From: Tannerella serpentiformis
Lineage (GTDB): Bacteria; Bacteroidota; Bacteroidia; Bacteroidales; Tannerellaceae
DNA: 64,000 bases
Reading direction: 5' to 3'
Assembly: GCF_003033925.1 (NCBI RefSeq)
Contig: NZ_CP028365.1
Coordinates: forward strand, 434,001-498,000
Shown: positions 1 to 64,000 of the stretch, in pieces
How the letters are laid out: each line of letters begins with the position of its first letter
How positions within the stretch are numbered: position 1 is the first letter of the stretch
Notes under the pieces: model-generated
Seen by the model: the letters and a program-made list of their open reading frames with translations, nothing else
Database searches by the model: none
What the model was told of the DNA's origin: nothing
Translations under genes and position numbers: made by a program

Positions 1-73
1 CCTCAGGATGTGTCTTTCGTCTAAAGAAAAGCACAAGCTGAGGCCTGTAAAGTACTTCTGAAAAAAATAGGTG

Positions 74-880
74 CTATTTCTCTATTGGGATATACTCTCT
101 TTTCATCACAGGAGCAGATGTGGGGTTTCCGCTCTCATCAAAAAAGGTCGAAGGCGACCCCGTCTCAAAATCTCCAAAAGCAATGGCATCCTCGTGATAC
201 AATCGCTCATATTCCAAATAGGTCTTCCTCGATATTTTCTTGTATTCAGCACCTGTATAACCTCCTTTTGCACCAATCTCGCGATGAATATAAATGATCG
301 GAACTGGATTTATTAGACGCTTAAAATCCTCCATTTCAAATAGGAAGTGGTGATCCGCATCCGTAGCGCGAGTAATCAATCCCGGAAGGCCCCAAAGTTT
401 CCACGGACCACGATTAAGCGGTATTTCGGAGGTGTAATACACTTCCCAATCACGACCTCGATAATGCGTCGTAGCCCGTTTGCACAAATATCCTGATATG
501 GTTGCGGTGTCTTCATGCAATGTCCAGTCAGGCATAGCCATTTGTTCCTCACCGATATACCCATCCATATATTCGATAGTCGTACGGGTCTTTTTTTCGT
601 CATAAAATTGATAGTAAGCGGGGGTATTACTTGGCCGCGGATAGCCTTTGATCAATTCGAGGACTTCCCAGGCAGACAGACCATTCTTAAACGCATCATT
701 TTTGATTGAATCACGTATCTCACCATAACGGCTATAAAATTTCGTCACCTTATTGCCCATATCCAGATAAATCCAATCCACGCCATCAAACTCCGGCTGT
801 TCCGGAGCGGTCTTATAAGAGAACTTATAGACCGCCCGGAACTGTGCCGTGTCGATTGTTTCCTGCGCATGCATCGCCAC
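74..880 (-). CDS. GLPGLI family protein, copy 1 (possible loss of normal start codon)
   Basis: Protein of 268 residues from a GTG codon. It contains the family-naming block WGLPGLITRATDADHHFLFE near the middle and is clearly paralogous to the next gene on the same strand (shared FSYKTxPEQP, IYIHRE.G.KGGYTG.EYKK). GLPGLI proteins are Bacteroidetes-specific exported proteins of unknown function. In copy 2 the signal peptide begins with ATG AAA CGA; here the aligned codons at 925-917 read ATA AGA CGA, followed by an intact hydrophobic stretch (IPIFFFAWIFAIVA). The export signal is therefore in frame but has no standard start codon. Starting at the GTG at 880 would remove the signal peptide. Either a rare ATA start is used or the gene is decaying. 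Confidence 0.7.
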   Translation of the reverse strand: MAMHAQETIDTAQFRAVYKFSYKTAPEQPEFDGVDWIYLDMGNKVTKFYSRYGEIRDSIKNDAFKNGLSAWEVLELIKGYPRPSNTPAYYQFYDEKKTRTTIEYMDGYIGEEQMAMPDWTLHEDTATISGYLCKRATTHYRGRDWEVYYTSEIPLNRGPWKLWGLPGLITRATDADHHFLFEMEDFKRLINPVPIIYIHREIGAKGGYTGAEYKKISRKTYLEYERLYHEDAIAFGDFETGSPSTFFDESGNPTSAPVMKREYIPIEK

Positions 881-1121
881 TATAGCGAAAATCCATGCAA
901 AAAAGAATATCGGTATTCGTCTTATTAGGAATGTCCTTATTTGTTCTCCACAAAGAACGCAGAAACAACTGTAGACTCAAAAACAAGAGCGCATGCTTTA
1001 CAACATGTTTTTTGGCTCCTGAAAATTGGGGAGCTTGCTATTGGAGATGCTCAATGACTGCCATAGCCGCTTAAAAACAGAGTCCCCATATATAGGCAAT
1101 AGGAATATGTTTTTGAGAAAG

Positions 1122-1958
1122 CTATTTCTCGAGTGGGATATATGGAATTTCTGCAACTGGAGCGGGATCACCCGATGTAGGTCCTGTATCTCCCATCTCA
1201 AAATCGAGAAACGCCATAGCATCCTTATGGAACAATCTCTCATATTCCACAAAAGTCTTCTTGGATACCTTCTTATACTCACTTCCTGTGTATCCACCCT
1301 TATTGCCAAATTCCCGATGGATATAAATAATGGGTTCAGGCTTAGATAGACGTTTGAAATGATCTAATTCAAAGAGAAAATAATGGTCTGCATCTGTAGC
1401 ACGAACTATCAATCCGGGCAATCCCCATAATTTCCATGGTCCATAACTCAAGGGTATCTCTGTGGTATAATAGACTTCCCATGTTCGACTTAAATAATGG
1501 GTTGTAGCCCGAAGGCAAGTGTAACCGTATAAGGTTAGCGACTTATTGTCAAGTATCCACTGCGGCATGACCATCGGTTCTTCATAGTAATAACCTTTGG
1601 TATACCGTGTAGCAACCCGCGTTGTCTTCTCACTGTACAATTGACAATAAACCGGCGCATCTCCCCTTACGGGATAGTTTTTTGTCCGCTCATGGATCGC
1701 CTCTGGGGGCATATTCTGCTTTAGGCACTCGTTCGTCATAGAATCTTTGAGTTCGGCATAACGATTATAAAACATCGTTGCCTTATTCCCTATATCGATA
1801 TACATCCAATCCACCCAACCAAATGTGGGCTGTTCCGGGCTTGTTTTATAAGAGAACTTATACATAGCCCGGAACATCGCCTTATCGATTTCTGTCTGCG
1901 CTTGCAGGGCGAAGACTACTAATGTCCACGCGAAAAGAAATATCAGTACTCGTTTCAT
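1122..1958 (-). CDS. GLPGLI family protein, copy 2
   Basis: Protein of 278 residues with a signal peptide (MKRVLIFLFAWTLVVFALQA, cleavage probably after AQA/Q) and the GLPGLI block WGLPGLIVRATDADHYFLFE. I chose the ATG at 1958 because it opens directly on the signal peptide; an upstream in-frame ATG at 2066 would add 36 unlikely residues. It lies in tandem with, and upstream of, copy 1 and both read leftward, so a local duplication is likely. The family is exported, has no known activity, and is restricted to Bacteroidetes. The C-terminus is acidic and proline-containing. Confidence 0.85.
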   Translation of the reverse strand: MKRVLIFLFAWTLVVFALQAQTEIDKAMFRAMYKFSYKTSPEQPTFGWVDWMYIDIGNKATMFYNRYAELKDSMTNECLKQNMPPEAIHERTKNYPVRGDAPVYCQLYSEKTTRVATRYTKGYYYEEPMVMPQWILDNKSLTLYGYTCLRATTHYLSRTWEVYYTTEIPLSYGPWKLWGLPGLIVRATDADHYFLFELDHFKRLSKPEPIIYIHREFGNKGGYTGSEYKKVSKKTFVEYERLFHKDAMAFLDFEMGDTGPTSGDPAPVAEIPYIPLEK

Positions 1959-2053
1959 TTGAAATATCCTTATATGCTTCCCCACAAAGAAACAATTACC
2001 TTCTGTATCATCAAAAATAGAGATACATGTTATACAACATGTTTCCCAATCCT

Positions 2054-2300
2054 TGCCAATGCACAAAAATGATCATTCGCCACCTCCGGCGGTGTTTGTG
2101 GGGCGTATGCTGTTGCGTCCCTACCGTATTACAGGAATAGAATCCGAAAAATAAGAATGTACATAGGTAGGGGCGTATTGCATACGCCCCCCGAACGTTT
2201 CCGAAGGAAACGAAGAGGCGTGCCAATGCACAAAAATGATCATTCGCCGCCTCCGGCGGTGTTCGTAGGGCGTATGCTTTTGCGCCCCTACAGATCCTGA
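2054..2300. repeat. Direct repeat pair, about 70 bp, 167 bp apart
   Basis: The segment starting TGCCAATGCACAAAAATGAT at 2054 recurs at 2221 with few changes and runs through a CCTCCGGCGG dyad to GGGCGTATGC and a CCCCTAC end. No gene is supported between 1959 and 2856; the gap is filled by these repeats and the hairpin repeats that follow. Confidence 0.75.
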
Positions 2301-2340
2301 TATACTGATCTTCTAACAATTAGATTTTTCTCGTTTCTGG

Positions 2341-2690
2341 TATTCTTTTCTTGCCTTGATGCAAGAAAAGAACCAAAAGAAAATCAAGGCGTCAGGGACG
2401 CCAGCCAAATTTTAGGCATCCAACTTATATGAACGTACCCGGCCAAACTTCCTTGCCCTCGGCAGAGGGCCTTTTCTTGTCTTGATGCAAGAAAAGAACC
2501 AAAAGAAAATCAAGGCATCAGGGATGTCGGCTAAATTTTAGGCATCCAACTTATATGAACGTACCCGGCCAAACTTCCCCGCCCTCGGTAGAGGACCTTT
2601 TCTCGTCTTGATGTAAGAAAAGAAACAAAAGAGAATCAAGGCATCAGGGGCGCCAGCTAATTTTGGCTTGATACATATTAGAGGGGCATA
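2341..2690. repeat. Hairpin element family, three tandem copies with 126-bp period
   Basis: Three copies of a unit containing an inverted repeat (CTTTTCTTG / CAAGAAAAG) begin at 2345, 2471 and 2597, exactly 126 bp apart. Other landmarks keep the same spacing: AACCAAAAG or its variant at 2371, 2497 and 2623, and GTACCCGGCCAAAC at 2435 and 2561. Each unit also carries a GCCCTCGG..GAGGGC-type stem. Related sequence occurs at 4584, 9929, 25447 and 28128. Small reading frames rich in Phe, Lys and Arg across these elements are by-products of the AT-rich hairpins. Confidence 0.85.
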
Positions 2691-2856
2691 TATTTTTTCG
2701 CCCCTATATATTCCGATACGATAATATTCTAACAATCAATATGCCCCTACCCTACCGGAAAATCTGAAATCGAAAAATCGAAAACGAAAAATCCGGATAC
2801 ATGATTTGACATGTACCCGGATTTGTTTTTAGGTTTATGGTGTTCGTTCTCTCTGT

Positions 2857-3894
2857 TCAATTTTCCGGAAGATGGATCTCGGGGCCGCCGCCACTGGCAC
2901 CACCTCCACCTTCGGAACCTGAGCCGCCTTCTTTAGAGTTCTTTCCGCCGCCTTCGGTACCCGAGCCGCCGCCCTCGGACTTCTTGCCACCGCCTCCGGG
3001 CTTCGGCGTACCGCCACCCTCTGGCTTTTTGTCTTTTCCACTATCGCCGGGTTTCTTGGGCTCCTCGGTCTCTGGCAGACGGATATCCGGATCATCCTTA
3101 TCCTTCGGCTTACGCGGTTTTTTAGGCTCCTTGGGTGTCTTGGGATCCTTACTCTTGTCCGATTTGCGGCGCGCGAGGATCTGGCTAAACGTATCGTTGA
3201 TTTCGTCCATCCGCTGATTGAGCTGCTTAGCTACTGTACGGATCAATTCCTTATCTACCGTTGCCGAACCTGACAAATAGGCGGCTTGAAGCATAAAAAT
3301 GACGCGCTCATATACCGCATCCGTCTTCGGACGTACCTCGACGATCTTCGGGAGGTCTTTTTTAGCGCGAGATGCGGTGCGGGCCTTACGGAACTTGTTA
3401 AACTCGGCGTTGGCAGTCTCCAAAAGTGACACGGCCGACGTCAGTCGCAAGGTAGCGAGTAGCGGAGTCATCTCAGCCTTCTTCAGATCGATCAGCAGGC
3501 CATCAATATGCACTGTCTCATGCGATTTGCTGCCATACTGTATGCCCCGATAGCGGCGAGTGATGATATCCAACTGTGTAGCGGCTTTCGCCTCGTCGGC
3601 ATCCGGTGAACGCTGGTAGGTACGAACCACATTGAAAATAAAGGTGATCAATTTGTTTCGTTCCTCATTTTTCTCATTCAGGAGCTTCGTGTTGTGATTG
3701 GCTTGTGCTTCCAAATTGAGATCTTTCTCCGTCAGCAGATTGCCATTCCACTCATTGAGTAGCGCGAGGGTCAATCCGAGTTTCGTAATGTCTACAGCAT
3801 GAACTATGTCGTACGCATCCGAATGATACAGTACGTGCAGCGCGTTGTCAAGCCTCGTAAGGCGCATTTTTTGAATCTCGACTAATTCGTCCAT
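2857..3894 (-). CDS. DUF6261-like protein with Lys/Pro and Gly-rich tail
   Basis: Protein of 345 residues. The ATG at 3894 is chosen because AAGGAG lies a few bases upstream; an in-frame start at 3966 would add 24 doubtful residues. Residues 1 to about 245 are mostly helical and hydrophilic with no signal peptide or membrane segment, resembling the DUF6261 family of Bacteroidetes (function unknown). The last 100 residues are low complexity, first Lys/Pro (KTPKEPKKPRKPKDKDD), then Gly/Ser (GGGGKKSEGGGSG). Such a tail suggests a flexible linker or a nucleic-acid or polyanion contact, which is inference. A 41-bp tandem array begins 83 bp upstream of the start, in the promoter position. Confidence 0.7.
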   Translation of the reverse strand: MDELVEIQKMRLTRLDNALHVLYHSDAYDIVHAVDITKLGLTLALLNEWNGNLLTEKDLNLEAQANHNTKLLNEKNEERNKLITFIFNVVRTYQRSPDADEAKAATQLDIITRRYRGIQYGSKSHETVHIDGLLIDLKKAEMTPLLATLRLTSAVSLLETANAEFNKFRKARTASRAKKDLPKIVEVRPKTDAVYERVIFMLQAAYLSGSATVDKELIRTVAKQLNQRMDEINDTFSQILARRKSDKSKDPKTPKEPKKPRKPKDKDDPDIRLPETEEPKKPGDSGKDKKPEGGGTPKPGGGGKKSEGGGSGTEGGGKNSKEGGSGSEGGGGASGGGPEIHLPEN

Positions 3895-3977
3895 TCGTTT
3901 TTCTCCTTTCTTTATAGGTACATATATAATGATGAATGCTTCCGACGGCAGCGTAAGCTGTTCCACATATCTCCACA

Positions 3978-4305
3978 GTCCTTTTTGAGCCTCAAAATTG
4001 ACCTCAAACGCTTTTGTAGTCCTTTTTGAGCCTCAAAATCGACCTCAAACGCTTTTTCAGTCCTTTTTGAGCCTCAAAATTGACCTCAAATGCTTTTGCA
4101 GTCCTTTTTGAGCCTCAAAATCGACCTCAAACGCTTTTGCAGTCCTTTTTGAGCCTCAAAATCGACCTCAAACGCTTTTGCAGTCCTTTTTGAGTCTCAA
4201 AATCGACCTCGAACGCTTTTGTAGTCCTTTTTGAGCCTCAAAATCGACCTCAAATGGTTTTGTAGCCCTTTTTGAGCCTCAAAATTGACTTCAAACGGTT
4301 TTTGG
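3978..4305. repeat. Tandem array A1, 8 copies of a 41-bp unit
   Basis: Units start with GTCC/GCCC followed by TTTTTGAGCCTC at 3978, 4019, 4060, 4101, 4142, 4183, 4224 and 4265, exactly 41 bp apart. Each unit carries the dyad TTTTGA-GCC-TCAAAA. Weaker decayed copies continue to about 4420. No gene is supported between 3895 and 5025. Confidence 0.95.
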
Positions 4306-4583
4306 CTCCTTCCGAGCTGTAAAAACACATCCAAAGCGTATTTGGCGCTTTCTCTTTATCCTCAAAATCTATCTGGAGTGTTTCCCACGACTCGAAAGTG
4401 TTTCAATATGTAGTTTGACTTATGACCGCTGTCCTAAGCGGCGGCTAAAGTATAACTGTTTTGAATAGCAACAAACTTTTCGCGAAAAAATCGTAGAAAA
4501 ATTTTTACGGAGCTGTTGTATGTGCTGATTTTCAGGGTGTAGCTGATTTTATTCTTTTGATGCAAGATCTTTCTGGCATCATT

Positions 4584-4938
4584 ATCTTCTTTTCTTCTCT
4601 TGATAGAAGAAAAGAAGCAAAAGAAGATCAAGGCATCAGGGATGCCGGCCAAGTTTGGCTTGGTACCTGTTTGGAGATCCAGCGCCAGCCAAATTTCAGG
4701 CATCCGACTTATATGAATGTATCCGGCCAAACTTCCTCGCCCTCGGCAGAGGGCTTGAGTTTCTTTTGCTTCTTTTCTTTCCTCAAGGAAAGAAAAGAAG
4801 GTCTCATTAGAGAGCCAAGTAAAGCTCCATGATCTTCTTTTCTTCTCTTGATAGAAGAAAAGAAACAAAAGAAAATCAAGGCGTCAGGGACGCCAGCCAA
4901 GTTTGACTTGATACGTATTTGGAGGTCTAGCGCCGGCC
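4584..4938. repeat. Hairpin element family, composite copy
   Basis: Two nearly identical hairpins (CTTCTTTTCTTCT / AGAAGAAAAGAAG, 13-bp arms) start about 4586 and 4834, 248 bp apart. Between them are a GCCCTCGGCAGAGGGC stem near 4738 and a third hairpin around 4774-4797 (CTTTCCTCAAGGAAAG). The sequence after each hairpin (CAAAAGAAGATCAAGGC and similar) is the complement of the sequence found before hairpins of opposite orientation, so whole elements can form long foldbacks. Confidence 0.8.
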
Positions 4939-4969
4939 TATTTCCGAACTAACGCATGGGTGGAAACAC

Positions 4970-5000
4970 AGAGCGGCAGACCAAACTGGCCTGCCGCTCT
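4970..5000 (-). terminator. Stem-loop after susD
   Basis: AGAGCGGCAG (4970-4979) pairs with CTGCCGCTCT (4991-5000), a perfect 10-bp stem 26 bp past the susD stop. On the minus strand the tail is only moderately T-rich (GTGTTTCC); on the plus strand it is followed by TTTTTG. Confidence 0.45.
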
Positions 5001-5025
5001 TTTTGTTCTCCTAAATGAGATCCAA

Positions 5026-6468
5026 TCAATAGCCGGGGTTTTGCTTGATGTTGGGATTGGCATCAATCTCGCCCTTGGGGATGGGCAGGACGATCATATA
5101 GAACGTGCGATCGTACTCCATGTAGGGCGTGTCGTGGCGGGTGCGACTGATGGCGCTCTCCTCGACGTCTTCACGTTTGATCGAAAGGCCATTACGCATT
5201 ACATCATACATGCGATGTCCTTCTGCAACTAATTCTTTGCGTCGCTCATTGAGTACATTGGCCAAAGTCAAGGTTTTTCCCTTCACCGTAGAGTCGGGAT
5301 CTGCTCGATGAACAATGGCATCGAGGTAAGTCACGGCTGTGGCGTTGTCGCCAGTCTTGACTGCGGCCTCAGCTGCATTCAGATAGGCTTCCGACAGACG
5401 CAAAAGGGGTATATTGGCATCGGCAATATTCTCTCCCGGTTGCGGCTGATACTTATTGACATACGCGTACTGCTTGCCGTCGAAGCTGAGGAGCTTCAGA
5501 CGTACATCGCGGGGGTTCTCCTTGAGCAAACGATAGAACGAGGCGGTGATGCACATGTCGTCGTATCCGTCTTTGGAGTTCAGGTAACCCATGCTCTCCT
5601 TGCCGGGCGAGTCGGTGGTGAGATTGACAATCTCGAACAGCACTTCGCCTTGATCTGCGGACGACGCGTCTGCTCCCCAAGCCGTCGGATAAGCCTTATT
5701 GGACCAGAGGGCATACCCGTTCTTCTCCGCGCCTTCAATAGCGGACTTGGCGGCTTTCAGGGCCTCCGCATTTTCGCCTTTATAGAGGTACACGCGGCTC
5801 AGCAACGTCAGAGCGGCCCACTTATTGAACTTCCCCTTGTTGAACTTCTCCCCGAGGAGTTCCGAGGCGGACTTCAGGTCGGCTATGATATGCGTGTAGC
5901 ATTCGGCCACGGAGCTGCGGGAGGGCTTATCCTCCGTGCCGGAAACGGTTTCGATGATGGGGACACCCATCGAGGCCCCGCCGTCTTTCGTATAGGGGTA
6001 GCCGAAGATGCGGGTCAGGTCAAAGAGCGCCATGCCACGGATGGCGAGCGCCTGGCCTCGCAAATCGTTGCGATAAGCCTTCTCAGCGTCTTTTGCGGTG
6101 ATGCGATCGAGGCTGGCCAACACTACGTTGCAATTCTGAATGATGTTGTAGAGGTAAGCCCAATGACTGGACGGACCGTTGTCTTTCGTGAAATTGAAGC
6201 GATAGTAATTGGCCGTTCGCTTAGTCGAGCTGACGGCTTGCATGTCGTCGCCCGTCACGTCAGCGTAATAAACGAGTCGGCCGGAATAAGCATCGGCACT
6301 TTGCATCGTGCTGTAAATGCCATTGAGGGAAAACTCCACTTCCTTCAGCGACTTGACGCCGCTTTCGGTCTGTATGGATGTCGAGGGCTCCACGTCGAGC
6401 CAATCGTTGCCGCACGAGGAGATCAGGACGGCAACCAAAAAGAGGGTGATATATTTCAAGCGATTCAT
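5026..6468 (-). CDS. SusD/RagB family nutrient-binding outer-membrane lipoprotein
   Basis: Protein of 480 residues with a lipoprotein signal (LKYITLFLVAVLISSCGND; the Cys at about residue 19 is the lipidation site). The mature start DWLDVEPSTS, the TPR-like helical N-terminal half and the C-terminal LLRLSEAYLNAAEA and NERRKELVAEGHRMYDVMR blocks are typical of SusD/RagB. It sits on the cell surface as the lid of a TonB-dependent transporter. It lies 21 bp downstream of its SusC partner, in the order normal for these pairs. The substrate cannot be told: there is no glycosidase, sulfatase, peptidase or regulator next to it. Length is normal for the family. Confidence 0.92.
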   Translation of the reverse strand: MNRLKYITLFLVAVLISSCGNDWLDVEPSTSIQTESGVKSLKEVEFSLNGIYSTMQSADAYSGRLVYYADVTGDDMQAVSSTKRTANYYRFNFTKDNGPSSHWAYLYNIIQNCNVVLASLDRITAKDAEKAYRNDLRGQALAIRGMALFDLTRIFGYPYTKDGGASMGVPIIETVSGTEDKPSRSSVAECYTHIIADLKSASELLGEKFNKGKFNKWAALTLLSRVYLYKGENAEALKAAKSAIEGAEKNGYALWSNKAYPTAWGADASSADQGEVLFEIVNLTTDSPGKESMGYLNSKDGYDDMCITASFYRLLKENPRDVRLKLLSFDGKQYAYVNKYQPQPGENIADANIPLLRLSEAYLNAAEAAVKTGDNATAVTYLDAIVHRADPDSTVKGKTLTLANVLNERRKELVAEGHRMYDVMRNGLSIKREDVEESAISRTRHDTPYMEYDRTFYMIVLPIPKGEIDANPNIKQNPGY

Positions 6469-6489
6469 GATTCGATCATTTTTTTGAGA

Positions 6490-9400
6490 TTAGAAGTTCA
6501 TGTTTAAGCCAAAGATGACGGTTTTGAGCGGAGGCGTTCCCCACGTTGCCGAACCGCCTTCGGTGGCTTCGGGATCATAATAATCGTATGCCGCCCAGGT
6601 CCAGAGATTATTTGCGGAAGCATAGAGGCGTACGTTCTCAAGATGCGCTGCCTTTACCCAGTTTTTGGGCAGTGTGAAGCCTAAGGTGAGCGTTTTTAGA
6701 CGGATAAAGTCTGTGCTGTGCAGGCGTCGAGAAGTCGAAATCTTGTTCATGGCTACCGCGGGGTTCTCGTAGAAAAGTTCGTAGCTGGTCACGTCGCCTG
6801 CCTTCCGCCAACTGTTTCGATAATAGGTCGGTATGTTAGCCCGCATATCGTTGCCACCGTGTTCCGTCTTCTGCGCCCATACGTCGTAGGCATATCCGCC
6901 AAACTGATAGGAGAACATGCAGCTCAGGTCGAACCATTTGTAACGAATCGAGTTGCTCAGACCGCCTATCACGGCCGGATCCGCGTATTTATCGAGTACG
7001 GCAGCGTTTGCCTTGCTTACATCTTCGGTAATATCCTTCTTATAGTTGCCGTTAGCATCCCGTTCGTTCGTGTAGAACTGTGGCGCACCCGTTTCAGGGT
7101 TAATGCCAGCAAATTCAATCATATAGAAGGTACGGTAAGGCTTTCCGACTTGGTGAATTTGATATCCGCCGATGATCTCAGTCTGCAATCCGTCGAGTTT
7201 GACAATTTCGTTGTGGTTGTGCGAGATATTGAAATTCGTCGTCCAGGTAAAGTCCTTCGTCTGCACGTTTGTCGAACCGATTTCCAACTCCACGCCTTGA
7301 TTTTTCACCTCGCCAATGTTCATCAGGTAGCTCGAAAATCCCGTAGTCATCGAAATCGGGCGATCCATGAGTAGATTCTTCGTCGTACGGACATAATATT
7401 CCAGCGTCACGTTGATACGATTCCAGAGGCCCAGATCGAGACCCAGATTGAGGTTGTGGTTCGTCTCCCACTTCAAATCGATATTCGGGAGCCGCGACCG
7501 AATGATTCCAGGTTGCTCTAAATAGCCATTCGTGAGGTCGCTAAGCCCCATATAGCCATAGAGATCCGAAGGAAGTGTTCCGTTCACGCCATACGACGCG
7601 CGGAGCTTCAAATCGGACAACCAGCCTTTTGTAGGTTCCATAAACGATTCCTCGATGGCCCGCCAAGCGCCTGAGAGGGACCAGAAGCTGCCCCAACGGC
7701 TATTGCGGTGGAAGCGAGAGCTTCCGTCGGTGCGGAAACTACCTCCTAAGTAGTAGCGATTGCGATAATCATAATTTAAGCGAGAGATGTAAGACACCAT
7801 CCGCGATCGCGTATTACTTCCGCCTACGGCTTCGGTTTTCATACCGTTACTGATCTCGTTTTTCTGTGGCGTAGCGAAATTACTGGCTATTCCGAGCAGA
7901 TAGTCACTATATTGATCGTCAACCTCGTATCCGATCAGCGCATCGAGGTGATGATTGTCCGATAGGGTCGTCCGATAGCTCAATTGGTTTGCCCAAGTCA
8001 TTTTACTCAATTCGCTGTAGCGCTTATCCATGATACCATTTTTGTCCTGTCCCTCGGCCGTGCGTGGGTCACTCCAGTCCTTTCCCTTTGTGTTCACGTA
8101 ATCATAACTGAAGGTGGAGCGGAACTTGAGATCACGAATGAATTCATATTCGGCAAAGAGCGTATTAAAAGTACGCGTAACGTATTCGCGTTGATAGTCG
8201 TAAGCTGCCGACTGGGCCGGATTGCGGTCGCCGATACGAATCATATTGCGGTTCCAACTGCCGTCTTTGTTGTAAACCGGATCTGAAGGCACAACGGCAT
8301 TGCGCGATGTGTAGAAAGGTGAAACATAAGACGTTCCCTCGCTGTTTACTTCTTGATTTACGGTGGCCAGCAACATATTTACGCCCAATTTCAAGCGATC
8401 CGTGGCCTGATAATCCACGTTAAGGCGTCCGCTGATGCGTTCCAGACCTGAGTTGTAGGCGATACCCTCTTGCTTGAGGTAAGAGAGAGATGAATAGTAT
8501 TTGAACTTGTCCGATCCGCCCGTGATCGAGGCTTCGTAGCTGCTGTGACTGCCTTTGCGAAACAATACGTCATCCCAGTCCGTATAGCCGCTCCACGGAA
8601 TGGGCGCGAAGTTGTTGATGCGTTTATCGGCGTATGCGCGCGCCGCGCTTTCGGTCTTCCCGCGTTTCATTTGGCCCGCCACGAGTCCGTCGTAGATATA
8701 TTGGCGACGTTCTTCTCCGCCCATGATCGGGCGATACTCCATCGCAAAGTCTGAACTACCAAAATCGGCCTTGAAGGAGAAGGCAGGCTTTCCTGACTTG
8801 CCTCTTTTGGTGGTAATCAGCACCACACCGTTGGCCGCACGCGATCCGTAAAGCGAAGCCGCAGCTGCATCCTTAATGATGGTAATGCTTTCGATGTCGG
8901 AGCTATTTAACGTGGACATGATGTCAAGCCCTGCACGCGAGCTGAGACTATTAATCGATCCCGACCGTACGGGTACGCCGTCGATGACATAAAGCGGCGC
9001 ATTGCTGGCGTTGAACGATCCCATGCCACGGATCTTGAGTGTCGAGGCGGCTCCCGGCTGACCGGAAGAGGAGGAAAACTGCACGCCTGAAGCGTTTCCT
9101 TGCAACAAATCCTTAAACGAAACGGCTGGAACATCCTGCATTTTATCGGCTTTCACATTCGAAGCCGATCCAGCATAGGCTGACTTTTTGAATGTGCCAT
9201 AACCCGTGACGACAACTTCGTCCATCACGTTGTCTTCCGGCTCCAGACGTACCTTAACAGGTTGCCCCGCCGTAGCCGACACCTCCAAACGCTTGTAACC
9301 TATGTAAGAGATGACTAACATGACCTGCGAACCCTCGGCTTCAATCGAAAAATGTCCGTCGAGGTCTGTCGTTGTGCCCGTAGCTGTTCCCTTCACGAGG

Positions 9401-9639
9401 ATATTGGCCCCGATAACCGGTTCGCCTGTTTCGTCGATAACCGTTCCGACCACGGTACGTTTTTGATGTTGTGTTAGCGTCGCCATTTCCGGTGCACGAC
9501 TGGCTGCACTGCCTACGGTCGCCGCTCCGGCACCTTCGGCTTGCATCGAAAGGGTGACAACCAGGCCAATGGCAGGCAACAGCTTTCGCCAACTGCCTTG
9601 TTTCGTTCGATGACTTGTGTAATGATCTTTTCTATTCAT
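6490..9639 (-). CDS. SusC/RagA family TonB-linked outer-membrane transporter
   Basis: Protein of 1,049 residues. After a signal region come a carboxypeptidase-regulatory-like domain (about residues 60-145, VVGTVIDETGEPVIGANILV), the SusC signature DEVVVTGYGTFKKSAYAGS, a plug domain with LKIRGMGSFNASNAPLYVIDGV, and a C-terminal beta-barrel ending in hydrophobic NMNF. It imports a large ligand across the outer membrane using TonB energy together with the SusD-like lipoprotein. A strong Bacteroidetes promoter precedes it (9665-9698). No ECF sigma/anti-sigma pair is adjacent and there is no extra N-terminal signalling domain, so control is not evident. Confidence 0.94.
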   Translation of the reverse strand: MNRKDHYTSHRTKQGSWRKLLPAIGLVVTLSMQAEGAGAATVGSAASRAPEMATLTQHQKRTVVGTVIDETGEPVIGANILVKGTATGTTTDLDGHFSIEAEGSQVMLVISYIGYKRLEVSATAGQPVKVRLEPEDNVMDEVVVTGYGTFKKSAYAGSASNVKADKMQDVPAVSFKDLLQGNASGVQFSSSSGQPGAASTLKIRGMGSFNASNAPLYVIDGVPVRSGSINSLSSRAGLDIMSTLNSSDIESITIIKDAAAASLYGSRAANGVVLITTKRGKSGKPAFSFKADFGSSDFAMEYRPIMGGEERRQYIYDGLVAGQMKRGKTESAARAYADKRINNFAPIPWSGYTDWDDVLFRKGSHSSYEASITGGSDKFKYYSSLSYLKQEGIAYNSGLERISGRLNVDYQATDRLKLGVNMLLATVNQEVNSEGTSYVSPFYTSRNAVVPSDPVYNKDGSWNRNMIRIGDRNPAQSAAYDYQREYVTRTFNTLFAEYEFIRDLKFRSTFSYDYVNTKGKDWSDPRTAEGQDKNGIMDKRYSELSKMTWANQLSYRTTLSDNHHLDALIGYEVDDQYSDYLLGIASNFATPQKNEISNGMKTEAVGGSNTRSRMVSYISRLNYDYRNRYYLGGSFRTDGSSRFHRNSRWGSFWSLSGAWRAIEESFMEPTKGWLSDLKLRASYGVNGTLPSDLYGYMGLSDLTNGYLEQPGIIRSRLPNIDLKWETNHNLNLGLDLGLWNRINVTLEYYVRTTKNLLMDRPISMTTGFSSYLMNIGEVKNQGVELEIGSTNVQTKDFTWTTNFNISHNHNEIVKLDGLQTEIIGGYQIHQVGKPYRTFYMIEFAGINPETGAPQFYTNERDANGNYKKDITEDVSKANAAVLDKYADPAVIGGLSNSIRYKWFDLSCMFSYQFGGYAYDVWAQKTEHGGNDMRANIPTYYRNSWRKAGDVTSYELFYENPAVAMNKISTSRRLHSTDFIRLKTLTLGFTLPKNWVKAAHLENVRLYASANNLWTWAAYDYYDPEATEGGSATWGTPPLKTVIFGLNMNF

Positions 9640-9664
9640 GTGGATATGGATTAAAAAACGATTA

Positions 9665-9698
9665 CAAAGATACGCCCTGAAAGTATCCTTGACAAAAA
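9665..9698 (-). promoter_or_regulatory. Bacteroidetes promoter of the susCD pair
   Basis: On the minus strand TTTTTG (9698-9693) is followed after 20 bp by TATCTTTG (9672-9665), matching the -33 TTTG and -7 TAnnTTTG consensus. It lies about 26 bp before the susC start codon. Confidence 0.75.
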
Positions 9699-9928
9699 GG
9701 CTTCCACCATATACGGAATTTCATCCATCGACACACCCGACAATAGAAGACAAAAGGGAACTACATCAAACGCAGATTTTTTGAGGAGAGAGTGCTTTTT
9801 ATTCCGGTAGGCATTAGAGGCGTACAGTATACACTCCTCTACATATCCTATCGAGAAGCCATTCGAGACCGCACAAATTTGGAGGCCAGTAATCTGAGAA
9901 ATTCAGGACCTTCAGCTATTCTCGAGGT

Positions 9929-10440
9929 ACCCGGCCAAACTTCCCCGCCCTCGGCAGAGGGCTTGAGTTTCTTTTGCTTCTTTTCTTTTCTCAAGGAAAG
10001 AAAAGAAGGTCTCATTAGAAAGCCAGATTTGGCTGGGTACGTATTTATAGGTCAATAATTTGAGAGAATCAGAACCTCCGGATATTCTCGATGTACCCGG
10101 CCAAACTTCCCCGCCCTCGGCAGAGGGCTTGAGTTTCTTTTGCTTCTTTTCTTTTCTCAAGGAAAGAAAAGAAGGTCCCATCAGAAAGTCAAGTAAGGCC
10201 ACATGATCTTCTTTTCTTCTCTTGATAGAAGAAAAGAAGCAAAAGAAGATCAAGGCGTCAGGGACGCCAGCCAAATTTGGCCTGGTACGTATTTAGAAGC
10301 CAGTAATTTGAGAGATTCAAGACCTCCAGCTATTCTCGAGGTACCCGGAAAAACTTCCCCGCCCTCGGCAGAGGGCTTGAGTTTCTTTTGCTTCTTTTCT
10401 TTTCTCAAGGAAAGAAAAGAAGGTCTCATCAGAAAATCAA
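9929..10440. repeat. Hairpin element family, multi-copy block
   Basis: The landmark CCCGGCCAAACTTCCCCGCC or a variant occurs at 9930, 10096 and 10344 (spacings 166 and 248 bp). Each is followed by a GCCCTCGGCAGAGGGC stem and an AT-rich hairpin CTTCTTTTCTTT / AAAGAAAAGAAG. A further hairpin of the CTTGATAGAAG type lies at about 10207-10238. The gap 9640-10531 holds only the susC promoter, these repeats and the pbp1A terminator. Confidence 0.8.
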
Positions 10441-10467
10441 GTAAGGCTTCACACGTATCTGAAAACA

Positions 10468-10500
10468 AAAGGTCTCCAGTCGGATGGACTGGAGACCTTT
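10468..10500 (-). terminator. Intrinsic terminator of pbp1A
   Basis: Perfect 14-bp stem (AAAGGTCTCCAGTC at 10468-10481 with GACTGGAGACCTTT at 10487-10500), 5-base loop GGATG, and a minus-strand tail TTTTGTTTTC. It lies 32 bp past the pbp1A stop. Confidence 0.85.
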
Positions 10501-10531
10501 CGGGGCTGTCTTAGAACTTAATTTCGAGCCT

Positions 10532-12964
10532 CTAATTGAATAGATCGTCGATTCCGGTGTGGTTGGAGTAGTCGGATTCCATTGGGACGTATCCGCGACA
10601 GGGGTTGGCGTACTCTTTGGGGACATCGAAGGTCTCCGATTGCGAGTAACCGAGCTTCTTGTCAGCATAGACCTTCTTCATAAATAGACCATAGATAGGT
10701 AAAGCCATTGCGGCACCCTGTCCTTCGTCCATTTTGTCAAAGTGGATCGATCGATCTTCCCCGCCCACCCAACAACCGGCTACTAAGGAAGGCGTGAAGC
10801 CCATATACCAACCGTCGGAGTTATTTTGAGTGGTTCCCGTCTTGCCTCCCATTTGCGCGGTAATATCATAGCCGTATCGCACACGCCCTGCTGTACCGCC
10901 ATCGACCACACTGCGCAACATGTATAGCATCTTGTAAGCCGCTTCTTCAGGTAAAACTTCGTTAACCTGCGGAGCGAACGTGGCGATGGTATTTCCGAAG
11001 GAGTCCTCAATGCGTGTCACATAAAGCGGCTCTACACGAATGCCTTTATTGGCGAAAACGCTGTAACCACTGACCATTTCACTCACTGAGATGTCCGGCG
11101 TACCCAAGCAAATAGAGACCACGGGATCGATGTGGCTATGCATACCATAGGAACGGAGCAATCGAACCAGACTGTAGGGCGAAAGTTGTTTCATCAGATA
11201 GGCCGTGACCCAGTTGGAGGATACTTGTAACCCCCATTGGACAGTTACCATCTCTCCTATACGGCGTGCGCCGGGGTTTCGAGGTATCCACGCGTTTCCG
11301 CCTTCGTCATAAAGAACGGGTTGGACATGTAAAAGCTGATCGCAAGGCGTAAAACCTTCAATCATGGCCAATGAATAGAGGTAGGGCTTCATGGTGGATC
11401 CGATTTGACGGCGCCCGGTAGTCACCATGTCGTATCTGAATTTATCGAAGTTGATGCCGCCTACGTAGGCCTTGACTTGCCCCGTACGAACGTCCATGGC
11501 CATAAAGGCGGTACGCAATAAACTTTTGCAATAGATGATGGAGTCTATCGGCGACATCGTCGTGTCGACAATTCCCTTCCAGGTGAAGACCTGCATCTCT
11601 ACTTTTTCGTTGAAGTTCTCCCGAATCTTCTTCTCGGAGTATCCAGCTTGTTTGAGTGCGCGGTAACGATCGCTCTGCTTCATGGCTCGATCGAGAATAT
11701 CCTTCCGCTGCTTCTCGGTAATATCTTCTGAAAAAGGCGCATAGGGTTTCCGACGTTTCTCACGGAAAAAAGCAGGCTGAAGATGCTTCCCGAGGTGTTC
11801 GGCAATGGCTTCTTCGGCGTATTGCTGCATGCGGGAGTCGATGGTAGTGTATACCTTCAGTCCGTCGGTATATAAATTATAGGGGTCGCCGTTGGCCTTT
11901 CGATTTTTGTTGCACCAGCCATAAAGGGGGTTCGTCTCCCAGGCCAGGGAGTCGTCCAAATACTTCTGCTGCTGCCATTTGGAATAATCGCTACGCTCGG
12001 GCTTTTTAGCCATCATCGTGACACGGAGATATTCGCGGAAATAGGGTGCTATGCCGTCCGTATGATCGAGTTGTGTATAGTGTAAGACGATCGGCTTGGC
12101 GCTCAATTCTTCGCAGCGGGCCTCGGTCATAAACCCAGCCTTGACCATTTGGCGGAAGACGGTGTTGCGGCGTTCCAGGGTGCGCTCGGGATAACGAATC
12201 GGGTTGTAGTAGGAAGGATTTTTGCACATACCGATCAGCATTGCGGCCTCCTCGGTAGTCAGCGTAGCCGGAGTTTTCCCAAAGTAGGACTGCGCAGCGG
12301 ATCGTATTCCGACTGCGTTATGAAGAAAGTCAAACTTATTGAGGTACATATTGATGATTTCCTCTTTGGTATAGTAGCGCTCCAAACGGACGGCAATGAC
12401 CCACTCAATGGGCTTCTGGAGGAGTCGCTCGGTCAAACTTTCTACGCTGGGGGAGTACAGCTGTTTGGCCAACTGCTGCGTGATGGTACTACCGCCACCA
12501 CCGCTACGTTGGCCCATCAATCCGCGTTTCACAATGGCCCTGAAGAGTCCACGGACATCGATTCCGCTGTGATCCGTGAAGCGCACGTCCTCCGTGGCTA
12601 TGAGCGCCTGAACCAAATCGGGGGACAGATCTTGATAGCTGGCATAAAATCGGTTGTCCTGACTGTAGGAAAAGCTCCCGAGACTCTTTCCGTCGGCCGA
12701 AATGAGTTGCGTAGCATAGCGATCTATCGGATTTTCGAGCTGCTCCACAGCCGGCACATAGCCAATCCATCCTTGCGAGATGGCAAAGAAGATGATGAAC
12801 ACGAGTGCCGCTATACTTCCTGCGGTGATCCATATGGCGGCAATGAAGCGCTGTCGACCGCGAGACGGAAGGTGCAGCTTGCGGTTCGTGGGGTCGCCGG
12901 ATTTGCGATGAGACCCCGCCCCATTGGCAGCGAAGTGTCCGACGTTTTTCTTTATCTCTTTCAT
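10532..12964 (-). CDS. mrcA: Penicillin-binding protein 1A (bifunctional transglycosylase/transpeptidase)
   Basis: Protein of 810 residues that polymerises and crosslinks peptidoglycan in the periplasm. One membrane segment lies near residues 40-65 (WITAGSIAALVFIIFFAI). The GT51 domain shows EDVRFTDHSG and GGGSTITQQLAKQ plus RLLQKPIEWVIAVRLE. The transpeptidase domain shows the active-site GSTMKPY (Ser and Lys), SSN and KTGTTQN. The start at ATG 12964 (MKEIKKNVGH) is preferred over 13027 because the extra 21 residues look like untranslated leader. It follows a small TatA-like gene by about 80 bp under one promoter and ends in a clear terminator. Length and motif order are normal. Confidence 0.95.
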   Translation of the reverse strand: MKEIKKNVGHFAANGAGSHRKSGDPTNRKLHLPSRGRQRFIAAIWITAGSIAALVFIIFFAISQGWIGYVPAVEQLENPIDRYATQLISADGKSLGSFSYSQDNRFYASYQDLSPDLVQALIATEDVRFTDHSGIDVRGLFRAIVKRGLMGQRSGGGGSTITQQLAKQLYSPSVESLTERLLQKPIEWVIAVRLERYYTKEEIINMYLNKFDFLHNAVGIRSAAQSYFGKTPATLTTEEAAMLIGMCKNPSYYNPIRYPERTLERRNTVFRQMVKAGFMTEARCEELSAKPIVLHYTQLDHTDGIAPYFREYLRVTMMAKKPERSDYSKWQQQKYLDDSLAWETNPLYGWCNKNRKANGDPYNLYTDGLKVYTTIDSRMQQYAEEAIAEHLGKHLQPAFFREKRRKPYAPFSEDITEKQRKDILDRAMKQSDRYRALKQAGYSEKKIRENFNEKVEMQVFTWKGIVDTTMSPIDSIIYCKSLLRTAFMAMDVRTGQVKAYVGGINFDKFRYDMVTTGRRQIGSTMKPYLYSLAMIEGFTPCDQLLHVQPVLYDEGGNAWIPRNPGARRIGEMVTVQWGLQVSSNWVTAYLMKQLSPYSLVRLLRSYGMHSHIDPVVSICLGTPDISVSEMVSGYSVFANKGIRVEPLYVTRIEDSFGNTIATFAPQVNEVLPEEAAYKMLYMLRSVVDGGTAGRVRYGYDITAQMGGKTGTTQNNSDGWYMGFTPSLVAGCWVGGEDRSIHFDKMDEGQGAAMALPIYGLFMKKVYADKKLGYSQSETFDVPKEYANPCRGYVPMESDYSNHTGIDDLFN

Positions 12965-13045
12965 ATCAAAATAGAAGGGGTAGATGTAATAGCAAATCGT
13001 GTGGGGGATAAGACAGAAGTGAGCCATCGGTTAGCGATAGCCGTA

Positions 13046-13225
13046 TCATGCCGATCGGTGGTGTGTCGTTTTCGGCCGAAACGAACGCAGTCGTGTCCGT
13101 AGGGTCTGCGCCAAACGTTTGAGTACCTCCCACGTCCGTCGATCTCCGAAAAGCAAAGCCAAAATGGCTATCGCAAGAAGCACTTCTCCAACGCCCCAAT
13201 GGGCCATGAGTAGCAGAGGGTTCAT
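13046..13225 (-). CDS. Small TatA/TatE-like membrane protein, 59 residues
   Basis: The minus-strand frame starts with MNPLLLMAHWGVGEVLLAIA, continues ILALLFGDRRTWEVLKRLAQ and ends in a basic tail. This is the TatA/Hcf106 plan: very short N-terminus, glycine-glutamate start of one membrane helix (GVGE), an FG hinge, then an amphipathic basic helix. TatA subunits form the protein-conducting part of the twin-arginine translocase. It lies between the -7 box at 13265 and pbp1A, so it should be the first gene of that transcript. Against a normal TatA, the tail lacks the usual long charged segment and no tatC is in the window. It could be another single-helix protein that helps PBP1A. Confidence 0.5.
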   Translation of the reverse strand: MNPLLLMAHWGVGEVLLAIAILALLFGDRRTWEVLKRLAQTLRTRLRSFRPKTTHHRSA

Positions 13226-13264
13226 GTTTCCGTATCACTTGAAATCTTCTCTTTTCCAAGGGCG

Positions 13265-13272
13265 CAAAAGTA
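13265..13272 (-). promoter_or_regulatory. -7 promoter box for the TatA-like gene and pbp1A
   Basis: TACTTTTG on the minus strand (consensus TAnnTTTG), followed by CGCCC. It lies 40 bp before the ATG of the 59-residue gene. No good -33 element is visible. Confidence 0.5.
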
Positions 13273-13458
13273 CACGCAGCGAATTAATTTGATTTCAGGG
13301 TCTATCGGGATGTGTATTTCTCGGACAACCACATCAAAAACCGCAGCCACCTTCAAGCCTTCTGCCCATCTATGGCGATTTAGAACTACGCGTGAGTCCG
13401 ATAAATAAGAATAAAGCCCGCCGGGAGTCTCTACGGGAGCCACGCCATGACCAAAACG

Positions 13459-13830
13459 TTTTTGGAAATGCTTGCGGAAGTTCCGCAAATCAAAAAGAGA
13501 ACGCTTTGGCGTTTGCGGAAGTTCCGCAAATCAAAAAAGAACGTTTTGGCGCTTGCGGAAGTTCCGCAAATCAAAAAGAGAACGCTTTGGCGCTTGCGGA
13601 AGTTCCGCAAATCAAAAAGAGAACGTTTTGGCGCTTGCGGAAGTTCCGCAAATCAAAAAGAGAACGCTTTGGCGCTTGCGGAAGTTCCGCAAATCAAAAA
13701 GAGAACGTTTTGGCGCTTGCGGAAGTTCCGCAAATCAAAAAGAGAACGTTTTGGCGCTTGCGGAAGTTCCGCAAATCAAAAAGAGAACGCTTTGGCGTTT
13801 GCGGAAGTTCCGCAAGCATTCCCAAAAGCA
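13459..13830. repeat. Tandem array A2, 9 copies of a 41-bp unit, flanked by an outer inverted repeat
   Basis: The dyad TTGCGGAA-G-TTCCGCAA starts at 13472, 13513, 13553, 13594, 13635, 13676, 13717, 13758 and 13799: spacing 41 except one 40. Between dyads is ATCAAAAAGAGAACG(C/T)TTTGGCGC. The outer edges, TTTTTGGAAATGCTTGCGGAA on the left and TTCCGCAAGCATTCCCAAAAG on the right, are inverted copies of each other with few mismatches. Reading frames run through the array in several phases because 41 is not a multiple of three; none looks real. The array sits between divergent pbp1A and fabD transcripts. Confidence 0.95.
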
Positions 13831-14090
13831 CTTTGGCCGTTACAGCGCTCTATCCAAGCCATTCTTCAGGGATTAGGAGCCTCATTCTTTCGTTCAAGCT
13901 CACGTTGCAAAGATTTCTGGAAAGGGAGATCCGCCGTCGAGGGCATCCGTTTCGCTCCGATAGATCGTTTAGAGGCTATACGCTCCTGCGATCTATATCC
14001 GAAGTGCCAATCTGATCCCGCTACGCACTTTCGCCCTCGATGGACTGGCCATCGAATCGCGAACGGGTTTCCCCCTTTCCAAACTGCGCC

Positions 14091-14098
14091 TACTTTTG
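14091..14098 (+). promoter_or_regulatory. -7 promoter box of the fabD operon
   Basis: TACTTTTG followed by CCGCGC, 33 bp before the fabD ATG. It matches TAnnTTTG. The -33 region is CT-rich with no clear TTTG. Confidence 0.55.
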
Positions 14099-14130
14099 CC
14101 GCGCTTAAAACCAAAACGATAAAAGATAGT

Positions 14131-15012
14131 ATGAACGCCTATGTTTTTCCTGGCCAGGGCGCCCAGTTCGTTGGAATGGGCAAGTCGCTGTACGACGAAA
14201 ATCCCCTCGCGAAAGATCTGTTTGAACAAGCCAACGGCATCCTCGGCTTCCGCATCACCGACCTCATGTTTGCCGGCACGGACGACGACTTGAAGCAGAC
14301 GAAAGTCACCCAGCCCGCCGTCTTCCTCCACTCCGTCATCTTGGCGCTCACGCAGGGCGACGCCTTCCGTCCGGACATGACGGCCGGCCATTCGCTGGGC
14401 GAGTTCTCTGCCCTCGTCGCCGCCCGCGCACTCTCGTTCGAGGACGGCCTCACGCTTGTCTCTAAACGTGCACAGGCCATGCAAAAGGCATGCGAGAAGA
14501 CGCCTTCCACGATGGCCGCCATCATCGGACTGGCCGACGAGCAGGCCGAGCAGATCTGCGCTGAGATCACGGACGAGGTGGTTGTCTGCGCCAACTATAA
14601 TTGCCCCGGACAGATCGTCATCTCGGGTACCCTTGCTGGTGTTGACGCCGCCTGCGAGAAGATGAAAGCCGCCGGTGCCAAACGCGCCCTCAAGCTGAAG
14701 GTGGGCGGTGCCTTCCACTCCCCGCTGATGGAGCCCGCACGCGCCGAACTGGCCGAGGCGATCGAGTCGACCCACTTTAACCAGCCCGTTTGCCCCGTCT
14801 ACCAGAACGTGGACGCACGACCGCAGACCGATCCCGACGCGATCCGCCGCAACCTCATCGCGCAGCTCACCTCACCCGTCCGCTGGACGCAAACCGTGCG
14901 CAACATGGCCTCCGACGGCGCTACGCACTTCACGGAGCTGGGCCCGGGCAATGTGCTGCAGGGATTGATCAAGAAAATTGAGCCCGCCGTGGCTGTCGAC
15001 GGTTTGCAGTAA
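14131..15012 (+). CDS. fabD: Malonyl-CoA:ACP transacylase FabD
   Basis: Protein of 293 residues that loads malonyl groups onto acyl carrier protein for fatty-acid synthesis in the cytoplasm. Motifs are FPGQGAQ (residues 6-12), the nucleophile elbow GHSLGE (Ser88), Q-P-A-V-F near residue 61, and GAFHSPLM carrying the second catalytic His. The start is the ATG at 14131, directly before NAYVFPGQG; an open frame reaching upstream into the 41-bp array is not coding. It is the first gene of a six-gene rightward operon with overlapping or closely spaced stops and starts. Length is typical. Confidence 0.95.
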   Translation: MNAYVFPGQGAQFVGMGKSLYDENPLAKDLFEQANGILGFRITDLMFAGTDDDLKQTKVTQPAVFLHSVILALTQGDAFRPDMTAGHSLGEFSALVAARALSFEDGLTLVSKRAQAMQKACEKTPSTMAAIIGLADEQAEQICAEITDEVVVCANYNCPGQIVISGTLAGVDAACEKMKAAGAKRALKLKVGGAFHSPLMEPARAELAEAIESTHFNQPVCPVYQNVDARPQTDPDAIRRNLIAQLTSPVRWTQTVRNMASDGATHFTELGPGNVLQGLIKKIEPAVAVDGLQ

Positions 15013-15039
15013 TCTATAATGTATAGCAACAAGGAGCCG

Positions 15040-15594
15040 ATGGAGAAGGGAAATAATCCACTCTACGATAAGAACACGCTGGAGTTTGTCGCTGTGGCCT
15101 TCGAGTGCTGTTCGTGGTTAGAAAAAACCGAGCGTGAGGGCGCCGACCTCTTCGCATTTGTTGACAAGGCGACCAAGCTGCTCCCCTTGCTCTATCTCAA
15201 AGCGACGCTCCTACCCGAGGTCGAGGTCGACGACGATGAAGACGTCGACCTCGCGCCTTTCATCACCGAAGAGACTTACGAGGCACTGCGCACCCGACTC
15301 TCCGCTTTGCTCGGACAACACGATAGCTACCTCGAAACCTTCCTGCCCGACATGCGATACAGCGACACCCCTATCGCTGCTTTTATCTCCGAGAACCTGT
15401 CCGATCTCTACCAAGACCTCGGCGATTTCGTCTCCCTTTTCCGCCAGGAGCATGAGCCCACGATGCACGCCGCACTGGCGCGCTGTACGGAAAACTTCCG
15501 CCTCTATTGGGGCCAAACGCTCCTCAACGCCCTCAAGGCCCTCCACGCAGTGCGTTACAACGAAGAATTCACCCTAACCGACCCCACGACATGA
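15040..15594 (+). CDS. DUF5063 domain protein
   Basis: Protein of 184 residues, acidic and helical, with the look of the Bacteroidetes DUF5063 family (N-terminal NPLYDKNTLEFVAVAFECC, C-terminal ALHAVRY). Function unknown; soluble cytoplasmic, with no signal or membrane segment. The start at ATG 15040 is preferred because AAGGAG precedes it by 5 bases and family members start close to this motif; an in-frame ATG at 15019 would add seven residues. Its stop overlaps the start of the next gene by four bases (ATGA), which suggests translational coupling with the exonuclease. Confidence 0.8.
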   Translation: MEKGNNPLYDKNTLEFVAVAFECCSWLEKTEREGADLFAFVDKATKLLPLLYLKATLLPEVEVDDDEDVDLAPFITEETYEALRTRLSALLGQHDSYLETFLPDMRYSDTPIAAFISENLSDLYQDLGDFVSLFRQEHEPTMHAALARCTENFRLYWGQTLLNALKALHAVRYNEEFTLTDPTT

Positions 15595-16181
15595 CACTAC
15601 ACCCTCCTCTCCCCGCCAAAATCACCAAAGAAGAAATCGCTACGCTGCCCCAAGAAGAATATGCGGGGCAAATCGTCGTCGTGGATTGCCCGGAGGACGT
15701 AGCTCGGGCCGTTGCCGAACTATCAGCCGAGGCACGCGTAGGCTTCGACACCGAGACACGCCCCAACTTTCGCAAGGATCAGCACCACAAGGTGTCGCTC
15801 GTACAAGTGGCTACCGAAGAGACGTGCTACCTCTTTCGGCTGAACTGTCTCGGCGGTATTCCGGAGCCACTCGTGGGCTTCCTTTCCAACGCCGACGTGA
15901 CGAAGATCGGCCTCTCGCTGGCCGACGACTTCCATATGCTTCGTGAACGGGTGGAGACGCTCCAGCCGGCGGGCTTTATCGAACTACAAAAGCTCATGCC
16001 CTCTTACGGCATCAACGAGGCCGGCCTGCAAAAGATCTACGCCATCCTCTTCCAAAAGAAAATCTCCAAACGAGCACGCCTCACCAACTGGGACGCCAAC
16101 GTACTCACCTCCGCGCAACAGAAATACGCCGCCCTCGACGCTTGGGCCTGCCTGCGCATCTACAAACACCTCTGCTCATGA
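15591..16181 (+). CDS. 3'-5' exonuclease domain protein (RNase D / WRN-like)
   Basis: Protein of 196 residues with a DEDD-type exonuclease fold: motif I VGFDTETRP, motif II region KIGLSLADD, and C-terminal QQKYAALDAWACLRIYKHL with the final Tyr/Asp pair. It probably trims RNA or single-stranded DNA 3' ends using two metal ions, but it lacks the HRDC domains of true RNase D, so the substrate is open. It starts inside the stop of the DUF5063 gene and its own stop overlaps the next ATG (ATGA at 16178), giving a tightly coupled DUF5063-exonuclease-methyltransferase trio. Confidence 0.87.
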   Translation: MTLHPPLPAKITKEEIATLPQEEYAGQIVVVDCPEDVARAVAELSAEARVGFDTETRPNFRKDQHHKVSLVQVATEETCYLFRLNCLGGIPEPLVGFLSNADVTKIGLSLADDFHMLRERVETLQPAGFIELQKLMPSYGINEAGLQKIYAILFQKKISKRARLTNWDANVLTSAQQKYAALDAWACLRIYKHLCS

Positions 16182-17368
16182 TATACCCCAAGATTTACCT
16201 CAAGCCCAAGAAGGAGGAGTCCGTGCTGCGCCTCCATCCGTGGATCTTCTCCGGCGCCGTGGCACGTATCGACGGCCAGCCCGAAGAGGGCGCCGTGGTA
16301 GAGGTCTTCGCTGCCGATGGCCGACCGCTCGGCGTAGGGCACTATCAGATCGGTAGCATCGCCGTCCGGCTGCTTGCCTTCGATGAAGTGACGATCGACC
16401 ATGCCTTCTGGCTTGACCGACTCCGCTCGGCCTACAACCTCCGTCAAATGCTAGGCTTAGACCATGCGCCGGAGAACGATACCTACCGACTTGTCTACGG
16501 CGAAGGCGACCGCCTGCCGGGCCTCGTCATTGACATGTATGCCGACACGGCCGTCATGCAGGCGCACTCCGTCGGCATGCACCACGCCCGCCACGACATC
16601 GCCACGGCCCTGCGCGAGCTCCTCGGCGATCGCCTACAAGCCATCTACTATAAATCCGACGGCACACTGCCCTTCAAGGCCGCCCTCGATCACACCGACG
16701 AGTACCTACTGGGGCGTTACTCCGGCGGCGAACACCTCGCCACGGAACGCGGCTTACGCTTTGGCATCGACTGGCTAAAGGGGCAGAAGACGGGCTTCTT
16801 CGTCGATCAACGCGAGAACCGTCGGCTCTTAGAGCAGTACGCCGGCGGTCGCACGGTGCTGAACATGTTTTGTTACACCGGCGGCTTCTCCGTCTACGCC
16901 ATGCGCGGCGGTGCGCGGGCGGTACACTCCGTCGATAGCTCCTCGAAGGCGGTATCCCTGACCGAGCGCAACGTCGCCCTCAACTTCCCCGACGACGACC
17001 GCCACCGCGCCTTTGCCGAAGACGCCTTCGATTACCTCCGACGTGCCGGCAACGATTACGACCTCATCATCCTCGATCCCCCGGCCTTCGCCAAGCATCG
17101 CGACGTGCTCCGCAACGCCCTCCAGGGGTATCGCAAACTCAACGCCGCGGCTTTTGAGAAGATTCGGCCCGGAGGCATCCTCTTCACTTTCTCCTGCTCG
17201 CAGGTGGTCAGTCGCAACGACTTCCGACTGGCCGTCTTCACCGCCGCCGCACAGACGCGTCGCCACGTCCGCATCCTGCATCAGCTCACCCAACCCGCCG
17301 ATCATCCCGTCAGCATTTATCACCCCGAAGGCGAATACCTCAAAGGCCTCGTCTTAGAAGTCGAATAG
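16178..17368 (+). CDS. rlmI: Class I SAM-dependent rRNA (cytosine-5) methyltransferase, RlmI-like
   Basis: Protein of 396 residues. An N-terminal PUA-like domain (IYLKPKKEESVLRLHPWIFS to about residue 75) is followed by the RlmI linker (YYKSDGTLPFKAAL) and a Rossmann methyltransferase domain with VLNMFCYTGGFSVYA (SAM binding) and the LDPPAF motif. The family methylates 23S rRNA; in Escherichia coli RlmI makes m5C1962. The start ATG overlaps the stop of the exonuclease. The C-terminal FTFSCSQVVSR carries the Cys expected in m5C enzymes. The exact rRNA position is assumed from the family. Confidence 0.88.
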   Translation: MIYPKIYLKPKKEESVLRLHPWIFSGAVARIDGQPEEGAVVEVFAADGRPLGVGHYQIGSIAVRLLAFDEVTIDHAFWLDRLRSAYNLRQMLGLDHAPENDTYRLVYGEGDRLPGLVIDMYADTAVMQAHSVGMHHARHDIATALRELLGDRLQAIYYKSDGTLPFKAALDHTDEYLLGRYSGGEHLATERGLRFGIDWLKGQKTGFFVDQRENRRLLEQYAGGRTVLNMFCYTGGFSVYAMRGGARAVHSVDSSSKAVSLTERNVALNFPDDDRHRAFAEDAFDYLRRAGNDYDLIILDPPAFAKHRDVLRNALQGYRKLNAAAFEKIRPGGILFTFSCSQVVSRNDFRLAVFTAAAQTRRHVRILHQLTQPADHPVSIYHPEGEYLKGLVLEVE

Positions 17369-17371
17369 CGC

Positions 17372-17956
17372 ATGCATCATACCGAGATCGAGAAAATGCG
17401 CCGCGGCGAGTCGCCCGACTTCCAATCGCCCGAGCTGCAAGCCAGCTTCCGGCACGCTAAGGAGTTGCTGGCCCGCATGCGTACCATGTCGACTTACAGC
17501 GGCGGCTTCCGCGAGCTGCTCGAACAGCTCATCCCCGGCATCCCCCCGACGTCCGTCGTCTGTCCGCCCTTCCATTGCGACCACGGCCACGGCATCCGCC
17601 TCGGCCACGGCGTCTACATCAATGCCGGCTGCACCTTCCTCGACGGCGGATGGATCCGCATCGGCGACCACACCCTCATCGGCCCCGCCGTACAGATCTA
17701 CACGCCCCATCACCCGCTGAATTATCTCGAGCGCCGCACGGGCCGCGAGCATGCGCGCCCCGTCACCATCGGCGCCGACTGCTGGATTGGCGGCGGAGCG
17801 ATCATCTGCCCCGGTGTCACGATCGGCGATCGCACGGTGATCGGCGCGGGCAGCGTCGTCACGCACGACATCCCCGCCGACTCGCTCGCCGTCGGCAATC
17901 CCTGCCGCGTCATCCGCCCATTAGAGGCCGGAGAGGACGCTACTCACTCCCTATAA
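17372..17956 (+). CDS. Sugar O-acetyltransferase, left-handed beta-helix family
   Basis: Protein of 194 residues. The first 60 form the helical maltose/galactoside acetyltransferase N-domain; the rest is hexapeptide repeats (GVYINAGCTFLDGG, IGDHTLIGPAVQIYTPHHP, VTIGADCWIGGGAIICPGVTIGD). The His in YTPHHPL and the C-terminal GNPCRVIR are conserved in the LacA/Maa/NodL group, which transfers acetyl from acetyl-CoA to sugars. It lies 3 bp after the methyltransferase and 9 bp before the antiporter. The sugar substrate is unknown. Confidence 0.88.
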   Translation: MHHTEIEKMRRGESPDFQSPELQASFRHAKELLARMRTMSTYSGGFRELLEQLIPGIPPTSVVCPPFHCDHGHGIRLGHGVYINAGCTFLDGGWIRIGDHTLIGPAVQIYTPHHPLNYLERRTGREHARPVTIGADCWIGGGAIICPGVTIGDRTVIGAGSVVTHDIPADSLAVGNPCRVIRPLEAGEDATHSL

Positions 17957-17965
17957 CGCATCACA

Positions 17966-19285
17966 ATGGACCATAACCCCGCCCAAGAAATCAATCCCCA
18001 CATCCCGGCCGCGGCACGATGGATCGGCGCCACGCCGCTCGTCGTCTTCCTGGCCGTTTACCTGCTGACCTCGCTCATCCTCCGCGACTTTTACGCGATG
18101 CCCATCACCGTGGCCTTCCTCGTCTCCTCGGTCTACGCCGTGGCCATCACCCGCGGGCTATCGACCGAGAAACGCGTCCTGCGCTTCTCGCGCGGCGTGG
18201 CGGACTACAACCTGCTGATGATGATCTGGATCTTCGTCCTGGCGGGCGCCTTTTCCGAAGCCGCCAAGAGCATCGGCGCCATCGACGCTACGGTCCACCT
18301 CATCCTCCGCCTGTTGCCCGCCGGACTACTCCTACCGGGTCTTTTTCTTGCCTCCTGCGTCATCTCCCTCTCCATCGGAACGAGCGTCGGCACCGTCGTC
18401 GCCCTCGTGCCCATCGCCCTCGGACTCTCCGAGCCGCTCGGTCTGCCCGTGGAGTACATTGCGGCCGTCGTCACGGGTGGTGCCTTCTTCGGCGACAACC
18501 TCTCGTTCATCTCCGACACCACCATCGCCGCCACACGCACCCAGGGCTGTAGCATGCGCGATAAATTTCGGGTCAACCTCCGCATCGTCCTGCCCGCCGC
18601 CATCGCCACCTTCGTCATCTACGCTTTCCAAGGCGCCCACCTCGCCGAGACGCCGCTCAGCACCGACACCCATTCGCCCTGGCTGGCCCTCCCCTACCTC
18701 GTCGTCCTCATCGCCGCCGCCCGCGGCATCAACGTGGCCGCCGTCCTGACCCTCGGCATCGTCGTCTGTGGCCTCGTCGGCGCCGTCTTCGGCACGGTCA
18801 CGTTTTGGCCTTGGATCGGCGCCTTGGGGCAAGGCATCGTCGGCATGGGCGAACTCATTATTGTTACCATGCTCGCCGGCGGCATGCTCGAGCTGATCCG
18901 TTTCAACGGCGGCATCGACTACCTCATGAGTGGCCTCACGCGCGGCATTCGCGGCAAGCGTGGCGCCGAAGCGGCCATCGCCGCACTCGTCTCCGTGGCC
19001 AACATTTGCACGGCCAACAACACCATCGCCATCCTCACCACCGGCTCGATGGCGCGTGAGATCACCGCCCGTTACGGCATCGATCCGCGTAAGTCGGCCA
19101 GCATCCTCGACACCTTCTCCTGCCTCATCCAGGGCCTGATCCCCTACGGCGCGCAGCTGCTTCTGGCCGCCCGTTTCGCCGAAGTCTCGCCCATCGCCAT
19201 CGTCGGCTACCTCTATTACCCCTTCATCATGGGCGCCTGCGCCATCCTGGCCATCGCCCTGCGTCTGCCGCGCAAATACAGCTGA
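17966..19285 (+). CDS. Na+/H+ antiporter, NhaC family
   Basis: Protein of 439 residues with about ten to twelve hydrophobic segments. The NhaC-type core GTSVGTVVALVPIALGL and GGAFFGDNLSFISDTTIAAT is present, and a second inverted half carries ANNTIAILTTGSMAREI. It would exchange cytoplasmic Na+ for H+ (some members couple other substrates, such as malate/lactate). It is the last gene of the fabD operon. After its stop there is no gene for about 650 bp, only 41-bp arrays; I see no classical terminator before them. Confidence 0.88.
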   Translation: MDHNPAQEINPHIPAAARWIGATPLVVFLAVYLLTSLILRDFYAMPITVAFLVSSVYAVAITRGLSTEKRVLRFSRGVADYNLLMMIWIFVLAGAFSEAAKSIGAIDATVHLILRLLPAGLLLPGLFLASCVISLSIGTSVGTVVALVPIALGLSEPLGLPVEYIAAVVTGGAFFGDNLSFISDTTIAATRTQGCSMRDKFRVNLRIVLPAAIATFVIYAFQGAHLAETPLSTDTHSPWLALPYLVVLIAAARGINVAAVLTLGIVVCGLVGAVFGTVTFWPWIGALGQGIVGMGELIIVTMLAGGMLELIRFNGGIDYLMSGLTRGIRGKRGAEAAIAALVSVANICTANNTIAILTTGSMAREITARYGIDPRKSASILDTFSCLIQGLIPYGAQLLLAARFAEVSPIAIVGYLYYPFIMGACAILAIALRLPRKYS

Positions 19286-19343
19286 ATCGAAATCCATCTT
19301 TTGAAACGATGCAGCGGAACGCCGGAAGCCCATCTTTTCGCCC

Positions 19344-19512
19344 GAAACGACTAAAAAGTAGTTTGCAGCCATTTCGGGTCACCGGAAACGGCTAAAAAGA
19401 GGTTTGCAGCCATTTCGGGTCACCAGAAACGACCAAAAAGAGGTTTGCAGCCATTTCGGGTCACCAGAAATGACTAAAAAGAGGTTTGCAGCCATTTCGG
19501 GTCACCAGAAAC
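19344..19512. repeat. Tandem array A3, 41-bp unit
   Basis: Units begin with GAAAC at 19344, 19385, 19426 and 19467 (GAAATGAC in the last), with a final start at 19508, exactly 41 bp apart. Each has GAAAC.GCT and AGCCATTTC, which can pair across a loop of about 14 bases, plus TAAAAAGAGGTTTGC. The array passes into A4 without a break in register. Confidence 0.92.
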
Positions 19513-19930
19513 AGTATTTCCAGCCGTCGAAACCGTTTCATGTCGCATGAAACGACATTTCCGACCGTCGAAGCCATTTCATGTCGCATGAAATGACATT
19601 TCCGACCGTCGAAGCCATTTTATGTCGCATGAAATGATATTTCCGACCGTCGAAGCCGTTTTATGTCGCATGAAATGACATTCCGACCGTCGAAGCCGTT
19701 TCGTGTCGCATGAAACGACATTTCCAGCCGTCGAAGCCGTTTTATGTCGCATGAAACGACATTTCCAGCCGTCGAAGCCGTTTTATGTCGCATGACGCGA
19801 CATTTCCGACCGTCGAAGCCATTTCATGTCGCATGAAACGACATTTCCGACCGTCGAAGCCATTTCATGTCGCATGAAATGGCATTTCCGACCGTCGAAG
19901 CCATTTCGTGTCGCATGACGCGACATTCAA
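19508..19930. repeat. Tandem array A4, 10 copies of a 41-bp unit
   Basis: The marker TGTCGCATG occurs at 19541, 19582, 19623, 19664, 19704, 19745, 19786, 19827, 19868 and 19909: spacing 41 except one 40. The usual dyad is TTTCATG-TCG-CATGAAA, followed by CGACATTTCCGACCGTCGAAGCC. The array fills the convergent gap between the nhaC-like and PP2C genes and ends 12 bp before the PP2C stop. Confidence 0.95.
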
Positions 19931-19941
19931 CCGGCAGCCTA

Positions 19942-20682
19942 TCAGCCGCGGAGGATGGGAACGATGTAAAACGAAAAATTGTCGCGCGCCCGGACCGAGC
20001 ACGCGTCGATGATTGCCCGGCCGACGGCCTCGGGCGTGGGGTGCGTGGCAAAAAGGGACGACAACGCGTCGTCCGTGATGACGTCCGTCACACCGTCCGT
20101 GCAGAGCAGGAAACGGTCGCCCGGGCGCACGTCCGTGAGGCGCACCACGTCCGCCTCCGCGGGTGCGCTCGAGCCTTGGATGGCACGCGTGATGACGTGC
20201 CGCTGCGTATGGCGCGCGGCCTCCTCGGCCGTGATCCGCCCCAGCTTGACCCACACGTTGACGAGCGAATGATCCTCCGTGCGAAAGACGATCCGACCGT
20301 CGCGAAACTGGTACACGCGGCTGTCGCCAATGTGCGCCACCGTGACGCCCCCGCCGCGGTCGAAGGCAAGCATCGTGAGCGTCGTAGCCATGCCCACCGC
20401 CTCGGGGTGCGCGGCGAGATATTCGTCGAAACGTCGCTCGGTGTACTTCACCGCTTCTTGCACATCACGCCCTCCTGTCACGGCCATGCCGTCCGCCAAG
20501 GCCTCGCAGGCCAGCGCACTGGCCACTTCGCCCCGCTCGGCTCCGCCCACACCGTCACAGACGACAAACAGCGCACCCGTGCCCCGTGCCGCCTGCCCAA
20601 TGGCCGGATAGATGGCGTCCTCATTATTCGCTCGCCCGCCCGTTTCTGAGGCGGCAAAGGGTTGTCCGACGACTATTTGCAT
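19942..20682 (-). CDS. PP2C-family serine/threonine protein phosphatase
   Basis: Protein of 246 residues. PPM/PP2C metal-binding motifs are GGRANNEDAIYP (first Asp), VVCDGVGGAERGEVAS, VAHIGDSRVYQF, LLCTDGVTDVI and the closing DNFSFYIVPI. It should remove phosphate from Ser/Thr residues with Mn/Mg. The start is the ATG at 20682, 7 bp after the FHA gene; an upstream in-frame start would run through the FHA gene in another frame. It is the last gene of a leftward operon of LytTR, FHA, acidic mini-protein and FHA genes. The matching kinase is not in the window. Confidence 0.93.
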   Translation of the reverse strand: MQIVVGQPFAASETGGRANNEDAIYPAIGQAARGTGALFVVCDGVGGAERGEVASALACEALADGMAVTGGRDVQEAVKYTERRFDEYLAAHPEAVGMATTLTMLAFDRGGGVTVAHIGDSRVYQFRDGRIVFRTEDHSLVNVWVKLGRITAEEAARHTQRHVITRAIQGSSAPAEADVVRLTDVRPGDRFLLCTDGVTDVITDDALSSLFATHPTPEAVGRAIIDACSVRARDNFSFYIVPILRG

Positions 20683-20689
20683 AAGACTT

Positions 20690-21199
20690 TCAGAAATTGA
20701 ATCGGAGCGTGGTTCGGCCCAGCCGCAGCTCGTCGTTGTCCTTGAGGACGACGGTCTCGCCCGCGCCCAGTGGGACGCCGTTGTAGAGCGTGTGATTCTT
20801 GCTTTGGCAGTCCGAGAGCGTGTGAATGAGGTTGCCGCGGCGATCCCGACGGACGTCAATCCGTGCGTGGCTGCGGCTCATGGTGCGGTCGGACGTTTCG
20901 ATGGCGATCGCGGCCTCTGTGGTCGAAGATTTACGCCCGACGATGTGCGTGCCCTCGCTTAAGGGGAAGACCTGTTCGGGCGTATCAAAAGCGGCAAGGA
21001 CAGTGATCCGCCCTTGCCGCTTTTCAACCGGCCTAAGAAGGACGGTTTCGGAGCCGCCGTCAGCAGCTCGCTGGGTTAAGTATGATACGGGGATGTCGTG
21101 CTTGCATTGCGGGCATTTGAAAGAGGTGATGCCCTCGGGGATTTTCGTTTCGTCGACTTTGAGGCCGGTCCGGCAATGCGGGCATTTGACGGGTATCAT
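20690..21199 (-). CDS. Zinc-ribbon plus FHA domain protein
   Basis: Protein of 169 residues. Residues 1-35 form an MJ0042-like zinc ribbon (CPHCRTGLKVDE then FKCPQC, two CxxC pairs). Residues about 80-168 are an FHA domain (THIVGRKSSTTEAAIAI, MSRSHARIDV, NHTLYNGVPL), which binds phosphothreonine peptides. It has no membrane segment. Its ATG overlaps the stop of the acidic mini-protein by four bases. With the phosphatase after it, it probably reads the phosphorylation state of a partner; that partner is unknown. Confidence 0.9.
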   Translation of the reverse strand: MIPVKCPHCRTGLKVDETKIPEGITSFKCPQCKHDIPVSYLTQRAADGGSETVLLRPVEKRQGRITVLAAFDTPEQVFPLSEGTHIVGRKSSTTEAAIAIETSDRTMSRSHARIDVRRDRRGNLIHTLSDCQSKNHTLYNGVPLGAGETVVLKDNDELRLGRTTLRFNF

Positions 21200-21417
21200 G
21201 AGAAGATGGAGATGTCAGCGGCGTCATCCATGTCGGAGGCGATGTCGATAATGTCGTCCGCGGTGGAGAACTCGGCGTCGTCCGAGAGGGTAATAAAATC
21301 CATTGCCTGCGCTGCGTCGTCCACCATCACGAAACTGTGGTCCGCATCATTGTCCATGTCGATCATCACCACGTCGGCCAGATCGCTGTCTATTGAAACA
21401 AAAGTTTGCTCGTCCAT
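21196..21417 (-). CDS. Highly acidic 73-residue protein in the FHA/PP2C operon
   Basis: The frame starts MDEQTFVSIDSDLADVVMID and is dominated by Asp with Ser/Thr spaced through it (FITLSDDAEFSTADDIIDIA), ending DISIFS. It has no membrane segment or known domain. It is accepted as real because its stop overlaps the following FHA start (ATGA), it keeps the operon's direction, and its composition is unlike a random frame. The many Ser/Thr next to acidic residues would suit a phosphorylated partner of the FHA and PP2C proteins; that is inference. Confidence 0.7.
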   Translation of the reverse strand: MDEQTFVSIDSDLADVVMIDMDNDADHSFVMVDDAAQAMDFITLSDDAEFSTADDIIDIASDMDDAADISIFS

Positions 21418-21555
21418 TGTGCTGTATAATTACATCGTTATCAATTAGAAATCGGTGACGAAAGTAGGACGATTGCCGGCCTCGAGCCGTCCCACGGGAT
21501 TCATAACGTACAAAAAGCAGACGTTTATGTACCAATTACACCCGCCGTAGGGGCT

Positions 21556-22233
21556 TTACGGCTTGTTGTCGTTTACCCATTTGGCACGACAACCGTTCGT
21601 GGGGCATCGTTTCTTTTTGGCCAGCGACTCCCACGGGATCTCGCCCAAAAAGGTGCCGCACTTGGGGCAGACGTAATCTATTTTGAATTGGTTGGCCAGG
21701 TCTTGGAGCAGCGCGGGGATCTTGGCCGACTGGCGCGCACCGAGGTAGACGCCCAGCAACGGAGCGACGATGGTGAGCACGAGGCTAACGAGGAAGACGA
21801 CGCGATGGCTCCGCCCCACGGAGCCGACGATCAGCCCGACAATGCCGACAGCGGCGAAGGGTAAGGTCTGGAAGAGGCGCGTCTTGAATTGGTTGGACGA
21901 CTGGATGCGGATCTTGCGGCGGATGTAGCCGTCGTAGATGGGCTTGAGGGCGGCGAACTCGGCGGTGTAGTCGTTGTCGAACTTGAGGGCTTCGCGGACG
22001 TCGAGCGTGTAGGTGTCGCCGAGGGTGACGGTGTCGGACGCGCCGAGGCGCTTGCGGACGATGCGATCGCCATTGACGAAGGTGCCGTTGGCCGAGTCGG
22101 CGTCTTCGATGAAGAGTCGGCCGTCGACCTCGCGGACGAGACGGGCGTGATGGCGACTGACCCCGGGCGCATCGGCCGGGATGACGTAGTCGTTGTCGGT
22201 GGATTTACCGATGCGGATCGTGGCCTGGCTCAT
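21556..22233 (-). CDS. FHA domain membrane protein with C-terminal zinc ribbon
   Basis: Protein of 225 residues. The FHA domain occupies residues about 3-80 (IRIGKSTDNDYVIP, VSRHHARLV, SANGTFVNGDRI). Two hydrophobic segments follow (PFAAVGIVGLIVGSV and VVFLVSLVLTIVAPLLGVYLG, about 125-172), then a zinc ribbon with CPKCGTF and a second Cys pair CPTNGC near the end. This would place a phosphothreonine reader at the inner membrane. Its ATG overlaps the stop of the LytTR gene. A 138-bp gap with no feature separates it from the acidic mini-protein. Confidence 0.88.
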   Translation of the reverse strand: MSQATIRIGKSTDNDYVIPADAPGVSRHHARLVREVDGRLFIEDADSANGTFVNGDRIVRKRLGASDTVTLGDTYTLDVREALKFDNDYTAEFAALKPIYDGYIRRKIRIQSSNQFKTRLFQTLPFAAVGIVGLIVGSVGRSHRVVFLVSLVLTIVAPLLGVYLGARQSAKIPALLQDLANQFKIDYVCPKCGTFLGEIPWESLAKKKRCPTNGCRAKWVNDNKP

Positions 22234-22637
22234 GGCTTCTCAGCGGCGGTTGACGGGGTGGGCGTGGCGGTGCCAGCCAGGGCTTCTTGCTCCAGACGAT
22301 CCTTCATCATCTTCAGCGGATCGCGCGAGATGACCAGCTCGCGAGGTTTGCCGCCGGGCACGAGCATGAGCATTTTCTGCTTGGGCAGATTGATGTGCAG
22401 GATGTAGTTCTTATTGACGATGTAGCTTTTCCCGACGCGGACGAGGGGGGAATTGGATCCGGCGGTTTGTTTGTTGAGCATTTCCTCGATGCGCCCGAGG
22501 TTGATGGCGAAGGTGAACTGGATGCCTTCGGTGAGCAGCAGACGGGTATAGTTGCGGTCGGCCTCGAGGTAGAGGATGTTGTTGATGCGTAGCCGGAGCA
22601 GTTCGTCTCTTGTTTTGATAATCAGATGTCGATCCAT
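22230..22637 (-). CDS. Stand-alone LytTR DNA-binding protein
   Basis: Protein of 135 residues consisting almost only of a LytTR domain (LRINNILYLEADRNYTRLLL, FAINLGRIEEML, PLVRVGKSYIVNKNYI). LytTR domains bind DNA direct repeats and usually sit behind a response-regulator receiver domain, which is absent here. The start at ATG 22637 (MDRHLIIKTRDEL) is chosen because the upstream extension is AT-poor and non-conserved. It is the first gene of the FHA/PP2C operon and may be its regulator. A weak promoter-like CATCTTTG lies about 45 bp upstream. Confidence 0.85.
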   Translation of the reverse strand: MDRHLIIKTRDELLRLRINNILYLEADRNYTRLLLTEGIQFTFAINLGRIEEMLNKQTAGSNSPLVRVGKSYIVNKNYILHINLPKQKMLMLVPGGKPRELVISRDPLKMMKDRLEQEALAGTATPTPSTAAEKP

Positions 22638-22699
22638 ACGTGTCGATGTGTGGTTTATTTCCTTTTCGATTTGGGCGGGCAAAGATGTCCCATAAAACC

Positions 22700-22737
22700 G
22701 AGAGGAGAACCACCCCCGGACGGACAGCTCCCCTCTC
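22700..22737 (-). terminator. Probable terminator of pgk
   Basis: On the minus strand GAGAGGGGAG pairs with CTCCTCTC across a GC-rich loop and is followed by GGTTTTATG. It lies about 33 bp past the pgk stop and before the LytTR operon. Confidence 0.5.
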
Positions 22738-22769
22738 TTGCTATACATATCTATTAGGCAACGGGCAGA

Positions 22770-24032
<1,263 letters not shown>

Positions 24033-24096
24033 ACCTTGTTGTTTTATATGTGATAACTATCTTATACTCATTACGTATCGTTCGTTCTGACGGGTG

Positions 24097-24104
24097 CAAA
24101 TGTA
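24097..24104 (-). promoter_or_regulatory. -7 promoter box of pgk
   Basis: TACATTTG on the minus strand, followed by CACCC, 64 bp before the pgk ATG. Confidence 0.5.
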
Positions 24105-24162
24105 TAACCGGAATGGGTGAAAATCGAAAAAGTGGGAACGAAAAATCCCGCCGAGCGGAGGG

Positions 24163-24203
24163 CTGCCAATTGCCTAAGGAAATCGCGCGCCACAAAACTT
24201 TTT
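24163..24203. repeat. Tandem array A11, left part (41-bp unit) before the insertion sequence
   Basis: One unit containing GCCAATTGCCTAAGGAAATC, GCGCGCCAC and AAAACTTTTT. It continues at 25319 beyond the insertion sequence. The last eight bases, AACTTTTT (24196-24203), are the target duplication. Confidence 0.85.
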
Positions 24204-25318
24204 GGCTTAAGGGTCAAATATGTTCCTGCGGGGTGCTATAACACACTGTGAGTCATGCATATGTTGTATCTCATAGTATTATGAGAGATCAAACTCGAAA
24301 AAAAGTACCCCCATTGTGGATCAAAAGATGTGATACGTAAAGGCACACGAAATGGAGCGTCTTATTGGTTCTGCCATAGCTGTAGACACTACTTCAGTGG
24401 TCGTTCGCGTGTAGATTCTTCAGCAGTTTATCAGTACTATGCTCAAGGTACCTACACCATTGCACAGATCGCAGAGCGATTGGGTATATCTTGTTCTACA
24501 GTAAAGCGTCGTATGAAAAATTTCCCTCTCAGTTCTACCTCTATAGCACCTCGAACTGTGGCGCTTCAAATGGATACCACATACTGGGGTAGAAACTTTG
24601 GCGTAGTACTTTTCATGGATGTAGCCACCCATCGCGTCCTTCATTTCAGATTCATTTATCGAAAGGAGCGTATAGAAGATTACTTGGCAGGAATAGCTTA
24701 TCTCAAAAGACAAGGAATACGGGTGAGCGGAGTCATTTCTGATGGACTCTCTGGACTGAGAAAAGCCTTAGCACCAATCCCTTACCAATACTGTCAATTC
24801 CATCAAATACAGCGTATCAGACAGCTGCTCACCAATCATCCAAAACATCCGGCCTCTATTGCGCTGAAAGAGATCGGCCTACAGCTTACACAATCCGACA
24901 AAAAACAGTTTGCTGGTTTGTTAGCACAATGGCATGAGCAGTGGAAGGCATACTTGGAAGAGAAAACATTCTCAGAAAATGGAGCGTCTTTCACTTATAC
25001 CCATCGGCGTTTAAGGGCCGCTTATTTTAGCTTAACAAGGCACTTAGATATTCTCTATACCTACCAATGCTTTCCGGAGTTAGGCCTACCAAACACCAAT
25101 AATGCATTGGAGTCACTGAATGCTTCCCTGAAGACGAAATTGCGCTTGCATCGTGGAATCTCTCGGGAAAGAAAGCAAAGACTTATTCAGGCCATTATAA
25201 TAGCTTACAACCCCTGTCCTATAAACGAGAGTTGAACCATCACAGGAACATATTTGACCCTTAATGAGACTCACAGTGTGTTATAGCACTCCGCAGGAAC
25301 ATATTTGACCCTTAAGCC
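24204..25318 (+). mobile_element. Complete insertion sequence, 1,115 bp, 51-bp inverted ends, 8-bp target duplication
   Basis: The left end 24204-24254 (starting GGCTTAAGGGTCAAATATGT) and the right end 25268-25318 are inverted copies with one mismatch in 51 bp. Flanking AACTTTTT at 24196-24203 and 25319-25326 is an 8-bp direct duplication. An extra copy of the end motif CAGGAACATATTTGACCCTTA lies just inside the right end (about 25247-25267). It carries one transposase gene. The 8-bp duplication and the transposase motifs fit the IS256/Mutator group or a related unclassified family. It is inserted inside a 41-bp tandem array. Confidence 0.93.
24330..25235 (+). CDS. DDE transposase, Mutator/IS256-related, N-terminus in doubt
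   Basis: Protein of 301 residues from a GTG. A zinc-knuckle pair (FCHSCRHYF and an upstream CG.. segment) and a helix-turn-helix (IAQIAERLGISCSTVKRRM, about 46-64) precede the catalytic core: LQMDTTYW (first Asp), VISDGLSGLRKAL (second Asp), the CQFHQIQRIRQ block typical of MULE/IS256 enzymes, and NNALESLNASLK (Glu). The in-frame sequence extends upstream of 24330 (K-Y-P-H-C-G-S-K-D-V) but has no start before a stop at 24282. A plausible ATG at 24281 is in a different frame, next to an A7 run. So either a one-base indel has damaged the start or frameshifting is used. Confidence 0.85.
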   Translation: MIRKGTRNGASYWFCHSCRHYFSGRSRVDSSAVYQYYAQGTYTIAQIAERLGISCSTVKRRMKNFPLSSTSIAPRTVALQMDTTYWGRNFGVVLFMDVATHRVLHFRFIYRKERIEDYLAGIAYLKRQGIRVSGVISDGLSGLRKALAPIPYQYCQFHQIQRIRQLLTNHPKHPASIALKEIGLQLTQSDKKQFAGLLAQWHEQWKAYLEEKTFSENGASFTYTHRRLRAAYFSLTRHLDILYTYQCFPELGLPNTNNALESLNASLKTKLRLHRGISRERKQRLIQAIIIAYNPCPINES

Positions 25319-25445
25319 AACTTTTTCGGCTCATTTCCTCAGGAAATCGCCCGCCACAAACTTTTTCGGCCCATTTCCTCAGGAAATCGCCCGCCACAAA
25401 ACTTTTTCAGCCAATTGCCTGAGGAAATCGCGCGAAAAAGGCCGG
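25319..25445. repeat. Tandem array A11, right part (40/41-bp unit)
   Basis: Continuation of the array after the insertion sequence, with three further units carrying ATTTCCTCAGGAAAT (dyad ATTTCCT-C-AGGAAAT) or the variant AATTGCCTGAGGAAAT, then CGCCCGCCACAAA(A)CTTTTTC. Spacings are 40 and 41. Removing the insertion sequence and one AACTTTTT restores a full unit. Confidence 0.9.
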
Positions 25446-25446
25446 T

Positions 25447-25612
25447 GCGCCGGCCGGCAAAGTTGGCCGGGTACGGAATGTATCCGAAACGTGACGAAGA
25501 AAACTTCGCCAGCGGCCGCAGCCCTTCTTTTCTTCTCTTGATAGAAGAAAAGAAGCAAAAGAAGATCAAGGCCGGTGCGCCGGCCGGCGAAGTTTGCCGG
25601 TAGCCGCAGTCG
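25447..25612. repeat. Hairpin element overlapping the 3' end of the MATE gene
   Basis: Contains AAGTTGGCCGGGTACG, the hairpin CTTCTTTTCTTCT / AGAAGAAAAGAAG (about 25529-25560), CAAAAGAAGATCAAGGC and the palindromic GGCCGGTGCGCCGGCC. It belongs to the family seen at 2341, 4584, 9929 and 28128. The T-rich minus-strand hairpin could also end the MATE transcript. Confidence 0.75.
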
Positions 25613-26936
25613 ATCCGCCGATGATCCGCTCTACGTTGAGGCGGCCTGAACAGACGTAAAGGAAGAAGCCGCGGGCGAAGAGGAAGGTGAGGAAGGCGAT
25701 CCACAGGGCGTCGTTGCCTATCCACGGCGCAAGGGCGTAGAAAACGGCGAGGTAGAGCACGAGGGCATAGAAGACCGTATTGCGCAGGATGCGGGTGCGG
25801 GTGGCGCCGATCATGATGCCATCGATCATGAACGGGACGGCACCGACGAGTGGCACGGCAATGATCCACACGATGTAGCGCCCGGCCGTCGCGATGATGG
25901 CGGGCGAGGGGGAGAAGATGGCCAAGATCTGCCGCCAGCAGAGGGCGTACACCCCGATAAAGAGGCCGGCAATGACGAGCGACCAACCCATCAAGCGACC
26001 GATGAAACGGCGCAGCGCCTCAGCGTTACGCTCGCCCACGAAGCGGCCTGAGAGTGCTTCGCCGGCGTAAGCAAAGCCGTCGGAGAGGTAGGAGAAGAGC
26101 GTAAAAAGCTGCATCAGCACGGCGTTTGTCGTCAGTATCGTGTCACCGAAACGCGCCGAGGCCGCGGTAAAGAAGGTGTAGGCCGTGACGACGCAGAGGG
26201 TGCGCAGAAAGATGTCGCGGTTGACGGTCAGAAAGTGCACGAGCGGCGCCAGACTGAGCGAGGCGCGGAGGTCAATGAGCCGCAAATAGCCGCGGTATTT
26301 GACCCATAGGAAAACGAGGGCGACGAGCAGCCCGGTGTATTGCGCCACGACCGTCCCCCAAGCCACGCCGGCGATGCCCCACCCGAGCCCGAGCGCGAAC
26401 CAAAGGCTAAAGACGACGTTGACGACGTTCGAGAGGATGGCGATGAACATGGGCGTGCGGGCGTCTTGCATGCCGATCAGCCAGCCCTGGAGCGAGAGGA
26501 GCAGGACGGAGGCGGGCGCGGCCCAAACGCGGGCGAAGAAGTAGTCGGCAGCGAGTGCGTTGACGTGGTCGCCGGCCTGCATCAGGGCGAGCGAGGCGTG
26601 GCCGATGGGGCGTTGGAAGGCGAGCAAAAGCAGCGCAAGCACGGCGGCCACCCACACGGAACGCGCGAGCATGTTGGCACATTCGCCCGGTTGGCCGGCT
26701 CCGTAGGCCTGGGCGGTGATGCCGCCGGTGCCCATGCGTAGGAAGGCGCAGTTCCAGTAGATCATCGAAAAGATGGTCGTGCCGACGGAAAGGGCGGCGA
26801 TGTTGGCGTCGTCGCCGATGCGCCCGGCGATCGCGGTGTCGGCCATGCCCAGCAACGGGATGGTGATGTTCGAGACGATGTTCGGCAGCGCCAAACGCAG
26901 GATCTCGCGGTCAGTCGGGGTGAACTTCAAAGTCAT
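25566..26936 (-). CDS. MATE family efflux transporter (DinF-like)
   Basis: Protein of 456 residues with about twelve membrane segments in two homologous halves. Landmarks are the N-terminal REILRLALPNIVSNITIPLL, MADTAIAGRIG and GTGGITAQAYGAG, and in the second half FGDTILTTNAVLMQLFTLF. It would export cationic drugs or metabolites in exchange for Na+ or H+. It begins 24 bp after the pdxB stop, so the two probably share a transcript. The last 15 or so residues (STAATGKLRRPAHRP) are encoded within a dispersed hairpin element, so the original C-terminus has probably been replaced or extended. Confidence 0.88.
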   Translation of the reverse strand: MTLKFTPTDREILRLALPNIVSNITIPLLGMADTAIAGRIGDDANIAALSVGTTIFSMIYWNCAFLRMGTGGITAQAYGAGQPGECANMLARSVWVAAVLALLLLAFQRPIGHASLALMQAGDHVNALAADYFFARVWAAPASVLLLSLQGWLIGMQDARTPMFIAILSNVVNVVFSLWFALGLGWGIAGVAWGTVVAQYTGLLVALVFLWVKYRGYLRLIDLRASLSLAPLVHFLTVNRDIFLRTLCVVTAYTFFTAASARFGDTILTTNAVLMQLFTLFSYLSDGFAYAGEALSGRFVGERNAEALRRFIGRLMGWSLVIAGLFIGVYALCWRQILAIFSPSPAIIATAGRYIVWIIAVPLVGAVPFMIDGIMIGATRTRILRNTVFYALVLYLAVFYALAPWIGNDALWIAFLTFLFARGFFLYVCSGRLNVERIIGGSTAATGKLRRPAHRP

Positions 26937-26960
26937 CGGTGGGTCGCGGCAGCTTGCTTA

Positions 26961-28091
26961 TTAATCGACCCGAAAACCAAGTCGGCGTAGGCCCTCCTCC
27001 GCACGTCGGCTCGCACCGGTGAGGCACAGGCGGAAGCAGGGGAACTCGCGTCGGATCCAATAGTCGCCGCGTTGGCGCTCGAACGTCTCGGGCGACGTTT
27101 TCAGTCGGGCACTGTCGGCCTCGATCGGATAAGTGTGGGTGACAGCTTCGTAAAAGACATCCTCGTCCGTGCGGCCGATGGCGTCGAGCGCAAAATCCGT
27201 CGGCATAGGCGGCGCGGGGAGGGTGGGCGGGAACCAGTCCGCGAGGGCGTCAATGCCGAACATTTGGCTGCACGTGCGCACGCAAACGGCCGTACCGTTG
27301 GCCTTTCCGTCGGCCGAATAACCGGCGATGTGGGGCGTGGCGATAAGCGCATTGCGGAGCAACGTGCGATCGATATCGGGTTCGCCTTCCCACGTGTCGA
27401 GGATAAAGGCCGCGAGTCGACCGCTCTGCACAGCCTCACGGAGAGCCGCGCTGTCGACAACCGGTCCGCGGGAGGAGTTGATGAAGGCGGCGCCGCGACG
27501 CATCCGGTCGAAGAAACGGGCATCAGCTAAGTGGCGCGTCGGATACGGGCCATCGGCCGTCAGCGGCGTGTGGCAGGTGATGATGTCGCTCTGTCGGAGC
27601 AGTTCGTCGAGCGACGTAAAGGCGTCGCTGCCCTCGCGTTCCTCACGGGGCGGATCGTTGAGCAAGACGCGCATGCCGAGTGCCTGCGCCGCGTCGGCCA
27701 CGCCTCGCCCGACGTGCCCCACGCCGATGACGCCAAGCGTCGTGTCAGTAAGTCGCAGGCCCCGTTGGCGGACGATGGTGACAAGTGTGGCGGCGATATA
27801 TTGTCGGACAGAGGCGGCGTTGCAACCGGGCGCGTTCACCCAGCGGATGCCAGCGCGTCGGCAGTAATCCGTATCGATATGGTCGAAACCGATGGTCGCG
27901 GTGACAATCAGGCGAACGCGACTGCCGGCAAGCAGCGACGCGTCGCAATGCGTGCGGGTACGAGTGAAAAGCACATCCGCGTCACGCACATCGTCAGCCG
28001 AGATCGCAGCGCCGGGCAAGTAGGCAATGTCGGCATACGGTTCCATCACACCCCGCAGAAAAGGGATCTTATCGTCAGCGATGATTCTCAT
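26961..28091 (-). CDS. pdxB: Erythronate-4-phosphate dehydrogenase
   Basis: Protein of 376 residues, the second step of DXP-independent-type pyridoxal phosphate synthesis (4-phosphoerythronate to 2-oxo-3-hydroxy-4-phosphobutanoate). The D-2-hydroxyacid dehydrogenase fold shows IRWVNAPGCNAASVRQYI, the NAD-binding GVIGVGHVGRGVADAAQALG, INSSRGPVVDS (catalytic Arg nearby) and ATPHIAGYSADGKANGT with the catalytic His. The C-terminal extension is typical of PdxB dimers. The start is ATG 28091 (MRIIADDKIPFL); an upstream in-frame ATG lies in repeat DNA. Confidence 0.93.
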   Translation of the reverse strand: MRIIADDKIPFLRGVMEPYADIAYLPGAAISADDVRDADVLFTRTRTHCDASLLAGSRVRLIVTATIGFDHIDTDYCRRAGIRWVNAPGCNAASVRQYIAATLVTIVRQRGLRLTDTTLGVIGVGHVGRGVADAAQALGMRVLLNDPPREEREGSDAFTSLDELLRQSDIITCHTPLTADGPYPTRHLADARFFDRMRRGAAFINSSRGPVVDSAALREAVQSGRLAAFILDTWEGEPDIDRTLLRNALIATPHIAGYSADGKANGTAVCVRTCSQMFGIDALADWFPPTLPAPPMPTDFALDAIGRTDEDVFYEAVTHTYPIEADSARLKTSPETFERQRGDYWIRREFPCFRLCLTGASRRAEEGLRRLGFRVD

Positions 28092-28127
28092 CTTCTTGTT
28101 GAATGATTCATTGTCTATGATTATCGG

Positions 28128-28238
28128 GTACCCGGCCAACTTCGCCGGCGGCCGCAGCCGCCTTGACTTTCTTTTGCTCCTTTTCTTGTGTCAAGACAAG
28201 AAAAGGAGAAGTAGGGGGCGGGGAAGTTGGCCGGGTAC
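28128..28238. repeat. MITE-like hairpin element, 111 bp with 16-bp perfect terminal inverted repeats
   Basis: GTACCCGGCCAACTTC at 28128-28143 is the exact reverse complement of GAAGTTGGCCGGGTAC at 28223-28238. Inside is the hairpin CCTTTTCTTGT-GTCA-AGACAAGAAAAGG near 28180-28206. This is the most compact member of the dispersed family and best shows its ends. It separates pdxB from the upstream membrane-protein gene and encodes nothing convincing. Confidence 0.8.
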
Positions 28239-28243
28239 TGGAG

Positions 28244-28867
28244 TCATTGCCCTCGAATAATTAATTGCCGGTACGCCGCGCACATCATCAAATGCGCGAG
28301 CGGAATAGCCGCAAAGACGCCTACGCCGAAGGCTATATGTCCCAGCAACATGATACCGCAGCCGGCGAGCACGAGCTTGAAGACTTGTCCCGTAGCGCCA
28401 CGCGTGATCTCCCAGCTGCGCCTAAGCGACGACAACGCGCCGGCGTTCTCTTCCACGATGATCTGTGGTGCAAACACCAGTCGCAGGCCGACGTAGATAC
28501 CCGGCACGATGAGCAACACCAGCCCGATGCTGACAATCGTCCAATAAAGGATATAGGCAAAGAGCAGAGCAAACACCTTGCGCGACATCTGTCCGTAAGC
28601 CGAAAATTGCGGCTCCTCGCCGTCGAGCGCCTGAAAGAGGTTCTTGAGATAGCCCAGCGCAAAGACCAGCGTGAAGAGCGTGTTGGCTACCCCGAGCGCC
28701 GTGCGACCCGGGAAGCCGACGTAAGGCATAGTGCATGTAAGCAAGAGGCTGATGATCGTGTAACCGATCACCAGCCCTGCAAGCACCCATATCTGAGCCA
28801 CGAGGCTCTGCCACGCCTTCCGCAGAAGGTCGGAGATAATGAGTTTTCGTTCCATGAATTGTGCCAT
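28244..28867 (-). CDS. Multi-pass membrane protein of unknown function
   Basis: Protein of 207 residues with four to six hydrophobic segments (WVLAGLVIGYTIISLLLTC, TALGVANTLFTLVFALGYL, LLFAYILYWTIVSIGLVLLI, FKLVLAGCGIMLLGHIAFGV). The middle PGIYVGLRLVFAPQIIVEE and SSLRRSWEITRGA resemble DUF975/YciC-type and glycerophosphodiesterase-membrane-domain proteins, whose functions are unclear. A start at ATG 28855 (MERKLI) is also possible. It begins 3 bp after the glycogen phosphorylase stop, so it is cotranscribed with it, but no functional link to glycogen is evident. Confidence 0.8.
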   Translation of the reverse strand: MAQFMERKLIISDLLRKAWQSLVAQIWVLAGLVIGYTIISLLLTCTMPYVGFPGRTALGVANTLFTLVFALGYLKNLFQALDGEEPQFSAYGQMSRKVFALLFAYILYWTIVSIGLVLLIVPGIYVGLRLVFAPQIIVEENAGALSSLRRSWEITRGATGQVFKLVLAGCGIMLLGHIAFGVGVFAAIPLAHLMMCAAYRQLIIRGQ

Positions 28868-28870
28868 TGT

Positions 28871-31438
28871 TTAGGGTTGAATCCAGCGCACGTAGGCAAA
28901 GTCCATGCGGTGCGGCAGCTTCGGATTGACGGGATAGACGCGGAAGCCGACGCGCATGTGGCCGTAGACGGCGGCCTTCTTATGGAGTTCGAAGTAGAGC
29001 TTCGATCCCACTTCCTTCTTCAGCGTGAAGGGTGCCACGGTGACGAGCTCCGTCTGATGATTCTCCGGATTCTCCTTCGTGTAGACGATCTCCACGCCAA
29101 GCATGCTCTTGAGGCCCTTGCGATCGATCACGATGCGGATGTCGTACTCCTCGCCTACGGTCGGGTGAGCGGCGTCGTCTTGATAGTCGAACGATTCGAC
29201 CTCGAACTCGTTCCAGTGATCGGCCACCTCCCGCTTCCATGCGGCGATCTCACGCGCCTCGGCAAAGTCGGACTTCTCTAAGCGTGCGGCACGCACCGCC
29301 AGCTTGGAGTAGAAACGCGCCACGTAATCGTCCAGCATGCGCTTCATCGTGTACTCCGGTGCGATCTGCGACATGGAGTTCTTGATGTACTGGATCCACT
29401 CCGGAGAATAGCCCTTGCTGTTCTTGGCGAAGTAGAGCGGAATGATCTCGTCCTCCAGTAGGTGGTAGATCGTGGCCGCGTCCAGCTGGTCCTGATACTG
29501 CTGATTGTCGTACGTCCGCTGCGAAGTCAGCGCCCAGCCAGCGCCTTCCTTATAGCCTTCGTACCACCAGCCGTCGAGGACGGAGAAGTTGAGCACACCA
29601 TTCATCTCAGCCTTCTCGCCCGACGTACCGGAGGCCTCAAGCGGACGTGTCGGTGTGTTCAGCCAGATGTCGACGCCGGAGATGAGGCGGCGAGCCAGAC
29701 GCATGTCGTAGTTCTCGAGGAAGAGGATCTTGCCGAGGAACTCCGGCCGGCGAGAGATCTCTACGATGTGCTTGATCAGTCCCTGCCCGCCACCGTCGGC
29801 CGGGTGAGCCTTGCCGGTGAAGACAAACTGAATGGGGCACTTGTCGTTGTTCACGATCTTGGCCAGACGGTCGAGGTCGGTGAAGAGCAGGTGCGCGCGC
29901 TTGTAGGTAGCAAAGCGGCGGCCGAAGCCGATCAGCAGTGCGCCGGGATTGATCTTCTCCATCAGCGTAATCACCTTCGAGGGGTCGCCTTGATTCTTCA
30001 GCCAGTTGTCGCGATACTGGTTCTTGATGTATTCGATGAGCTTATTCTTGAGCGCCTTGCGGATCTCCCAGATCTCGCCGTCGGGGACATTGCGGATGGG
30101 ATCCCAAATGGCCTTGTTCGACTGGTCGTCGAGGAAGTTCCGGTCGAACGTCCGCTCGCAATACTTCTTCCATTCCGTGGCCATCCACGTGGGCAGATGC
30201 ACGCCGTTCGTGACGTAGCCCACATGCAGCTCCTCGGGGAAATAGCCCTTCCACACGGGGGCGAACATCTTGCGGGAGACGATGCCGTGGAGGTAGCTGA
30301 CGCCGTTGGCCTCCTGACAGGTATTGAGGGCGAAGGTGCTCATGCAGAACTTCTCCGGGGTGCCGGGATTGGTGCGGCCCATGTCGATAAAGTCCTGCCA
30401 GCTGATGCCGAGCTTGTCGGGGAACTCGCTCATGTATTTGCCGAAGAGCGACTCCTCGAAGTAGTCGTGGCCGGCGGGCACGGGCGTGTGCACCGTATAT
30501 AAGGAAGAGGCGCGCACCACCTCTAAAGCCTCGTTGAAGTCGAGCTTCTCGTTGTGGATATAGTCCACGAGTCGCTGCACATTGATCAGCGCCGCGTGAC
30601 CCTCGTTGCAGTGATAAACCTGCTGCTTGATGCCGAGTTTGTTCAGGAGCAGGATGCCGCCGATACCCAGCAGGTATTCCTGCTTCATGCGGTTCTCCCA
30701 GTCGCCACCGTAGAGTTGATGCGTAATGGAGCGGTCCCACTCGCTGTTTTCGGGGATGTCGGTGTCCATCAGATAGAGGGGCACGCGGCCGACGCTCACC
30801 TTCCAGACGTGTGCATAAACCGTGCGGCCGGGGTAGGGCACTTCGAGCACGAAAGGTTGATTCGTACCCTCCATCACCTGCTCCAGCGGCAGGGTGGTGA
30901 AGTTTTGCGGCTCATAGTTGGCTATCTGTTGGCCGTCCATAGCCAGCGTCTGGGTGAAATAACCATAGCGGTAGAGGAAGCCGACGGCCGTGAGATCCAC
31001 GTGGCTGTCGCTGGCCTCCTTGAGGTAGTCACCGGCCAGCACACCGAGGCCGCCGGAGTAAATCTTGAGCACGTTCGTCAGGCCGTATTCCATGCTGAAA
31101 TAGGCGATTGAGGGCTTCGACGTGTCGGGCGCTTCGGCCATGTAATCCTTGAATTGCTGATAGACGCAGTCGATTTTCATCATCAGCTCATTGTCGGCCA
31201 GTATCTCATCGATCCGTCGCTGGGGCAGTTCTTGGAGCAGCAGCACGGGGTTACCCTCGGTAGACTTCCACAAGTCGGGAGAGATCTCACCGAAAAGTTT
31301 AGCCCCTTCGTAGTGCCACACCCACCAGAGGTTGCTGGCTATTTCATACAAAGGGGATAATTGCTTCGGGAGTTTGGAGTGAGAATAGATGTCTCTCCAG
31401 ATCGGCTCGTTGGATTGTTTCGATTGAATTTTCGTCAT
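28871..31438 (-). CDS. glgP: Alpha-glucan (glycogen) phosphorylase, GT35
   Basis: Protein of 855 residues that releases glucose-1-phosphate from storage glucan using pyridoxal phosphate. It is the actinobacterial/Bacteroidetes type with an N-terminal DUF3417 region ([19 protein letters not shown]). Further landmarks are [36 protein letters not shown], the [16 protein letters not shown] phosphate-binding region and [20 protein letters not shown], which holds the PLP lysine. The extra C-terminal region after about residue 720 ([20 protein letters not shown]) is a beta domain common in this subfamily. It has a strong promoter and is followed at once by the membrane-protein gene. Confidence 0.95.
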
Positions 31439-31469
31439 ATGTAATGCACTTTGATTGAGTTAGACGCCG

Positions 31470-31503
31470 CAAAGGTAGAGGGAATTGGCCCCGCAGGCAA
31501 AAA
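31470..31503 (-). promoter_or_regulatory. Bacteroidetes promoter of glgP
   Basis: On the minus strand TTTTTG (31503-31498), 20-bp spacer, TACCTTTG (31477-31470), 32 bp before the glgP ATG. It matches both the -33 and -7 elements. Confidence 0.75.
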
Positions 31504-31585
31504 GGCGTCGCACACGAGGCGAGAGGGGGCCAAACGCCTCCATCAAATCGCTGTCCTCGTCAGGCGAGGCTCCATCATCTGCACC

Positions 31586-31795
31586 GAAGCCACGGTCCGG
31601 GTCGGGTAAAGCCCCGCCAGCCGACACGAAGCCACGATCCGAGTCAGGGAAGGGCCCGCCAGCCGCCCCGAAGCCACGGTCCGGGTCGGATAAAGCCCCG
31701 CCAGCCGACACGAAGCCACGGTTCAGGTCGGGTAAAGCCTCGCCAGCCGACACGAAGCCACGGTCTGGGTCAAGGAAAGGCCACCAGTTGAAATT
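31586..31795. repeat. Tandem array A5, 5 copies of a 42-bp unit
   Basis: The marker GAAGCCACG occurs at 31586, 31628, 31670, 31712 and 31754, exactly 42 bp apart, within units such as GGTCCGGGTCGGGTAAAGCC plus CCGCCAGCCGACAC. Because 42 is divisible by three, open frames with 14-residue repeats appear on both strands; their composition and lack of start context argue against coding. Any dyad is weaker here (GGGTAAAGCCCC). Confidence 0.93.
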
Positions 31796-31829
31796 CTACC
31801 GTTGTCTCACATTGATCGGGAATTAAATG

Positions 31830-32140
31830 GTCACTTTTTATACCTGAGAATATGTCTTAGCTATAAAACAGTCGCCAGTTTATAGTGATAAAATCTATTG
31901 GGTTATAAAAAGTCACTCGTTTATTCTGAATAAAAATGATTGGTATCTATTTGGTGACTTTTTTATACCCAATAAATTCTCTTGGATATAAAAGAGCAAC
32001 AATTTATTAGTCTACGAGATTTATCCAGTATAAAAAGGCCACCATTTAATTCCTGATCATTTTTGCTCCATGATAAAAAGTCACTTTTTCATTTTTGAGT
32101 AAAGCTGTTCAGTATAAAAAAGTGACTTGCTATTTATCAG
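31830..32140. repeat. Degenerate tandem array A6, about 41-bp period, AT-rich
   Basis: A core of the type TATAAAAAGTCAC / GTCACTTTTTATA recurs with starts near 31830, 31871, 31912, 31953, 31994, 32037, 32080 and 32122 (spacings 41, 41, 41, 41, about 43, 43, 42). Copies differ strongly in the remainder, so this looks like an old array. It lies between the divergent glgP and Smr-domain genes. From 32141 to 32355 I see no gene, only leader DNA of the next transcript. Confidence 0.75.
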
Positions 32141-32355
32141 GTAAAGGAAGACAATGCGGATAATCCAGCTGTGGGGACATACCGGTAAGAGGGTAACGGC
32201 ATCGGGTGGAGTGACGGGGCTTTCTGCACTTCGGGTAACCCGAATTTGTCGCCCGACAGGACTTTCCGGGCCGTGGACAAGGCCTTCACAGGCACGGTTT
32301 GGGTTGCGCGGGCGAAAAGCCGTCCTTTGCGCCAAACAATTTCACGATCAAGATT

Positions 32356-33420
32356 ATGAACAGAATAAAAATAGGTGACAAGGTGCGCTTCCTCAACAGT
32401 GTGGGCGGGGGCGTGGTGAAGGCTTTGAAGGATAAGCAGACGGTGATGGTGGAGGATGAAAATGGATTCGACTACCCTGTGCTCGTGAGCGAATGCGTTG
32501 TGGTGGACGACGGGAAGCGACCGGCGGCGGGCGGTGCAACGCGACCGACGGCTCCGGAGCCTCCGCGGTCGGAGCCGGCTCAGCCTCGGCCGGCGGCCTA
32601 TCGTCCGGAGGAGACGCCGGACGGCGAGTGCCTGAACGTGAGCCTGGCCTACCTGCCGATCGACCCGAAGAACCTGGTCGAGAGTGGCTATGAGGCGTAC
32701 CTGATCAACGAGAGCAATTACGAGCTTTCCTATAGTTATATGTCTGCCTCGAACCGCAGCTGGACGCTCCGCGCCGGGGGGACGGTGGAGCCGAACACGC
32801 GGATCTTCCTCGAGGAATTCGGCAAGGAGCAGCTCGGGGATCTGGAGCGGCTCTGCGTGCAGCTGATCGCCTTCAAGCGGGGGCGGCCGTTTGGGCTGAA
32901 GAACGCCATCTCGGTGGAGCTGCGGCTGGACACGGTGAAGTTTTACAAGCTGCACTGCTTTGCGCCGAACGACTACTTCGACGAGGGGGCGATCGTGGTG
33001 CCCATCGTGCGCAACGATGTGCCGGAGCGTCCGCTCCTGATCCCGGTGGCCGAGCTGGAGGAGGCCATGATGACCAAGGCGCGCGAGGATCGTCGGCGGC
33101 CGCAGCCTGCGGCCTCGAAGCCCAAGCGACGGGACGACGACCCGGTGGAGGTGGATCTGCATATCCATCAGCTGTTAGACGACACGACAGGCATGGCGCC
33201 GGGCGATATGTTGCGCTATCAGGTGGACCGTTTCCACGCCGTGATGGAGGAATATGCGGGCCGTAAGGGGCAGCGGATCGTCTTTATTCACGGCAAAGGC
33301 GAGGGCGTGCTGCGGGCGGCGATCGAGAAGGAGCTGAAGACGCGGTATAAGTCGTGTGAGTATCAAGACGCCTCGTTCCGGGAGTATGGTTTCGGGGCTA
33401 CGATGGTCAAGATCCACTGA
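32356..33420 (+). CDS. DUF2027 and Smr (MutS2 C-terminal-like) domain protein
   Basis: Protein of 354 residues. Residues 1-50 form a small beta module (IGDKVRFLNSVGGGVVKALK, VMVEDENGFDYPVLVSECVV). A Pro/Arg-rich linker follows, then the DUF2027 middle region (LINESNYELSYSYMS), and from about residue 265 an Smr domain with VDLHIHQLLDD and IVFIHGKGEGVLRAAIEKEL. Smr domains have nuclease or nucleic-acid-binding activity, often in ribosome rescue or recombination control. The start is ATG 32356; the longer frame upstream is unlikely. The stop is 5 bp before the CYTH gene. Confidence 0.88.
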   Translation: MNRIKIGDKVRFLNSVGGGVVKALKDKQTVMVEDENGFDYPVLVSECVVVDDGKRPAAGGATRPTAPEPPRSEPAQPRPAAYRPEETPDGECLNVSLAYLPIDPKNLVESGYEAYLINESNYELSYSYMSASNRSWTLRAGGTVEPNTRIFLEEFGKEQLGDLERLCVQLIAFKRGRPFGLKNAISVELRLDTVKFYKLHCFAPNDYFDEGAIVVPIVRNDVPERPLLIPVAELEEAMMTKAREDRRRPQPAASKPKRRDDDPVEVDLHIHQLLDDTTGMAPGDMLRYQVDRFHAVMEEYAGRKGQRIVFIHGKGEGVLRAAIEKELKTRYKSCEYQDASFREYGFGATMVKIH

Positions 33421-33425
33421 GCGTC

Positions 33426-33899
33426 ATGGCACAAGAGACGGAACGGAAATTCCTTGTGGCGGGCGACTTTATACCCTACGCGACGGCCGCGATTCCCATT
33501 GCTCAGGGCTATCTCTGCACCGATCCGGAGCGTACCGTGCGCGTGCGTCGGGCGGGCGATAGGGCCTATCTGACGATCAAGAGTGCGCCGGACGAGCGCG
33601 GCTGGAGTCGGTACGAGTTTGAGCAGCCGATCCCGGTGGACGACGCCCAAGAGCTGCTCTCGATGTGTGTGGGCCACCGGATCGAGAAGGTGCGCCATCT
33701 GGTGCCCGGCGGCGACGGTCACACGTGGGAGGTGGACGTCTTCAGCGGCGCCAACGCAGGGCTCACGGTGGCGGAGATCGAGCTCCAAGACGCTGACGAG
33801 CCGCTCACATTACCCCCGTGGGTGGGTCGTGAAGTAACAGGCGACGCCCACTATTACAACTCCGCGCTCTCCACCCGACCGTACACGGAGTGGGCATAG
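33426..33899 (+). CDS. CYTH domain protein (triphosphate tunnel metalloenzyme)
   Basis: Protein of 157 residues. The signature ETERKFLV (ExExK) at residues 4-11 and the alternating charged beta strands (RTVRVRRAGDRAYLTIKSA, YEFEQPIP, WEVDVFSGANAGLTVAEIEL) mark a CYTH tunnel enzyme. Bacterial members of this short class mostly hydrolyse inorganic triphosphate or related triphosphates; adenylate cyclase activity is less likely. It follows the Smr-domain gene in an apparent two-gene operon and ends in a strong terminator. Confidence 0.9.
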   Translation: MAQETERKFLVAGDFIPYATAAIPIAQGYLCTDPERTVRVRRAGDRAYLTIKSAPDERGWSRYEFEQPIPVDDAQELLSMCVGHRIEKVRHLVPGGDGHTWEVDVFSGANAGLTVAEIELQDADEPLTLPPWVGREVTGDAHYYNSALSTRPYTEWA

Positions 33900-33914
33900 T
33901 GAGACGAGAAAGCG

Positions 33915-33960
33915 AAAAGTCCTGCCGGCGGGAGCATGTCTCCTACCAGCAGGACTTTTT
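33915..33960. terminator. Bidirectional terminator between the CYTH gene and tmRNA
   Basis: AAAAGTCCTGC (33915-33925) pairs with GCAGGACTTTTT (33949-33960), with further CGGCGGGAG / CTCC pairing in the loop. T-tracts on both strands suit the rightward CYTH operon and the leftward tmRNA. The 180 bp between it and the tmRNA 3' end shows no other feature. Confidence 0.8.
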
Positions 33961-34142
33961 GCTAACCACGCCTCAAGTCGAACGAAAGAGATCTCGAGCG
34001 TTGACTGTGATTAATGATGTCAGTCATAGAGCCACTATATACGTGTATCTGAAAATCATTCCCATCTCTCGATGAAGACCCCTTCACGTGGCAATGGCCG
34101 TGGCAACGCACGATCACTTGCTGATACTTATAGCGTTGTTTG

Positions 34143-34539
34143 TGGAGCTGGAGAGAGTCGAACTCTCGTCCAAACGAGGAATTGATCCGCTTTCTACATG
34201 CTTATCTCTGCCTTCATTTTCGTGCTGCGGCAAGACCAGAGCCACCAACCGCAACCTTATTCCCTAAAGTTTCACCTGACGTCCGGGACGTCCATCAGGC
34301 TATCTCCGAAATTGCTGCACCACCGATTCGGACGGCCTCGAAGCCACGGCTTCCGGGTGATGTCTCGTCCAAACACCTTGTGTAAGGATTAAGCCTTGAC
34401 CTACTGTTCTTCAATCAGGCAGCGAGAGCGTAAGATTCTTCGCCAGTTAATTGTTCATCAGCCGAGATTTGAGTGCTGGCCAACGAGGCACTGCATGCTT
34501 ACAAACCACTTCTACCCGCTGTCAAAACCGGTCAGCCCC
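34143..34539 (-). ncRNA. ssrA: tmRNA (transfer-messenger RNA)
   Basis: On the minus strand the RNA begins GGGGCTGACCGGTTTTGACA at 34539 and ends TTCGACTCTCTCCAGCTCCA at 34143. The 5' GGGGCTG pairs with the 3' CAGCTCC as the alanine-like acceptor stem, and TTCGA forms the T-loop. The 3' CCA is not encoded (the genome reads CAA after the discriminator). The mRNA-like part at 34444-34415 reads GGC GAA GAA TCT TAC GCT CTC GCT GCC TGA, giving the tag (A)GEESYALAA. It rescues ribosomes stalled on broken mRNAs together with SmpB. Length of 397 nt is normal. Confidence 0.95.
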
Positions 34540-35069
34540 GAAATGTGTTTGTACCTTGGAAAAAGCAGCCTTGATCTTGTCACTCCGTCGACGCCTCGAC
34601 GTGGCTGGCTTTCTCTTTCAACGGGCGCAAAGATAGATTCTTTTGAATAACACGATCGCGGGGTCTGTGTGCTGCGCCTCGATCCGCATGTAGACTTTTC
34701 TTACTGCACACGGGGCTTTACACGAAAATCTTTTTCGGGCAAGTGCCTCGGAACCTCTTCGGCGTCGTACTTTTGGGGCCATAGAAATAACACCTATCCA
34801 TTACACAGATCATGGTCTATCCATTCAAAACTCAGATTAAAGGTGTCACCAAGCCGCCGAGAGAACGACTCGTACCGACACAGTCGGTAGTCAAGTGGTT
34901 GTACGACGTCACACAAGCCACCTCCAGACTGGAGCGTGCGCCCTTATTCGCGTTCGGGGGTAAGAGCAGATCTGGCATTTTTTCCAAGCATTCACTTCAA
35001 AACGACTTCTAAGAGGCTCTACGGCTACCAAACGTGGAGCTCCTCCCGACGCTTACAACCTTATTCATC
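34540..35069. other. Intergenic region between tmRNA and the DUF2851 gene
   Basis: A divergent gap. It holds the possible tmRNA promoter and, in the plus direction, a -7-like TACTTTTG at 34768-34775 that could drive the DUF2851 operon. A 66-codon frame at 34812-35012 (MVYPFKTQIKGVTKPPRE...) starts 37 bp after that box, but I recognise nothing in it and treat it as unproven. No tandem array is present here. Confidence 0.4.
34628..34635 (-). promoter_or_regulatory. Possible -7 box of tmRNA
   Basis: TATCTTTG followed by CGCCC on the minus strand, about 90 bp before the mature 5' end. This would imply a processed leader. No good -33 element is seen. Confidence 0.35.
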
Positions 35070-36350
35070 ATGGCGACTCAAGAACAAATCCTTCACTACG
35101 CATGGAAATACCAGCTCTACGCCGCGCCGGAATGGACGACCACGGACGGCGAACAGCTCCGCGTCATCACGCCCGGCATACACAACACCGACGCCGGCCC
35201 CGACTTCTTCAACGCCAAAGTGCAACTGGACGACATCACCTGGGTGGGCAATGTGGAGATCCACGGACGCTCGTCGGACTGGCTACGGCACGGGCACGAT
35301 ACGAATCCGGCCTACGACTCGGTCATCCTGCACGTTGTCGGTGAGGCCGACACGCCGATCCGTCGCACCGACGGCTCGCTCATCCCGCAGGTCGTCGTAC
35401 GGGTGCCCGAACGCGTTGTCCGAAGCATCGACTGGTTGCTCTCGCGCGAGCAGGCCGTCCCCTGCATCGATCGCCTCAGCGGACTCGACGACCGGTTGCT
35501 CTACGGCTGGCTCTCGGTCTTAGTCGGCGAACGCCTCAAACGCAAAACGAACGACATCTTCCGACGCCTCGAGCGCACACACAACGACTGGAACGAAACG
35601 TTCTACATCACCCTCTCGCGCAACTTCGGCTTTGGCACCAACAGCGACGCCTTCGAGTGGCTCGCCTCCGGGCTACCCTTCAAATACATCTGCAAGCAGC
35701 GCCACAGCACGGTGCAAATCGAGGCCCTGCTCTTCGGCCAAGCGGGCATGCTCAGCGACGCACGTGACGACGCCTACTACCGCACCCTACAGCGCGAATA
35801 CCACTTCCTCCGCACCAAGTACAGCCTTCGCCCGATCGACGCCCACCTCTTCAAGAACTTCCGCACCCGCCCCCTCAACTTCCCTCACCTCCGCGTGGCG
35901 CAACTCGCCTCCGTCTGGGCGCACAACGACACGCTCTTCTCCGAGATACTCGAGGATCCCTCGGCCGACCGCCTCTGCCGCTGCTTCGACGTCCCACTGT
36001 CGGCCTATTGGAATACGCACTTCCACTTCGACTATCCCTCGCCGCCGCATAAGCCCTCCCTCGGCCCCTCCGCCGCCCGCCTGATGCTGATCAACACCGT
36101 CGTACCGATCCTCTACGCCTACGGTCTCCAGAAGAATGTGCCCGAATACTGCGAACGCGCCCAGCGCCTCCTCGACAGCCTGCCCCCGGAGCGCAACGCC
36201 GTCATCCGCCCCTTCACCGAGGCCGGTATCCGTCCCCGCAACGCCTCCGATTCGCAAGCCCTGCTACAGCTCCGCCGCGAGTACTGCGAGCCGAAGCGTT
36301 GCCTGTCGTGCCGCATCGCGTTCGGCCTCATCAAGCACTCCTTAGCATAG
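35070..36350 (+). CDS. DUF2851 family protein
   Basis: Protein of 426 residues. The N-terminal block GEQLRVITPGIHNTDAGPDF and VGNVEIHGRSSDWLRHGH, and the middle LSRNFGFGTNSDAFEWLA, are typical of DUF2851, a Bacteroidetes/Chlorobi family of unknown function. The C-terminus has a Cys cluster (YCEPKRCLSCRIAF) suggesting bound metal. The start is ATG 35070 (MATQEQILHYAW), where the family normally begins; the frame extends further upstream without conservation. It is soluble and lies 15 bp before the helix-hairpin-helix gene. Confidence 0.88.
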   Translation: MATQEQILHYAWKYQLYAAPEWTTTDGEQLRVITPGIHNTDAGPDFFNAKVQLDDITWVGNVEIHGRSSDWLRHGHDTNPAYDSVILHVVGEADTPIRRTDGSLIPQVVVRVPERVVRSIDWLLSREQAVPCIDRLSGLDDRLLYGWLSVLVGERLKRKTNDIFRRLERTHNDWNETFYITLSRNFGFGTNSDAFEWLASGLPFKYICKQRHSTVQIEALLFGQAGMLSDARDDAYYRTLQREYHFLRTKYSLRPIDAHLFKNFRTRPLNFPHLRVAQLASVWAHNDTLFSEILEDPSADRLCRCFDVPLSAYWNTHFHFDYPSPPHKPSLGPSAARLMLINTVVPILYAYGLQKNVPEYCERAQRLLDSLPPERNAVIRPFTEAGIRPRNASDSQALLQLRREYCEPKRCLSCRIAFGLIKHSLA

Positions 36351-36365
36351 CCGGCATCTAAAGCC

Positions 36366-37103
36366 ATGAACGACTGGAAAGACTTCTTCTACCTCTCCAT
36401 CGGCGAACGGCGTGCCCTGATCCTACTGCTCATCCTGATCGCCATCGGGTTGATCCTTTTGATTTGGGGCGACATCCTCTATGATCGGCAGCAGGCCGCA
36501 GCGTCGGTGGCCACGGAACAGACAGTGCCGCCGATCGACACTCGCGCGGCAGACCGGCCCACGTATGCCTCGCCGCCGTCCGACAGTCGTCCGCGGCATA
36601 CGGCCTACCGTCGCTCGTATCGCAGGGAGAGTCTGGGGGAGCGTGTCCGGCGCCTGACCGACCGACGGCCACACTATCCGCACCGCGAAAAACTCTCGCC
36701 GGGGCAGACGCTCGAGCTGAACGCAGCCGACACCGTAGCCCTACAAAAGGTGCCTGGCATCGGGCCGTATTACGCGCGGCGGATCGCAAAGTTTCGCGCC
36801 CTGCTCGGTGGCTTTGCCCGCGTGGAGCAGCTGAGCGAGGTCTACGGCGTCGACGAAGAGAAATACGCCGAACTGGCGCCCTGGTTCACCGTCAATCCGC
36901 GACTCATCCGTCGTCTGGCCGTCAACCGGCTATCGGAAGATTCGCTTCGGCGCCACCCCTACATCAACTATTACCAAGCGAAGGTCATCGTCCGCCTACG
37001 TCGCAAGAACGGCCCCATCAGCGGTTGGAGCGAGCTGTCGCTGCTGGAGGAGTTCTCCGACGCCGACCGTGCACGCCTCGAGCCCTACCTGTCGTTCGAA
37101 TAA
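36366..37103 (+). CDS. Helix-hairpin-helix (ComEA-like) membrane-anchored protein
   Basis: Protein of 245 residues. One membrane segment at about 18-35 (LILLLILIAIGLILLIW), then an Arg/Pro-rich linker, then two helix-hairpin-helix regions: LELNAADTVALQKVPGIGPYYARRI (about 117-141) and the later HPYINYYQAKVIVRLRRKNG. ComEA-type HhH domains bind double-stranded DNA, in competence at the membrane. Bacteroidetes proteins of this build are annotated as ComEA-like or HhH proteins and a DNA-uptake role is not proven. It is cotranscribed with the DUF2851 gene. Confidence 0.87.
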   Translation: MNDWKDFFYLSIGERRALILLLILIAIGLILLIWGDILYDRQQAAASVATEQTVPPIDTRAADRPTYASPPSDSRPRHTAYRRSYRRESLGERVRRLTDRRPHYPHREKLSPGQTLELNAADTVALQKVPGIGPYYARRIAKFRALLGGFARVEQLSEVYGVDEEKYAELAPWFTVNPRLIRRLAVNRLSEDSLRRHPYINYYQAKVIVRLRRKNGPISGWSELSLLEEFSDADRARLEPYLSFE

Positions 37104-37149
37104 GAAAGAAGCGGGGGCGTCTCCGTAGGGATCCGGGCGCGGGGTCTTA

Positions 37150-37390
37150 CTCCCCTGTACATCTACAGAAAGCCCACCCACGCGTGGTTTTAATCTCCGT
37201 ACCCCTACGGAAAGCCCACCCACGCGTGGTTTTAATCTCCGTACCCCTACGGAAAGCCCACCCACGTGTGGTTTTAATCTCCGTACCCCTACAGAAAGCC
37301 CACCCACGCGTGGTTTTAATCTCTGTACCCCTACGGAAAGCCCACCCACGCGTGGTTTTGATCTCCGTAGGGGTGCAGACCATCCTCCCC
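37150..37390. repeat. Tandem array A7, 42-bp unit, 5-6 copies
   Basis: The marker GCCCACCCACGCGTGG (one copy has GTGTGG) occurs at 37172, 37214, 37256, 37298 and 37340, exactly 42 bp apart. Each unit has two dyads: CCACGCGTGG and CCGTA-CCCC-TACGG. The array lies in the convergent gap after the HhH gene. Frames of 14-residue repeats are a by-product of the 42-bp period. The rest of the gap to 37601 holds only the terminator. Confidence 0.95.
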
Positions 37391-37501
37391 CATACGCTTA
37401 CGCAAGCGAAACTGCCCCAAGTTTCGGGCTCCCAAACGGTTTTTGGTGTAAAATCCGGTTCATTTTTTGGCGTCCGTGTTGGAGGCACGTATAGAAAAGG
37501 A

Positions 37502-37544
37502 AAGCGGGCACGCCCTTGGATAGGCATGCCCGCTTCTTCTTTTA
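37502..37544. terminator. Bidirectional terminator
   Basis: AAGCGGGCACGCC (37502-37514) pairs with GGCATGCCCGCTT (37523-37535), followed by TCTTCTTTT on the plus strand; the minus strand has CTTTCCTTTTC. It serves the convergent HhH gene and the T9SS surface-protein gene. Confidence 0.75.
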
Positions 37545-37601
37545 TACCGCCCCCCACGTCAAAAAGATGAGGGGGGGGGACGGAGTAGCGTTACGATTGG
37601 A

Positions 37602-39896
37602 TTATTGTACCAATACCTTCTGCGTTGTGCCGTCGCTGAGGACAACGAGGTAGAGACCGGCAGCGAGAGGCACCGTCTTGTCGCCTTGCACCGTGGCCTG
37701 CTTTACCAGCACACCCGAAGCAGAGTAGATGCGCACCGTCGTCTCCTTCGGGGCGTGGATGCGAACCGCACCGCTGTTCGCCCATACGGACGGCTGATCT
37801 ACCAGTGTATTGGCCACCGTCTTGGTGAACTCCAGCGTCAGGTCTTGCATCACGCGACGAATCACATATTCGTATTCGCCATCTGCGTTCCGCGTACCCG
37901 TCAGCACTTCCACCGTGCGACCGTCGATCAGACGCTTAGCCGTGACCGTCATCGGTTCGCCGGCATACTTGACGCGGAAGGTGAAGTTCTTCTGTGAAGG
38001 TATCGAGCTGTATCCAACTCCCGGCGAAACGACCGTCACCCCTTCCACCGTCGGGATAAACACCGAGCGCTGATGAACGGGAGGTGCATCCCGCTTGACA
38101 TAGAAGCAGTAGCTCTCATCACGGCACCAGTCGGGGACAAGTTGCTTGTCGGCCAGTTCTTTACCTAATACCGTATTCAGATTTCTTCTCAGTATGGCAT
38201 CTAAAGCCTGATCAGTTCCTCGCGGGTAATTAATTCTGCTCACAAAATTTTCCAATGGGTGACCGGAAGGAAGAGGAAAATTGTCCATGAGCAAGTTGTC
38301 TAATACCTGCGAAAATTCACCTCCCTCTGGGTTGTATTTATCTTCATCGCTAAGGGGGCCCCAAGTTCCAGAACCAATACCCATAAAGGAACCATCCTCA
38401 TAATATTCTATGATAGCATTCTGAATGGTAGCCGACTGACTTTCGAACAATGATTTGTAATATGGAATACCCATCTTCCTTCTATAAGCTATCTCTTCAG
38501 TACCTCCATTCAGGAGATTGGTAAGACTATTAAGGGTATCGCCGGTATAGTAAAATCTATTCGGGTCCATATAAGTTTGCTTTAGATCTGCTGATCGCCC
38601 GACTTTTGAATCGAGTTGTCTCAGACAGACGCGTACACTGTCGTCTTGTAGCAAGTCTCTCTCCACATCGGTCAGGGGCGAATCAGCCGGATGCCAGTTC
38701 CAACCTCCATCAAGGCTACGTACCATATACTTTGTGTCTGTACCGCTCACAAAGCCGTAATTCAAACGCATCGTGTCGCGATAATGCACTCGCGAGCGAA
38801 TAATATTCGAAGCGAATTTTGGCTGGTTGTAGATCTTGAATCGAACGGTGAACGTATCGGATGGCTCACCGGTCTCCTCATTGTAAAAAGGATGGGGGAA
38901 TAACGCCGGATGGCTATTACCCACCCCCGGGTATCTCCAAGCATTAGTGGGAGGTACCACCCAATCCGAGGCATCGTTCGCCAGCGTATCGGGGCCGTTA
39001 CCCGTCTTCTTTCTGACAAAGTACATCTTCAATACCGCATCGCCATCCTCCTTGATCCGGGTAAACTGTATCGGATCACACATGATTAAAGTGTGTACTG
39101 CAGAATCCCTCGGAAGCAGGATTCTCGTGATGGGTTTTTGAGCCCGGCCTCCCGTTAAGCAAGAATCTTCCAATACGCCTCCGTATTCAAAAACAAGCTC
39201 TAAGTCACGAGCTGCCTTTATCATTTTCATGCTAGCTAGTTTTAGCCCGCCAAAAACGTTCTCGTTCTTATTCCAGCAAATAATCGTCTCTCTTAGATTG
39301 TGCTCTTCGAGTGTATCCGTATTATACACACAGCCTACGTAAAAAACGTTGTCTTTATAGGCTAGTATATCATCATCAATATTCCATTTCGGAAGCGAGA
39401 CTGCTGCCGCTCGAAGGTTATAACGTGCTGCACCTGTTTCGGCAGCCCGCTTTTTTCTTTCGCGTTCAGCTATTCCTCTCTCGATCTGGGCCAGATCCTT
39501 CACTTCTCTTCGCGCATTATTATAATCGGGAGAGCCATTGTTGTCTTTATCAATAGCCCATACAGCATACAACGTCCTATCGGATTGTATATCGATAGCA
39601 TCTCCCACTCGATAGAGCAACGTCTCAATTCCCATCTCTGCAGAGGAAGAAGTCACCACAGGCAATTTACGATCGGACCATCCGAGCAACATATAGCCAC
39701 GTATCCCGTAGCCATTGTGAGTCAACCGGTGCATGCCATTGGCTACCGTCTCCGTCCTTTGTGCACCCGCACGAGGCTGGGCCCCCGGGCGCCAAGTCAC
39801 ATCGGCTGCACGCAGCGAGCCGATATTGAGGGCGGACAGCAACCCGAAGGTTGCTATCATAGCCCACAAACAATTCTTTTTACTTGTTCGTATCAT
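37602..39896 (-). CDS. Secreted surface protein with T9SS C-terminal sorting domain
   Basis: Protein of 764 residues with a signal peptide (ending SLRAAD). Residues about 33-130 form one InlB/Flg_new-like module (VTWRPGAQPRAGAQRTETVA, GYMLLGWSDRKLPVVTS, LYAVWAIDKDNNGSPDYNN). A long unique region follows with no recognised domain. The last 75 residues are a T9SS type A sorting domain (VRIYSASGVLVKQATVQGDK ... GLYLVVLSDGTTQKVLVQ) directing export and attachment to surface lipopolysaccharide. The N-terminal module closely matches the last module of the giant protein encoded just upstream (23 bp gap), so the pair share ancestry in that segment. Likely third gene of an operon. Confidence 0.88.
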   Translation of the reverse strand: MIRTSKKNCLWAMIATFGLLSALNIGSLRAADVTWRPGAQPRAGAQRTETVANGMHRLTHNGYGIRGYMLLGWSDRKLPVVTSSSAEMGIETLLYRVGDAIDIQSDRTLYAVWAIDKDNNGSPDYNNARREVKDLAQIERGIAERERKKRAAETGAARYNLRAAAVSLPKWNIDDDILAYKDNVFYVGCVYNTDTLEEHNLRETIICWNKNENVFGGLKLASMKMIKAARDLELVFEYGGVLEDSCLTGGRAQKPITRILLPRDSAVHTLIMCDPIQFTRIKEDGDAVLKMYFVRKKTGNGPDTLANDASDWVVPPTNAWRYPGVGNSHPALFPHPFYNEETGEPSDTFTVRFKIYNQPKFASNIIRSRVHYRDTMRLNYGFVSGTDTKYMVRSLDGGWNWHPADSPLTDVERDLLQDDSVRVCLRQLDSKVGRSADLKQTYMDPNRFYYTGDTLNSLTNLLNGGTEEIAYRRKMGIPYYKSLFESQSATIQNAIIEYYEDGSFMGIGSGTWGPLSDEDKYNPEGGEFSQVLDNLLMDNFPLPSGHPLENFVSRINYPRGTDQALDAILRRNLNTVLGKELADKQLVPDWCRDESYCFYVKRDAPPVHQRSVFIPTVEGVTVVSPGVGYSSIPSQKNFTFRVKYAGEPMTVTAKRLIDGRTVEVLTGTRNADGEYEYVIRRVMQDLTLEFTKTVANTLVDQPSVWANSGAVRIHAPKETTVRIYSASGVLVKQATVQGDKTVPLAAGLYLVVLSDGTTQKVLVQ

Positions 39897-39919
39897 ATTC
39901 CATTGTAATTTGGTTTGGT

Positions 39920-42900
39920 TTACTTCACTATCACTTTGTGCGTCTTGCCGTCGATGACTACCACATAGAAGCCTTCGGCGAGCGGTTCGCGTGTCTGCCC
40001 TTCGGCTACGTCGATACGCTTGTACAACGCACCGCTACGGGTGTAGACCTCTGCACGTGTACGACGGTCGGACTCGATATAGAGCACACCCTCATGAGCC
40101 CATACGCGGATGGCGGCTGCTTCAAGCTGGGGCGCTGTCTGATCTGTCTGATCCTCTGACAAGATTCTCAATTGCGAGCGCTTCTCAACCACTGCATTAT
40201 TGTAATCAGGTGAACCATTGTTGTCCTTATCGATCGCCCATACAGCGAAGAACTTCTTATCCTCCTGAATGTCGTACTGACTTCCGAGCCTATGGAAATT
40301 GGATAGGCTATTCTCCGCTGCCTGACTTGTCACCACGGGCTTCTTTTGTTCAGACCATCCGAGCAGAACATAACCACGTATGGCAAAGCCGTTGGCCTTG
40401 AACTGAAGGGTGCCTTTCGATACGGGCTCAGTCCTCTGCTTACCGGCCCGAGGCTGAGCTCCCGGATTCCATGTAACAAACACTTCGTCATAGTCAGGGA
40501 TACCATTCTGGTTGGCATCCTTAGCCCATACGGCATGGAAGGTCAGATCAGATGTGATCCTAATGGCTGTATCTGGCTTCATCAAACCGCTTGGCTCATC
40601 GGCCTTGGCTGTGATCAGACTTGAGGTGCTAAAGCTCCAACCAATAAAGGCAGCCTTTGTACGCGTCAAGGTGCCTTTGCCCTTCACGGTAACCATCATG
40701 CTGTCATTGTAGCGATTGTTATCCACAGGGGCCGTACCACCGTCATTGCCGTTACCAACATAGGTCACGCCTTTCTGCAGGTAGTCGGGCACATTGTCGC
40801 TCTGACCGTTCGGACCCGTCTTATCCTCACCCCATACGGCGTATAGGTTTGCGAGTGCGGATGAGTAAGACACTTGCTGATTCGGCTGCTTCATGTCGGC
40901 CGGTACAGCGGATGCAGTTGTCACTACAGATACACTTGAAGTGTGCCATCCGATAAATACCGTCTGGTTAAGCGTCAAGTCGCCCTTATCCTTGATGGTC
41001 ACTTGGTCGTCATTATTATAGAGGTTGGCATCCTGCGGAGCCGTGCCACTGGCGCCATTAGCATGATAGGTCACGCCATCTTGGCTATAGTCTGGCTTGC
41101 CGTCTGGTGTGCCGCTCGGACCGGTCTTATCTACTGCCCATACCGCATAGAGCGTCGTATCGGCCGTGATGGCGAAGGTTCCACCTGGCTGCTTCAGATC
41201 GGTTATTGCACTTTGTGCGGCCGACGTCTCAACCAAAGGATGCACGCCGAAGCTCCAGCCGATGAATACGGCTTGATTACGGGTCAGCTGTTCTTTGTCT
41301 TTCACCGTTACGGTTGCGTTGTTGTCATAGCGGTTGGCATCTGTCGGCGCTGTGCCTGTGCCACCGTTACCGTCGTAGGTCACACCCATCTGTAGGTAGT
41401 CGGGCACATCATCGCTCTGTCCAGCTGGGCCGGTTTCGTCCTTACCCCATACGGCGAAGAGCGTCGTGTCGGTGGTGATGGTGAACGTCTCGTGTTCCTT
41501 CTTCAGGTCGGTCACTGCATCGTGCTCGGCTTTCGTGGTCAGCAGCGACTTCTTACCGAAGCTCCAGCCAACAAACGCGGCCTTATCGCGGGTCAGATCA
41601 TTCTTGCCCAGGACGGTCACTGCGTCATTGCTGTTATAGCGTTTGTCATCCGTCGGTGCTGTACCGGTAGAGTTCTCGTTGCCGTCGTAGGTAACGCCCT
41701 TCTGCAGGTAGTCGGGGATATTATCCGAGTTGCCGTTCGGGCCGGTCTTGTCCTGACCCCAGATAGCGTAGAGCTTATTGGTCGTAGACGAGTAATTGAA
41801 CTTGTCTCCGGATTGCTTCAGACCTGTCGGCACATCGGCAGCCTTCGTAACCAAGGCGTGGCTATTGAACAGCCAGCCAATAAACACGGCCTCCGTGTGT
41901 GCCAAGGTGCCTTTATCCTTCGCGGTCACTTCGTCATTGTCGTTATAGAGGCTGTTGTCCGTCGGAGCGTCGCCTGTGCCACCGTTAGCATAGTAGGTCA
42001 CGCCGTCCTGGCTATAGTCCGGCTTACCGTCAGGCGTACCGTTCGGGCCGGTCTTGTCGATTGCCCATACAGCGTAAAGCGTCGTATCGCTTGTGCTTGC
42101 GAACGTAGCACCCTTCTTCTTCAGGTCGGCAGGTTCATCTGCGGCCTTCGTGATTACAGGTTTCTGTGTGAAGCTCCAGCCGATAAATACAGCCTCGGTG
42201 CGTGCCAGTGAACCAGAATCTTTCACCGTTACGTTCTCACCATTGTTATAGCGGTTAGCGTCCACGGGAGCCGCGCCGCTGCTCTGATTGTTGCCGTTGT
42301 AGGTGACACCGTTTTGCAGGTAGTCAGCGATACCGTCAGAGGTCCCGTTCGGGCCAGTCTTATCCTCTCCCCAGAGTGCGAAGAGGGTCTTCTGGTTAGC
42401 CGAGTACTTGAAGGTGGCATCCTTCTGGTAGATCGTTGCCGGTACATCAGCCTTCTTCGTGATCAGAGGCTTCTGCTCGAAGAGCCAGCCGAGGAAGACG
42501 GCATCCGTACGAACCAAGCTACCCTTATCGAGCACTTTCACATCGTCGTTGTCATTGTAAAGCTTCGAATCTACCGGAGCCGTACCACCGGTATTGTCGT
42601 TGCCCTTGTAGGTCACGCCGGCTTGGCTGTAGTCAGGCTTACCGTCGGGGGTACCGCCCGGGCCCGTCTTGTCGATTGCCCATACGGCAAAGAGCGTCGT
42701 ATCGGCCGTGATGTTGAAGTGGGCACCGGTCTTCTTCAGGTCTGCGGGTTCATCCGCGGCCTGCGTGATCAGACCCTTTTGCGCGAAACTCCAGCCAAGG
42801 AACACGGCCTCGGTGCGAACCATCGTGCCGGAATCTTTTACAGCTACTGACGTGCCGCTGTTATAGCGGTTGTTATCTACCGGAGCGTCGCCACTGGTTT

Positions 42901-45394
42901 GGTTGTTACCGTTGTAGGTGAGACCCTTTTGCAGATAGTCGGGGATACCGTCAGAGGTTCCGTTCGGGCCGGTCTTGTCCTCACCCCATACGGCGAAGAG
43001 TGTCGTGTCCTGGGTAATGGTGAAGTTCTGGCCTTTCGTCTTCAGGTCGCTTGGCACCTCGCTGGCCTTCTTGATCAGCTCTTTCTGCGTGAAGCTCCAG
43101 CCGACGAATGCTGCACCCGTACGAACGAGGCTGCCGGAATCTTTCACCTCAACCTGCGTATTGGCGTTGTAGAGGTTATCATCCGTCGGAGCGGCACCGG
43201 TTCCACCGTTACCGTTGTAGGTCACCCCGTTTTGCAGGTAGTCGGGCACATTGTCACCGTTGCCATTGGGACCTTTCTTATCGACGGCCCATGTGGCGTA
43301 AAGCGTCGTATCGGTCTTGATGGTGAACTTGTCGTTCTCCTTCTTCAGGTCGGTCGGCTCGTCGCTCTTGGCGGTGATGACGCCTTGCTTCTGCGTAAAG
43401 CTCCAACCGATGAACGTAGCATCCGTACGCTTGAGGTCGCCCAAGCCCTTTACGGTCACTTCGGCATCCTCGACATAGGGACTCTTCTCGTCCGTCGGCA
43501 CCGTGCCACTGTTACTGCCGTTTCCGTTGTAGGTCACATTGAGCGTAGCGTTGCAGCCGTCTACCACGGTTACGGTGTCACTCATCGGGGAGGTGCACTT
43601 ACCATACGAGCCAATTACTGAGTATTGACCCGCTTTATCCGACGTAACCGTGTATGTATTCTCTATGGCTCCTAAAATAGGATTGCCATTATAGTACCAC
43701 TGATAACGTGTCGGACCACTTTCAGCTGTCAACACCGTATTTTTTGCAGGTGGGCAGATAAAACGGTCACCCGTAATCTTCAATGGTTTGGGATCTACTA
43801 CTGTTATCGTAGATTTTATCGTGAGCTGCTTTCCATCTTCTCCGATAACGACCAATTTGATCTCTTGAGGGGTCTTCAATGGGAATGACGACTTCGTCCA
43901 TTCGATCTTATCTTGAGCGGTGGGCTCTTCGACTCCGTTGACATACCATTTTATATGTCCGGGATTCGCACTTAGCGGGAAATTCAATTCAGCCTTGAAT
44001 TTGAACGAGCCATTGCAGTACGTCTGCCCATTCGCATTTTGGAAATGGACATCATTGATATAGAATGAAGGGTTCAGCTGCCGTAGGGATGATGCTGCCA
44101 TGTAGTAGTAGGATATGAAAGATCCAAAGCCATATCCATAAACAATAAGGCCCTCTTCGTTGTCAAACAGATAAGAGGCCGAAGACTCCGTAAGCTGTAG
44201 GTTGTAGAATGACATACCGGAGCTCGGATTGTCATACCACGTACCGTTTTGACTACTCAAAAGCATCGTCTGTCCAGCCCCAATCTTAATGGTCGTTTTC
44301 TCTTTTGTCGCGGTAGGGGTCACGATCAATGCATAATGAGACGACAACCTATCTGAACCAAATGGTGCAATCAAGGCTGTTTGCACAGACTGCTCAACAG
44401 GAGGAATCCACACAAGCGATTCATCACCATTACCAACCGCACCATTATTGTAATTCATTCCCACCATGTAGGAGCAGACTTGCACTGGCTTATCACTCTC
44501 GATATAGCAGCCCTTATTAGCTAATGAAATCTGAAGCTCTACGAACTCTCCGGCGTTAAGTGTATAAGTCTGTTGAGCAGGTGTAGACGTTTTAGGGAGT
44601 ACCGCCCCGGTCTGCGTAACCTTGGTGTTATTATGAGACGCAACAATCCTAATCAATTCAACACCTCTCAAGCTGACCGGTACAATAAACTTGGTACCCC
44701 AAGTTTCGGTGGAGGTCAATTGCTGGAAGATATTGTCACCACCACCATCTATCTGATGATAATTGTGGGCTGTGAAGTAGGCTATCGGATTGTTTGAGGT
44801 GATGTGACGTCCACTCAAATCTTGGCTCATGTTATCAGCTCGTCTGAAATAGACTTGCCCTTTTGAAAGGTGTGCCACATCATTTCCATTCTCGTAGACG
44901 ATCGTGTTATCCTGAGTGGCTACAACCATGTAGTTGTCAGTAAAATTACTATTAACAGCAGCTCGCCCCAAATGATAATAATCGCTTCCCAGTGTGGGGA
45001 CAGGCAACAAATTCGTCGCATCAGCCAATGCCGCATAGGTATTAAAGGCATACACCGTCACGGGAATATCATTGTCCGTTTGGATTCGGATAGACTTGCT
45101 GCTTATCCTCGTTTCAAGGGAGTAGGAGGCAGCTCTATCCTCTTGAGTCAGGGTGTAATTGAACGCGTCATTATCTGAGATTGAGAAGGGAACAACCTTG
45201 TTGTTCTCCGTAAACGTAATCCGACCCGTTACCGCTTGTTTGGCTACGATTCGCAACTGCAGATATACGCCATTCGATGGGGCGTTTGCATTATTACCGA
45301 ACGTAATCCAGAAATCAGACCCTCGCGTCTCGACTTGCGCACCAAGAGAGCACGCAAATACCAAGAGGAGGAATAGTGTAATTATTCGCTTCAT
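39920..45394 (-). CDS. Giant repeat surface protein (1,824 residues), IgGFc-binding-like N-domain, InlB-type repeats, T9SS sorting domain
   Basis: Signal peptide MKRIITLFLLLVFACSLGAQ. The N-terminal 400 or so residues resemble the IgGFc-binding N-domain found in Bacteroidetes surface proteins (ETRGSDFWITFGNNANAP). An Ig/PKD-like domain follows (QWYYNGNPILGA). Then come ten InlB/Listeria-Bacteroides repeats of about 100 residues (GVTYNGNGGTG..APTD, FIGWSFTQK, TTLYAVWAIDKTGP), each closed by an Asp-rich loop such as DKTGPNGTSDGIPDYLQK that should bind calcium, and one divergent eleventh module. The final 75 residues are a T9SS sorting domain (AEVYTRSGALYKRIDVAEGQ, VVVIDGKTHKVIVK). It is probably an adhesin, which is inference. 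It starts 8 bp after the small upstream gene. Confidence 0.9.
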   Translation of the reverse strand: MKRIITLFLLLVFACSLGAQVETRGSDFWITFGNNANAPSNGVYLQLRIVAKQAVTGRITFTENNKVVPFSISDNDAFNYTLTQEDRAASYSLETRISSKSIRIQTDNDIPVTVYAFNTYAALADATNLLPVPTLGSDYYHLGRAAVNSNFTDNYMVVATQDNTIVYENGNDVAHLSKGQVYFRRADNMSQDLSGRHITSNNPIAYFTAHNYHQIDGGGDNIFQQLTSTETWGTKFIVPVSLRGVELIRIVASHNNTKVTQTGAVLPKTSTPAQQTYTLNAGEFVELQISLANKGCYIESDKPVQVCSYMVGMNYNNGAVGNGDESLVWIPPVEQSVQTALIAPFGSDRLSSHYALIVTPTATKEKTTIKIGAGQTMLLSSQNGTWYDNPSSGMSFYNLQLTESSASYLFDNEEGLIVYGYGFGSFISYYYMAASSLRQLNPSFYINDVHFQNANGQTYCNGSFKFKAELNFPLSANPGHIKWYVNGVEEPTAQDKIEWTKSSFPLKTPQEIKLVVIGEDGKQLTIKSTITVVDPKPLKITGDRFICPPAKNTVLTAESGPTRYQWYYNGNPILGAIENTYTVTSDKAGQYSVIGSYGKCTSPMSDTVTVVDGCNATLNVTYNGNGSNSGTVPTDEKSPYVEDAEVTVKGLGDLKRTDATFIGWSFTQKQGVITAKSDEPTDLKKENDKFTIKTDTTLYATWAVDKKGPNGNGDNVPDYLQNGVTYNGNGGTGAAPTDDNLYNANTQVEVKDSGSLVRTGAAFVGWSFTQKELIKKASEVPSDLKTKGQNFTITQDTTLFAVWGEDKTGPNGTSDGIPDYLQKGLTYNGNNQTSGDAPVDNNRYNSGTSVAVKDSGTMVRTEAVFLGWSFAQKGLITQAADEPADLKKTGAHFNITADTTLFAVWAIDKTGPGGTPDGKPDYSQAGVTYKGNDNTGGTAPVDSKLYNDNDDVKVLDKGSLVRTDAVFLGWLFEQKPLITKKADVPATIYQKDATFKYSANQKTLFALWGEDKTGPNGTSDGIADYLQNGVTYNGNNQSSGAAPVDANRYNNGENVTVKDSGSLARTEAVFIGWSFTQKPVITKAADEPADLKKKGATFASTSDTTLYAVWAIDKTGPNGTPDGKPDYSQDGVTYYANGGTGDAPTDNSLYNDNDEVTAKDKGTLAHTEAVFIGWLFNSHALVTKAADVPTGLKQSGDKFNYSSTTNKLYAIWGQDKTGPNGNSDNIPDYLQKGVTYDGNENSTGTAPTDDKRYNSNDAVTVLGKNDLTRDKAAFVGWSFGKKSLLTTKAEHDAVTDLKKEHETFTITTDTTLFAVWGKDETGPAGQSDDVPDYLQMGVTYDGNGGTGTAPTDANRYDNNATVTVKDKEQLTRNQAVFIGWSFGVHPLVETSAAQSAITDLKQPGGTFAITADTTLYAVWAVDKTGPSGTPDGKPDYSQDGVTYHANGASGTAPQDANLYNNDDQVTIKDKGDLTLNQTVFIGWHTSSVSVVTTASAVPADMKQPNQQVSYSSALANLYAVWGEDKTGPNGQSDNVPDYLQKGVTYVGNGNDGGTAPVDNNRYNDSMMVTVKGKGTLTRTKAAFIGWSFSTSSLITAKADEPSGLMKPDTAIRITSDLTFHAVWAKDANQNGIPDYDEVFVTWNPGAQPRAGKQRTEPVSKGTLQFKANGFAIRGYVLLGWSEQKKPVVTSQAAENSLSNFHRLGSQYDIQEDKKFFAVWAIDKDNNGSPDYNNAVVEKRSQLRILSEDQTDQTAPQLEAAAIRVWAHEGVLYIESDRRTRAEVYTRSGALYKRIDVAEGQTREPLAEGFYVVVIDGKTHKVIVK

Positions 45395-45402
45395 ACTCCC
45401 GA

Positions 45403-45915
45403 TCAGTTTTGCTTTTTCAAATCCACGATCAATTGTTCTTCCTCTTTGCCGTACTTAAAGATCGACGTTAAGGTCATCGTATTCCCATTCACGCTATACG
45501 AATAGTCAAAAATGGCGCCCAAGCTGTTGATGGAGAACTGTCCGTCTCCCAACTTATACTCAAGCACTTCTTTCCGCCCATCCTCAAAATACATTTCCAA
45601 CTCCTTGCTATTCATCATCCTCCATCTTTGAGGGCAAGGAATGAACGACTCCACCTTCTGACCGGCCGAATAGGTGCGCTCGGAGGAGACACCATCGACG
45701 GTCTTTTTGACCTTCACCCGGTTGATGGTCCAGGTGCCAAGCAGATCACCATCGGATACTGCGGGGTTGGATAGCGGTGCCCGAAGGCTGGCCTCTCCGT
45801 TCCGTCCACTGGCGTCCGGGCTGGAGGCCCAAGCGTCGTAGGATGGTGCTGCAAAAAACGTCGTGGCCGCAAGGGCCATAGCGAACGTCCTACCAGAGAT
45901 TCTTCTCTTCTTCAT
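45403..45915 (-). CDS. Exported lipocalin-like small protein
   Basis: Protein of 170 residues with a signal peptide (RTFAMALAATTFFAAPSYDAWA). The mature part DLLGTWTINRVKVKKTVDGV ... MNSKELEMYFEDGRKEVLEYKLGDG ... YSVNGNTMTL follows the lipocalin-like beta-barrel pattern (GTW motif and alternating strands) found in many Bacteroidetes exported proteins, but I cannot assign a ligand. It is the first gene of the three-gene surface-protein operon and ends 8 bp before the giant gene. It may be an accessory or chaperone for it; that is a guess. Confidence 0.7.
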   Translation of the reverse strand: MKKRRISGRTFAMALAATTFFAAPSYDAWASSPDASGRNGEASLRAPLSNPAVSDGDLLGTWTINRVKVKKTVDGVSSERTYSAGQKVESFIPCPQRWRMMNSKELEMYFEDGRKEVLEYKLGDGQFSINSLGAIFDYSYSVNGNTMTLTSIFKYGKEEEQLIVDLKKQN

Positions 45916-46543
45916 TTTGTAATACTTTATTGATTTGGAATCTGCCCCGAAGTCCCCTTATCTGACATCGGAGCTCTTTTTATTCTTCACTTTAGTCTTA
46001 TGTCTGTAGTTCATTTGATAGCCGAATGTTTGTCGGCAAAAATTTGCCGTAGAGGGAATCAAATTATTTCGTTTCAACGTACTGCTTTATTTTTTTATGG
46101 ATTTCTATTCCGTCAAACTACTACCATTGAATCCAAAGGAATAAGGAGAGTGACAATGGCTCTATTACCTCCTCGCTTTCATGACCCGGGAAAAGATCGG
46201 ATCCTCAAGAAGAGGGAGCTTTCCTGATGAAGAGAGGCGGTCTTCTCTCGTTCCTCTGCGGACGTCTGTAATGTCGCGCGATTCTCTGCCCCCGCCCCGA
46301 AAGCGATACCTGAAAACACCCTACTCGTGGAACATCGTCTCTTTTGCCGCAAACCGGCAATGGATAGAAGTATCCGGCTTCCTTTCCCCCCCACGCGAAT
46401 AGAGACTTTCTGATGACAGCTTCTCAATAGTTATCGGTTCTACGTTGATCGATAAACACTCGATTGCGGCACTCTCCAATATCCCCATAATACCCGAAAA
46501 CGGCTCTGCGGAGAGGCGCGGCGCCGCCTCGTTCATGGCCATG
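45916..46543. other. Intergenic region without recognised gene
   Basis: About 630 bp upstream of the surface-protein operon. Short open frames occur on both strands but none has a recognisable domain or start signal. The stretch 46180-46420 has an unusual mix of purine-rich and CCCCCGCCCC-like segments. No tandem array or hairpin element is seen. Confidence 0.5.
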
Positions 46544-46589
46544 AAAAAAGCCCCTCAAAGCAGCTTGAATGCTGACTTTGAGAGGCCTT
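46544..46589 (-). terminator. Terminator after tRNA-Pro
   Basis: On the minus strand AAGGCCTCTCAAAG.CAGC and GCTG..TTTGAGGGGCTTTTTT form a long stem with loop ATTCAA and a T6 tail, 9 bp past the tRNA. Confidence 0.85.
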
Positions 46590-46597
46590 CCAGTTAG

Positions 46598-46672
46598 TCG
46601 GGGTGACTGGATTCGAACCAGCGACCACTCGCCCCCCAGACGAGTACTCTAACCGGGCTGAGCTACACCCCG
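46598..46672 (-). tRNA. tRNA-Pro (anticodon GGG)
   Basis: The cloverleaf on the minus strand has acceptor CGGGGTG / CACCCCG, D-arm region TAGCTCAGCCCGGTTAGAG, anticodon loop CTGGGGG giving anticodon GGG, and T-arm with GGTTCGAATCC. The discriminator is A; CCA is not encoded. A promoter precedes it and a strong terminator follows. Confidence 0.95.
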
Positions 46673-46699
46673 CGTTGCATCGTTTTCTCGAATGCGCGG

Positions 46700-46730
46700 C
46701 AAAAGTAGAAAGATAATCGACTAACCAAAA
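46700..46730 (-). promoter_or_regulatory. Promoter of tRNA-Pro
   Basis: Minus strand TTTTGG (46730-46725), 17-bp spacer, TACTTTTG (46707-46700), followed by CCGCGC, 28 bp before the tRNA 5' end. It matches the Bacteroidetes -33/-7 consensus. Confidence 0.6.
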
Positions 46731-46748
46731 CCCCGTGCGCACTATTTC

Positions 46749-47798
46749 TTACTGTCCCATGTTCTCCCGATAGAAGTCGAACGACTCGATGACGAGCTCA
46801 CGAGGCACTTCTTGATCGATGACGACGTCGCCGATTCCGCGCAGGAGGGCAAAGCGGATGCGGCCGCCAGCGTTCTTCTTGTCATGCGTCATGCGTTCGT
46901 AGATCGTGTCGTAATCACGGCAACTGAACGAGAAGGGTGGATAGCCCGAACGGATGAAGTGGGTTACGCGGCGCAGATCGTCGGTCGAGAGGCCGCAGTG
47001 TTTGTGCGAGAGGTAGAGTTCGCAGACGATGCCCGCGGCGACGGCATGGCCGTGGAGGATGGGACGGCTGCGGGCGAAGGAGAGGCTCTCGAAAGCGTGG
47101 CCGATGGTGTGGCCGAAGTTGAGCGCCTTACGAATGCCCTGCTCGATGGGGTCCTCCTCGACGATGCGCGCTTTGACAGCGACGGAACGCTCCACCTCAG
47201 CGGGATCAATGGTGAAGTGGCGGGCAGAAATGTCGATGGTGAGGAGGGCGCGCAGGTGGTCGGAGTCGGCGATGAGACCATGCTTGATCATTTCGGCGAG
47301 GCCGGAGAGGAGGTTGTCGCGGTCGAGGGTGCGGAGGAAGGTGCAGTCGATCATCACGCAATCGGGCTGGTGGAAGGAGCCGATCTCGTTCTTGAGGCCG
47401 TTGAAGTTGATGCCCGTCTTTCCGCCCACGGCGGCGTCGACGGAGGCCATGAGGGTGGTGGGGATGTTGAGGACGTGCAGGCCGCGCTTGAAGGTGGCGC
47501 CGGCGAAGCCGCCGAGGTCTGTCACCATGCCGCCGCCGAGGTTGATGAGCAGCGAGTGACGCGAGGCGCCGCCGTCGGAGAGGTGCTGCCAGATCTGGGC
47601 CACCTGCGCGATGTCTTTATGGACGTCGCCGGCCTCGATGGTGATCTGCCCGGCGTCGCGGAGGGCGGGAGTGCCTTCGAGCAGGGGCAGGCAGTGCTGC
47701 CGCGTGTTGGTGTCGGTGACGAGGTAGGTCTTGTCGTAATTCTTTGACGCGAGGTAGGCGGTCAGCGCCTCGGCGATGTCTTTTGTGAAGATGATCAT
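46749..47798 (-). CDS. aroB: 3-dehydroquinate synthase
   Basis: Protein of 349 residues, the second step of the shikimate pathway (DAHP to 3-dehydroquinate), using NAD and a divalent metal. Landmarks are LVTDTNTRQHCLPLL, the NAD-binding GGGMVTDLGGFAGATFKRG, IPTTLMASVDAAVGGKTGIN, and metal-binding LNFGHTIGHAFE plus HGHAVAAGIV. The start is ATG 47798 (MIIFTKDIAEAL); the frame extending upstream enters the 41-bp array and is not coding. The gene stands alone, with the array between it and alaS upstream. Confidence 0.95.
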   Translation of the reverse strand: MIIFTKDIAEALTAYLASKNYDKTYLVTDTNTRQHCLPLLEGTPALRDAGQITIEAGDVHKDIAQVAQIWQHLSDGGASRHSLLINLGGGMVTDLGGFAGATFKRGLHVLNIPTTLMASVDAAVGGKTGINFNGLKNEIGSFHQPDCVMIDCTFLRTLDRDNLLSGLAEMIKHGLIADSDHLRALLTIDISARHFTIDPAEVERSVAVKARIVEEDPIEQGIRKALNFGHTIGHAFESLSFARSRPILHGHAVAAGIVCELYLSHKHCGLSTDDLRRVTHFIRSGYPPFSFSCRDYDTIYERMTHDKKNAGGRIRFALLRGIGDVVIDQEVPRELVIESFDFYRENMGQ

Positions 47799-47837
47799 TG
47801 GGGGGTCTATGCTATACATATAATAATGGGAGAAGAT

Positions 47838-48288
47838 GAGCCTCAGATTGCATTTTACAAGCGTGCAAAATCCAAAATGAGCCTCAGATTGCATTTTACA
47901 AGCGTGTAAAGTCTAAAATGAGCCTCAGATTGCATTTTACAAGCGTGCAAAGTCCAAAATGAGGCTCAGATTGCATTTTACAAGCGTGCAAAGCCTGAAA
48001 TGAGGCTCAGATTGCATTTTACAAGCGTGCAAAGTCCGAAATGAGCCTCAGATTGGATTTTACAAGCATGTAAAGCCTGAAATGAGCCTCAGATTGGATT
48101 TTACAAGCGTGCAAAGTCCAAAATGAGGCTCGGATTGCATTTTACAAGCGTGCAAAGTCCGAAATGAGCCTCAGATTGCATTTTACAAGCGTGCAAAGTC
48201 CAAAATGAGCCTCAGATTGCATTTTGCAAGCGTGCAAAGTCCAAAATGAGGCTCAGATTGGATTTCACACGCTTGCAAAGCTCTTGGC
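47838..48288. repeat. Tandem array A8, 11 copies of a 41-bp unit
   Basis: Units starting GAGCCTC or GAGGCTC are at 47838, 47879, 47920, 47961, 48002, 48043, 48084, 48125, 48166, 48207 and 48248, all exactly 41 bp apart. The unit is close to GAGCCTCAGATTGCATTTTA + CAAGCGTGCAAAGTCCAAAAT. Dyads TTTACA-AGCG-TGTAAA and TTTGCA-AGCG-TGCAAA occur in different copies, as if both arms changed together. The array separates aroB and alaS and ends about 20 bp before the alaS stop. Confidence 0.96.
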
Positions 48289-48307
48289 GGGGGCGGTCCG
48301 GGCGACT

Positions 48308-50938
48308 TTATTTCAGTCCGGCCTCCTCCAAGATGGCGTCGATGGCGGCGCTCAAGCCGTCGGGGTTCTTGCCGCCAGCCATGGCGAAGTGGGGCTGTCC
48401 GCCGCCTCCACCGCGGATGAACGAGGAGCCCTTCTTGACCAGCTTCGCGGCGTCGAGACCTTCACTGACGAGGGGCTGGCTGAGCAGGACGAGCAGGCCG
48501 CAACGATCGTGGTCGCGGATGCCGGCCACGAAGCAGATACGCTCGTCGCTCGACGATTCGTCCTTGATCTGCATGGCGATCGACTTGCAGAGGTCGACGT
48601 CGCCCTCGCCGTTGAAGAGGATCAGTCGGGTGCCACGACGATCGACGGCGTGGGCGAGCAATTCCTTCTTCATCGTGGCGGCTTTCTCCCGGATGTACTC
48701 GCCGACTTGCCGCTTGAGCTCGCTGTTCTCTTCGATCGATTTGCGGATGGTCGGCAGCAGGTTGGGCACGTTGTTGAACAAGGCGCGCACCTCGCGCACG
48801 GCGTCTTGGGTGAAGTGGAAAAGTCGCTCGGCAGCGTCGGCCGTGACGGCCTCGATGCGGCGCACACCGGCGGCAATGGAGCTTTCGCTGGTGATGTACA
48901 TGGAGCCGATCATGCCGGTGGCGGGGATGTGGGTGCCGCCGCAAAGCTCGACGGAGGTGCCGTAGCGCACGACGCGCACTTCCTCGCCGTACTTCTCGCC
49001 GAAGAGGGCCATCGCGCCCAAGGCTTTGGCCTCGGCGATGGGCATGTTGCGACGCTCGTCGAGAGGCAGGTTCTGGCGGATGCGACGGTTGACGATCTGC
49101 TCCACGCGGCGGATCTCCTCGTCGGTCATCTTGCCGAAGTGGGAGAAGTCGAAGCGGAGCGACTCGGGCCCGACGTACGATCCTTTCTGCTCAACGTGTG
49201 TGCCGAGCGTCTCGCGGAGCGCCTCATGGAGCAGGTGCGTAGCCGTGTGGTTGCATTCGCAGCGGATGCGGCGCTCCACGTCGATGCGGGCTGTGAACGA
49301 GGCGGTGAGGTCTTTCGGGAGCTTCGTGGTGAGGTGCACAGGCAGGTTGTTTTCGCGCTTCGTGTCGATGATCTCCGTCTGTTCGCCGTCCGGGGCGATG
49401 AGCCATCCGCTGTCGCCCACCTGTCCACCCATCTCAGCGTAGAAGGGCGTCTTGTCGAGGACGATCTGATAGAGGGTCTTGTTTTTCTGTTTGATGCGGC
49501 GGTAGCGGAGGATCTCCACGTCGCACTCCATCATGTCGTAACCCACGAAGGCCGTCTCGCCCTCGCGCAGCGTCACCCAGTCGTCAGCCTCGATGGCGGC
49601 GGCGTTGCGTGCGCGTTCCTTTTGCTTCTGCATCTCGGCGTCGAAGCCCTTGAGGTCAGCGTCCATGCCATGCTCGCGGAGGATCAGTTCGGTGAGGTCA
49701 AGCGGAAAGCCATACGTGTCGTAGAGGGCGAAGGCGTCCGTTCCGGCCAGCGTTTTACGACCCGCGGCGTTCAGCTCTTCGATCTTTTTTTCGAGCAAAC
49801 GGATGCCTGTTTCGAGCGTGCGGAGGAAAGCCTCTTCCTCTTCCTTCATCACCTTTCCGATCAGCTCCTGCTGGGCCACTAGCTCCGGATAAGCCGTGCC
49901 CATCGTGGCGATGAGCGTCGGGAGGAGGCGATACATGAAGGCCTCTTTGCAGTCGAGGAAGGTGTAGGCGTAACGCACCGCGCGGCGCAGGATGCGGCGG
50001 ATCACATAGCCCGCCTTGGCGTTCGAGGGCAGCTGTCCGTCGGTGATGGAGAAGGCGATGGTGCGGATATGGTCCGCCACGACGCGCATAGCCACGTCCT
50101 TCTGCCGATCGGCGCCGTAGGTCGTGCCCGTCATGTGGGCGATGGCCTGGATGAGCGGCTGGAAGACGTCCGTGTCATAGTTCGACGTCTTGCCTTGCAG
50201 CGCCATACAGAGTCGCTCGAAGCCCATGCCTGTATCGATGACGCGGTTCGGCAGCGGTTCCAAGGAGCCATCGGCCTTCCTGTTATATTGCATGAAGACG
50301 AGGTTCCAGATCTCGATCACGAGCGGATTGTCTTTGTTCACGAGCGATGCCCCGGGCACAGCCGCGCGCTCAGCGTCGGGCCGGAGGTCGATGTGGATCT
50401 CCGAACAAGGTCCGCAGGGGCCCGTGTCGCCCATCTCCCAAAAGTTGTCGTGCTTGTTGCCCTCGAGGATGTGGTCAGCGGGCAGGTATTCGGCCCAATA
50501 GCCGGCCGCCTCACTGTCGCGCTCGAGGCCCTCGGATGGGCTGCCCTCGAAGATGGTGGCGTAGAGTCGTGCCGGGTCAAGATGCAGCGTGTCAACCAAG
50601 TATTCCCACGCCCAGCTGATAATTTCTTTCTTGAAATAATCGCCGAACGACCAGTTGCCGAGCATCTCGAACATGGTGTGGTGATACGTGTCGTGGCCCA
50701 CCTCCTCGAGGTCGTTGTGCTTACCGCTGACGCGCAAACATTTCTGAGAATCGGCCACGCGAGGGTATTTGATGGCGGTGTTACCGAGTATAATGTCCTT
50801 GAATTGGTTCATCCCGGCGTTGGTAAACATCAGCGTGGGATCGTCCTTAATAACCATCGGAGCCGATGGTACAATATGGTGTCTTTTCGATGCGAAAAAA
50901 GACAAGAATGATTCGCGAATTTCTTGTGCTGTCAGCAT
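48308..50938 (-). CDS. alaS: Alanyl-tRNA synthetase
   Basis: Protein of 876 residues that charges tRNA-Ala and edits mischarged Ser/Gly. Landmarks are the N-terminal REFLSFF-type start ([15 protein letters not shown]), [14 protein letters not shown], the class II motif region [13 protein letters not shown] (seen as [14 protein letters not shown]), the editing-domain [11 protein letters not shown] with metal-binding [13 protein letters not shown], and a C-terminal DHHA1-type [14 protein letters not shown]. The start is ATG 50938 ([11 protein letters not shown]). It is divergent from the M23 peptidase gene with a shared palindromic promoter region. Length is typical. Confidence 0.97.
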
Positions 50939-50979
50939 ATTTGAATATGTAAATAACCTGTTAAAACCTTGCAAATGGG

Positions 50980-51011
50980 GCGCAAACATAGGTCAAAACC
51001 TACATTTGCGC
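50980..51011. promoter_or_regulatory. Palindromic divergent promoter region for alaS and the M23 peptidase
   Basis: GCGCAAACATAGGT (50980-50993), CAAA, ACCTACATTTGCGC (50998-51011): arms match at 12 of 14 positions. They contain a -7 box in each direction, TACATTTG on plus (51001-51008) and TATGTTTG on minus (50990-50983). Start codons lie 45 bp (alaS) and 29 bp (peptidase) away. Confidence 0.6.
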
Positions 51012-51036
51012 CTCAATCATAAGGGATGAATTGATT

Positions 51037-52020
51037 ATGGGACTATTCAAGTCAAAGAAGATATACTACAAGTACAACACGGAGACGCTCAGCTTCGAGC
51101 GGGTCTATCCCACCGTCAAGCAGCGCATTTTCGCTGTCGTCAGGCATGCCAGCATCGGCATATTGGTCGGGGTAGCGCTCTTCTTTCTTTTCGCCAACAT
51201 TTTCTCCTCCCCCATGGAATCCCTCCTGCAAAAGGAGAACAAACTGCTGCAAACCCAATACGAGGTGCTCAGCCTGCAACTCAACGATGCGCTGGAGGTT
51301 TTGGACGACATCCAGCAACGCGACGAGAACCTCTATCGTGCCATCTTCCAAGCCCGCTCCATCCCTGAATCTGTCCGCAAACCGGGCTTCGGCGGCACCA
51401 ACCGCTACGCCTACCTCTCCAGCCTCTCCAACGCCGATCTGGTGATCGAGACCACGCAGAAGCTCGACATGCTCAAGAAGCAGCTCTACGTCGAATCTAA
51501 CTCGCTCGAGGAGCTGATCTCCATCGGTAAAAGTCTCGAAGAGCGTGTGCGCTGCATCCCCGCCATCCAGCCCATATCGAACAAAGACCTCAAACGCACC
51601 GCATCGGGCTACGGCACACGTATCGACCCGATCTATCACACCCTCCGCTTCCATGCGGGCATGGACTTCGCCGCCCCGATGGGCACGGATATCTACGCCA
51701 CGGGTAACGGCCGCGTCATCCTAGCCGGATGGAAACAGGGCTACGGCAACTGCGTCATCATCGATCATGGCTACAGCTACAAAACGCTCTACGGCCACAT
51801 GGAGAAGATCCTCGTCCGCGAAGGGCAGTCTGTGACCCGTGGCGAAGTGATCGGCCTGGTGGGTAGCACCGGCAAATCCACCGGCCCACACCTGCACTAC
51901 GAGGTGCACATCAACGACAAACCGGACAACCCCGCCAAGTACTACTATCAGGATCTCAATCCCGAGGAGTACGACCAGATGCTGCAGCTGTCTGAGAACC
52001 ACGGCCAGGTGCTCGACTGA
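51037..52020 (+). CDS. M23 family murein endopeptidase, membrane-anchored
   Basis: Protein of 327 residues. A basic N-terminus is followed by one membrane segment (ASIGILVGVALFFLFANIF, about 38-56), a coiled-coil stalk (ESLLQKENKLLQTQYEVLSL...) and a C-terminal LytM/M23 domain with zinc ligands HAGMDFAAP and GPHLHYEVHIN. It would cut peptidoglycan crosslinks or act as an activator in cell elongation or division. The start is ATG 51037; a TTG two codons earlier is less likely. It is the first gene of a rightward operon with the MerR regulator and antiporter. Confidence 0.93.
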   Translation: MGLFKSKKIYYKYNTETLSFERVYPTVKQRIFAVVRHASIGILVGVALFFLFANIFSSPMESLLQKENKLLQTQYEVLSLQLNDALEVLDDIQQRDENLYRAIFQARSIPESVRKPGFGGTNRYAYLSSLSNADLVIETTQKLDMLKKQLYVESNSLEELISIGKSLEERVRCIPAIQPISNKDLKRTASGYGTRIDPIYHTLRFHAGMDFAAPMGTDIYATGNGRVILAGWKQGYGNCVIIDHGYSYKTLYGHMEKILVREGQSVTRGEVIGLVGSTGKSTGPHLHYEVHINDKPDNPAKYYYQDLNPEEYDQMLQLSENHGQVLD

Positions 52021-52039
52021 TCCCCCCCCTCGCCCATCA

Positions 52040-52417
52040 ATGGGATTAAAACAGAACAAGAACCTCAAGCTCTACTTCTCCATCCGGGAAGTAGCCGCAC
52101 GCTTCGGCCTGAACGAATCCACCCTCCGCTACTGGGAGAAGGAATTCGACGAGCTCGCTCCGCGCAAGACGCCCGGCGGCACCCGCTACTACACCGAGCA
52201 GGACATTGAGCTCATCGGCCTCATCCACTACCTCCTCAAGGAACGCGGTATGACCGTCGCCGGCGCCCGACGCAAGCTCAAGGACAACAAGGAGACTACT
52301 ATCAACCAAATGCAAATCATAGAGAAATTAAAAACGATTCGCGCCGAGCTCGTCGCCCTTCGGGACGCCATCGATCGGCTGGAAAACAATGAAGAAGAAA
52401 GGATGGAAAAACAATGA
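52040..52417 (+). CDS. MerR family transcriptional regulator
   Basis: Protein of 125 residues. The MerR helix-turn-helix and wing cover residues about 11-80 (YFSIREVAARFGLNESTLRY, WEKEFDELAPRKTPGGTRYY, LIHYLLKERGMTVAGARRKL), and a short coiled coil follows. There is no C-terminal effector domain and no metal-binding Cys pattern. This class is conserved next to the M23 gene in Bacteroidetes and its target is unknown. Its stop overlaps the antiporter ATG by four bases (ATGA). Confidence 0.9.
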   Translation: MGLKQNKNLKLYFSIREVAARFGLNESTLRYWEKEFDELAPRKTPGGTRYYTEQDIELIGLIHYLLKERGMTVAGARRKLKDNKETTINQMQIIEKLKTIRAELVALRDAIDRLENNEEERMEKQ

Positions 52418-53385
52418 ACAACGTATGGATGTCCCTCGTTTTTGTCGTCATCGGACTGGTGCTGATCCTCGTCGGCGCCAACGCCCTGACTGACGGCGCC
52501 GCGGCCGTAGCCAAGCGATTCCGCATCTCAAACCTCGTGATCGGCCTCACGATCGTAGCCTTCGGCACCTCCGCCCCGGAGCTGACCGTGAGCGTACTCT
52601 CCGCCCTCAAGGGCAGCCCCGACCTGGCCATGGGCAACGTGGTCGGGTCGAACATTTTCAACGTCCTCTTGATCCTTGGCGTGACAGCCGCCATCATTCC
52701 GCTGCACGTCCCTCGAAGCACCATAACGAAAGAAGTGCCCTTCTGCATCCTCGCCTCCTTGGTGCTCCTCTTCGTAGCCAGCGACGTCTGGATCGACGGC
52801 GCCACGGAGAACGTCCTCAGCCGCATCGACGGACTGGTGCTCCTCTGCTTCTTCGCCATCTTCTTCGGATACACCTTGGCCATCGCCCACAATAAGACGG
52901 ACGACGCCGACGAGGAGGGCATCAAATCCATGCCCGTCTGGCGCTCGGCGCTCTACATCGTCGGCGGACTAGCAGGGCTGATCTACGGCGGACAGCTCTT
53001 CGTCGACGGCTCGTCGGCCATCGCGCGCAACCTCGGCGTGAGCGAGTCGACCATCGGCCTGACGCTCGTCGCCGGCGGCACCTCCCTACCCGAGCTGGCC
53101 ACCTCCGCCGTGGCTGCGCTGAAGAAGAATCCACAGATGGCCATCGGCAACGTGGTCGGCTCGAACCTCTTCAACATCTTCTTCGTCCTCGGTTGCGCCG
53201 CCTCCATCTCGCCGCTACACGTAGCCGGCATTACGATGGTCGACTATGCCGTGATGATCGGATCGGCCGTCCTCCTGCTCATCTTCGGACAGTTCTTCCG
53301 CCAGCGCACCATCACCCGCTGGGAGGGCGTCGTAATGACCCTCTGCTTCATCGCCTACACCGCCTACTTGGTGGCCAATGCGTAA
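52414..53385 (+). CDS. Calcium/sodium antiporter, CaCA superfamily (YrbG-like)
   Basis: Protein of 323 residues with ten membrane segments in two inverted halves. The alpha-repeats are intact: VIGLTIVAFGTSAPELTVSV with GNVVGSNIFNVLLILG, and TIGLTLVAGGTSLPELATSA with GNVVGSNLFNIFFVLG. It should exchange Ca2+ for Na+ (or K+/H+) across the inner membrane. The start overlaps the MerR stop. A GC-rich terminator follows. Confidence 0.94.
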   Translation: MNNVWMSLVFVVIGLVLILVGANALTDGAAAVAKRFRISNLVIGLTIVAFGTSAPELTVSVLSALKGSPDLAMGNVVGSNIFNVLLILGVTAAIIPLHVPRSTITKEVPFCILASLVLLFVASDVWIDGATENVLSRIDGLVLLCFFAIFFGYTLAIAHNKTDDADEEGIKSMPVWRSALYIVGGLAGLIYGGQLFVDGSSAIARNLGVSESTIGLTLVAGGTSLPELATSAVAALKKNPQMAIGNVVGSNLFNIFFVLGCAASISPLHVAGITMVDYAVMIGSAVLLLIFGQFFRQRTITRWEGVVMTLCFIAYTAYLVANA

Positions 53386-53390
53386 CAGCT

Positions 53391-53446
53391 AAGGCCGGGC
53401 ACGCGAGATGGAGGATTCCCCCCTCCCGTGTACCCGGCCGCTTTTC
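53391..53446 (+). terminator. Terminator after the antiporter operon
   Basis: GGCCGGG (53393-53399) pairs with CCCGGCC (53433-53439), with GGAGG / CCTCC pairing inside, and is followed by GCTTTT. The edges (GGCCGGG.AC, GTACCCGGCC) resemble ends of the dispersed hairpin family. Confidence 0.6.
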
Positions 53447-53573
53447 GATCTTCCTCCCGAGGAGGGATGACAACGCGCCGCACGTTTAGGTCTTGGATTT
53501 TTATCCCGACCCCGAAGTCACTGATTTCAGCCCTTGTTTTTCTGCATGCCTCCTCCCCGCTTATTTCCCCTTT

Positions 53574-56048
53574 ATGAAGTATCAAACCAACCTCCGCGAA
53601 GAAGAGATTAAGAACCGACTCCGGCACGACTATTTCGGCGCCTACGACGCCACGCCCATCTTGGGCAACATTGACTTTGCCGTAGCCCTACCCGCACTGC
53701 CGCTGCATGGCGTCGCTCCGGCACCCGAGGACAGGGAGTACCTGCTTTGGGCCGAAGCCAAGAAGGGTACATCGCACGACATCGACGAGTCGCTCGTGCA
53801 GCTCATCCTCACCATCGGAAAGGCACGCACCTTTGACCGACACATGCCGCCCACCTTCCTCGGCGCCTTTGATGCCGAGAAGATTGCCTTCCTGCCCTAC
53901 AGCGACATCCATGACGTCTTTTATCAGAACGACTTCAACTGGAACGTCAAGCCCTCCGACCACGATACACGCGAGTTTCGGCAACTCATGGAGACTGTCC
54001 GCCGGACGCTCGAAAAGGACACGCTCCGCTTCCGCCTCGACACCGACAGCGAAGAGCTACGGCAATTCATCCGCCAAAACTTCATCATCGACAAAGCCAA
54101 CCTCTGGAAGCTGCCCATCAACAAGACCAACTTCACGGCCGTATACGCCAAGTGGCGCGAGGCCGTCCGACCGTCCATCGCTATCGATTGGGAAAAGACG
54201 AAGAAGGCCGGCATCATCGACGCTGACTTCTACTTAGCCGACCTCCTCTCTCGGCAAAACATCACGCTCCGAGAGAAGCTCTACGTCCTGCTGCGAGAGA
54301 CGTTTTACGAGCTGGATCGGAAGATCGACGGCATGGGCTTTCTTAACGCCAAACGAGCCGACTTTAAGGATGACGGCCGCGCGCACACTGAGTTTTGGAA
54401 TCGCTACGAGCGTCCGCCTCGTGAGGAATATTGGGAGTACATCGTGGCGCGGCGCGACCTACTTGTGCCGCAAGACGTGCGCGAACGCAAAGGCTCCTAC
54501 TTCACGCCGCGCCAGTGGGTGGAGCTCTCGCAGCAGTACCTCTCCGACGAGTTAGGTGAAGATTGGCAGGAGGAATACGACATCTGGGACTGCTGCGCGG
54601 GCACGGGCAACCTGCTCGTGGGGCTAACGAACAAGTACCGCATTTGGGCCTCCACGCTCGACCAGAGCGACGTCGACGTCATGCACGATCGCATCGCCAA
54701 CGGTGCCAACCTGCTCGACAGCCACGTCTTCCGCTTCGACTTCCTCAACGACTCCTTCGACCTCCTCCCCGACGGCCTCCGAGAGATTATTAATGATCCC
54801 GAACGCCGCCGTAAGCTGGTCATCTATATCAATCCGCCGTATGCGGAGGCAACTACGGCCAAAACAGTCACAGGAACAAGCAAGAACAAAGCAGGCACAG
54901 CCATTGGTAATCGCACACACGAGAAGTATAAAGGAATTATCGGTAAAGCTGGAAATGAATTATTCGCACAATTCTTGATCCGGATATACAAGGAAATCCC
55001 TCTATGCAGGATTGCAAATTTTTCAACTTTGAAAAATTTGCAATCCTCCAACTTCTCGGATTTCAGGAAAGAATTTCGAGCGCAGCTCGAAAAATTTTTT
55101 GCGGTTCCAGCCGATACCTTCGACAATGTGAGTGGGCAGTTCCCCATCTCATTTCAGATGTGGAACACGGAGCAGGAAGAGATCTTTGTTGAAAAGACGG
55201 GGACTTTCTACGACAAAAAGGGCGCGTTCTATAAAGAGAAGACCGTAGCCTCACTCGACCATGTACCAAGAATCAACGCATGGATTAAGCAGTTTGACAA
55301 GAAGAAGGGAGCCATCGGATTTATGGAAAACCCTACTCCTGATTTTCAAAACAACAAGTTCTTAAACATCGCATCTATAGAAGGAAGTCGGCATAACAAC
55401 TACTTATACATTAATAGAGATACGTTGTTTGTAGGCAGCATCTACTTCGCTATCCGTCTTTGCATTTCTCCCAACTGGGATAACGACCGCGACCAATTCC
55501 TTTACCCCAACGATGGCTGGGCGAGCGATACGGAGTTTCAAAACGATTGCCTTGTCTTTACCCTCTTCCACGGACAAAACCGCATCAGCAGCACGCAAGG
55601 CGTCAACCACTGGATCCCTTTCTCAGAAGCAGAGGTCGGCGCACAAGACGCGTTTAAGAGCCATTTCATGCACGACTTTATCCGCGGCAAGCTGCCCAAG
55701 GCAGAGGCGACAGCTGAGAGCCAGCTCCAAATCTTCAATGTCGACACGCCCCGCCCACGCACAGGCGAGCCCCTCGCCTTCTCGCCCGAGGCTACCGCGG
55801 CGATGGACACCGGCCGTGCCCTCTGGCAATATTATCACCGCCAACCCGGCGCCCTCCCCGACGCTTCGCTCTACGACATCCGCCTCCACTGCCAAGGCGT
55901 CAAGACGAGCAAGAGCGGCAAGACGCAGATGAACACCACCAGCCCCGACGACACCTATACCACGCTGATCAAAGACCTCCGCGCCCGTGTCGCCGCCTTG
56001 GCCCGTAAGATCGAGCCGAAGGTCTATGCCTACGGATTCCTGAAATAA
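53574..56048 (+). CDS. Single-chain restriction-modification enzyme (N6-adenine methyltransferase fused to PD-(D/E)XK-type nuclease)
   Basis: Protein of 824 residues. The N-terminal part has Asp34 in GNIDFAVALP and WAEAKKG (Glu61, Lys63), a PD-(D/E)XK-like pattern. The methyltransferase core follows: WDCCAGTGNLLVG (motif I, about 335-347) and INPPYAEA (motif IV NPPY, about 418-425), the order of amino-methyltransferases. The C-terminal part should hold the target-recognition domain. This plan fits type IIG/type I-like enzymes such as the Eco57I group. About 54890-55540 is clearly more AT-rich than either side, and an 18-bp perfect inverted repeat lies at 55008-55047. The start is ATG 53574 (MKYQTNLREEEI). 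No separate specificity or nuclease gene is adjacent. Confidence 0.85.
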   Translation: MKYQTNLREEEIKNRLRHDYFGAYDATPILGNIDFAVALPALPLHGVAPAPEDREYLLWAEAKKGTSHDIDESLVQLILTIGKARTFDRHMPPTFLGAFDAEKIAFLPYSDIHDVFYQNDFNWNVKPSDHDTREFRQLMETVRRTLEKDTLRFRLDTDSEELRQFIRQNFIIDKANLWKLPINKTNFTAVYAKWREAVRPSIAIDWEKTKKAGIIDADFYLADLLSRQNITLREKLYVLLRETFYELDRKIDGMGFLNAKRADFKDDGRAHTEFWNRYERPPREEYWEYIVARRDLLVPQDVRERKGSYFTPRQWVELSQQYLSDELGEDWQEEYDIWDCCAGTGNLLVGLTNKYRIWASTLDQSDVDVMHDRIANGANLLDSHVFRFDFLNDSFDLLPDGLREIINDPERRRKLVIYINPPYAEATTAKTVTGTSKNKAGTAIGNRTHEKYKGIIGKAGNELFAQFLIRIYKEIPLCRIANFSTLKNLQSSNFSDFRKEFRAQLEKFFAVPADTFDNVSGQFPISFQMWNTEQEEIFVEKTGTFYDKKGAFYKEKTVASLDHVPRINAWIKQFDKKKGAIGFMENPTPDFQNNKFLNIASIEGSRHNNYLYINRDTLFVGSIYFAIRLCISPNWDNDRDQFLYPNDGWASDTEFQNDCLVFTLFHGQNRISSTQGVNHWIPFSEAEVGAQDAFKSHFMHDFIRGKLPKAEATAESQLQIFNVDTPRPRTGEPLAFSPEATAAMDTGRALWQYYHRQPGALPDASLYDIRLHCQGVKTSKSGKTQMNTTSPDDTYTTLIKDLRARVAALARKIEPKVYAYGFLK

Positions 56049-56123
56049 GGTGGGGCGACTATTTCCCGAAAGGAAACAGCTACAGAACGCCTTCATCCAC
56101 CCTAACCCCATACATAACAACAA

Positions 56124-56720
56124 ATGGAAATTCAACGTGCAGAGTTCGTGACGAGTAACACGGACGTGAAGCGGTGTCCCGACGGTGGGATGCCGGAATA
56201 TGCCTTTATCGGACGGTCGAACGTCGGCAAGTCGTCGCTGATCAATATGCTGACACGACGCAAACAGCTGGCCATGACGTCGCAGAAGCCCGGTAAGACG
56301 CAACTCATCAACCATTTCATCATCAACGACAGCTGGTATCTGGTCGACCTGCCCGGATACGGTTACGCCCGACGCAGTCGCGAGAACCGTGACCGGCTGC
56401 GGCAGATCATCGAATCGTACATCCTCAGTCGCCAGCAGCTCACGTGCCTCTTCGTCCTGCTCGACTGTCGCCATGAGGCGCAGCGCATTGACCTGGAGTT
56501 CATGGAGTGGCTCGGGCAGAATGGTGTGCCGTTCGCCATCATCTTCACCAAGACCGACAAGCTCAGCCGCAGTCGCCTGCAAGAGAACCTTGCGGCCTAT
56601 CGCGAAAAGATGCTCGAGACGTGGGAGGAGCTGCCGCCCATCATGACCTCGTCGTCCGAGAAGAACGAGGGGCGCGACGAGATCCTCGCCTACATCGACG
56701 AGATCAATCGCAGCCTCTGA
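56124..56720 (+). CDS. engB: Ribosome-biogenesis GTPase EngB (YihA/YsxC)
   Basis: Protein of 198 residues, a TrmE-Era-EngA-EngB-type GTPase needed for large-subunit assembly. G-motifs are G1 [13 protein letters not shown]2 region [12 protein letters not shown]3 [12 protein letters not shown]4 FTKTDKLS. The start at ATG 56124 ([12 protein letters not shown]) is the usual family start. It stands alone between the restriction-modification gene and a terminator. Length is typical. Confidence 0.95.
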
Positions 56721-56738
56721 TCCCACCTCTATCACACA

Positions 56739-56779
56739 AAAAGCCCGCTCCCGAACTCCTCTGTCGGTAGCGGGCTTTT
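56739..56779. terminator. Bidirectional terminator between engB and the Omp28-like gene
   Basis: AAAAGCCCGCT (56739-56749) pairs with AGCGGGCTTTT (56769-56779), with an inner CCG / CGG pair. T-tracts are present on both strands, serving the convergent genes. Confidence 0.85.
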
Positions 56780-56812
56780 CTTCGTTACGGGGTGATTAGA
56801 GTGACGCCCTGC

Positions 56813-58375
56813 TCACTTGGCGTAGCGGAAGCTGACCGAACCGCCCGAGACGGAGCAGGTGGCCACATTGTCGACCGTGTACGAGCCGTTCACTAAACGC
56901 AGTGTGTAAGCCACGACGCGGCAGCGGCTGAGATCCACGTTGCGCTTGATGTTGTAGGCGCGGGTGTCGATCGTATAGGTGCGGGTGAGGTGTTTGCCAC
57001 GCTCGATGGTACCTAACGAGAGGCCCGACCTCGGGTCGTCCGTGGCGGTCAGCGGATAGGTCGCCACGTTGTTATGTACATAGTTGGGGTCGATGGCGTC
57101 CTCACCATTGCCGATGCGCTGGCCGTACTTGATGCCGTCCTCGACGATGTAGGCGAAGAAGCGATACTCGCCCGTCTTGTTAGCCGCCACATCGGCCGTG
57201 AAGCTGATCGTGCCGCCTTTCACCGAAGAGCGTAGGGCGATGCCCGTCTGTGCCGGTGCGTAACTGTTCAGGATCCAGATGGCCTCGTTGAACTTCTCGC
57301 GCGTGGCCGTGCGGTAGACGTTCACCTTCGTGTGCATATCCACCAGCGCCGAGGGCCAAGCCGGGCAGAGACGGTCGGCCGTCTCCGAGAGTACGCCGTA
57401 GAGCTCGGGATAGTTGAAGCAGAGCTGGCTGACGTGGAAGACGATGGGCACAGCCCGACCCGGCGTGAGGGTCATGATGTCGTTGATGGCCGTGGTCATG
57501 ATGGGGCAGGTGGCGCAGGTGGCCGACGAGAATTGCATGATGCAATGCTGCTTGGCGAAGTTCAACGCCATTGCGCTGGCCTTGACGCGCACCTCAGTCG
57601 AGCGGACGCCGTCGTAGGTGGCATAGAAGGCATAGTCGCCGGCCTCGGTGGTGGTGAAGTTGTGGCCGATGAGGGCGATGTCGGGCGTGGAGCGGAGGGA
57701 GATGACGGCCTTGTCCGTAACGTCGTGACCGTCGGCCGTCACGGTGAAGGCCACCGCCTCGTTGCCGTCAGCGTGGATCGCACTGCGGTCGGCACGCAGC
57801 GTGACGCTACCAGCAGCAGCGTGCACAGCCACTTCGGCCGAACGTTCGTTGCGATAGATGGCGTAGAAGGTGTAGTCGCCCGACTTATCGGCCGAGAAGG
57901 TGGTGCCTTCGAGCTTCGTCTCGGTCTCGCCGCGGCGCAGAATGGAGGAGGAGGCGGTCACATCCTCGTCGTCAGCCAGAACGGTGAAGTGTACCTGATC
58001 CGCTGTGCCCGGTCGGATCGATGTGCGATCCACCTTGAGCGTCACCACGATCTGGGTGGCTGTGACGGTGACGGCGTTCGACTTCGTGCCCTCATACAGG
58101 GCGTAGAACGTCTGCGTGCCGACCTTATCCGCGGCATAGCGGAGCGTGGACGAGACGGCCTGACCCGACTCGGAGCGAACGGTGACGCCCTGAGTCGTCT
58201 CTTGACCGTTCACCTTCACCACGAAGGTGATCGAGTCGCGGCCGTTGGCTTTGATCGACGTTTTGTTGGCCTCCAGGGTGACCGTGGGGGGCAGTTTTTC
58301 TTCGCTTGAGCAGCCAATCAAGTTCATGATGGCCAAGATCCCCAAGAGGGGAATCCATAGGATACGATTTTTCAT
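56813..58375 (-). CDS. Omp28-related lipoprotein with three Ig-like repeats
   Basis: Protein of 520 residues with a lipoprotein signal (PLLGILAIMNLIGCSSEE). Three repeats of about 85 residues follow (VTLEANKTSIKANGRDSITF, VTLKVDRTSIRPGTADQVHF, VTLRADRSAIHADGNEAVAF), each ending with a TFYALY/TFYAIY/AFYATY strand. Then comes an Omp28/thioredoxin-like domain with FSSATCATCP (CxxC) and ALVDMHTKVN. Omp28-type proteins are outer-surface lipoproteins of Bacteroidetes; in Porphyromonas Omp28 is a putative adhesin. The CxxC may be redox-active or structural. The start is ATG 58375; an ATG six codons upstream is possible. It is divergent from the ABC importer. Confidence 0.85.
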   Translation of the reverse strand: MKNRILWIPLLGILAIMNLIGCSSEEKLPPTVTLEANKTSIKANGRDSITFVVKVNGQETTQGVTVRSESGQAVSSTLRYAADKVGTQTFYALYEGTKSNAVTVTATQIVVTLKVDRTSIRPGTADQVHFTVLADDEDVTASSSILRRGETETKLEGTTFSADKSGDYTFYAIYRNERSAEVAVHAAAGSVTLRADRSAIHADGNEAVAFTVTADGHDVTDKAVISLRSTPDIALIGHNFTTTEAGDYAFYATYDGVRSTEVRVKASAMALNFAKQHCIMQFSSATCATCPIMTTAINDIMTLTPGRAVPIVFHVSQLCFNYPELYGVLSETADRLCPAWPSALVDMHTKVNVYRTATREKFNEAIWILNSYAPAQTGIALRSSVKGGTISFTADVAANKTGEYRFFAYIVEDGIKYGQRIGNGEDAIDPNYVHNNVATYPLTATDDPRSGLSLGTIERGKHLTRTYTIDTRAYNIKRNVDLSRCRVVAYTLRLVNGSYTVDNVATCSVSGGSVSFRYAK

Positions 58376-58406
58376 TTGATCTATCTTCTTCAATTTGTAA
58401 TCGGCG

Positions 58407-58414
58407 CAAAAATA
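58407..58414 (-). promoter_or_regulatory. -7 promoter box of the Omp28-like gene
   Basis: TATTTTTG followed by CGCCG on the minus strand, about 32 bp before the start codon. Confidence 0.5.
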
Positions 58415-58818
58415 GACTTTCCGGGTTCCCTGCCTTGCCGTTTACGGCCCGTCCGCGGATGAATGGAGCTCCTCGGAGTGGCTTCTCTGGCGGGTTGGGG
58501 CATCCGAAGCGCAAAAAGAGATGAAAAGGCAGGGAGGGCTGGTGGAGAGCAGGCGCCAGTCTGTGAAATCGTCCATAATGGCCAAAGCACCTGACGAAAA
58601 GTTGTGAAATCATCCGTGGTGCCGGGTGCGTAGCGCTTCGGCTGTAGTCCAAACGGCTTCCGATCCGGTGATCGTAGACAAACCGACAGCCCCATCGATA
58701 CCTATCGGCGCCGCTGTCTGCTGTATATCTATGAGCTTGTCTATGAGCTTGGCGAGGTCGTCCGTCGGCTTGTTGCTTCGGGGGGGCGCGTCGCTGAACA
58801 TCCGGGGGCGCAAACGCT

Positions 58819-59070
58819 GGCAGGCGGCCTTCCAAAGTGGTCGGAGTGTCTGGTGACTCTGGCAGGCCGCCTGCCGGGACTATCGGACACTCCGGTGACG
58901 TTGGCAGGCCGCCTGACAGGACTACCAAACACTCCGGTGATGGTGGCAGGCCGCCTGACAGGGCTATCGGAGACTCCGGTAATGGTGGCAGGCCGCCTGC
59001 CAGCGTCACCGAACACTCCGACGATGTTGGCAGGCGGCCTGCCAGAGTTGCCAAGTCGCACATCGAGGCC
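58819..59070. repeat. Tandem array A9, 6 copies of a 42-bp unit
   Basis: The marker GGCAGG occurs at 58819, 58861, 58903, 58945, 58987 and 59029, exactly 42 bp apart. Units read like GGCAGGCCGCCTGACAGGAC + TACCAAACACTCCGGTGATGGT. The dyad GCAGG-CCG-CCTGC is present in several copies. It lies between the divergent Omp28-like and ABC genes. From 58415 to 58818 I see no gene or repeat, although there are open frames on both strands. Confidence 0.96.
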
Positions 59071-59210
59071 GCCTCAGGAGCCGAAAGCTGTTGGCAGGAC
59101 ACGATAGGGAGGACTGATCCCCCCGACCGAAGTCCGGGCCTATATCTTCAAATCGCCCGTAAGGCCCAAAGGATTACGGATCCAGCACCGCTCTGATTGG
59201 ATCCGGCCGT

Positions 59211-59218
59211 TACCTTTG
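59211..59218 (+). promoter_or_regulatory. -7 promoter box of the ABC importer operon
   Basis: TACCTTTG followed by GCGCC, 131 bp before the start of the binding-protein gene. This leaves a leader of about 120 bases. I find no cobalamin B12-box-like sequence in it. Confidence 0.45.
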
Positions 59219-59348
59219 GCGCCGATTTTTCCGGAGGCGGAGGCTATACCTATTTATATAGGCATCGACCGAATGGGCATGGCCGATGCGCGTACCCCCG
59301 GAAGGGGGCGGCCAGAAGCGAGAAGATGACATATACTACAATAGAAGA

Positions 59349-60524
59349 ATGATGACAATGACACTCAAGAAAATGATGGCCGCGGGCCTGCTGCTCTTAC
59401 TGATGGCGGCATGTGGCGGCGCTAAGAAGGAACAGCACGGAGCGGGCCAGACGGACGCGACCGATGCGGAACGTACCGAACGACTCAAGCCGCGCTATGC
59501 CGAGGGCTTCAGCCTGCGATCCGAGGGCGGCGTGTGGCTGGTTGACATCCAGGACCCGCAGAAGGAGGACGAAGAGGGGGAGATGGCGGAGGGTGCCTAC
59601 CGCTATGCCTTCGTGCCGCGCGGCAGTGACCTCCGGGCGCCTGAGGGCTACGAGCGGATCGAGATACCCGTCCGCAAGGTGGTCTGCATGACTACGCTCC
59701 AGCTCTCCAACTTCATCGCCCTCGACCGCCGCGACCTCGTGGCCGGTCTGACCAGCACACGCCACCTCTTCGACCCGCAGATCAACGCCCAACTCAAGGA
59801 TGGCCGCACGCGTAAGATCGGCATCGAGGGCAACTTCGACACCGAGGTGGTGATGGGCATTGCGCCCGACGTGATCCTCATCTCGCCCTTCAAACGCGGC
59901 GGTTACGAGGCGCTCAAGGAGACCGGCGCACCGCTCATTCCGCACCTGGGATACAAGGAGCTGACGCCGCTCGGGCAGGCCGAATGGATCAAGTTCGTCG
60001 GCCTGCTGACCGGCAACGAGGACGCTGCGATCAAACGCTTCGACGAGATCGAGAAGCGATACAACGAGCTGAAGGCGCTCACGGCCGACGTCAAGGAGCG
60101 ACCGGTGGTCTTCAGCGGCGAGATGCGTGGCGGCAACTGGTACGCTGTCGGCGGTAAGAGCTTCCTGGCGCGCCAGTTCGAGGACGCCGGCGCCGACTAT
60201 TTCCTCAAGGACGACCCCCACTCGGGCGGCTTCACGCTCGACTTCGAGACCGTCTACGCCCAAGCCGTCAACGCCCGCTTCTGGCGCATCATCAACAGCT
60301 ACGACGGTACCTTCACCTACGACGCCCTCCGGCAGGAGGACGCCCGCTATGCCGACTTCCGAGCCTTCCGCGAGCGGGGCGTGGTCTACTGCAACCTCAA
60401 GTCGCAACGTTTCTACGAGGGCGTGCCCGTGGAGCCGGAGGTGGTCCTGGCCGACCTGATCCACGCCTTCCACCCGCAGCTGTTGCCCGATCATAAGCCG
60501 GTTTACTACAAGTTGCTGAAGTGA
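59349..60524 (+). CDS. ABC importer substrate-binding lipoprotein (BtuF/FecB-like)
   Basis: Protein of 391 residues with a lipobox (LLLLMAACGG). After a charged linker comes a class III periplasmic-binding fold: IEIPVRKVVCMTTLQLSNFI, LVAGLTSTRHLF, VVMGIAPDVILISPF, then PVVFSGEMRGGNWYAVGGKSFL in the second lobe. It would capture a siderophore, haem or cobalamin and pass it to the permease. ATG codons at 59352 and 59358 are equally possible starts. The stop overlaps the permease ATG by one base (TGATG). Ligand not determinable. Confidence 0.9.
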   Translation: MMTMTLKKMMAAGLLLLLMAACGGAKKEQHGAGQTDATDAERTERLKPRYAEGFSLRSEGGVWLVDIQDPQKEDEEGEMAEGAYRYAFVPRGSDLRAPEGYERIEIPVRKVVCMTTLQLSNFIALDRRDLVAGLTSTRHLFDPQINAQLKDGRTRKIGIEGNFDTEVVMGIAPDVILISPFKRGGYEALKETGAPLIPHLGYKELTPLGQAEWIKFVGLLTGNEDAAIKRFDEIEKRYNELKALTADVKERPVVFSGEMRGGNWYAVGGKSFLARQFEDAGADYFLKDDPHSGGFTLDFETVYAQAVNARFWRIINSYDGTFTYDALRQEDARYADFRAFRERGVVYCNLKSQRFYEGVPVEPEVVLADLIHAFHPQLLPDHKPVYYKLLK

Positions 60525-61561
60525 TGAAGCGCCATACAGCACTTATTCTGACGCTCATCGCCGCCTCCATCGCGCTCTTCTTCGTGCTCAACTTGGTGCT
60601 CGGATCGGTGGCCATCCCACTGCAATCGATCGTGCATATCCTCTTCGGCACGGGCGAGGAGTCGGAGGTGTGGCGCAACATCGTGTGGAAGTCGCGCGTG
60701 CCCCAGTCACTGACGGCCTTAGTGGCGGGCGCGGGGTTGGCCGTGAGCGGCCTGCAAATGCAGACCGTCTTTCGCAATCCACTGGCCGGGCCATCGGTGC
60801 TCGGCATCAGCTCCGGGGCCAGCCTCGGCGTGGCGCTCGTCATCCTGCTCTCGGGCAGCGTGGGCGGCGTAGCGCTGAGCAAGCTCGGCTACATCGGCGA
60901 ACTGGCGCTCACGATCGCGGCCACCGTCGGCTCGCTGTCCGTCATGGCGCTCATCGTCTTCGTCTCGCAGAAGGTGCGGGGCAGCGTCACGCTGCTCATC
61001 ATCGGCGTCATGATCGGCTATGTGGCCAACGCCATCATCGGCATGCTGAAGTATTTCAGCGTCGAGGAGGACATCCGCGCCTACGTCATCTGGGGCCTGG
61101 GCAGCTTCGCCCGCGTGTCGGGCAATCAGATGACGCTCTTCGTCGCCATCATGGCCGTGCTACTGCCGCTCTCACTGCTGCTGATCAAGACGCTCAACCT
61201 GCTGCTCCTCGGCGAGGGCTACGCCCGCAACCTCGGCCTGAACATCAAGCGGGCGCGCCTGAGCGTCATCTCCTGCGCCGGCCTCCTGACGGCCATTGTG
61301 ACGGCTTACTGCGGGCCGGTGATCTTCCTCGGGCTGGCTGTGCCGCACCTCTGCCGCGGCCTCCTGCGCACGTCCGACCACCGCATCCTTATGCCCGCCT
61401 CCATCCTCACCGGCGCCTCGCTGGCCTTGGTCTGCAACCTCATCGCCCGCATGCCCGGCTTCGAGGGCGCCCTGCCCGTCAACTCCGTCACGGCGCTCAT
61501 CGGCGCACCTATCGTGGTCTACGTGCTTTTCAGTAAACGAAGAAATGAAGTGAACGAATGA
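60524..61561 (+). CDS. ABC importer permease, FecCD family
   Basis: Protein of 345 residues with nine to ten membrane segments. It carries the FecCD hallmarks VWKSRVPQSLTALVAGAGLA, LQMQTVFRNPLAGPSVLGIS, YVIWGLGSFARVSGNQ and GPVIFLGLAVPHLCRGLL. It forms the homodimeric channel for siderophore/haem/B12 import, with coupling-helix segments contacting the ATPase. Its stop overlaps the ATPase start (ATGA). Confidence 0.93.
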   Translation: MKRHTALILTLIAASIALFFVLNLVLGSVAIPLQSIVHILFGTGEESEVWRNIVWKSRVPQSLTALVAGAGLAVSGLQMQTVFRNPLAGPSVLGISSGASLGVALVILLSGSVGGVALSKLGYIGELALTIAATVGSLSVMALIVFVSQKVRGSVTLLIIGVMIGYVANAIIGMLKYFSVEEDIRAYVIWGLGSFARVSGNQMTLFVAIMAVLLPLSLLLIKTLNLLLLGEGYARNLGLNIKRARLSVISCAGLLTAIVTAYCGPVIFLGLAVPHLCRGLLRTSDHRILMPASILTGASLALVCNLIARMPGFEGALPVNSVTALIGAPIVVYVLFSKRRNEVNE

Positions 61562-62568
61562 AAGAAACGACTATCCGCCTCCGCGACCTCAGCATCGGCT
61601 ACCCCGACAAGCACAACACGAAGCGCGTGGCCGAACACCTCAACGCCTCGATCCACAGCGGCGAATTGACGTGCCTCCTCGGCACCAATGGCGTGGGCAA
61701 ATCCACCCTGCTGCGCACCCTCTCGGCCTTCCAACCCCCGCTCGGCGGCACGATCGACCTGCTCGACCGTCCGCTCTCCACGTATGATGACCGGCAGTTG
61801 GCCACCGTCATCGGCGTCGTCCTGACCGAAAAGAGCGACATCCGCAACATGACGGTCGAGGAGCTGGTCGGCCTCGGGCGCAGTCCCTACACCGGCTTTT
61901 GGGGGACACTCAAGGAGGGCGATCGCAAGATCGTGCACGAGGCCATCGCCCGCGTGCGCATCGAGCCGCTCACCCAGCGCATGGTGCACACCCTCAGCGA
62001 TGGCGAGCGGCAGAAGGTGATGATCGCCAAGGCGCTGGCGCAGGAGACGCCCATCATCTTCCTCGACGAGCCCACGGCCTTCCTCGACTTCCCCAGCAAG
62101 GTGGAGGTCATGCAGCTGCTCCACAACCTTACGCACACGCTCCAGAAGACCGTCTTCATGTCCACCCACGACCTCGAGCTGGCGCTCCAAATCGCGGACA
62201 AGATCTGGCTCATGGACCGCACGAACGGCATCGCCATCGGTACGCCTGAGGACCTCTCCTTAGAAGGCAAACTCAGCAGTTTCTTCTCCCGCAAAGGCAT
62301 CACCTACGACACCGAAACGGGCTTCTTCCGCATCGACACGGACTACCGCCGCGAGATCCACCTCCACGGCCACGGCAGCCGTTACGCGATGGTGCGCAAA
62401 GCCCTGCAACGAAACGGTATCCGTGCCGACCGCCACGTCGCTGACGACTCCCTCCACATTGACACCACCGGCTCCGCAGGCGATCCCTTCGTCATCCACC
62501 GCGCAGACGGTAGCACCCAGTCCGCCACCAACATCGAGGCGCTGCTGTCGCTGATTGCGGATCAATGA
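61558..62568 (+). CDS. ABC importer ATPase with C-terminal extension
   Basis: Protein of 336 residues. Walker A is GTNGVGKSTLL, the signature LSDGERQKVMIAKAL, Walker B PIIFLDEPTAFLD, and the switch His is in MSTHDLELA. It powers the permease above. FecE/BtuD-type ATPases are about 250-270 residues; this one has about 80 more after the core (HLHGHGSRYAMVRKALQRNG, ADDSLHIDTTGSAGDPFVI), a small alpha/beta domain with no clear match that may be regulatory. It is the last gene of the operon; a 42-bp array starts 39 bp after the stop. Confidence 0.92.
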   Translation: MKETTIRLRDLSIGYPDKHNTKRVAEHLNASIHSGELTCLLGTNGVGKSTLLRTLSAFQPPLGGTIDLLDRPLSTYDDRQLATVIGVVLTEKSDIRNMTVEELVGLGRSPYTGFWGTLKEGDRKIVHEAIARVRIEPLTQRMVHTLSDGERQKVMIAKALAQETPIIFLDEPTAFLDFPSKVEVMQLLHNLTHTLQKTVFMSTHDLELALQIADKIWLMDRTNGIAIGTPEDLSLEGKLSSFFSRKGITYDTETGFFRIDTDYRREIHLHGHGSRYAMVRKALQRNGIRADRHVADDSLHIDTTGSAGDPFVIHRADGSTQSATNIEALLSLIADQ

Positions 62569-62606
62569 CGAGCCAGAAATACCCAGAGACGCCCTTACCA
62601 AGTTCC

Positions 62607-62995
62607 GTCCCCTGAGGGGATGAGGGCGTACCCGTCCGGAAAGTCCCCGTCCCCTGAGGGGATGGGAGCTTTTTTTGCGGTGACACCCCCGTCCCCTGAG
62701 GGGATGGGAGCTTTTTTTGCGGTGACACCCCCGTCCCCTGAGGGGATGAGGCGTAATTTCAAGATGACACCCCTATCCCCTGAGGGGATGAGGCGTAATT
62801 TCAGGATGACGCCCCTATCCCCTGAGGGGGTGAGGCGTAATTTCAGGATGAAGCCCCTATCCCCTGAGGGGGTGAGGTGTAATTTCAGGATAACACCCCT
62901 ATCCCCTCAAGGGGATGAGGTGTAATTTCAGGATAACGCCCCTATCCCCCGAGGGAATGAGGTGTAATTTCAGGATAACGCCCTGTCTCCTCTTC
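62607..62995. repeat. Tandem array A10, 10 copies of a 42-bp unit
   Basis: The marker (G/A)TCCCC begins at 62607, 62649, 62691, 62733, 62775, 62817, 62859, 62901, 62944 and (diverged) 62985: spacings 42 seven times, then 43 and 41. The dyad is CCCC-TGA-GGGG; the copy at 62901 reads CCCCTCAAGGGG, longer but still symmetric. The half between dyads changes from GGGAGCTTTTTTTGCGG to GCGTAATTTCAGGATGAC without breaking register. The array separates the ABC operon from feoAB. 62996-63081 shows only C-rich DNA. Confidence 0.95.
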
Positions 62996-63081
62996 GCCAA
63001 TTGGGCAGACGTCCCCCGACACCCCCAATTATTGGGGATATGTGGGGGGGATGATCATAAAACGCCCCCGATTATTTGGGA

Positions 63082-63112
63082 TTGGTATAAGAAGGGCACG
63101 GAAATATTTTTG
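63082..63112 (+). promoter_or_regulatory. Promoter of feoAB
   Basis: TTGG (63082-63085), 19-bp spacer, TATTTTTG (63105-63112) followed by CGCCC, 73 bp before the ATG. Confidence 0.6.
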
Positions 63113-63184
63113 CGCCCTCCAAAAGGACAGTGCGTAGCAGTGTGCATGCTCCGTAATGTCCCTCTTTACTAATCAAGGATACAG

Positions 63185-64000
63185 ATGAATTTATCGGACT
63201 TACAGAACGGCGACTCGGCCGTCATTGTGCGTGTGTCGGGACACGGAGCTTTCCGCCGACGCATTATAGAGATGGGCTTTGTACGCGGACAGAAGGTCAC
63301 GTCGATGCTCAATTCCCCGCTGAACGACCCCGTCAAATACGGCGTCATGGGCTATGAGGTCTCCCTCCGACGCAGCGAGGCAGCCATGATCGAAGTGCTG
63401 CCCGAAGACGAAGCCAACCAGCCCCTGCCGGACGGCCCGGAGGAGGCACCGAACGCGAACGACCCGACGAACCGTCGCCCGTCGGCCGACACACAGCCCG
63501 CACCACGCAAGAACGAAATCAACGTGGCCCTCGTGGGCAACCCCAACAGCGGCAAGACGTCGCTCTTCAACGTCATCTCCGGCGGGCGCGAGCATGTGGG
63601 CAACTATAGCGGCGTCACCGTGGCCGCCAAAACGGGGCATGTCACCTACAAAGGCTACCGCTTCAACATCACCGACCTGCCGGGCACCTACTCCCTCTCG
63701 GCCTATTCGCCCGAGGAGCGGTACGTGCGTCAGCATATCCTCGACCGCCGGCCGGACGTGATCCTGAACGTCGTCGTAGCCTCCAACCTCGAGCGCAACC
63801 TCTACCTCACCACCGAACTGATCGACCTCAGCCAGCCGACCGTCATCGCGCTCAACATGTACGACGAGCTGGAAGCGAGCGGCGCCACGCTCAACCACGA
63901 GAAGTTGGGCGGCATGATCGGCATACCGATGGTGCCCACCGTGGCCCGCACGGGCGATGGCATCGACACGTTGCTCAACACGATCATCGACCTCTTCGAG
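63185..64000 (+). CDS. feoB: Ferrous iron transport protein, FeoA-FeoB fusion (partial, runs off the window)
   Basis: The frame opens at ATG 63185 and is still open at the window end (272 codons seen). Residues 1-72 are a FeoA/SH3-like domain (LSDLQNGDSAVIVRVSGHGA, RRRIIEMGFVRGQKV, YGVMGYEVSLRRSEA). A linker rich in Pro, Asp and Asn follows, then the FeoB G-domain: G1 VGNPNSGKTSLFN, G2 SGVTVAAKTG, G3 DLPGTYSL, G4-like LNMYDE. Fused FeoA-FeoB is known in Bacteroidetes. It imports Fe2+ across the inner membrane. The membrane part lies beyond the window. Confidence 0.93.
   Translation, partial: MNLSDLQNGDSAVIVRVSGHGAFRRRIIEMGFVRGQKVTSMLNSPLNDPVKYGVMGYEVSLRRSEAAMIEVLPEDEANQPLPDGPEEAPNANDPTNRRPSADTQPAPRKNEINVALVGNPNSGKTSLFNVISGGREHVGNYSGVTVAAKTGHVTYKGYRFNITDLPGTYSLSAYSPEERYVRQHILDRRPDVILNVVVASNLERNLYLTTELIDLSQPTVIALNMYDELEASGATLNHEKLGGMIGIPMVPTVARTGDGIDTLLNTIIDLFE

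Follow-up and report, generated by a model that had tools for sequence, protein, structure and literature searches.

The window analyzed here, a 64,000-nt stretch of the Tannerella serpentiformis genome (GCF_003033925.1, contig NZ_CP028365.1, positions 434,001-498,000 of the forward strand), carries a series of tandem arrays with units of 40 to 42 bp. The original prediction had listed eleven arrays with 41- or 42-bp units, and the repeat finder TRF recovered arrays at these places. The features are listed below, without strand except for the IS; arrays were called by TRF unless another basis is named.

3976-4302: 41-bp array, 8.0 copies (best lag 41, identity 0.93)
13389-13906: 518-bp MITE-A element, built of a degenerate left TIR, a leader, the 41-bp array, a tail and a right TIR
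13470-13815: 41-bp array, 8.5 copies, core of the MITE-A element (dyad TTGCGGAAGTTCCGCAA)
13812-13893: MITE-A tail, the part covered by most matches to 13806-13900
19344-19512: 41-bp array, 4.1 copies
19516-19927: 41-bp array, 10.1 copies, immediately after the preceding array
24163-24203: single unit belonging to the 25319 array, separated from it by the IS
24204-25318, + strand: IS of ~1.1 kb, bounds approximate, inverted ends GGCTTAAGGGTCAAATATG (transposase ORF 24330-25235)
25319-25431: 40-bp array, 2.8 copies
31585-31771: 42-bp array, 4.5 copies
31830-32130: degenerate 41-42-bp array (lag identity)
37163-37369: 42-bp array, 4.9 copies, MITE-B unit type
47836-48280: 41-bp array, 10.9 copies, in the alaS-aroB gap
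58852-59045: 42-bp array, 4.6 copies
62608-62983: 42-bp array with an 84-bp higher-order form (TRF part 62650-62983, 42 x 7.9)

The degenerate array near 31830, which had been proposed from inspection, proved to be real, with an identity of 0.48 at lag 42 vs a shuffled 95% limit of 0.37. For the array placed at 24163/25319, the repeat at 25319 was found with a 40-bp unit, whereas 24163 is one unit split off by the IS, whose transposase ORF gave a weak Transposase_mut match below the cut-off. Across the junction of the 19344-19512 and 19516-19927 arrays, the dyad-to-dyad spacing is 41. Several arrays have relatives elsewhere: the 3976-4302 array at 1531.7 kb of this Tannerella-genus chromosome (G000), the 37163-37369 array at 11 further loci, with homology inside it or near it, and the 25319-25431 units in the core of one MITE-A copy (L266), with which they form a common family. 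The claim that sequences differ completely between arrays was slightly overstated, as the ten TRF arrays of the window form nine clusters at a threshold reached by none of 4000 shuffled pairs, with those at 13470 and 19344 together. These arrays are not CRISPRs, their units being contiguous and without spacers, with best-lag identities of 0.75-0.95 across the ten.

The 41-42-bp intergenic arrays were confirmed and are not limited to the window. Within 864 kb sampled from this 3.01-Mb chromosome (28.7%), TRF called 140 tandem arrays with periods of 40-43, which occupy ~17% of the non-coding DNA. Intergenic arrays number 136 among these (7, 58, 61 and 10 for periods 40, 41, 42 and 43, respectively), and they make up nearly all of the 145 intergenic arrays of period 24-60. 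The sharp, genome-wide and almost entirely intergenic peak at 41-42 anticipated for a period histogram was indeed obtained. TRF reported 0% indels in 93 of the 136, and a finder-free lag count had its maxima at 41 and 42, with no counts at lags 37-39 or 45. Three dinucleotide shuffles of the sample produced nine arrays of period at least 15 and none at 40-43, ruling out a chance origin, and coding repeats were rejected as an explanation because called genes contain only 4 of the 140 arrays. Extrapolation to the chromosome gives ~490 arrays in dozens of unit families. Unit GC did not track flank GC in this set (Spearman 0.13, p 0.14).

The common length spans many unrelated sequences, as originally proposed: the units of the sample fall into 68 clusters. 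Partial similarity between units (score of at least 8) is in weak excess, at 47% vs 32% for shuffled units, and between clusters unit likeness is barely above shuffles. Similar arrays recur at distant loci, and in 54 of 67 similar pairs the shared stretch extends less than 20 bp beyond the array edges.

Units tend to keep a mirror-symmetric center while their letters change. The dyad with kept spacing that had been suggested was found in most units, with a dyad score of at least 6 in 64% of units vs 9.5% of shuffled ones, although a strong dyad is absent from 58 of 136 arrays and ~32 of 140 units score below 5. On average, a weaker second dyad lies at exactly half a unit from the main one (z 13.4), giving two dyads per unit ~20.6 bp apart on average; neither the g16 genomes (1.07 vs 0.85, sd of mean 0.21) nor the six order-level arrays (0.67 vs 0.93) gave a significant half-unit dyad. 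Compensatory double changes in the dyad arms numbered 39 vs 18.0 +- 3.4, and the inner arms of 19 dyads paired in 63 of 76 cases vs 37.8 +- 4.4. Among 69 arrays, the edges tend to lie just outside the main dyad (Rayleigh test of edge phase, p ~2e-4 for ends and ~0.014 for starts), and the register is held across seven of nine junctions of adjacent arrays, two of these seven being overlapping calls scored 0.

The 13470-13815 array forms the core of a 518-bp MITE, whose TIR is ACGTGAGTTCGA. Tail searches (13806-13900) yielded 21 matches at 20 loci, the window included, with two matches of no more than 33 bases and a good tail at 17 of the 20 loci; the segment 13816-13900, searched against 117 further genomes of the family, had no match there. 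The TIR occurs at 73 sites vs 3 for the reversed pattern. The 12 measured elements are 129-710 bp long, too short for a transposase gene, and both IS-size TIR pairs in the same genome (1024-1025 bp) enclose a DDE_Tnp_1 domain, with in-frame stops in both resident IS copies found. An exact 4-bp repeat, a possible TSD, flanks 3 of 10 copies and a 5-bp one 1 of 10. TIRs like those of known or resident IS, as in MITEs with IS5-type ends, were found for this family only, and its tandem repeats are flanked by a leader and a tail, as in PgRS and BrickBuilt elements.

MITE-A copies with alike ends hold cores ranging from no unit (L274 and L276) through two dyads (L268) and three (L267 and L269) to ~13 units (L270, 13.1 copies), and the units between their ends differ in dyad and in length (40, 41 or 42 bp). 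Over 78 pairs from 13 copies, mean identity was 0.795 for tails vs 0.537 for units (shuffled 0.40), so that the same repeat sequence is not shared across copies. Only 3 of the 78 pairs combined a tail identity of at least 0.85 with a unit identity below 0.55, and most MITE-A units are related to one another, though diverged, L266 being the one unrelated case. The original prediction had taken a shared length without a shared sequence to argue against copying of one element. This argument is not supported, given that MITE-A ends enclose strongly diverged units, that L266 holds an unrelated one and that similar arrays are scattered over many loci; the earlier interpretation as a whole is partly supported.

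A second family, MITE-B, carries the 37163 unit type and has 42-bp arrays in two of its three TIR pairs in the 864-kb sample. At least two groups of arrays thereby form the core part of small elements resembling transposons. Recognizable ends are absent from most array blocks of the sample, and a single MITE behind all arrays is not supported: a MITE-A TIR site accompanies only 6 of 120 blocks and a MITE-A leader or tail 7, while inverted flank matches scoring at least 14 were found at 10 of 110 blocks vs 1.3 expected, some of these being other repeats. MITE descent of the arrays lacking such ends is an extrapolation. The alaS-aroB gap measures 509 bp in G000 but 29 bp in G048, 19 bp in G021 and a mere 3 bp in both G011 and T. 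forsythia; with 3 bp in T. forsythia, there was no local unit-length sequence in the gap to copy, and local birth by duplication is contradicted at this junction.

The arrays do not show the preference for downstream, convergent positions of the REP/BIME type. BIMEs, like REPs, are short intergenic palindromes in many copies, and both are marked by a GTAG or CGTC tag and a RAYT gene. According to the available part of PMC3733652, REPs resemble the arrays in being short, intergenic, many-copy palindromes, but they share tag sequences and lie mostly downstream of genes, whereas the arrays have many sequences and are unbiased. The nearest known systems are two P. gingivalis elements, PgRS with 41-nt and BrickBuilt with 23-nt repeats (PMC4596501). 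The 464/PgRS MITE has internal 41-nt tandem direct repeats and inverted ends common to IS5-family elements, and is like MITE-A in both respects; it differs in its TIR (GAGACTGTTGCA) and in its ~10-20 copies, compared to ~490 extrapolated arrays in dozens of unit families (PMC4596501, available sections). BrickBuilt likewise has a leader, tandem minisatellite, tail and inverted ends and is always intergenic, but its 23-nt unit has one consensus from 19 copies, whereas MITE-A units are strongly diverged within the family; repeats that are the same in all copies are documented there for BrickBuilt, with no such statement encountered for PgRS (PMC4596501, same sections). The MITE-A ends resemble those of the P. 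gingivalis IS5-family group MITE239/MITE700/ISPg3, the TIR being nearly identical (MITE239 ACGTGAGTTCGA, ISPg3 ACGTCAGTTCGA), although those MITEs are described there as apparently free of mini- or microsatellites (PMC4596501). The available part of PMC5771137 holds nothing on unit length, and no publication announcing 41-42-bp arrays in Tannerella or an order-wide length class was found among titles and abstract openings, with subscription journals mostly outside reach.

Intergenic repeats longer than 20 bp in the order sample cluster at 21-23 and 41-42. A second genus of the family shares the 41-42 class, which other families of the order also show, but infrequently (6 arrays in 2.25 Mb). 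One T. forsythia locus of the family set (L048) overlaps two others, and the count was redone without it; the order set includes a near-duplicate pair (L058/L060), and dropping one alters no count. Order-wide, the 21-23 arrays have only a weak dyad excess. Plain doubling of a 21-22-bp unit was rejected, because 41.5 is not 2 x 22 and the lag ladders in the order are separate (22-44-66-88 and 41-82). Because the 41-42 class occurs in the other genus and elsewhere in the order, plain descent from one element is insufficient unless the element is very old.

On balance, we favor the explanation that the arrays are expanded dyad cores of MITE-like non-autonomous elements and their end-decayed descendants, with the spacing kept by descent plus constraint. 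Descent alone, in which a few old MITEs are spread by homogenization, substitutions outpace indels and length lags without any constraint, would account for the different 40- to 42-bp units between the same MITE-A ends, the dispersal of array families and the weak excess of unit similarity. We consider it possible but doubtful, given units that are near shuffle level between clusters and yet at 40-43 in 136 of 145 cases, the many arrays without indels, the 41-42 class in other families of the order and the 41-nt repeats that PgRS carries between other ends (PMC4596501, available sections). We think it rather unlikely that a dimeric nucleoid protein binds the arrays, selected as phased sites, with transposition merely their supplier. 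The compensatory dyad arms, the two dyads per unit, the array edges, the register at junctions and an array density alike in convergent, divergent and same-strand gaps are all consistent with this, but 68 unit clusters cannot be one sequence-specific site, some units have low-scoring dyads, the junction test is small with two overlapping calls among its seven fits, and the reading names no candidate protein.

The sharp peak over many unrelated units and the discrete order-wide peaks at 21-23 and 41-42 are also what would be expected of a generating machine that copies a fixed local span, each array being born de novo at the same length. Such a ruler is improbable in view of the missing unit-length precursor at alaS-aroB, the only junction examined at base level, of similar arrays at distant loci and of arrays enclosed by MITE-A ends. 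Finally, units could work as hairpins in RNA, terminating transcripts or stabilizing mRNA, having stems of 7-8 bp, some next to A/T tracts. Mismatch types and gap context make this highly improbable: gene-strand mismatches in dyads were G.T in 37 cells vs A.C in 65 (G.T prevailing in 8 arrays, A.C in 13 and neither in 12), the transcribed strand is not enriched in G.U, and divergent gaps, without gene ends, are as array-rich as convergent ones (8.2 vs 7.4 arrays per 10 kb).

Under the favored explanation of dyad cores kept by descent plus constraint, units would multiply whole, by slippage or unequal exchange, and their dyad centers would be rewritten jointly, via hairpin-templated repair or selection. 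The ~41.5-bp spacing would be inherited and also held, as neighboring dyads would need a fixed relative position, alternate dyads lying about two helical turns apart and like ones four, and the array might be read at the DNA level by a hypothetical dimeric protein or hairpin-handling enzyme. Against this explanation, placing dyads on one face leaves the rarity of three-turn (31-32) and five-turn (52-53) units unexplained. We also put forward, tentatively and with considerable doubt, that the intergenic tandem repeats of Bacteroidales, once longer than ~20 bp, take one of two quantized lengths (~21-23 and 41-42) with any sequence, set by a hypothetical DNA-level machine or protein filament reading ~20.5-bp dyad modules, and that this has run away in the present Tannerella to ~1/6 of the non-coding DNA, with unrelated MITEs as carriers.

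The MITE-borne arrays are minisatellites that retain their unit length and dyad architecture despite sequence turnover, and the ends of the transposons around them provide an internal clock. They make it testable whether palindrome spacing is under selection or a product of replication, and they connect the two length peaks of the order sample with P. gingivalis repeats of 41 and 22/23 nt. Short-read assembly would be expected to struggle with such arrays, which could serve as strain markers.

The T. serpentiformis genome is a single contig of 3,013,500 bases, from which we sampled 40 stretches of 20 kb together with the window (864 kb in total, 28.7% of the genome), with genes called by a purpose-made dicodon gene caller and arrays by tandem-repeat finder (TRF). 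All named window arrays were recovered by TRF, and the degenerate array at 31830 proved to be real. Across the sample, 140 arrays had a period of 40-43 bp, and 136 of these were intergenic. Together the 140 cover 38,287 bp, which amounts to 4.4% of the sampled sequence and ~17% of the non-coding part, and simple proportion gives ~490 arrays genome-wide.

Intergenic arrays of period 40-43 bp in the genome sample
Period 40: 7 arrays
Period 41: 58 arrays
Period 42: 61 arrays
Period 43: 10 arrays

The remaining intergenic periods were chiefly 20-23 bp (20 arrays), multiples of 41-43, and periods below 20 bp (9 arrays); periods of 24-60 bp other than 40-43 accounted for 9 intergenic arrays. A TRF-free count of lag matches in non-coding DNA gave 506 per 10 kb at lag 41 and 438 at lag 42, with 72, 57, and 9.9 at lags 40, 43, and 44, and none at lags 37-39 or 45, confirming the sharp 41-42 peak expected under the original prediction. 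Three dinucleotide shuffles produced 9 arrays with a period of at least 15 bp and none at 40-43. The array pattern is real, genome-wide, and unusual. A 126-bp direct repeat (2.5 copies; 126 = 3 x 42) was also observed at window 2345-2664.

The 140 unit consensuses, compared circularly and on both strands (cutoff score 18; maximum 16 in 4000 shuffled pairs), fell into 68 clusters, of which 42 are singletons and the largest has 20 members. Unrelated units are the rule, although the claim that arrays differ completely in sequence was slightly too strong, as arrays 13470 and 19344 cluster together.

What most units share is a dyad, or palindromic centre. The best dyad score averaged 6.20 in the 140 units compared to 4.27 in shuffles, and 64% of units scored at least 6 compared to 9.5% of shuffles. 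Against shuffles that left the main core intact, a second dyad stood out, offset by exactly half a unit (z 13.4, compared to -3.8 to 1.6 at the remaining 20 offsets). A strong dyad is present in 78 of 136 arrays; in these, pairing was 0.88-1.00 at distances of 2-6 bp from its centre and 0.49-0.60 at 16-18 bp, close to the second centre, compared to 0.25 expected. The dyads also covary: between copies of one array, we counted 39 compensatory double changes compared to 18.0 +- 3.4 expected (52 usable arrays; maximum 27 in 200 permutations). In a set of 69 arrays, edges tended to fall immediately beyond a main dyad. At 7 of 9 junctions between adjacent arrays, dyad spacing was near a multiple of 20.6, but two of these seven spacings are 0 due to overlapping array calls, and the result is therefore only suggestive of a dyad register preserved across junctions.

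Pairing in RNA would be expected to produce an excess of G.T stem mismatches on the gene strand of co-directional gaps. No such excess was found there (37 G.T, 65 A.C), with G.T higher in 8 arrays, A.C higher in 13, and the two equal in 12. Arrays occupy all three gap types, as originally described, at 8.2 per 10 kb of divergent, 7.4 of convergent, and 5.9 of same-strand gap, and are present in 102 of 207 gaps of at least 250 bp. In array flanks of the sample, the word CGCAAAAGTA occurs in one orientation relative to the array (7 blocks vs 0). Its reverse resembles the Bacteroidetes promoter element TAnnTTTG, pointing away from the array, and thus some arrays may, judging from this motif, be positioned upstream of promoters.

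In four of six other genus loci compared, alaS immediately precedes aroB; this order is absent at the G033 and G057 loci.

Gap between alaS and aroB (start codons assumed)
T. forsythia: 3 bp
Comparison genome G011: 3 bp
Comparison genome G021: 19 bp
Comparison genome G048: 29 bp

In T. serpentiformis this gap is 509 bp and contains a 10.9-copy array, a long tract separating operon genes that are closely spaced in relatives. Between blocks matching T. forsythia, locus L015 has about 2.24 kb compared to about 1.10 kb in T. forsythia, and L157 about 370 bp compared to 262.

The flank to the right of array 13470-13815 gave 21 matches at 20 T. serpentiformis loci, window included, defining an element family (MITE-A) with the ends AACGTGAGTTCGA...TCGAACTCACGTT and a tail scoring at least 45 at 17 of the 20. 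The terminal inverted repeat (TIR) has 73 sites compared to 3 for the reversed control, and exact 4-bp repeats, candidate target duplications, lie beside 3 of 10 copies. A DDE_Tnp_1 domain with in-frame stops lies inside each of two inward TIR pairs, which have spacings of 1024 and 1025 bp. In Table 2 of PMC4596501, the TIRs of P. gingivalis MITE239 and ISPg3 are nearly identical to that of MITE-A. The MITE-A tail was absent from the other 117 family genomes searched. Between these alike, transposition-type ends, copy number is graded, from no array (L274, 129 bp; L276, 165 bp) through about one unit (L265), two dyads 41 bp apart (L268), and three (L267 and L269), to 8.5 units in the window copy and 13.1 in L270. 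Among the 13 copies having a tail and a called unit (78 pairs), mean identity was 0.795 for the tail and 0.537 for the unit compared to 0.40 when shuffled, and most MITE-A units are therefore diverged relatives. The window copy carries TTGCGGAAGTTCCGCAA, whereas copy L266 carries a 40-bp unit type, as in window array 25319; the two have a tail identity of 0.89 and a unit identity of 0.39, the shuffled level. There are 22 distinct TTGC..GCAA dyads, and the inner arms of the 19 with length 17 pair at 63 of 76 positions, compared to 37.8 +- 4.4 of 76 with re-dealt arms (maximum 53 in 1000).

A second family, MITE-B, involves array 37163, with homology at 11 other loci (75-96% identical) confined within or near the array (query 148-391, array 174-380). 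Its TIR, AGGGCAACCGCATCAA, searched with up to 3 mismatches, has 37 sites compared to 9 for the reversed pattern, and TIR pairs in the sample flank two 37163-type arrays and one empty 185-bp element. Beside array 37163 lie two long minus-strand ORFs (window 37602-45394), the first encoding a T9SS type A sorting domain. Those array carriers that could be recognised belong to an established class, MITE-borne minisatellites. A MITE-A TIR site was found in only 6 of 120 array blocks of the sample and the MITE-A leader or tail in 7; similar array pairs at different loci shared less than 20 bp past their edges in 54 of 67 cases. Strong inverted flanks, some of which are not element ends, occurred in 10 of 110 blocks compared to 1.3 expected. 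The other arrays may represent old elements whose ends have decayed, or may have been relocated by recombination. Separately, a palindromic dispersed repeat, GTAGGGGCGTATTGCATACGCCC, occurs at window positions of about 2160-2300 and in several other stretches of this genome (e.g., L009 and L022). It also appears in some members of the largest group of flanks shared between arrays (26 flanks; 4 shown). An IS with a weak transposase-Pfam match lies within an array at window 24204-25318.

In another genus of the family (g16; 13 loci, 234 kb), intergenic arrays had periods of 41 (5 arrays), 42 (8), and 43 (1), with 11 of the 14 from one genome, G032. In this genome, L187:4058-6286 has CRISPR-like 65-66-bp arrays with a common part, GCTGTAATTGAACCATTTGGAATTGAAAC, and the rest differing. 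The rest of the family (27 loci, 522 kb, omitting T. forsythia ATCC 43037 locus L048, NZ_JUET01000083.1, whose sequence overlaps that of two further T. forsythia loci) had periods of 21 (13), 22 (4), and 23 (4), and one at 41. The order sample comprised 119 loci, 2.25 Mb, and 133 intergenic arrays of period at least 10; one near-duplicate locus pair left counts unaffected.

Intergenic array periods in the order sample
10-20: 50 arrays
21: 26 arrays
22: 33 arrays
23: 8 arrays
41: 5 arrays
42: 1 array
Above 51: 6 arrays

Periods of 24-40 accounted for four arrays and 43-51 for none of the 133. The commonest intergenic tandem repeats in these Bacteroidales loci (L044-L123 and L200-L239) are 21-23 bp (67 of 133). 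The order lag spectrum comprises separate 22-44-66-88 and 41-82 ladders, so that 41 is not a simple doubling of 22. Main dyad scores of at least 6 were found in 7 of 14 g16 arrays and 3 of 6 order arrays, compared to ~1 in 10 expected from shuffles; the half-unit dyad was not significant in either set. Controls outside the order (other orders of the class, other classes of the phylum, and E. coli K-12; 200 kb each) showed no period peak, with 6, 4, and 3 intergenic arrays, too few to exclude one.

The original prediction read the unit length as a ruler, set either by a generating mechanism or by a structural requirement of about four helical turns. The implied pitch is 10.4 for the longer class (41.5/4) and 10.9 for the shorter (about 21.7/2), and since one pitch fits both poorly, helical turns are a lead rather than a result. 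Units may multiply by slippage or unequal exchange, with dyads possibly rewritten by hairpin-templated repair or selection, and the spacing would be retained through descent together with constraint on dyad position.
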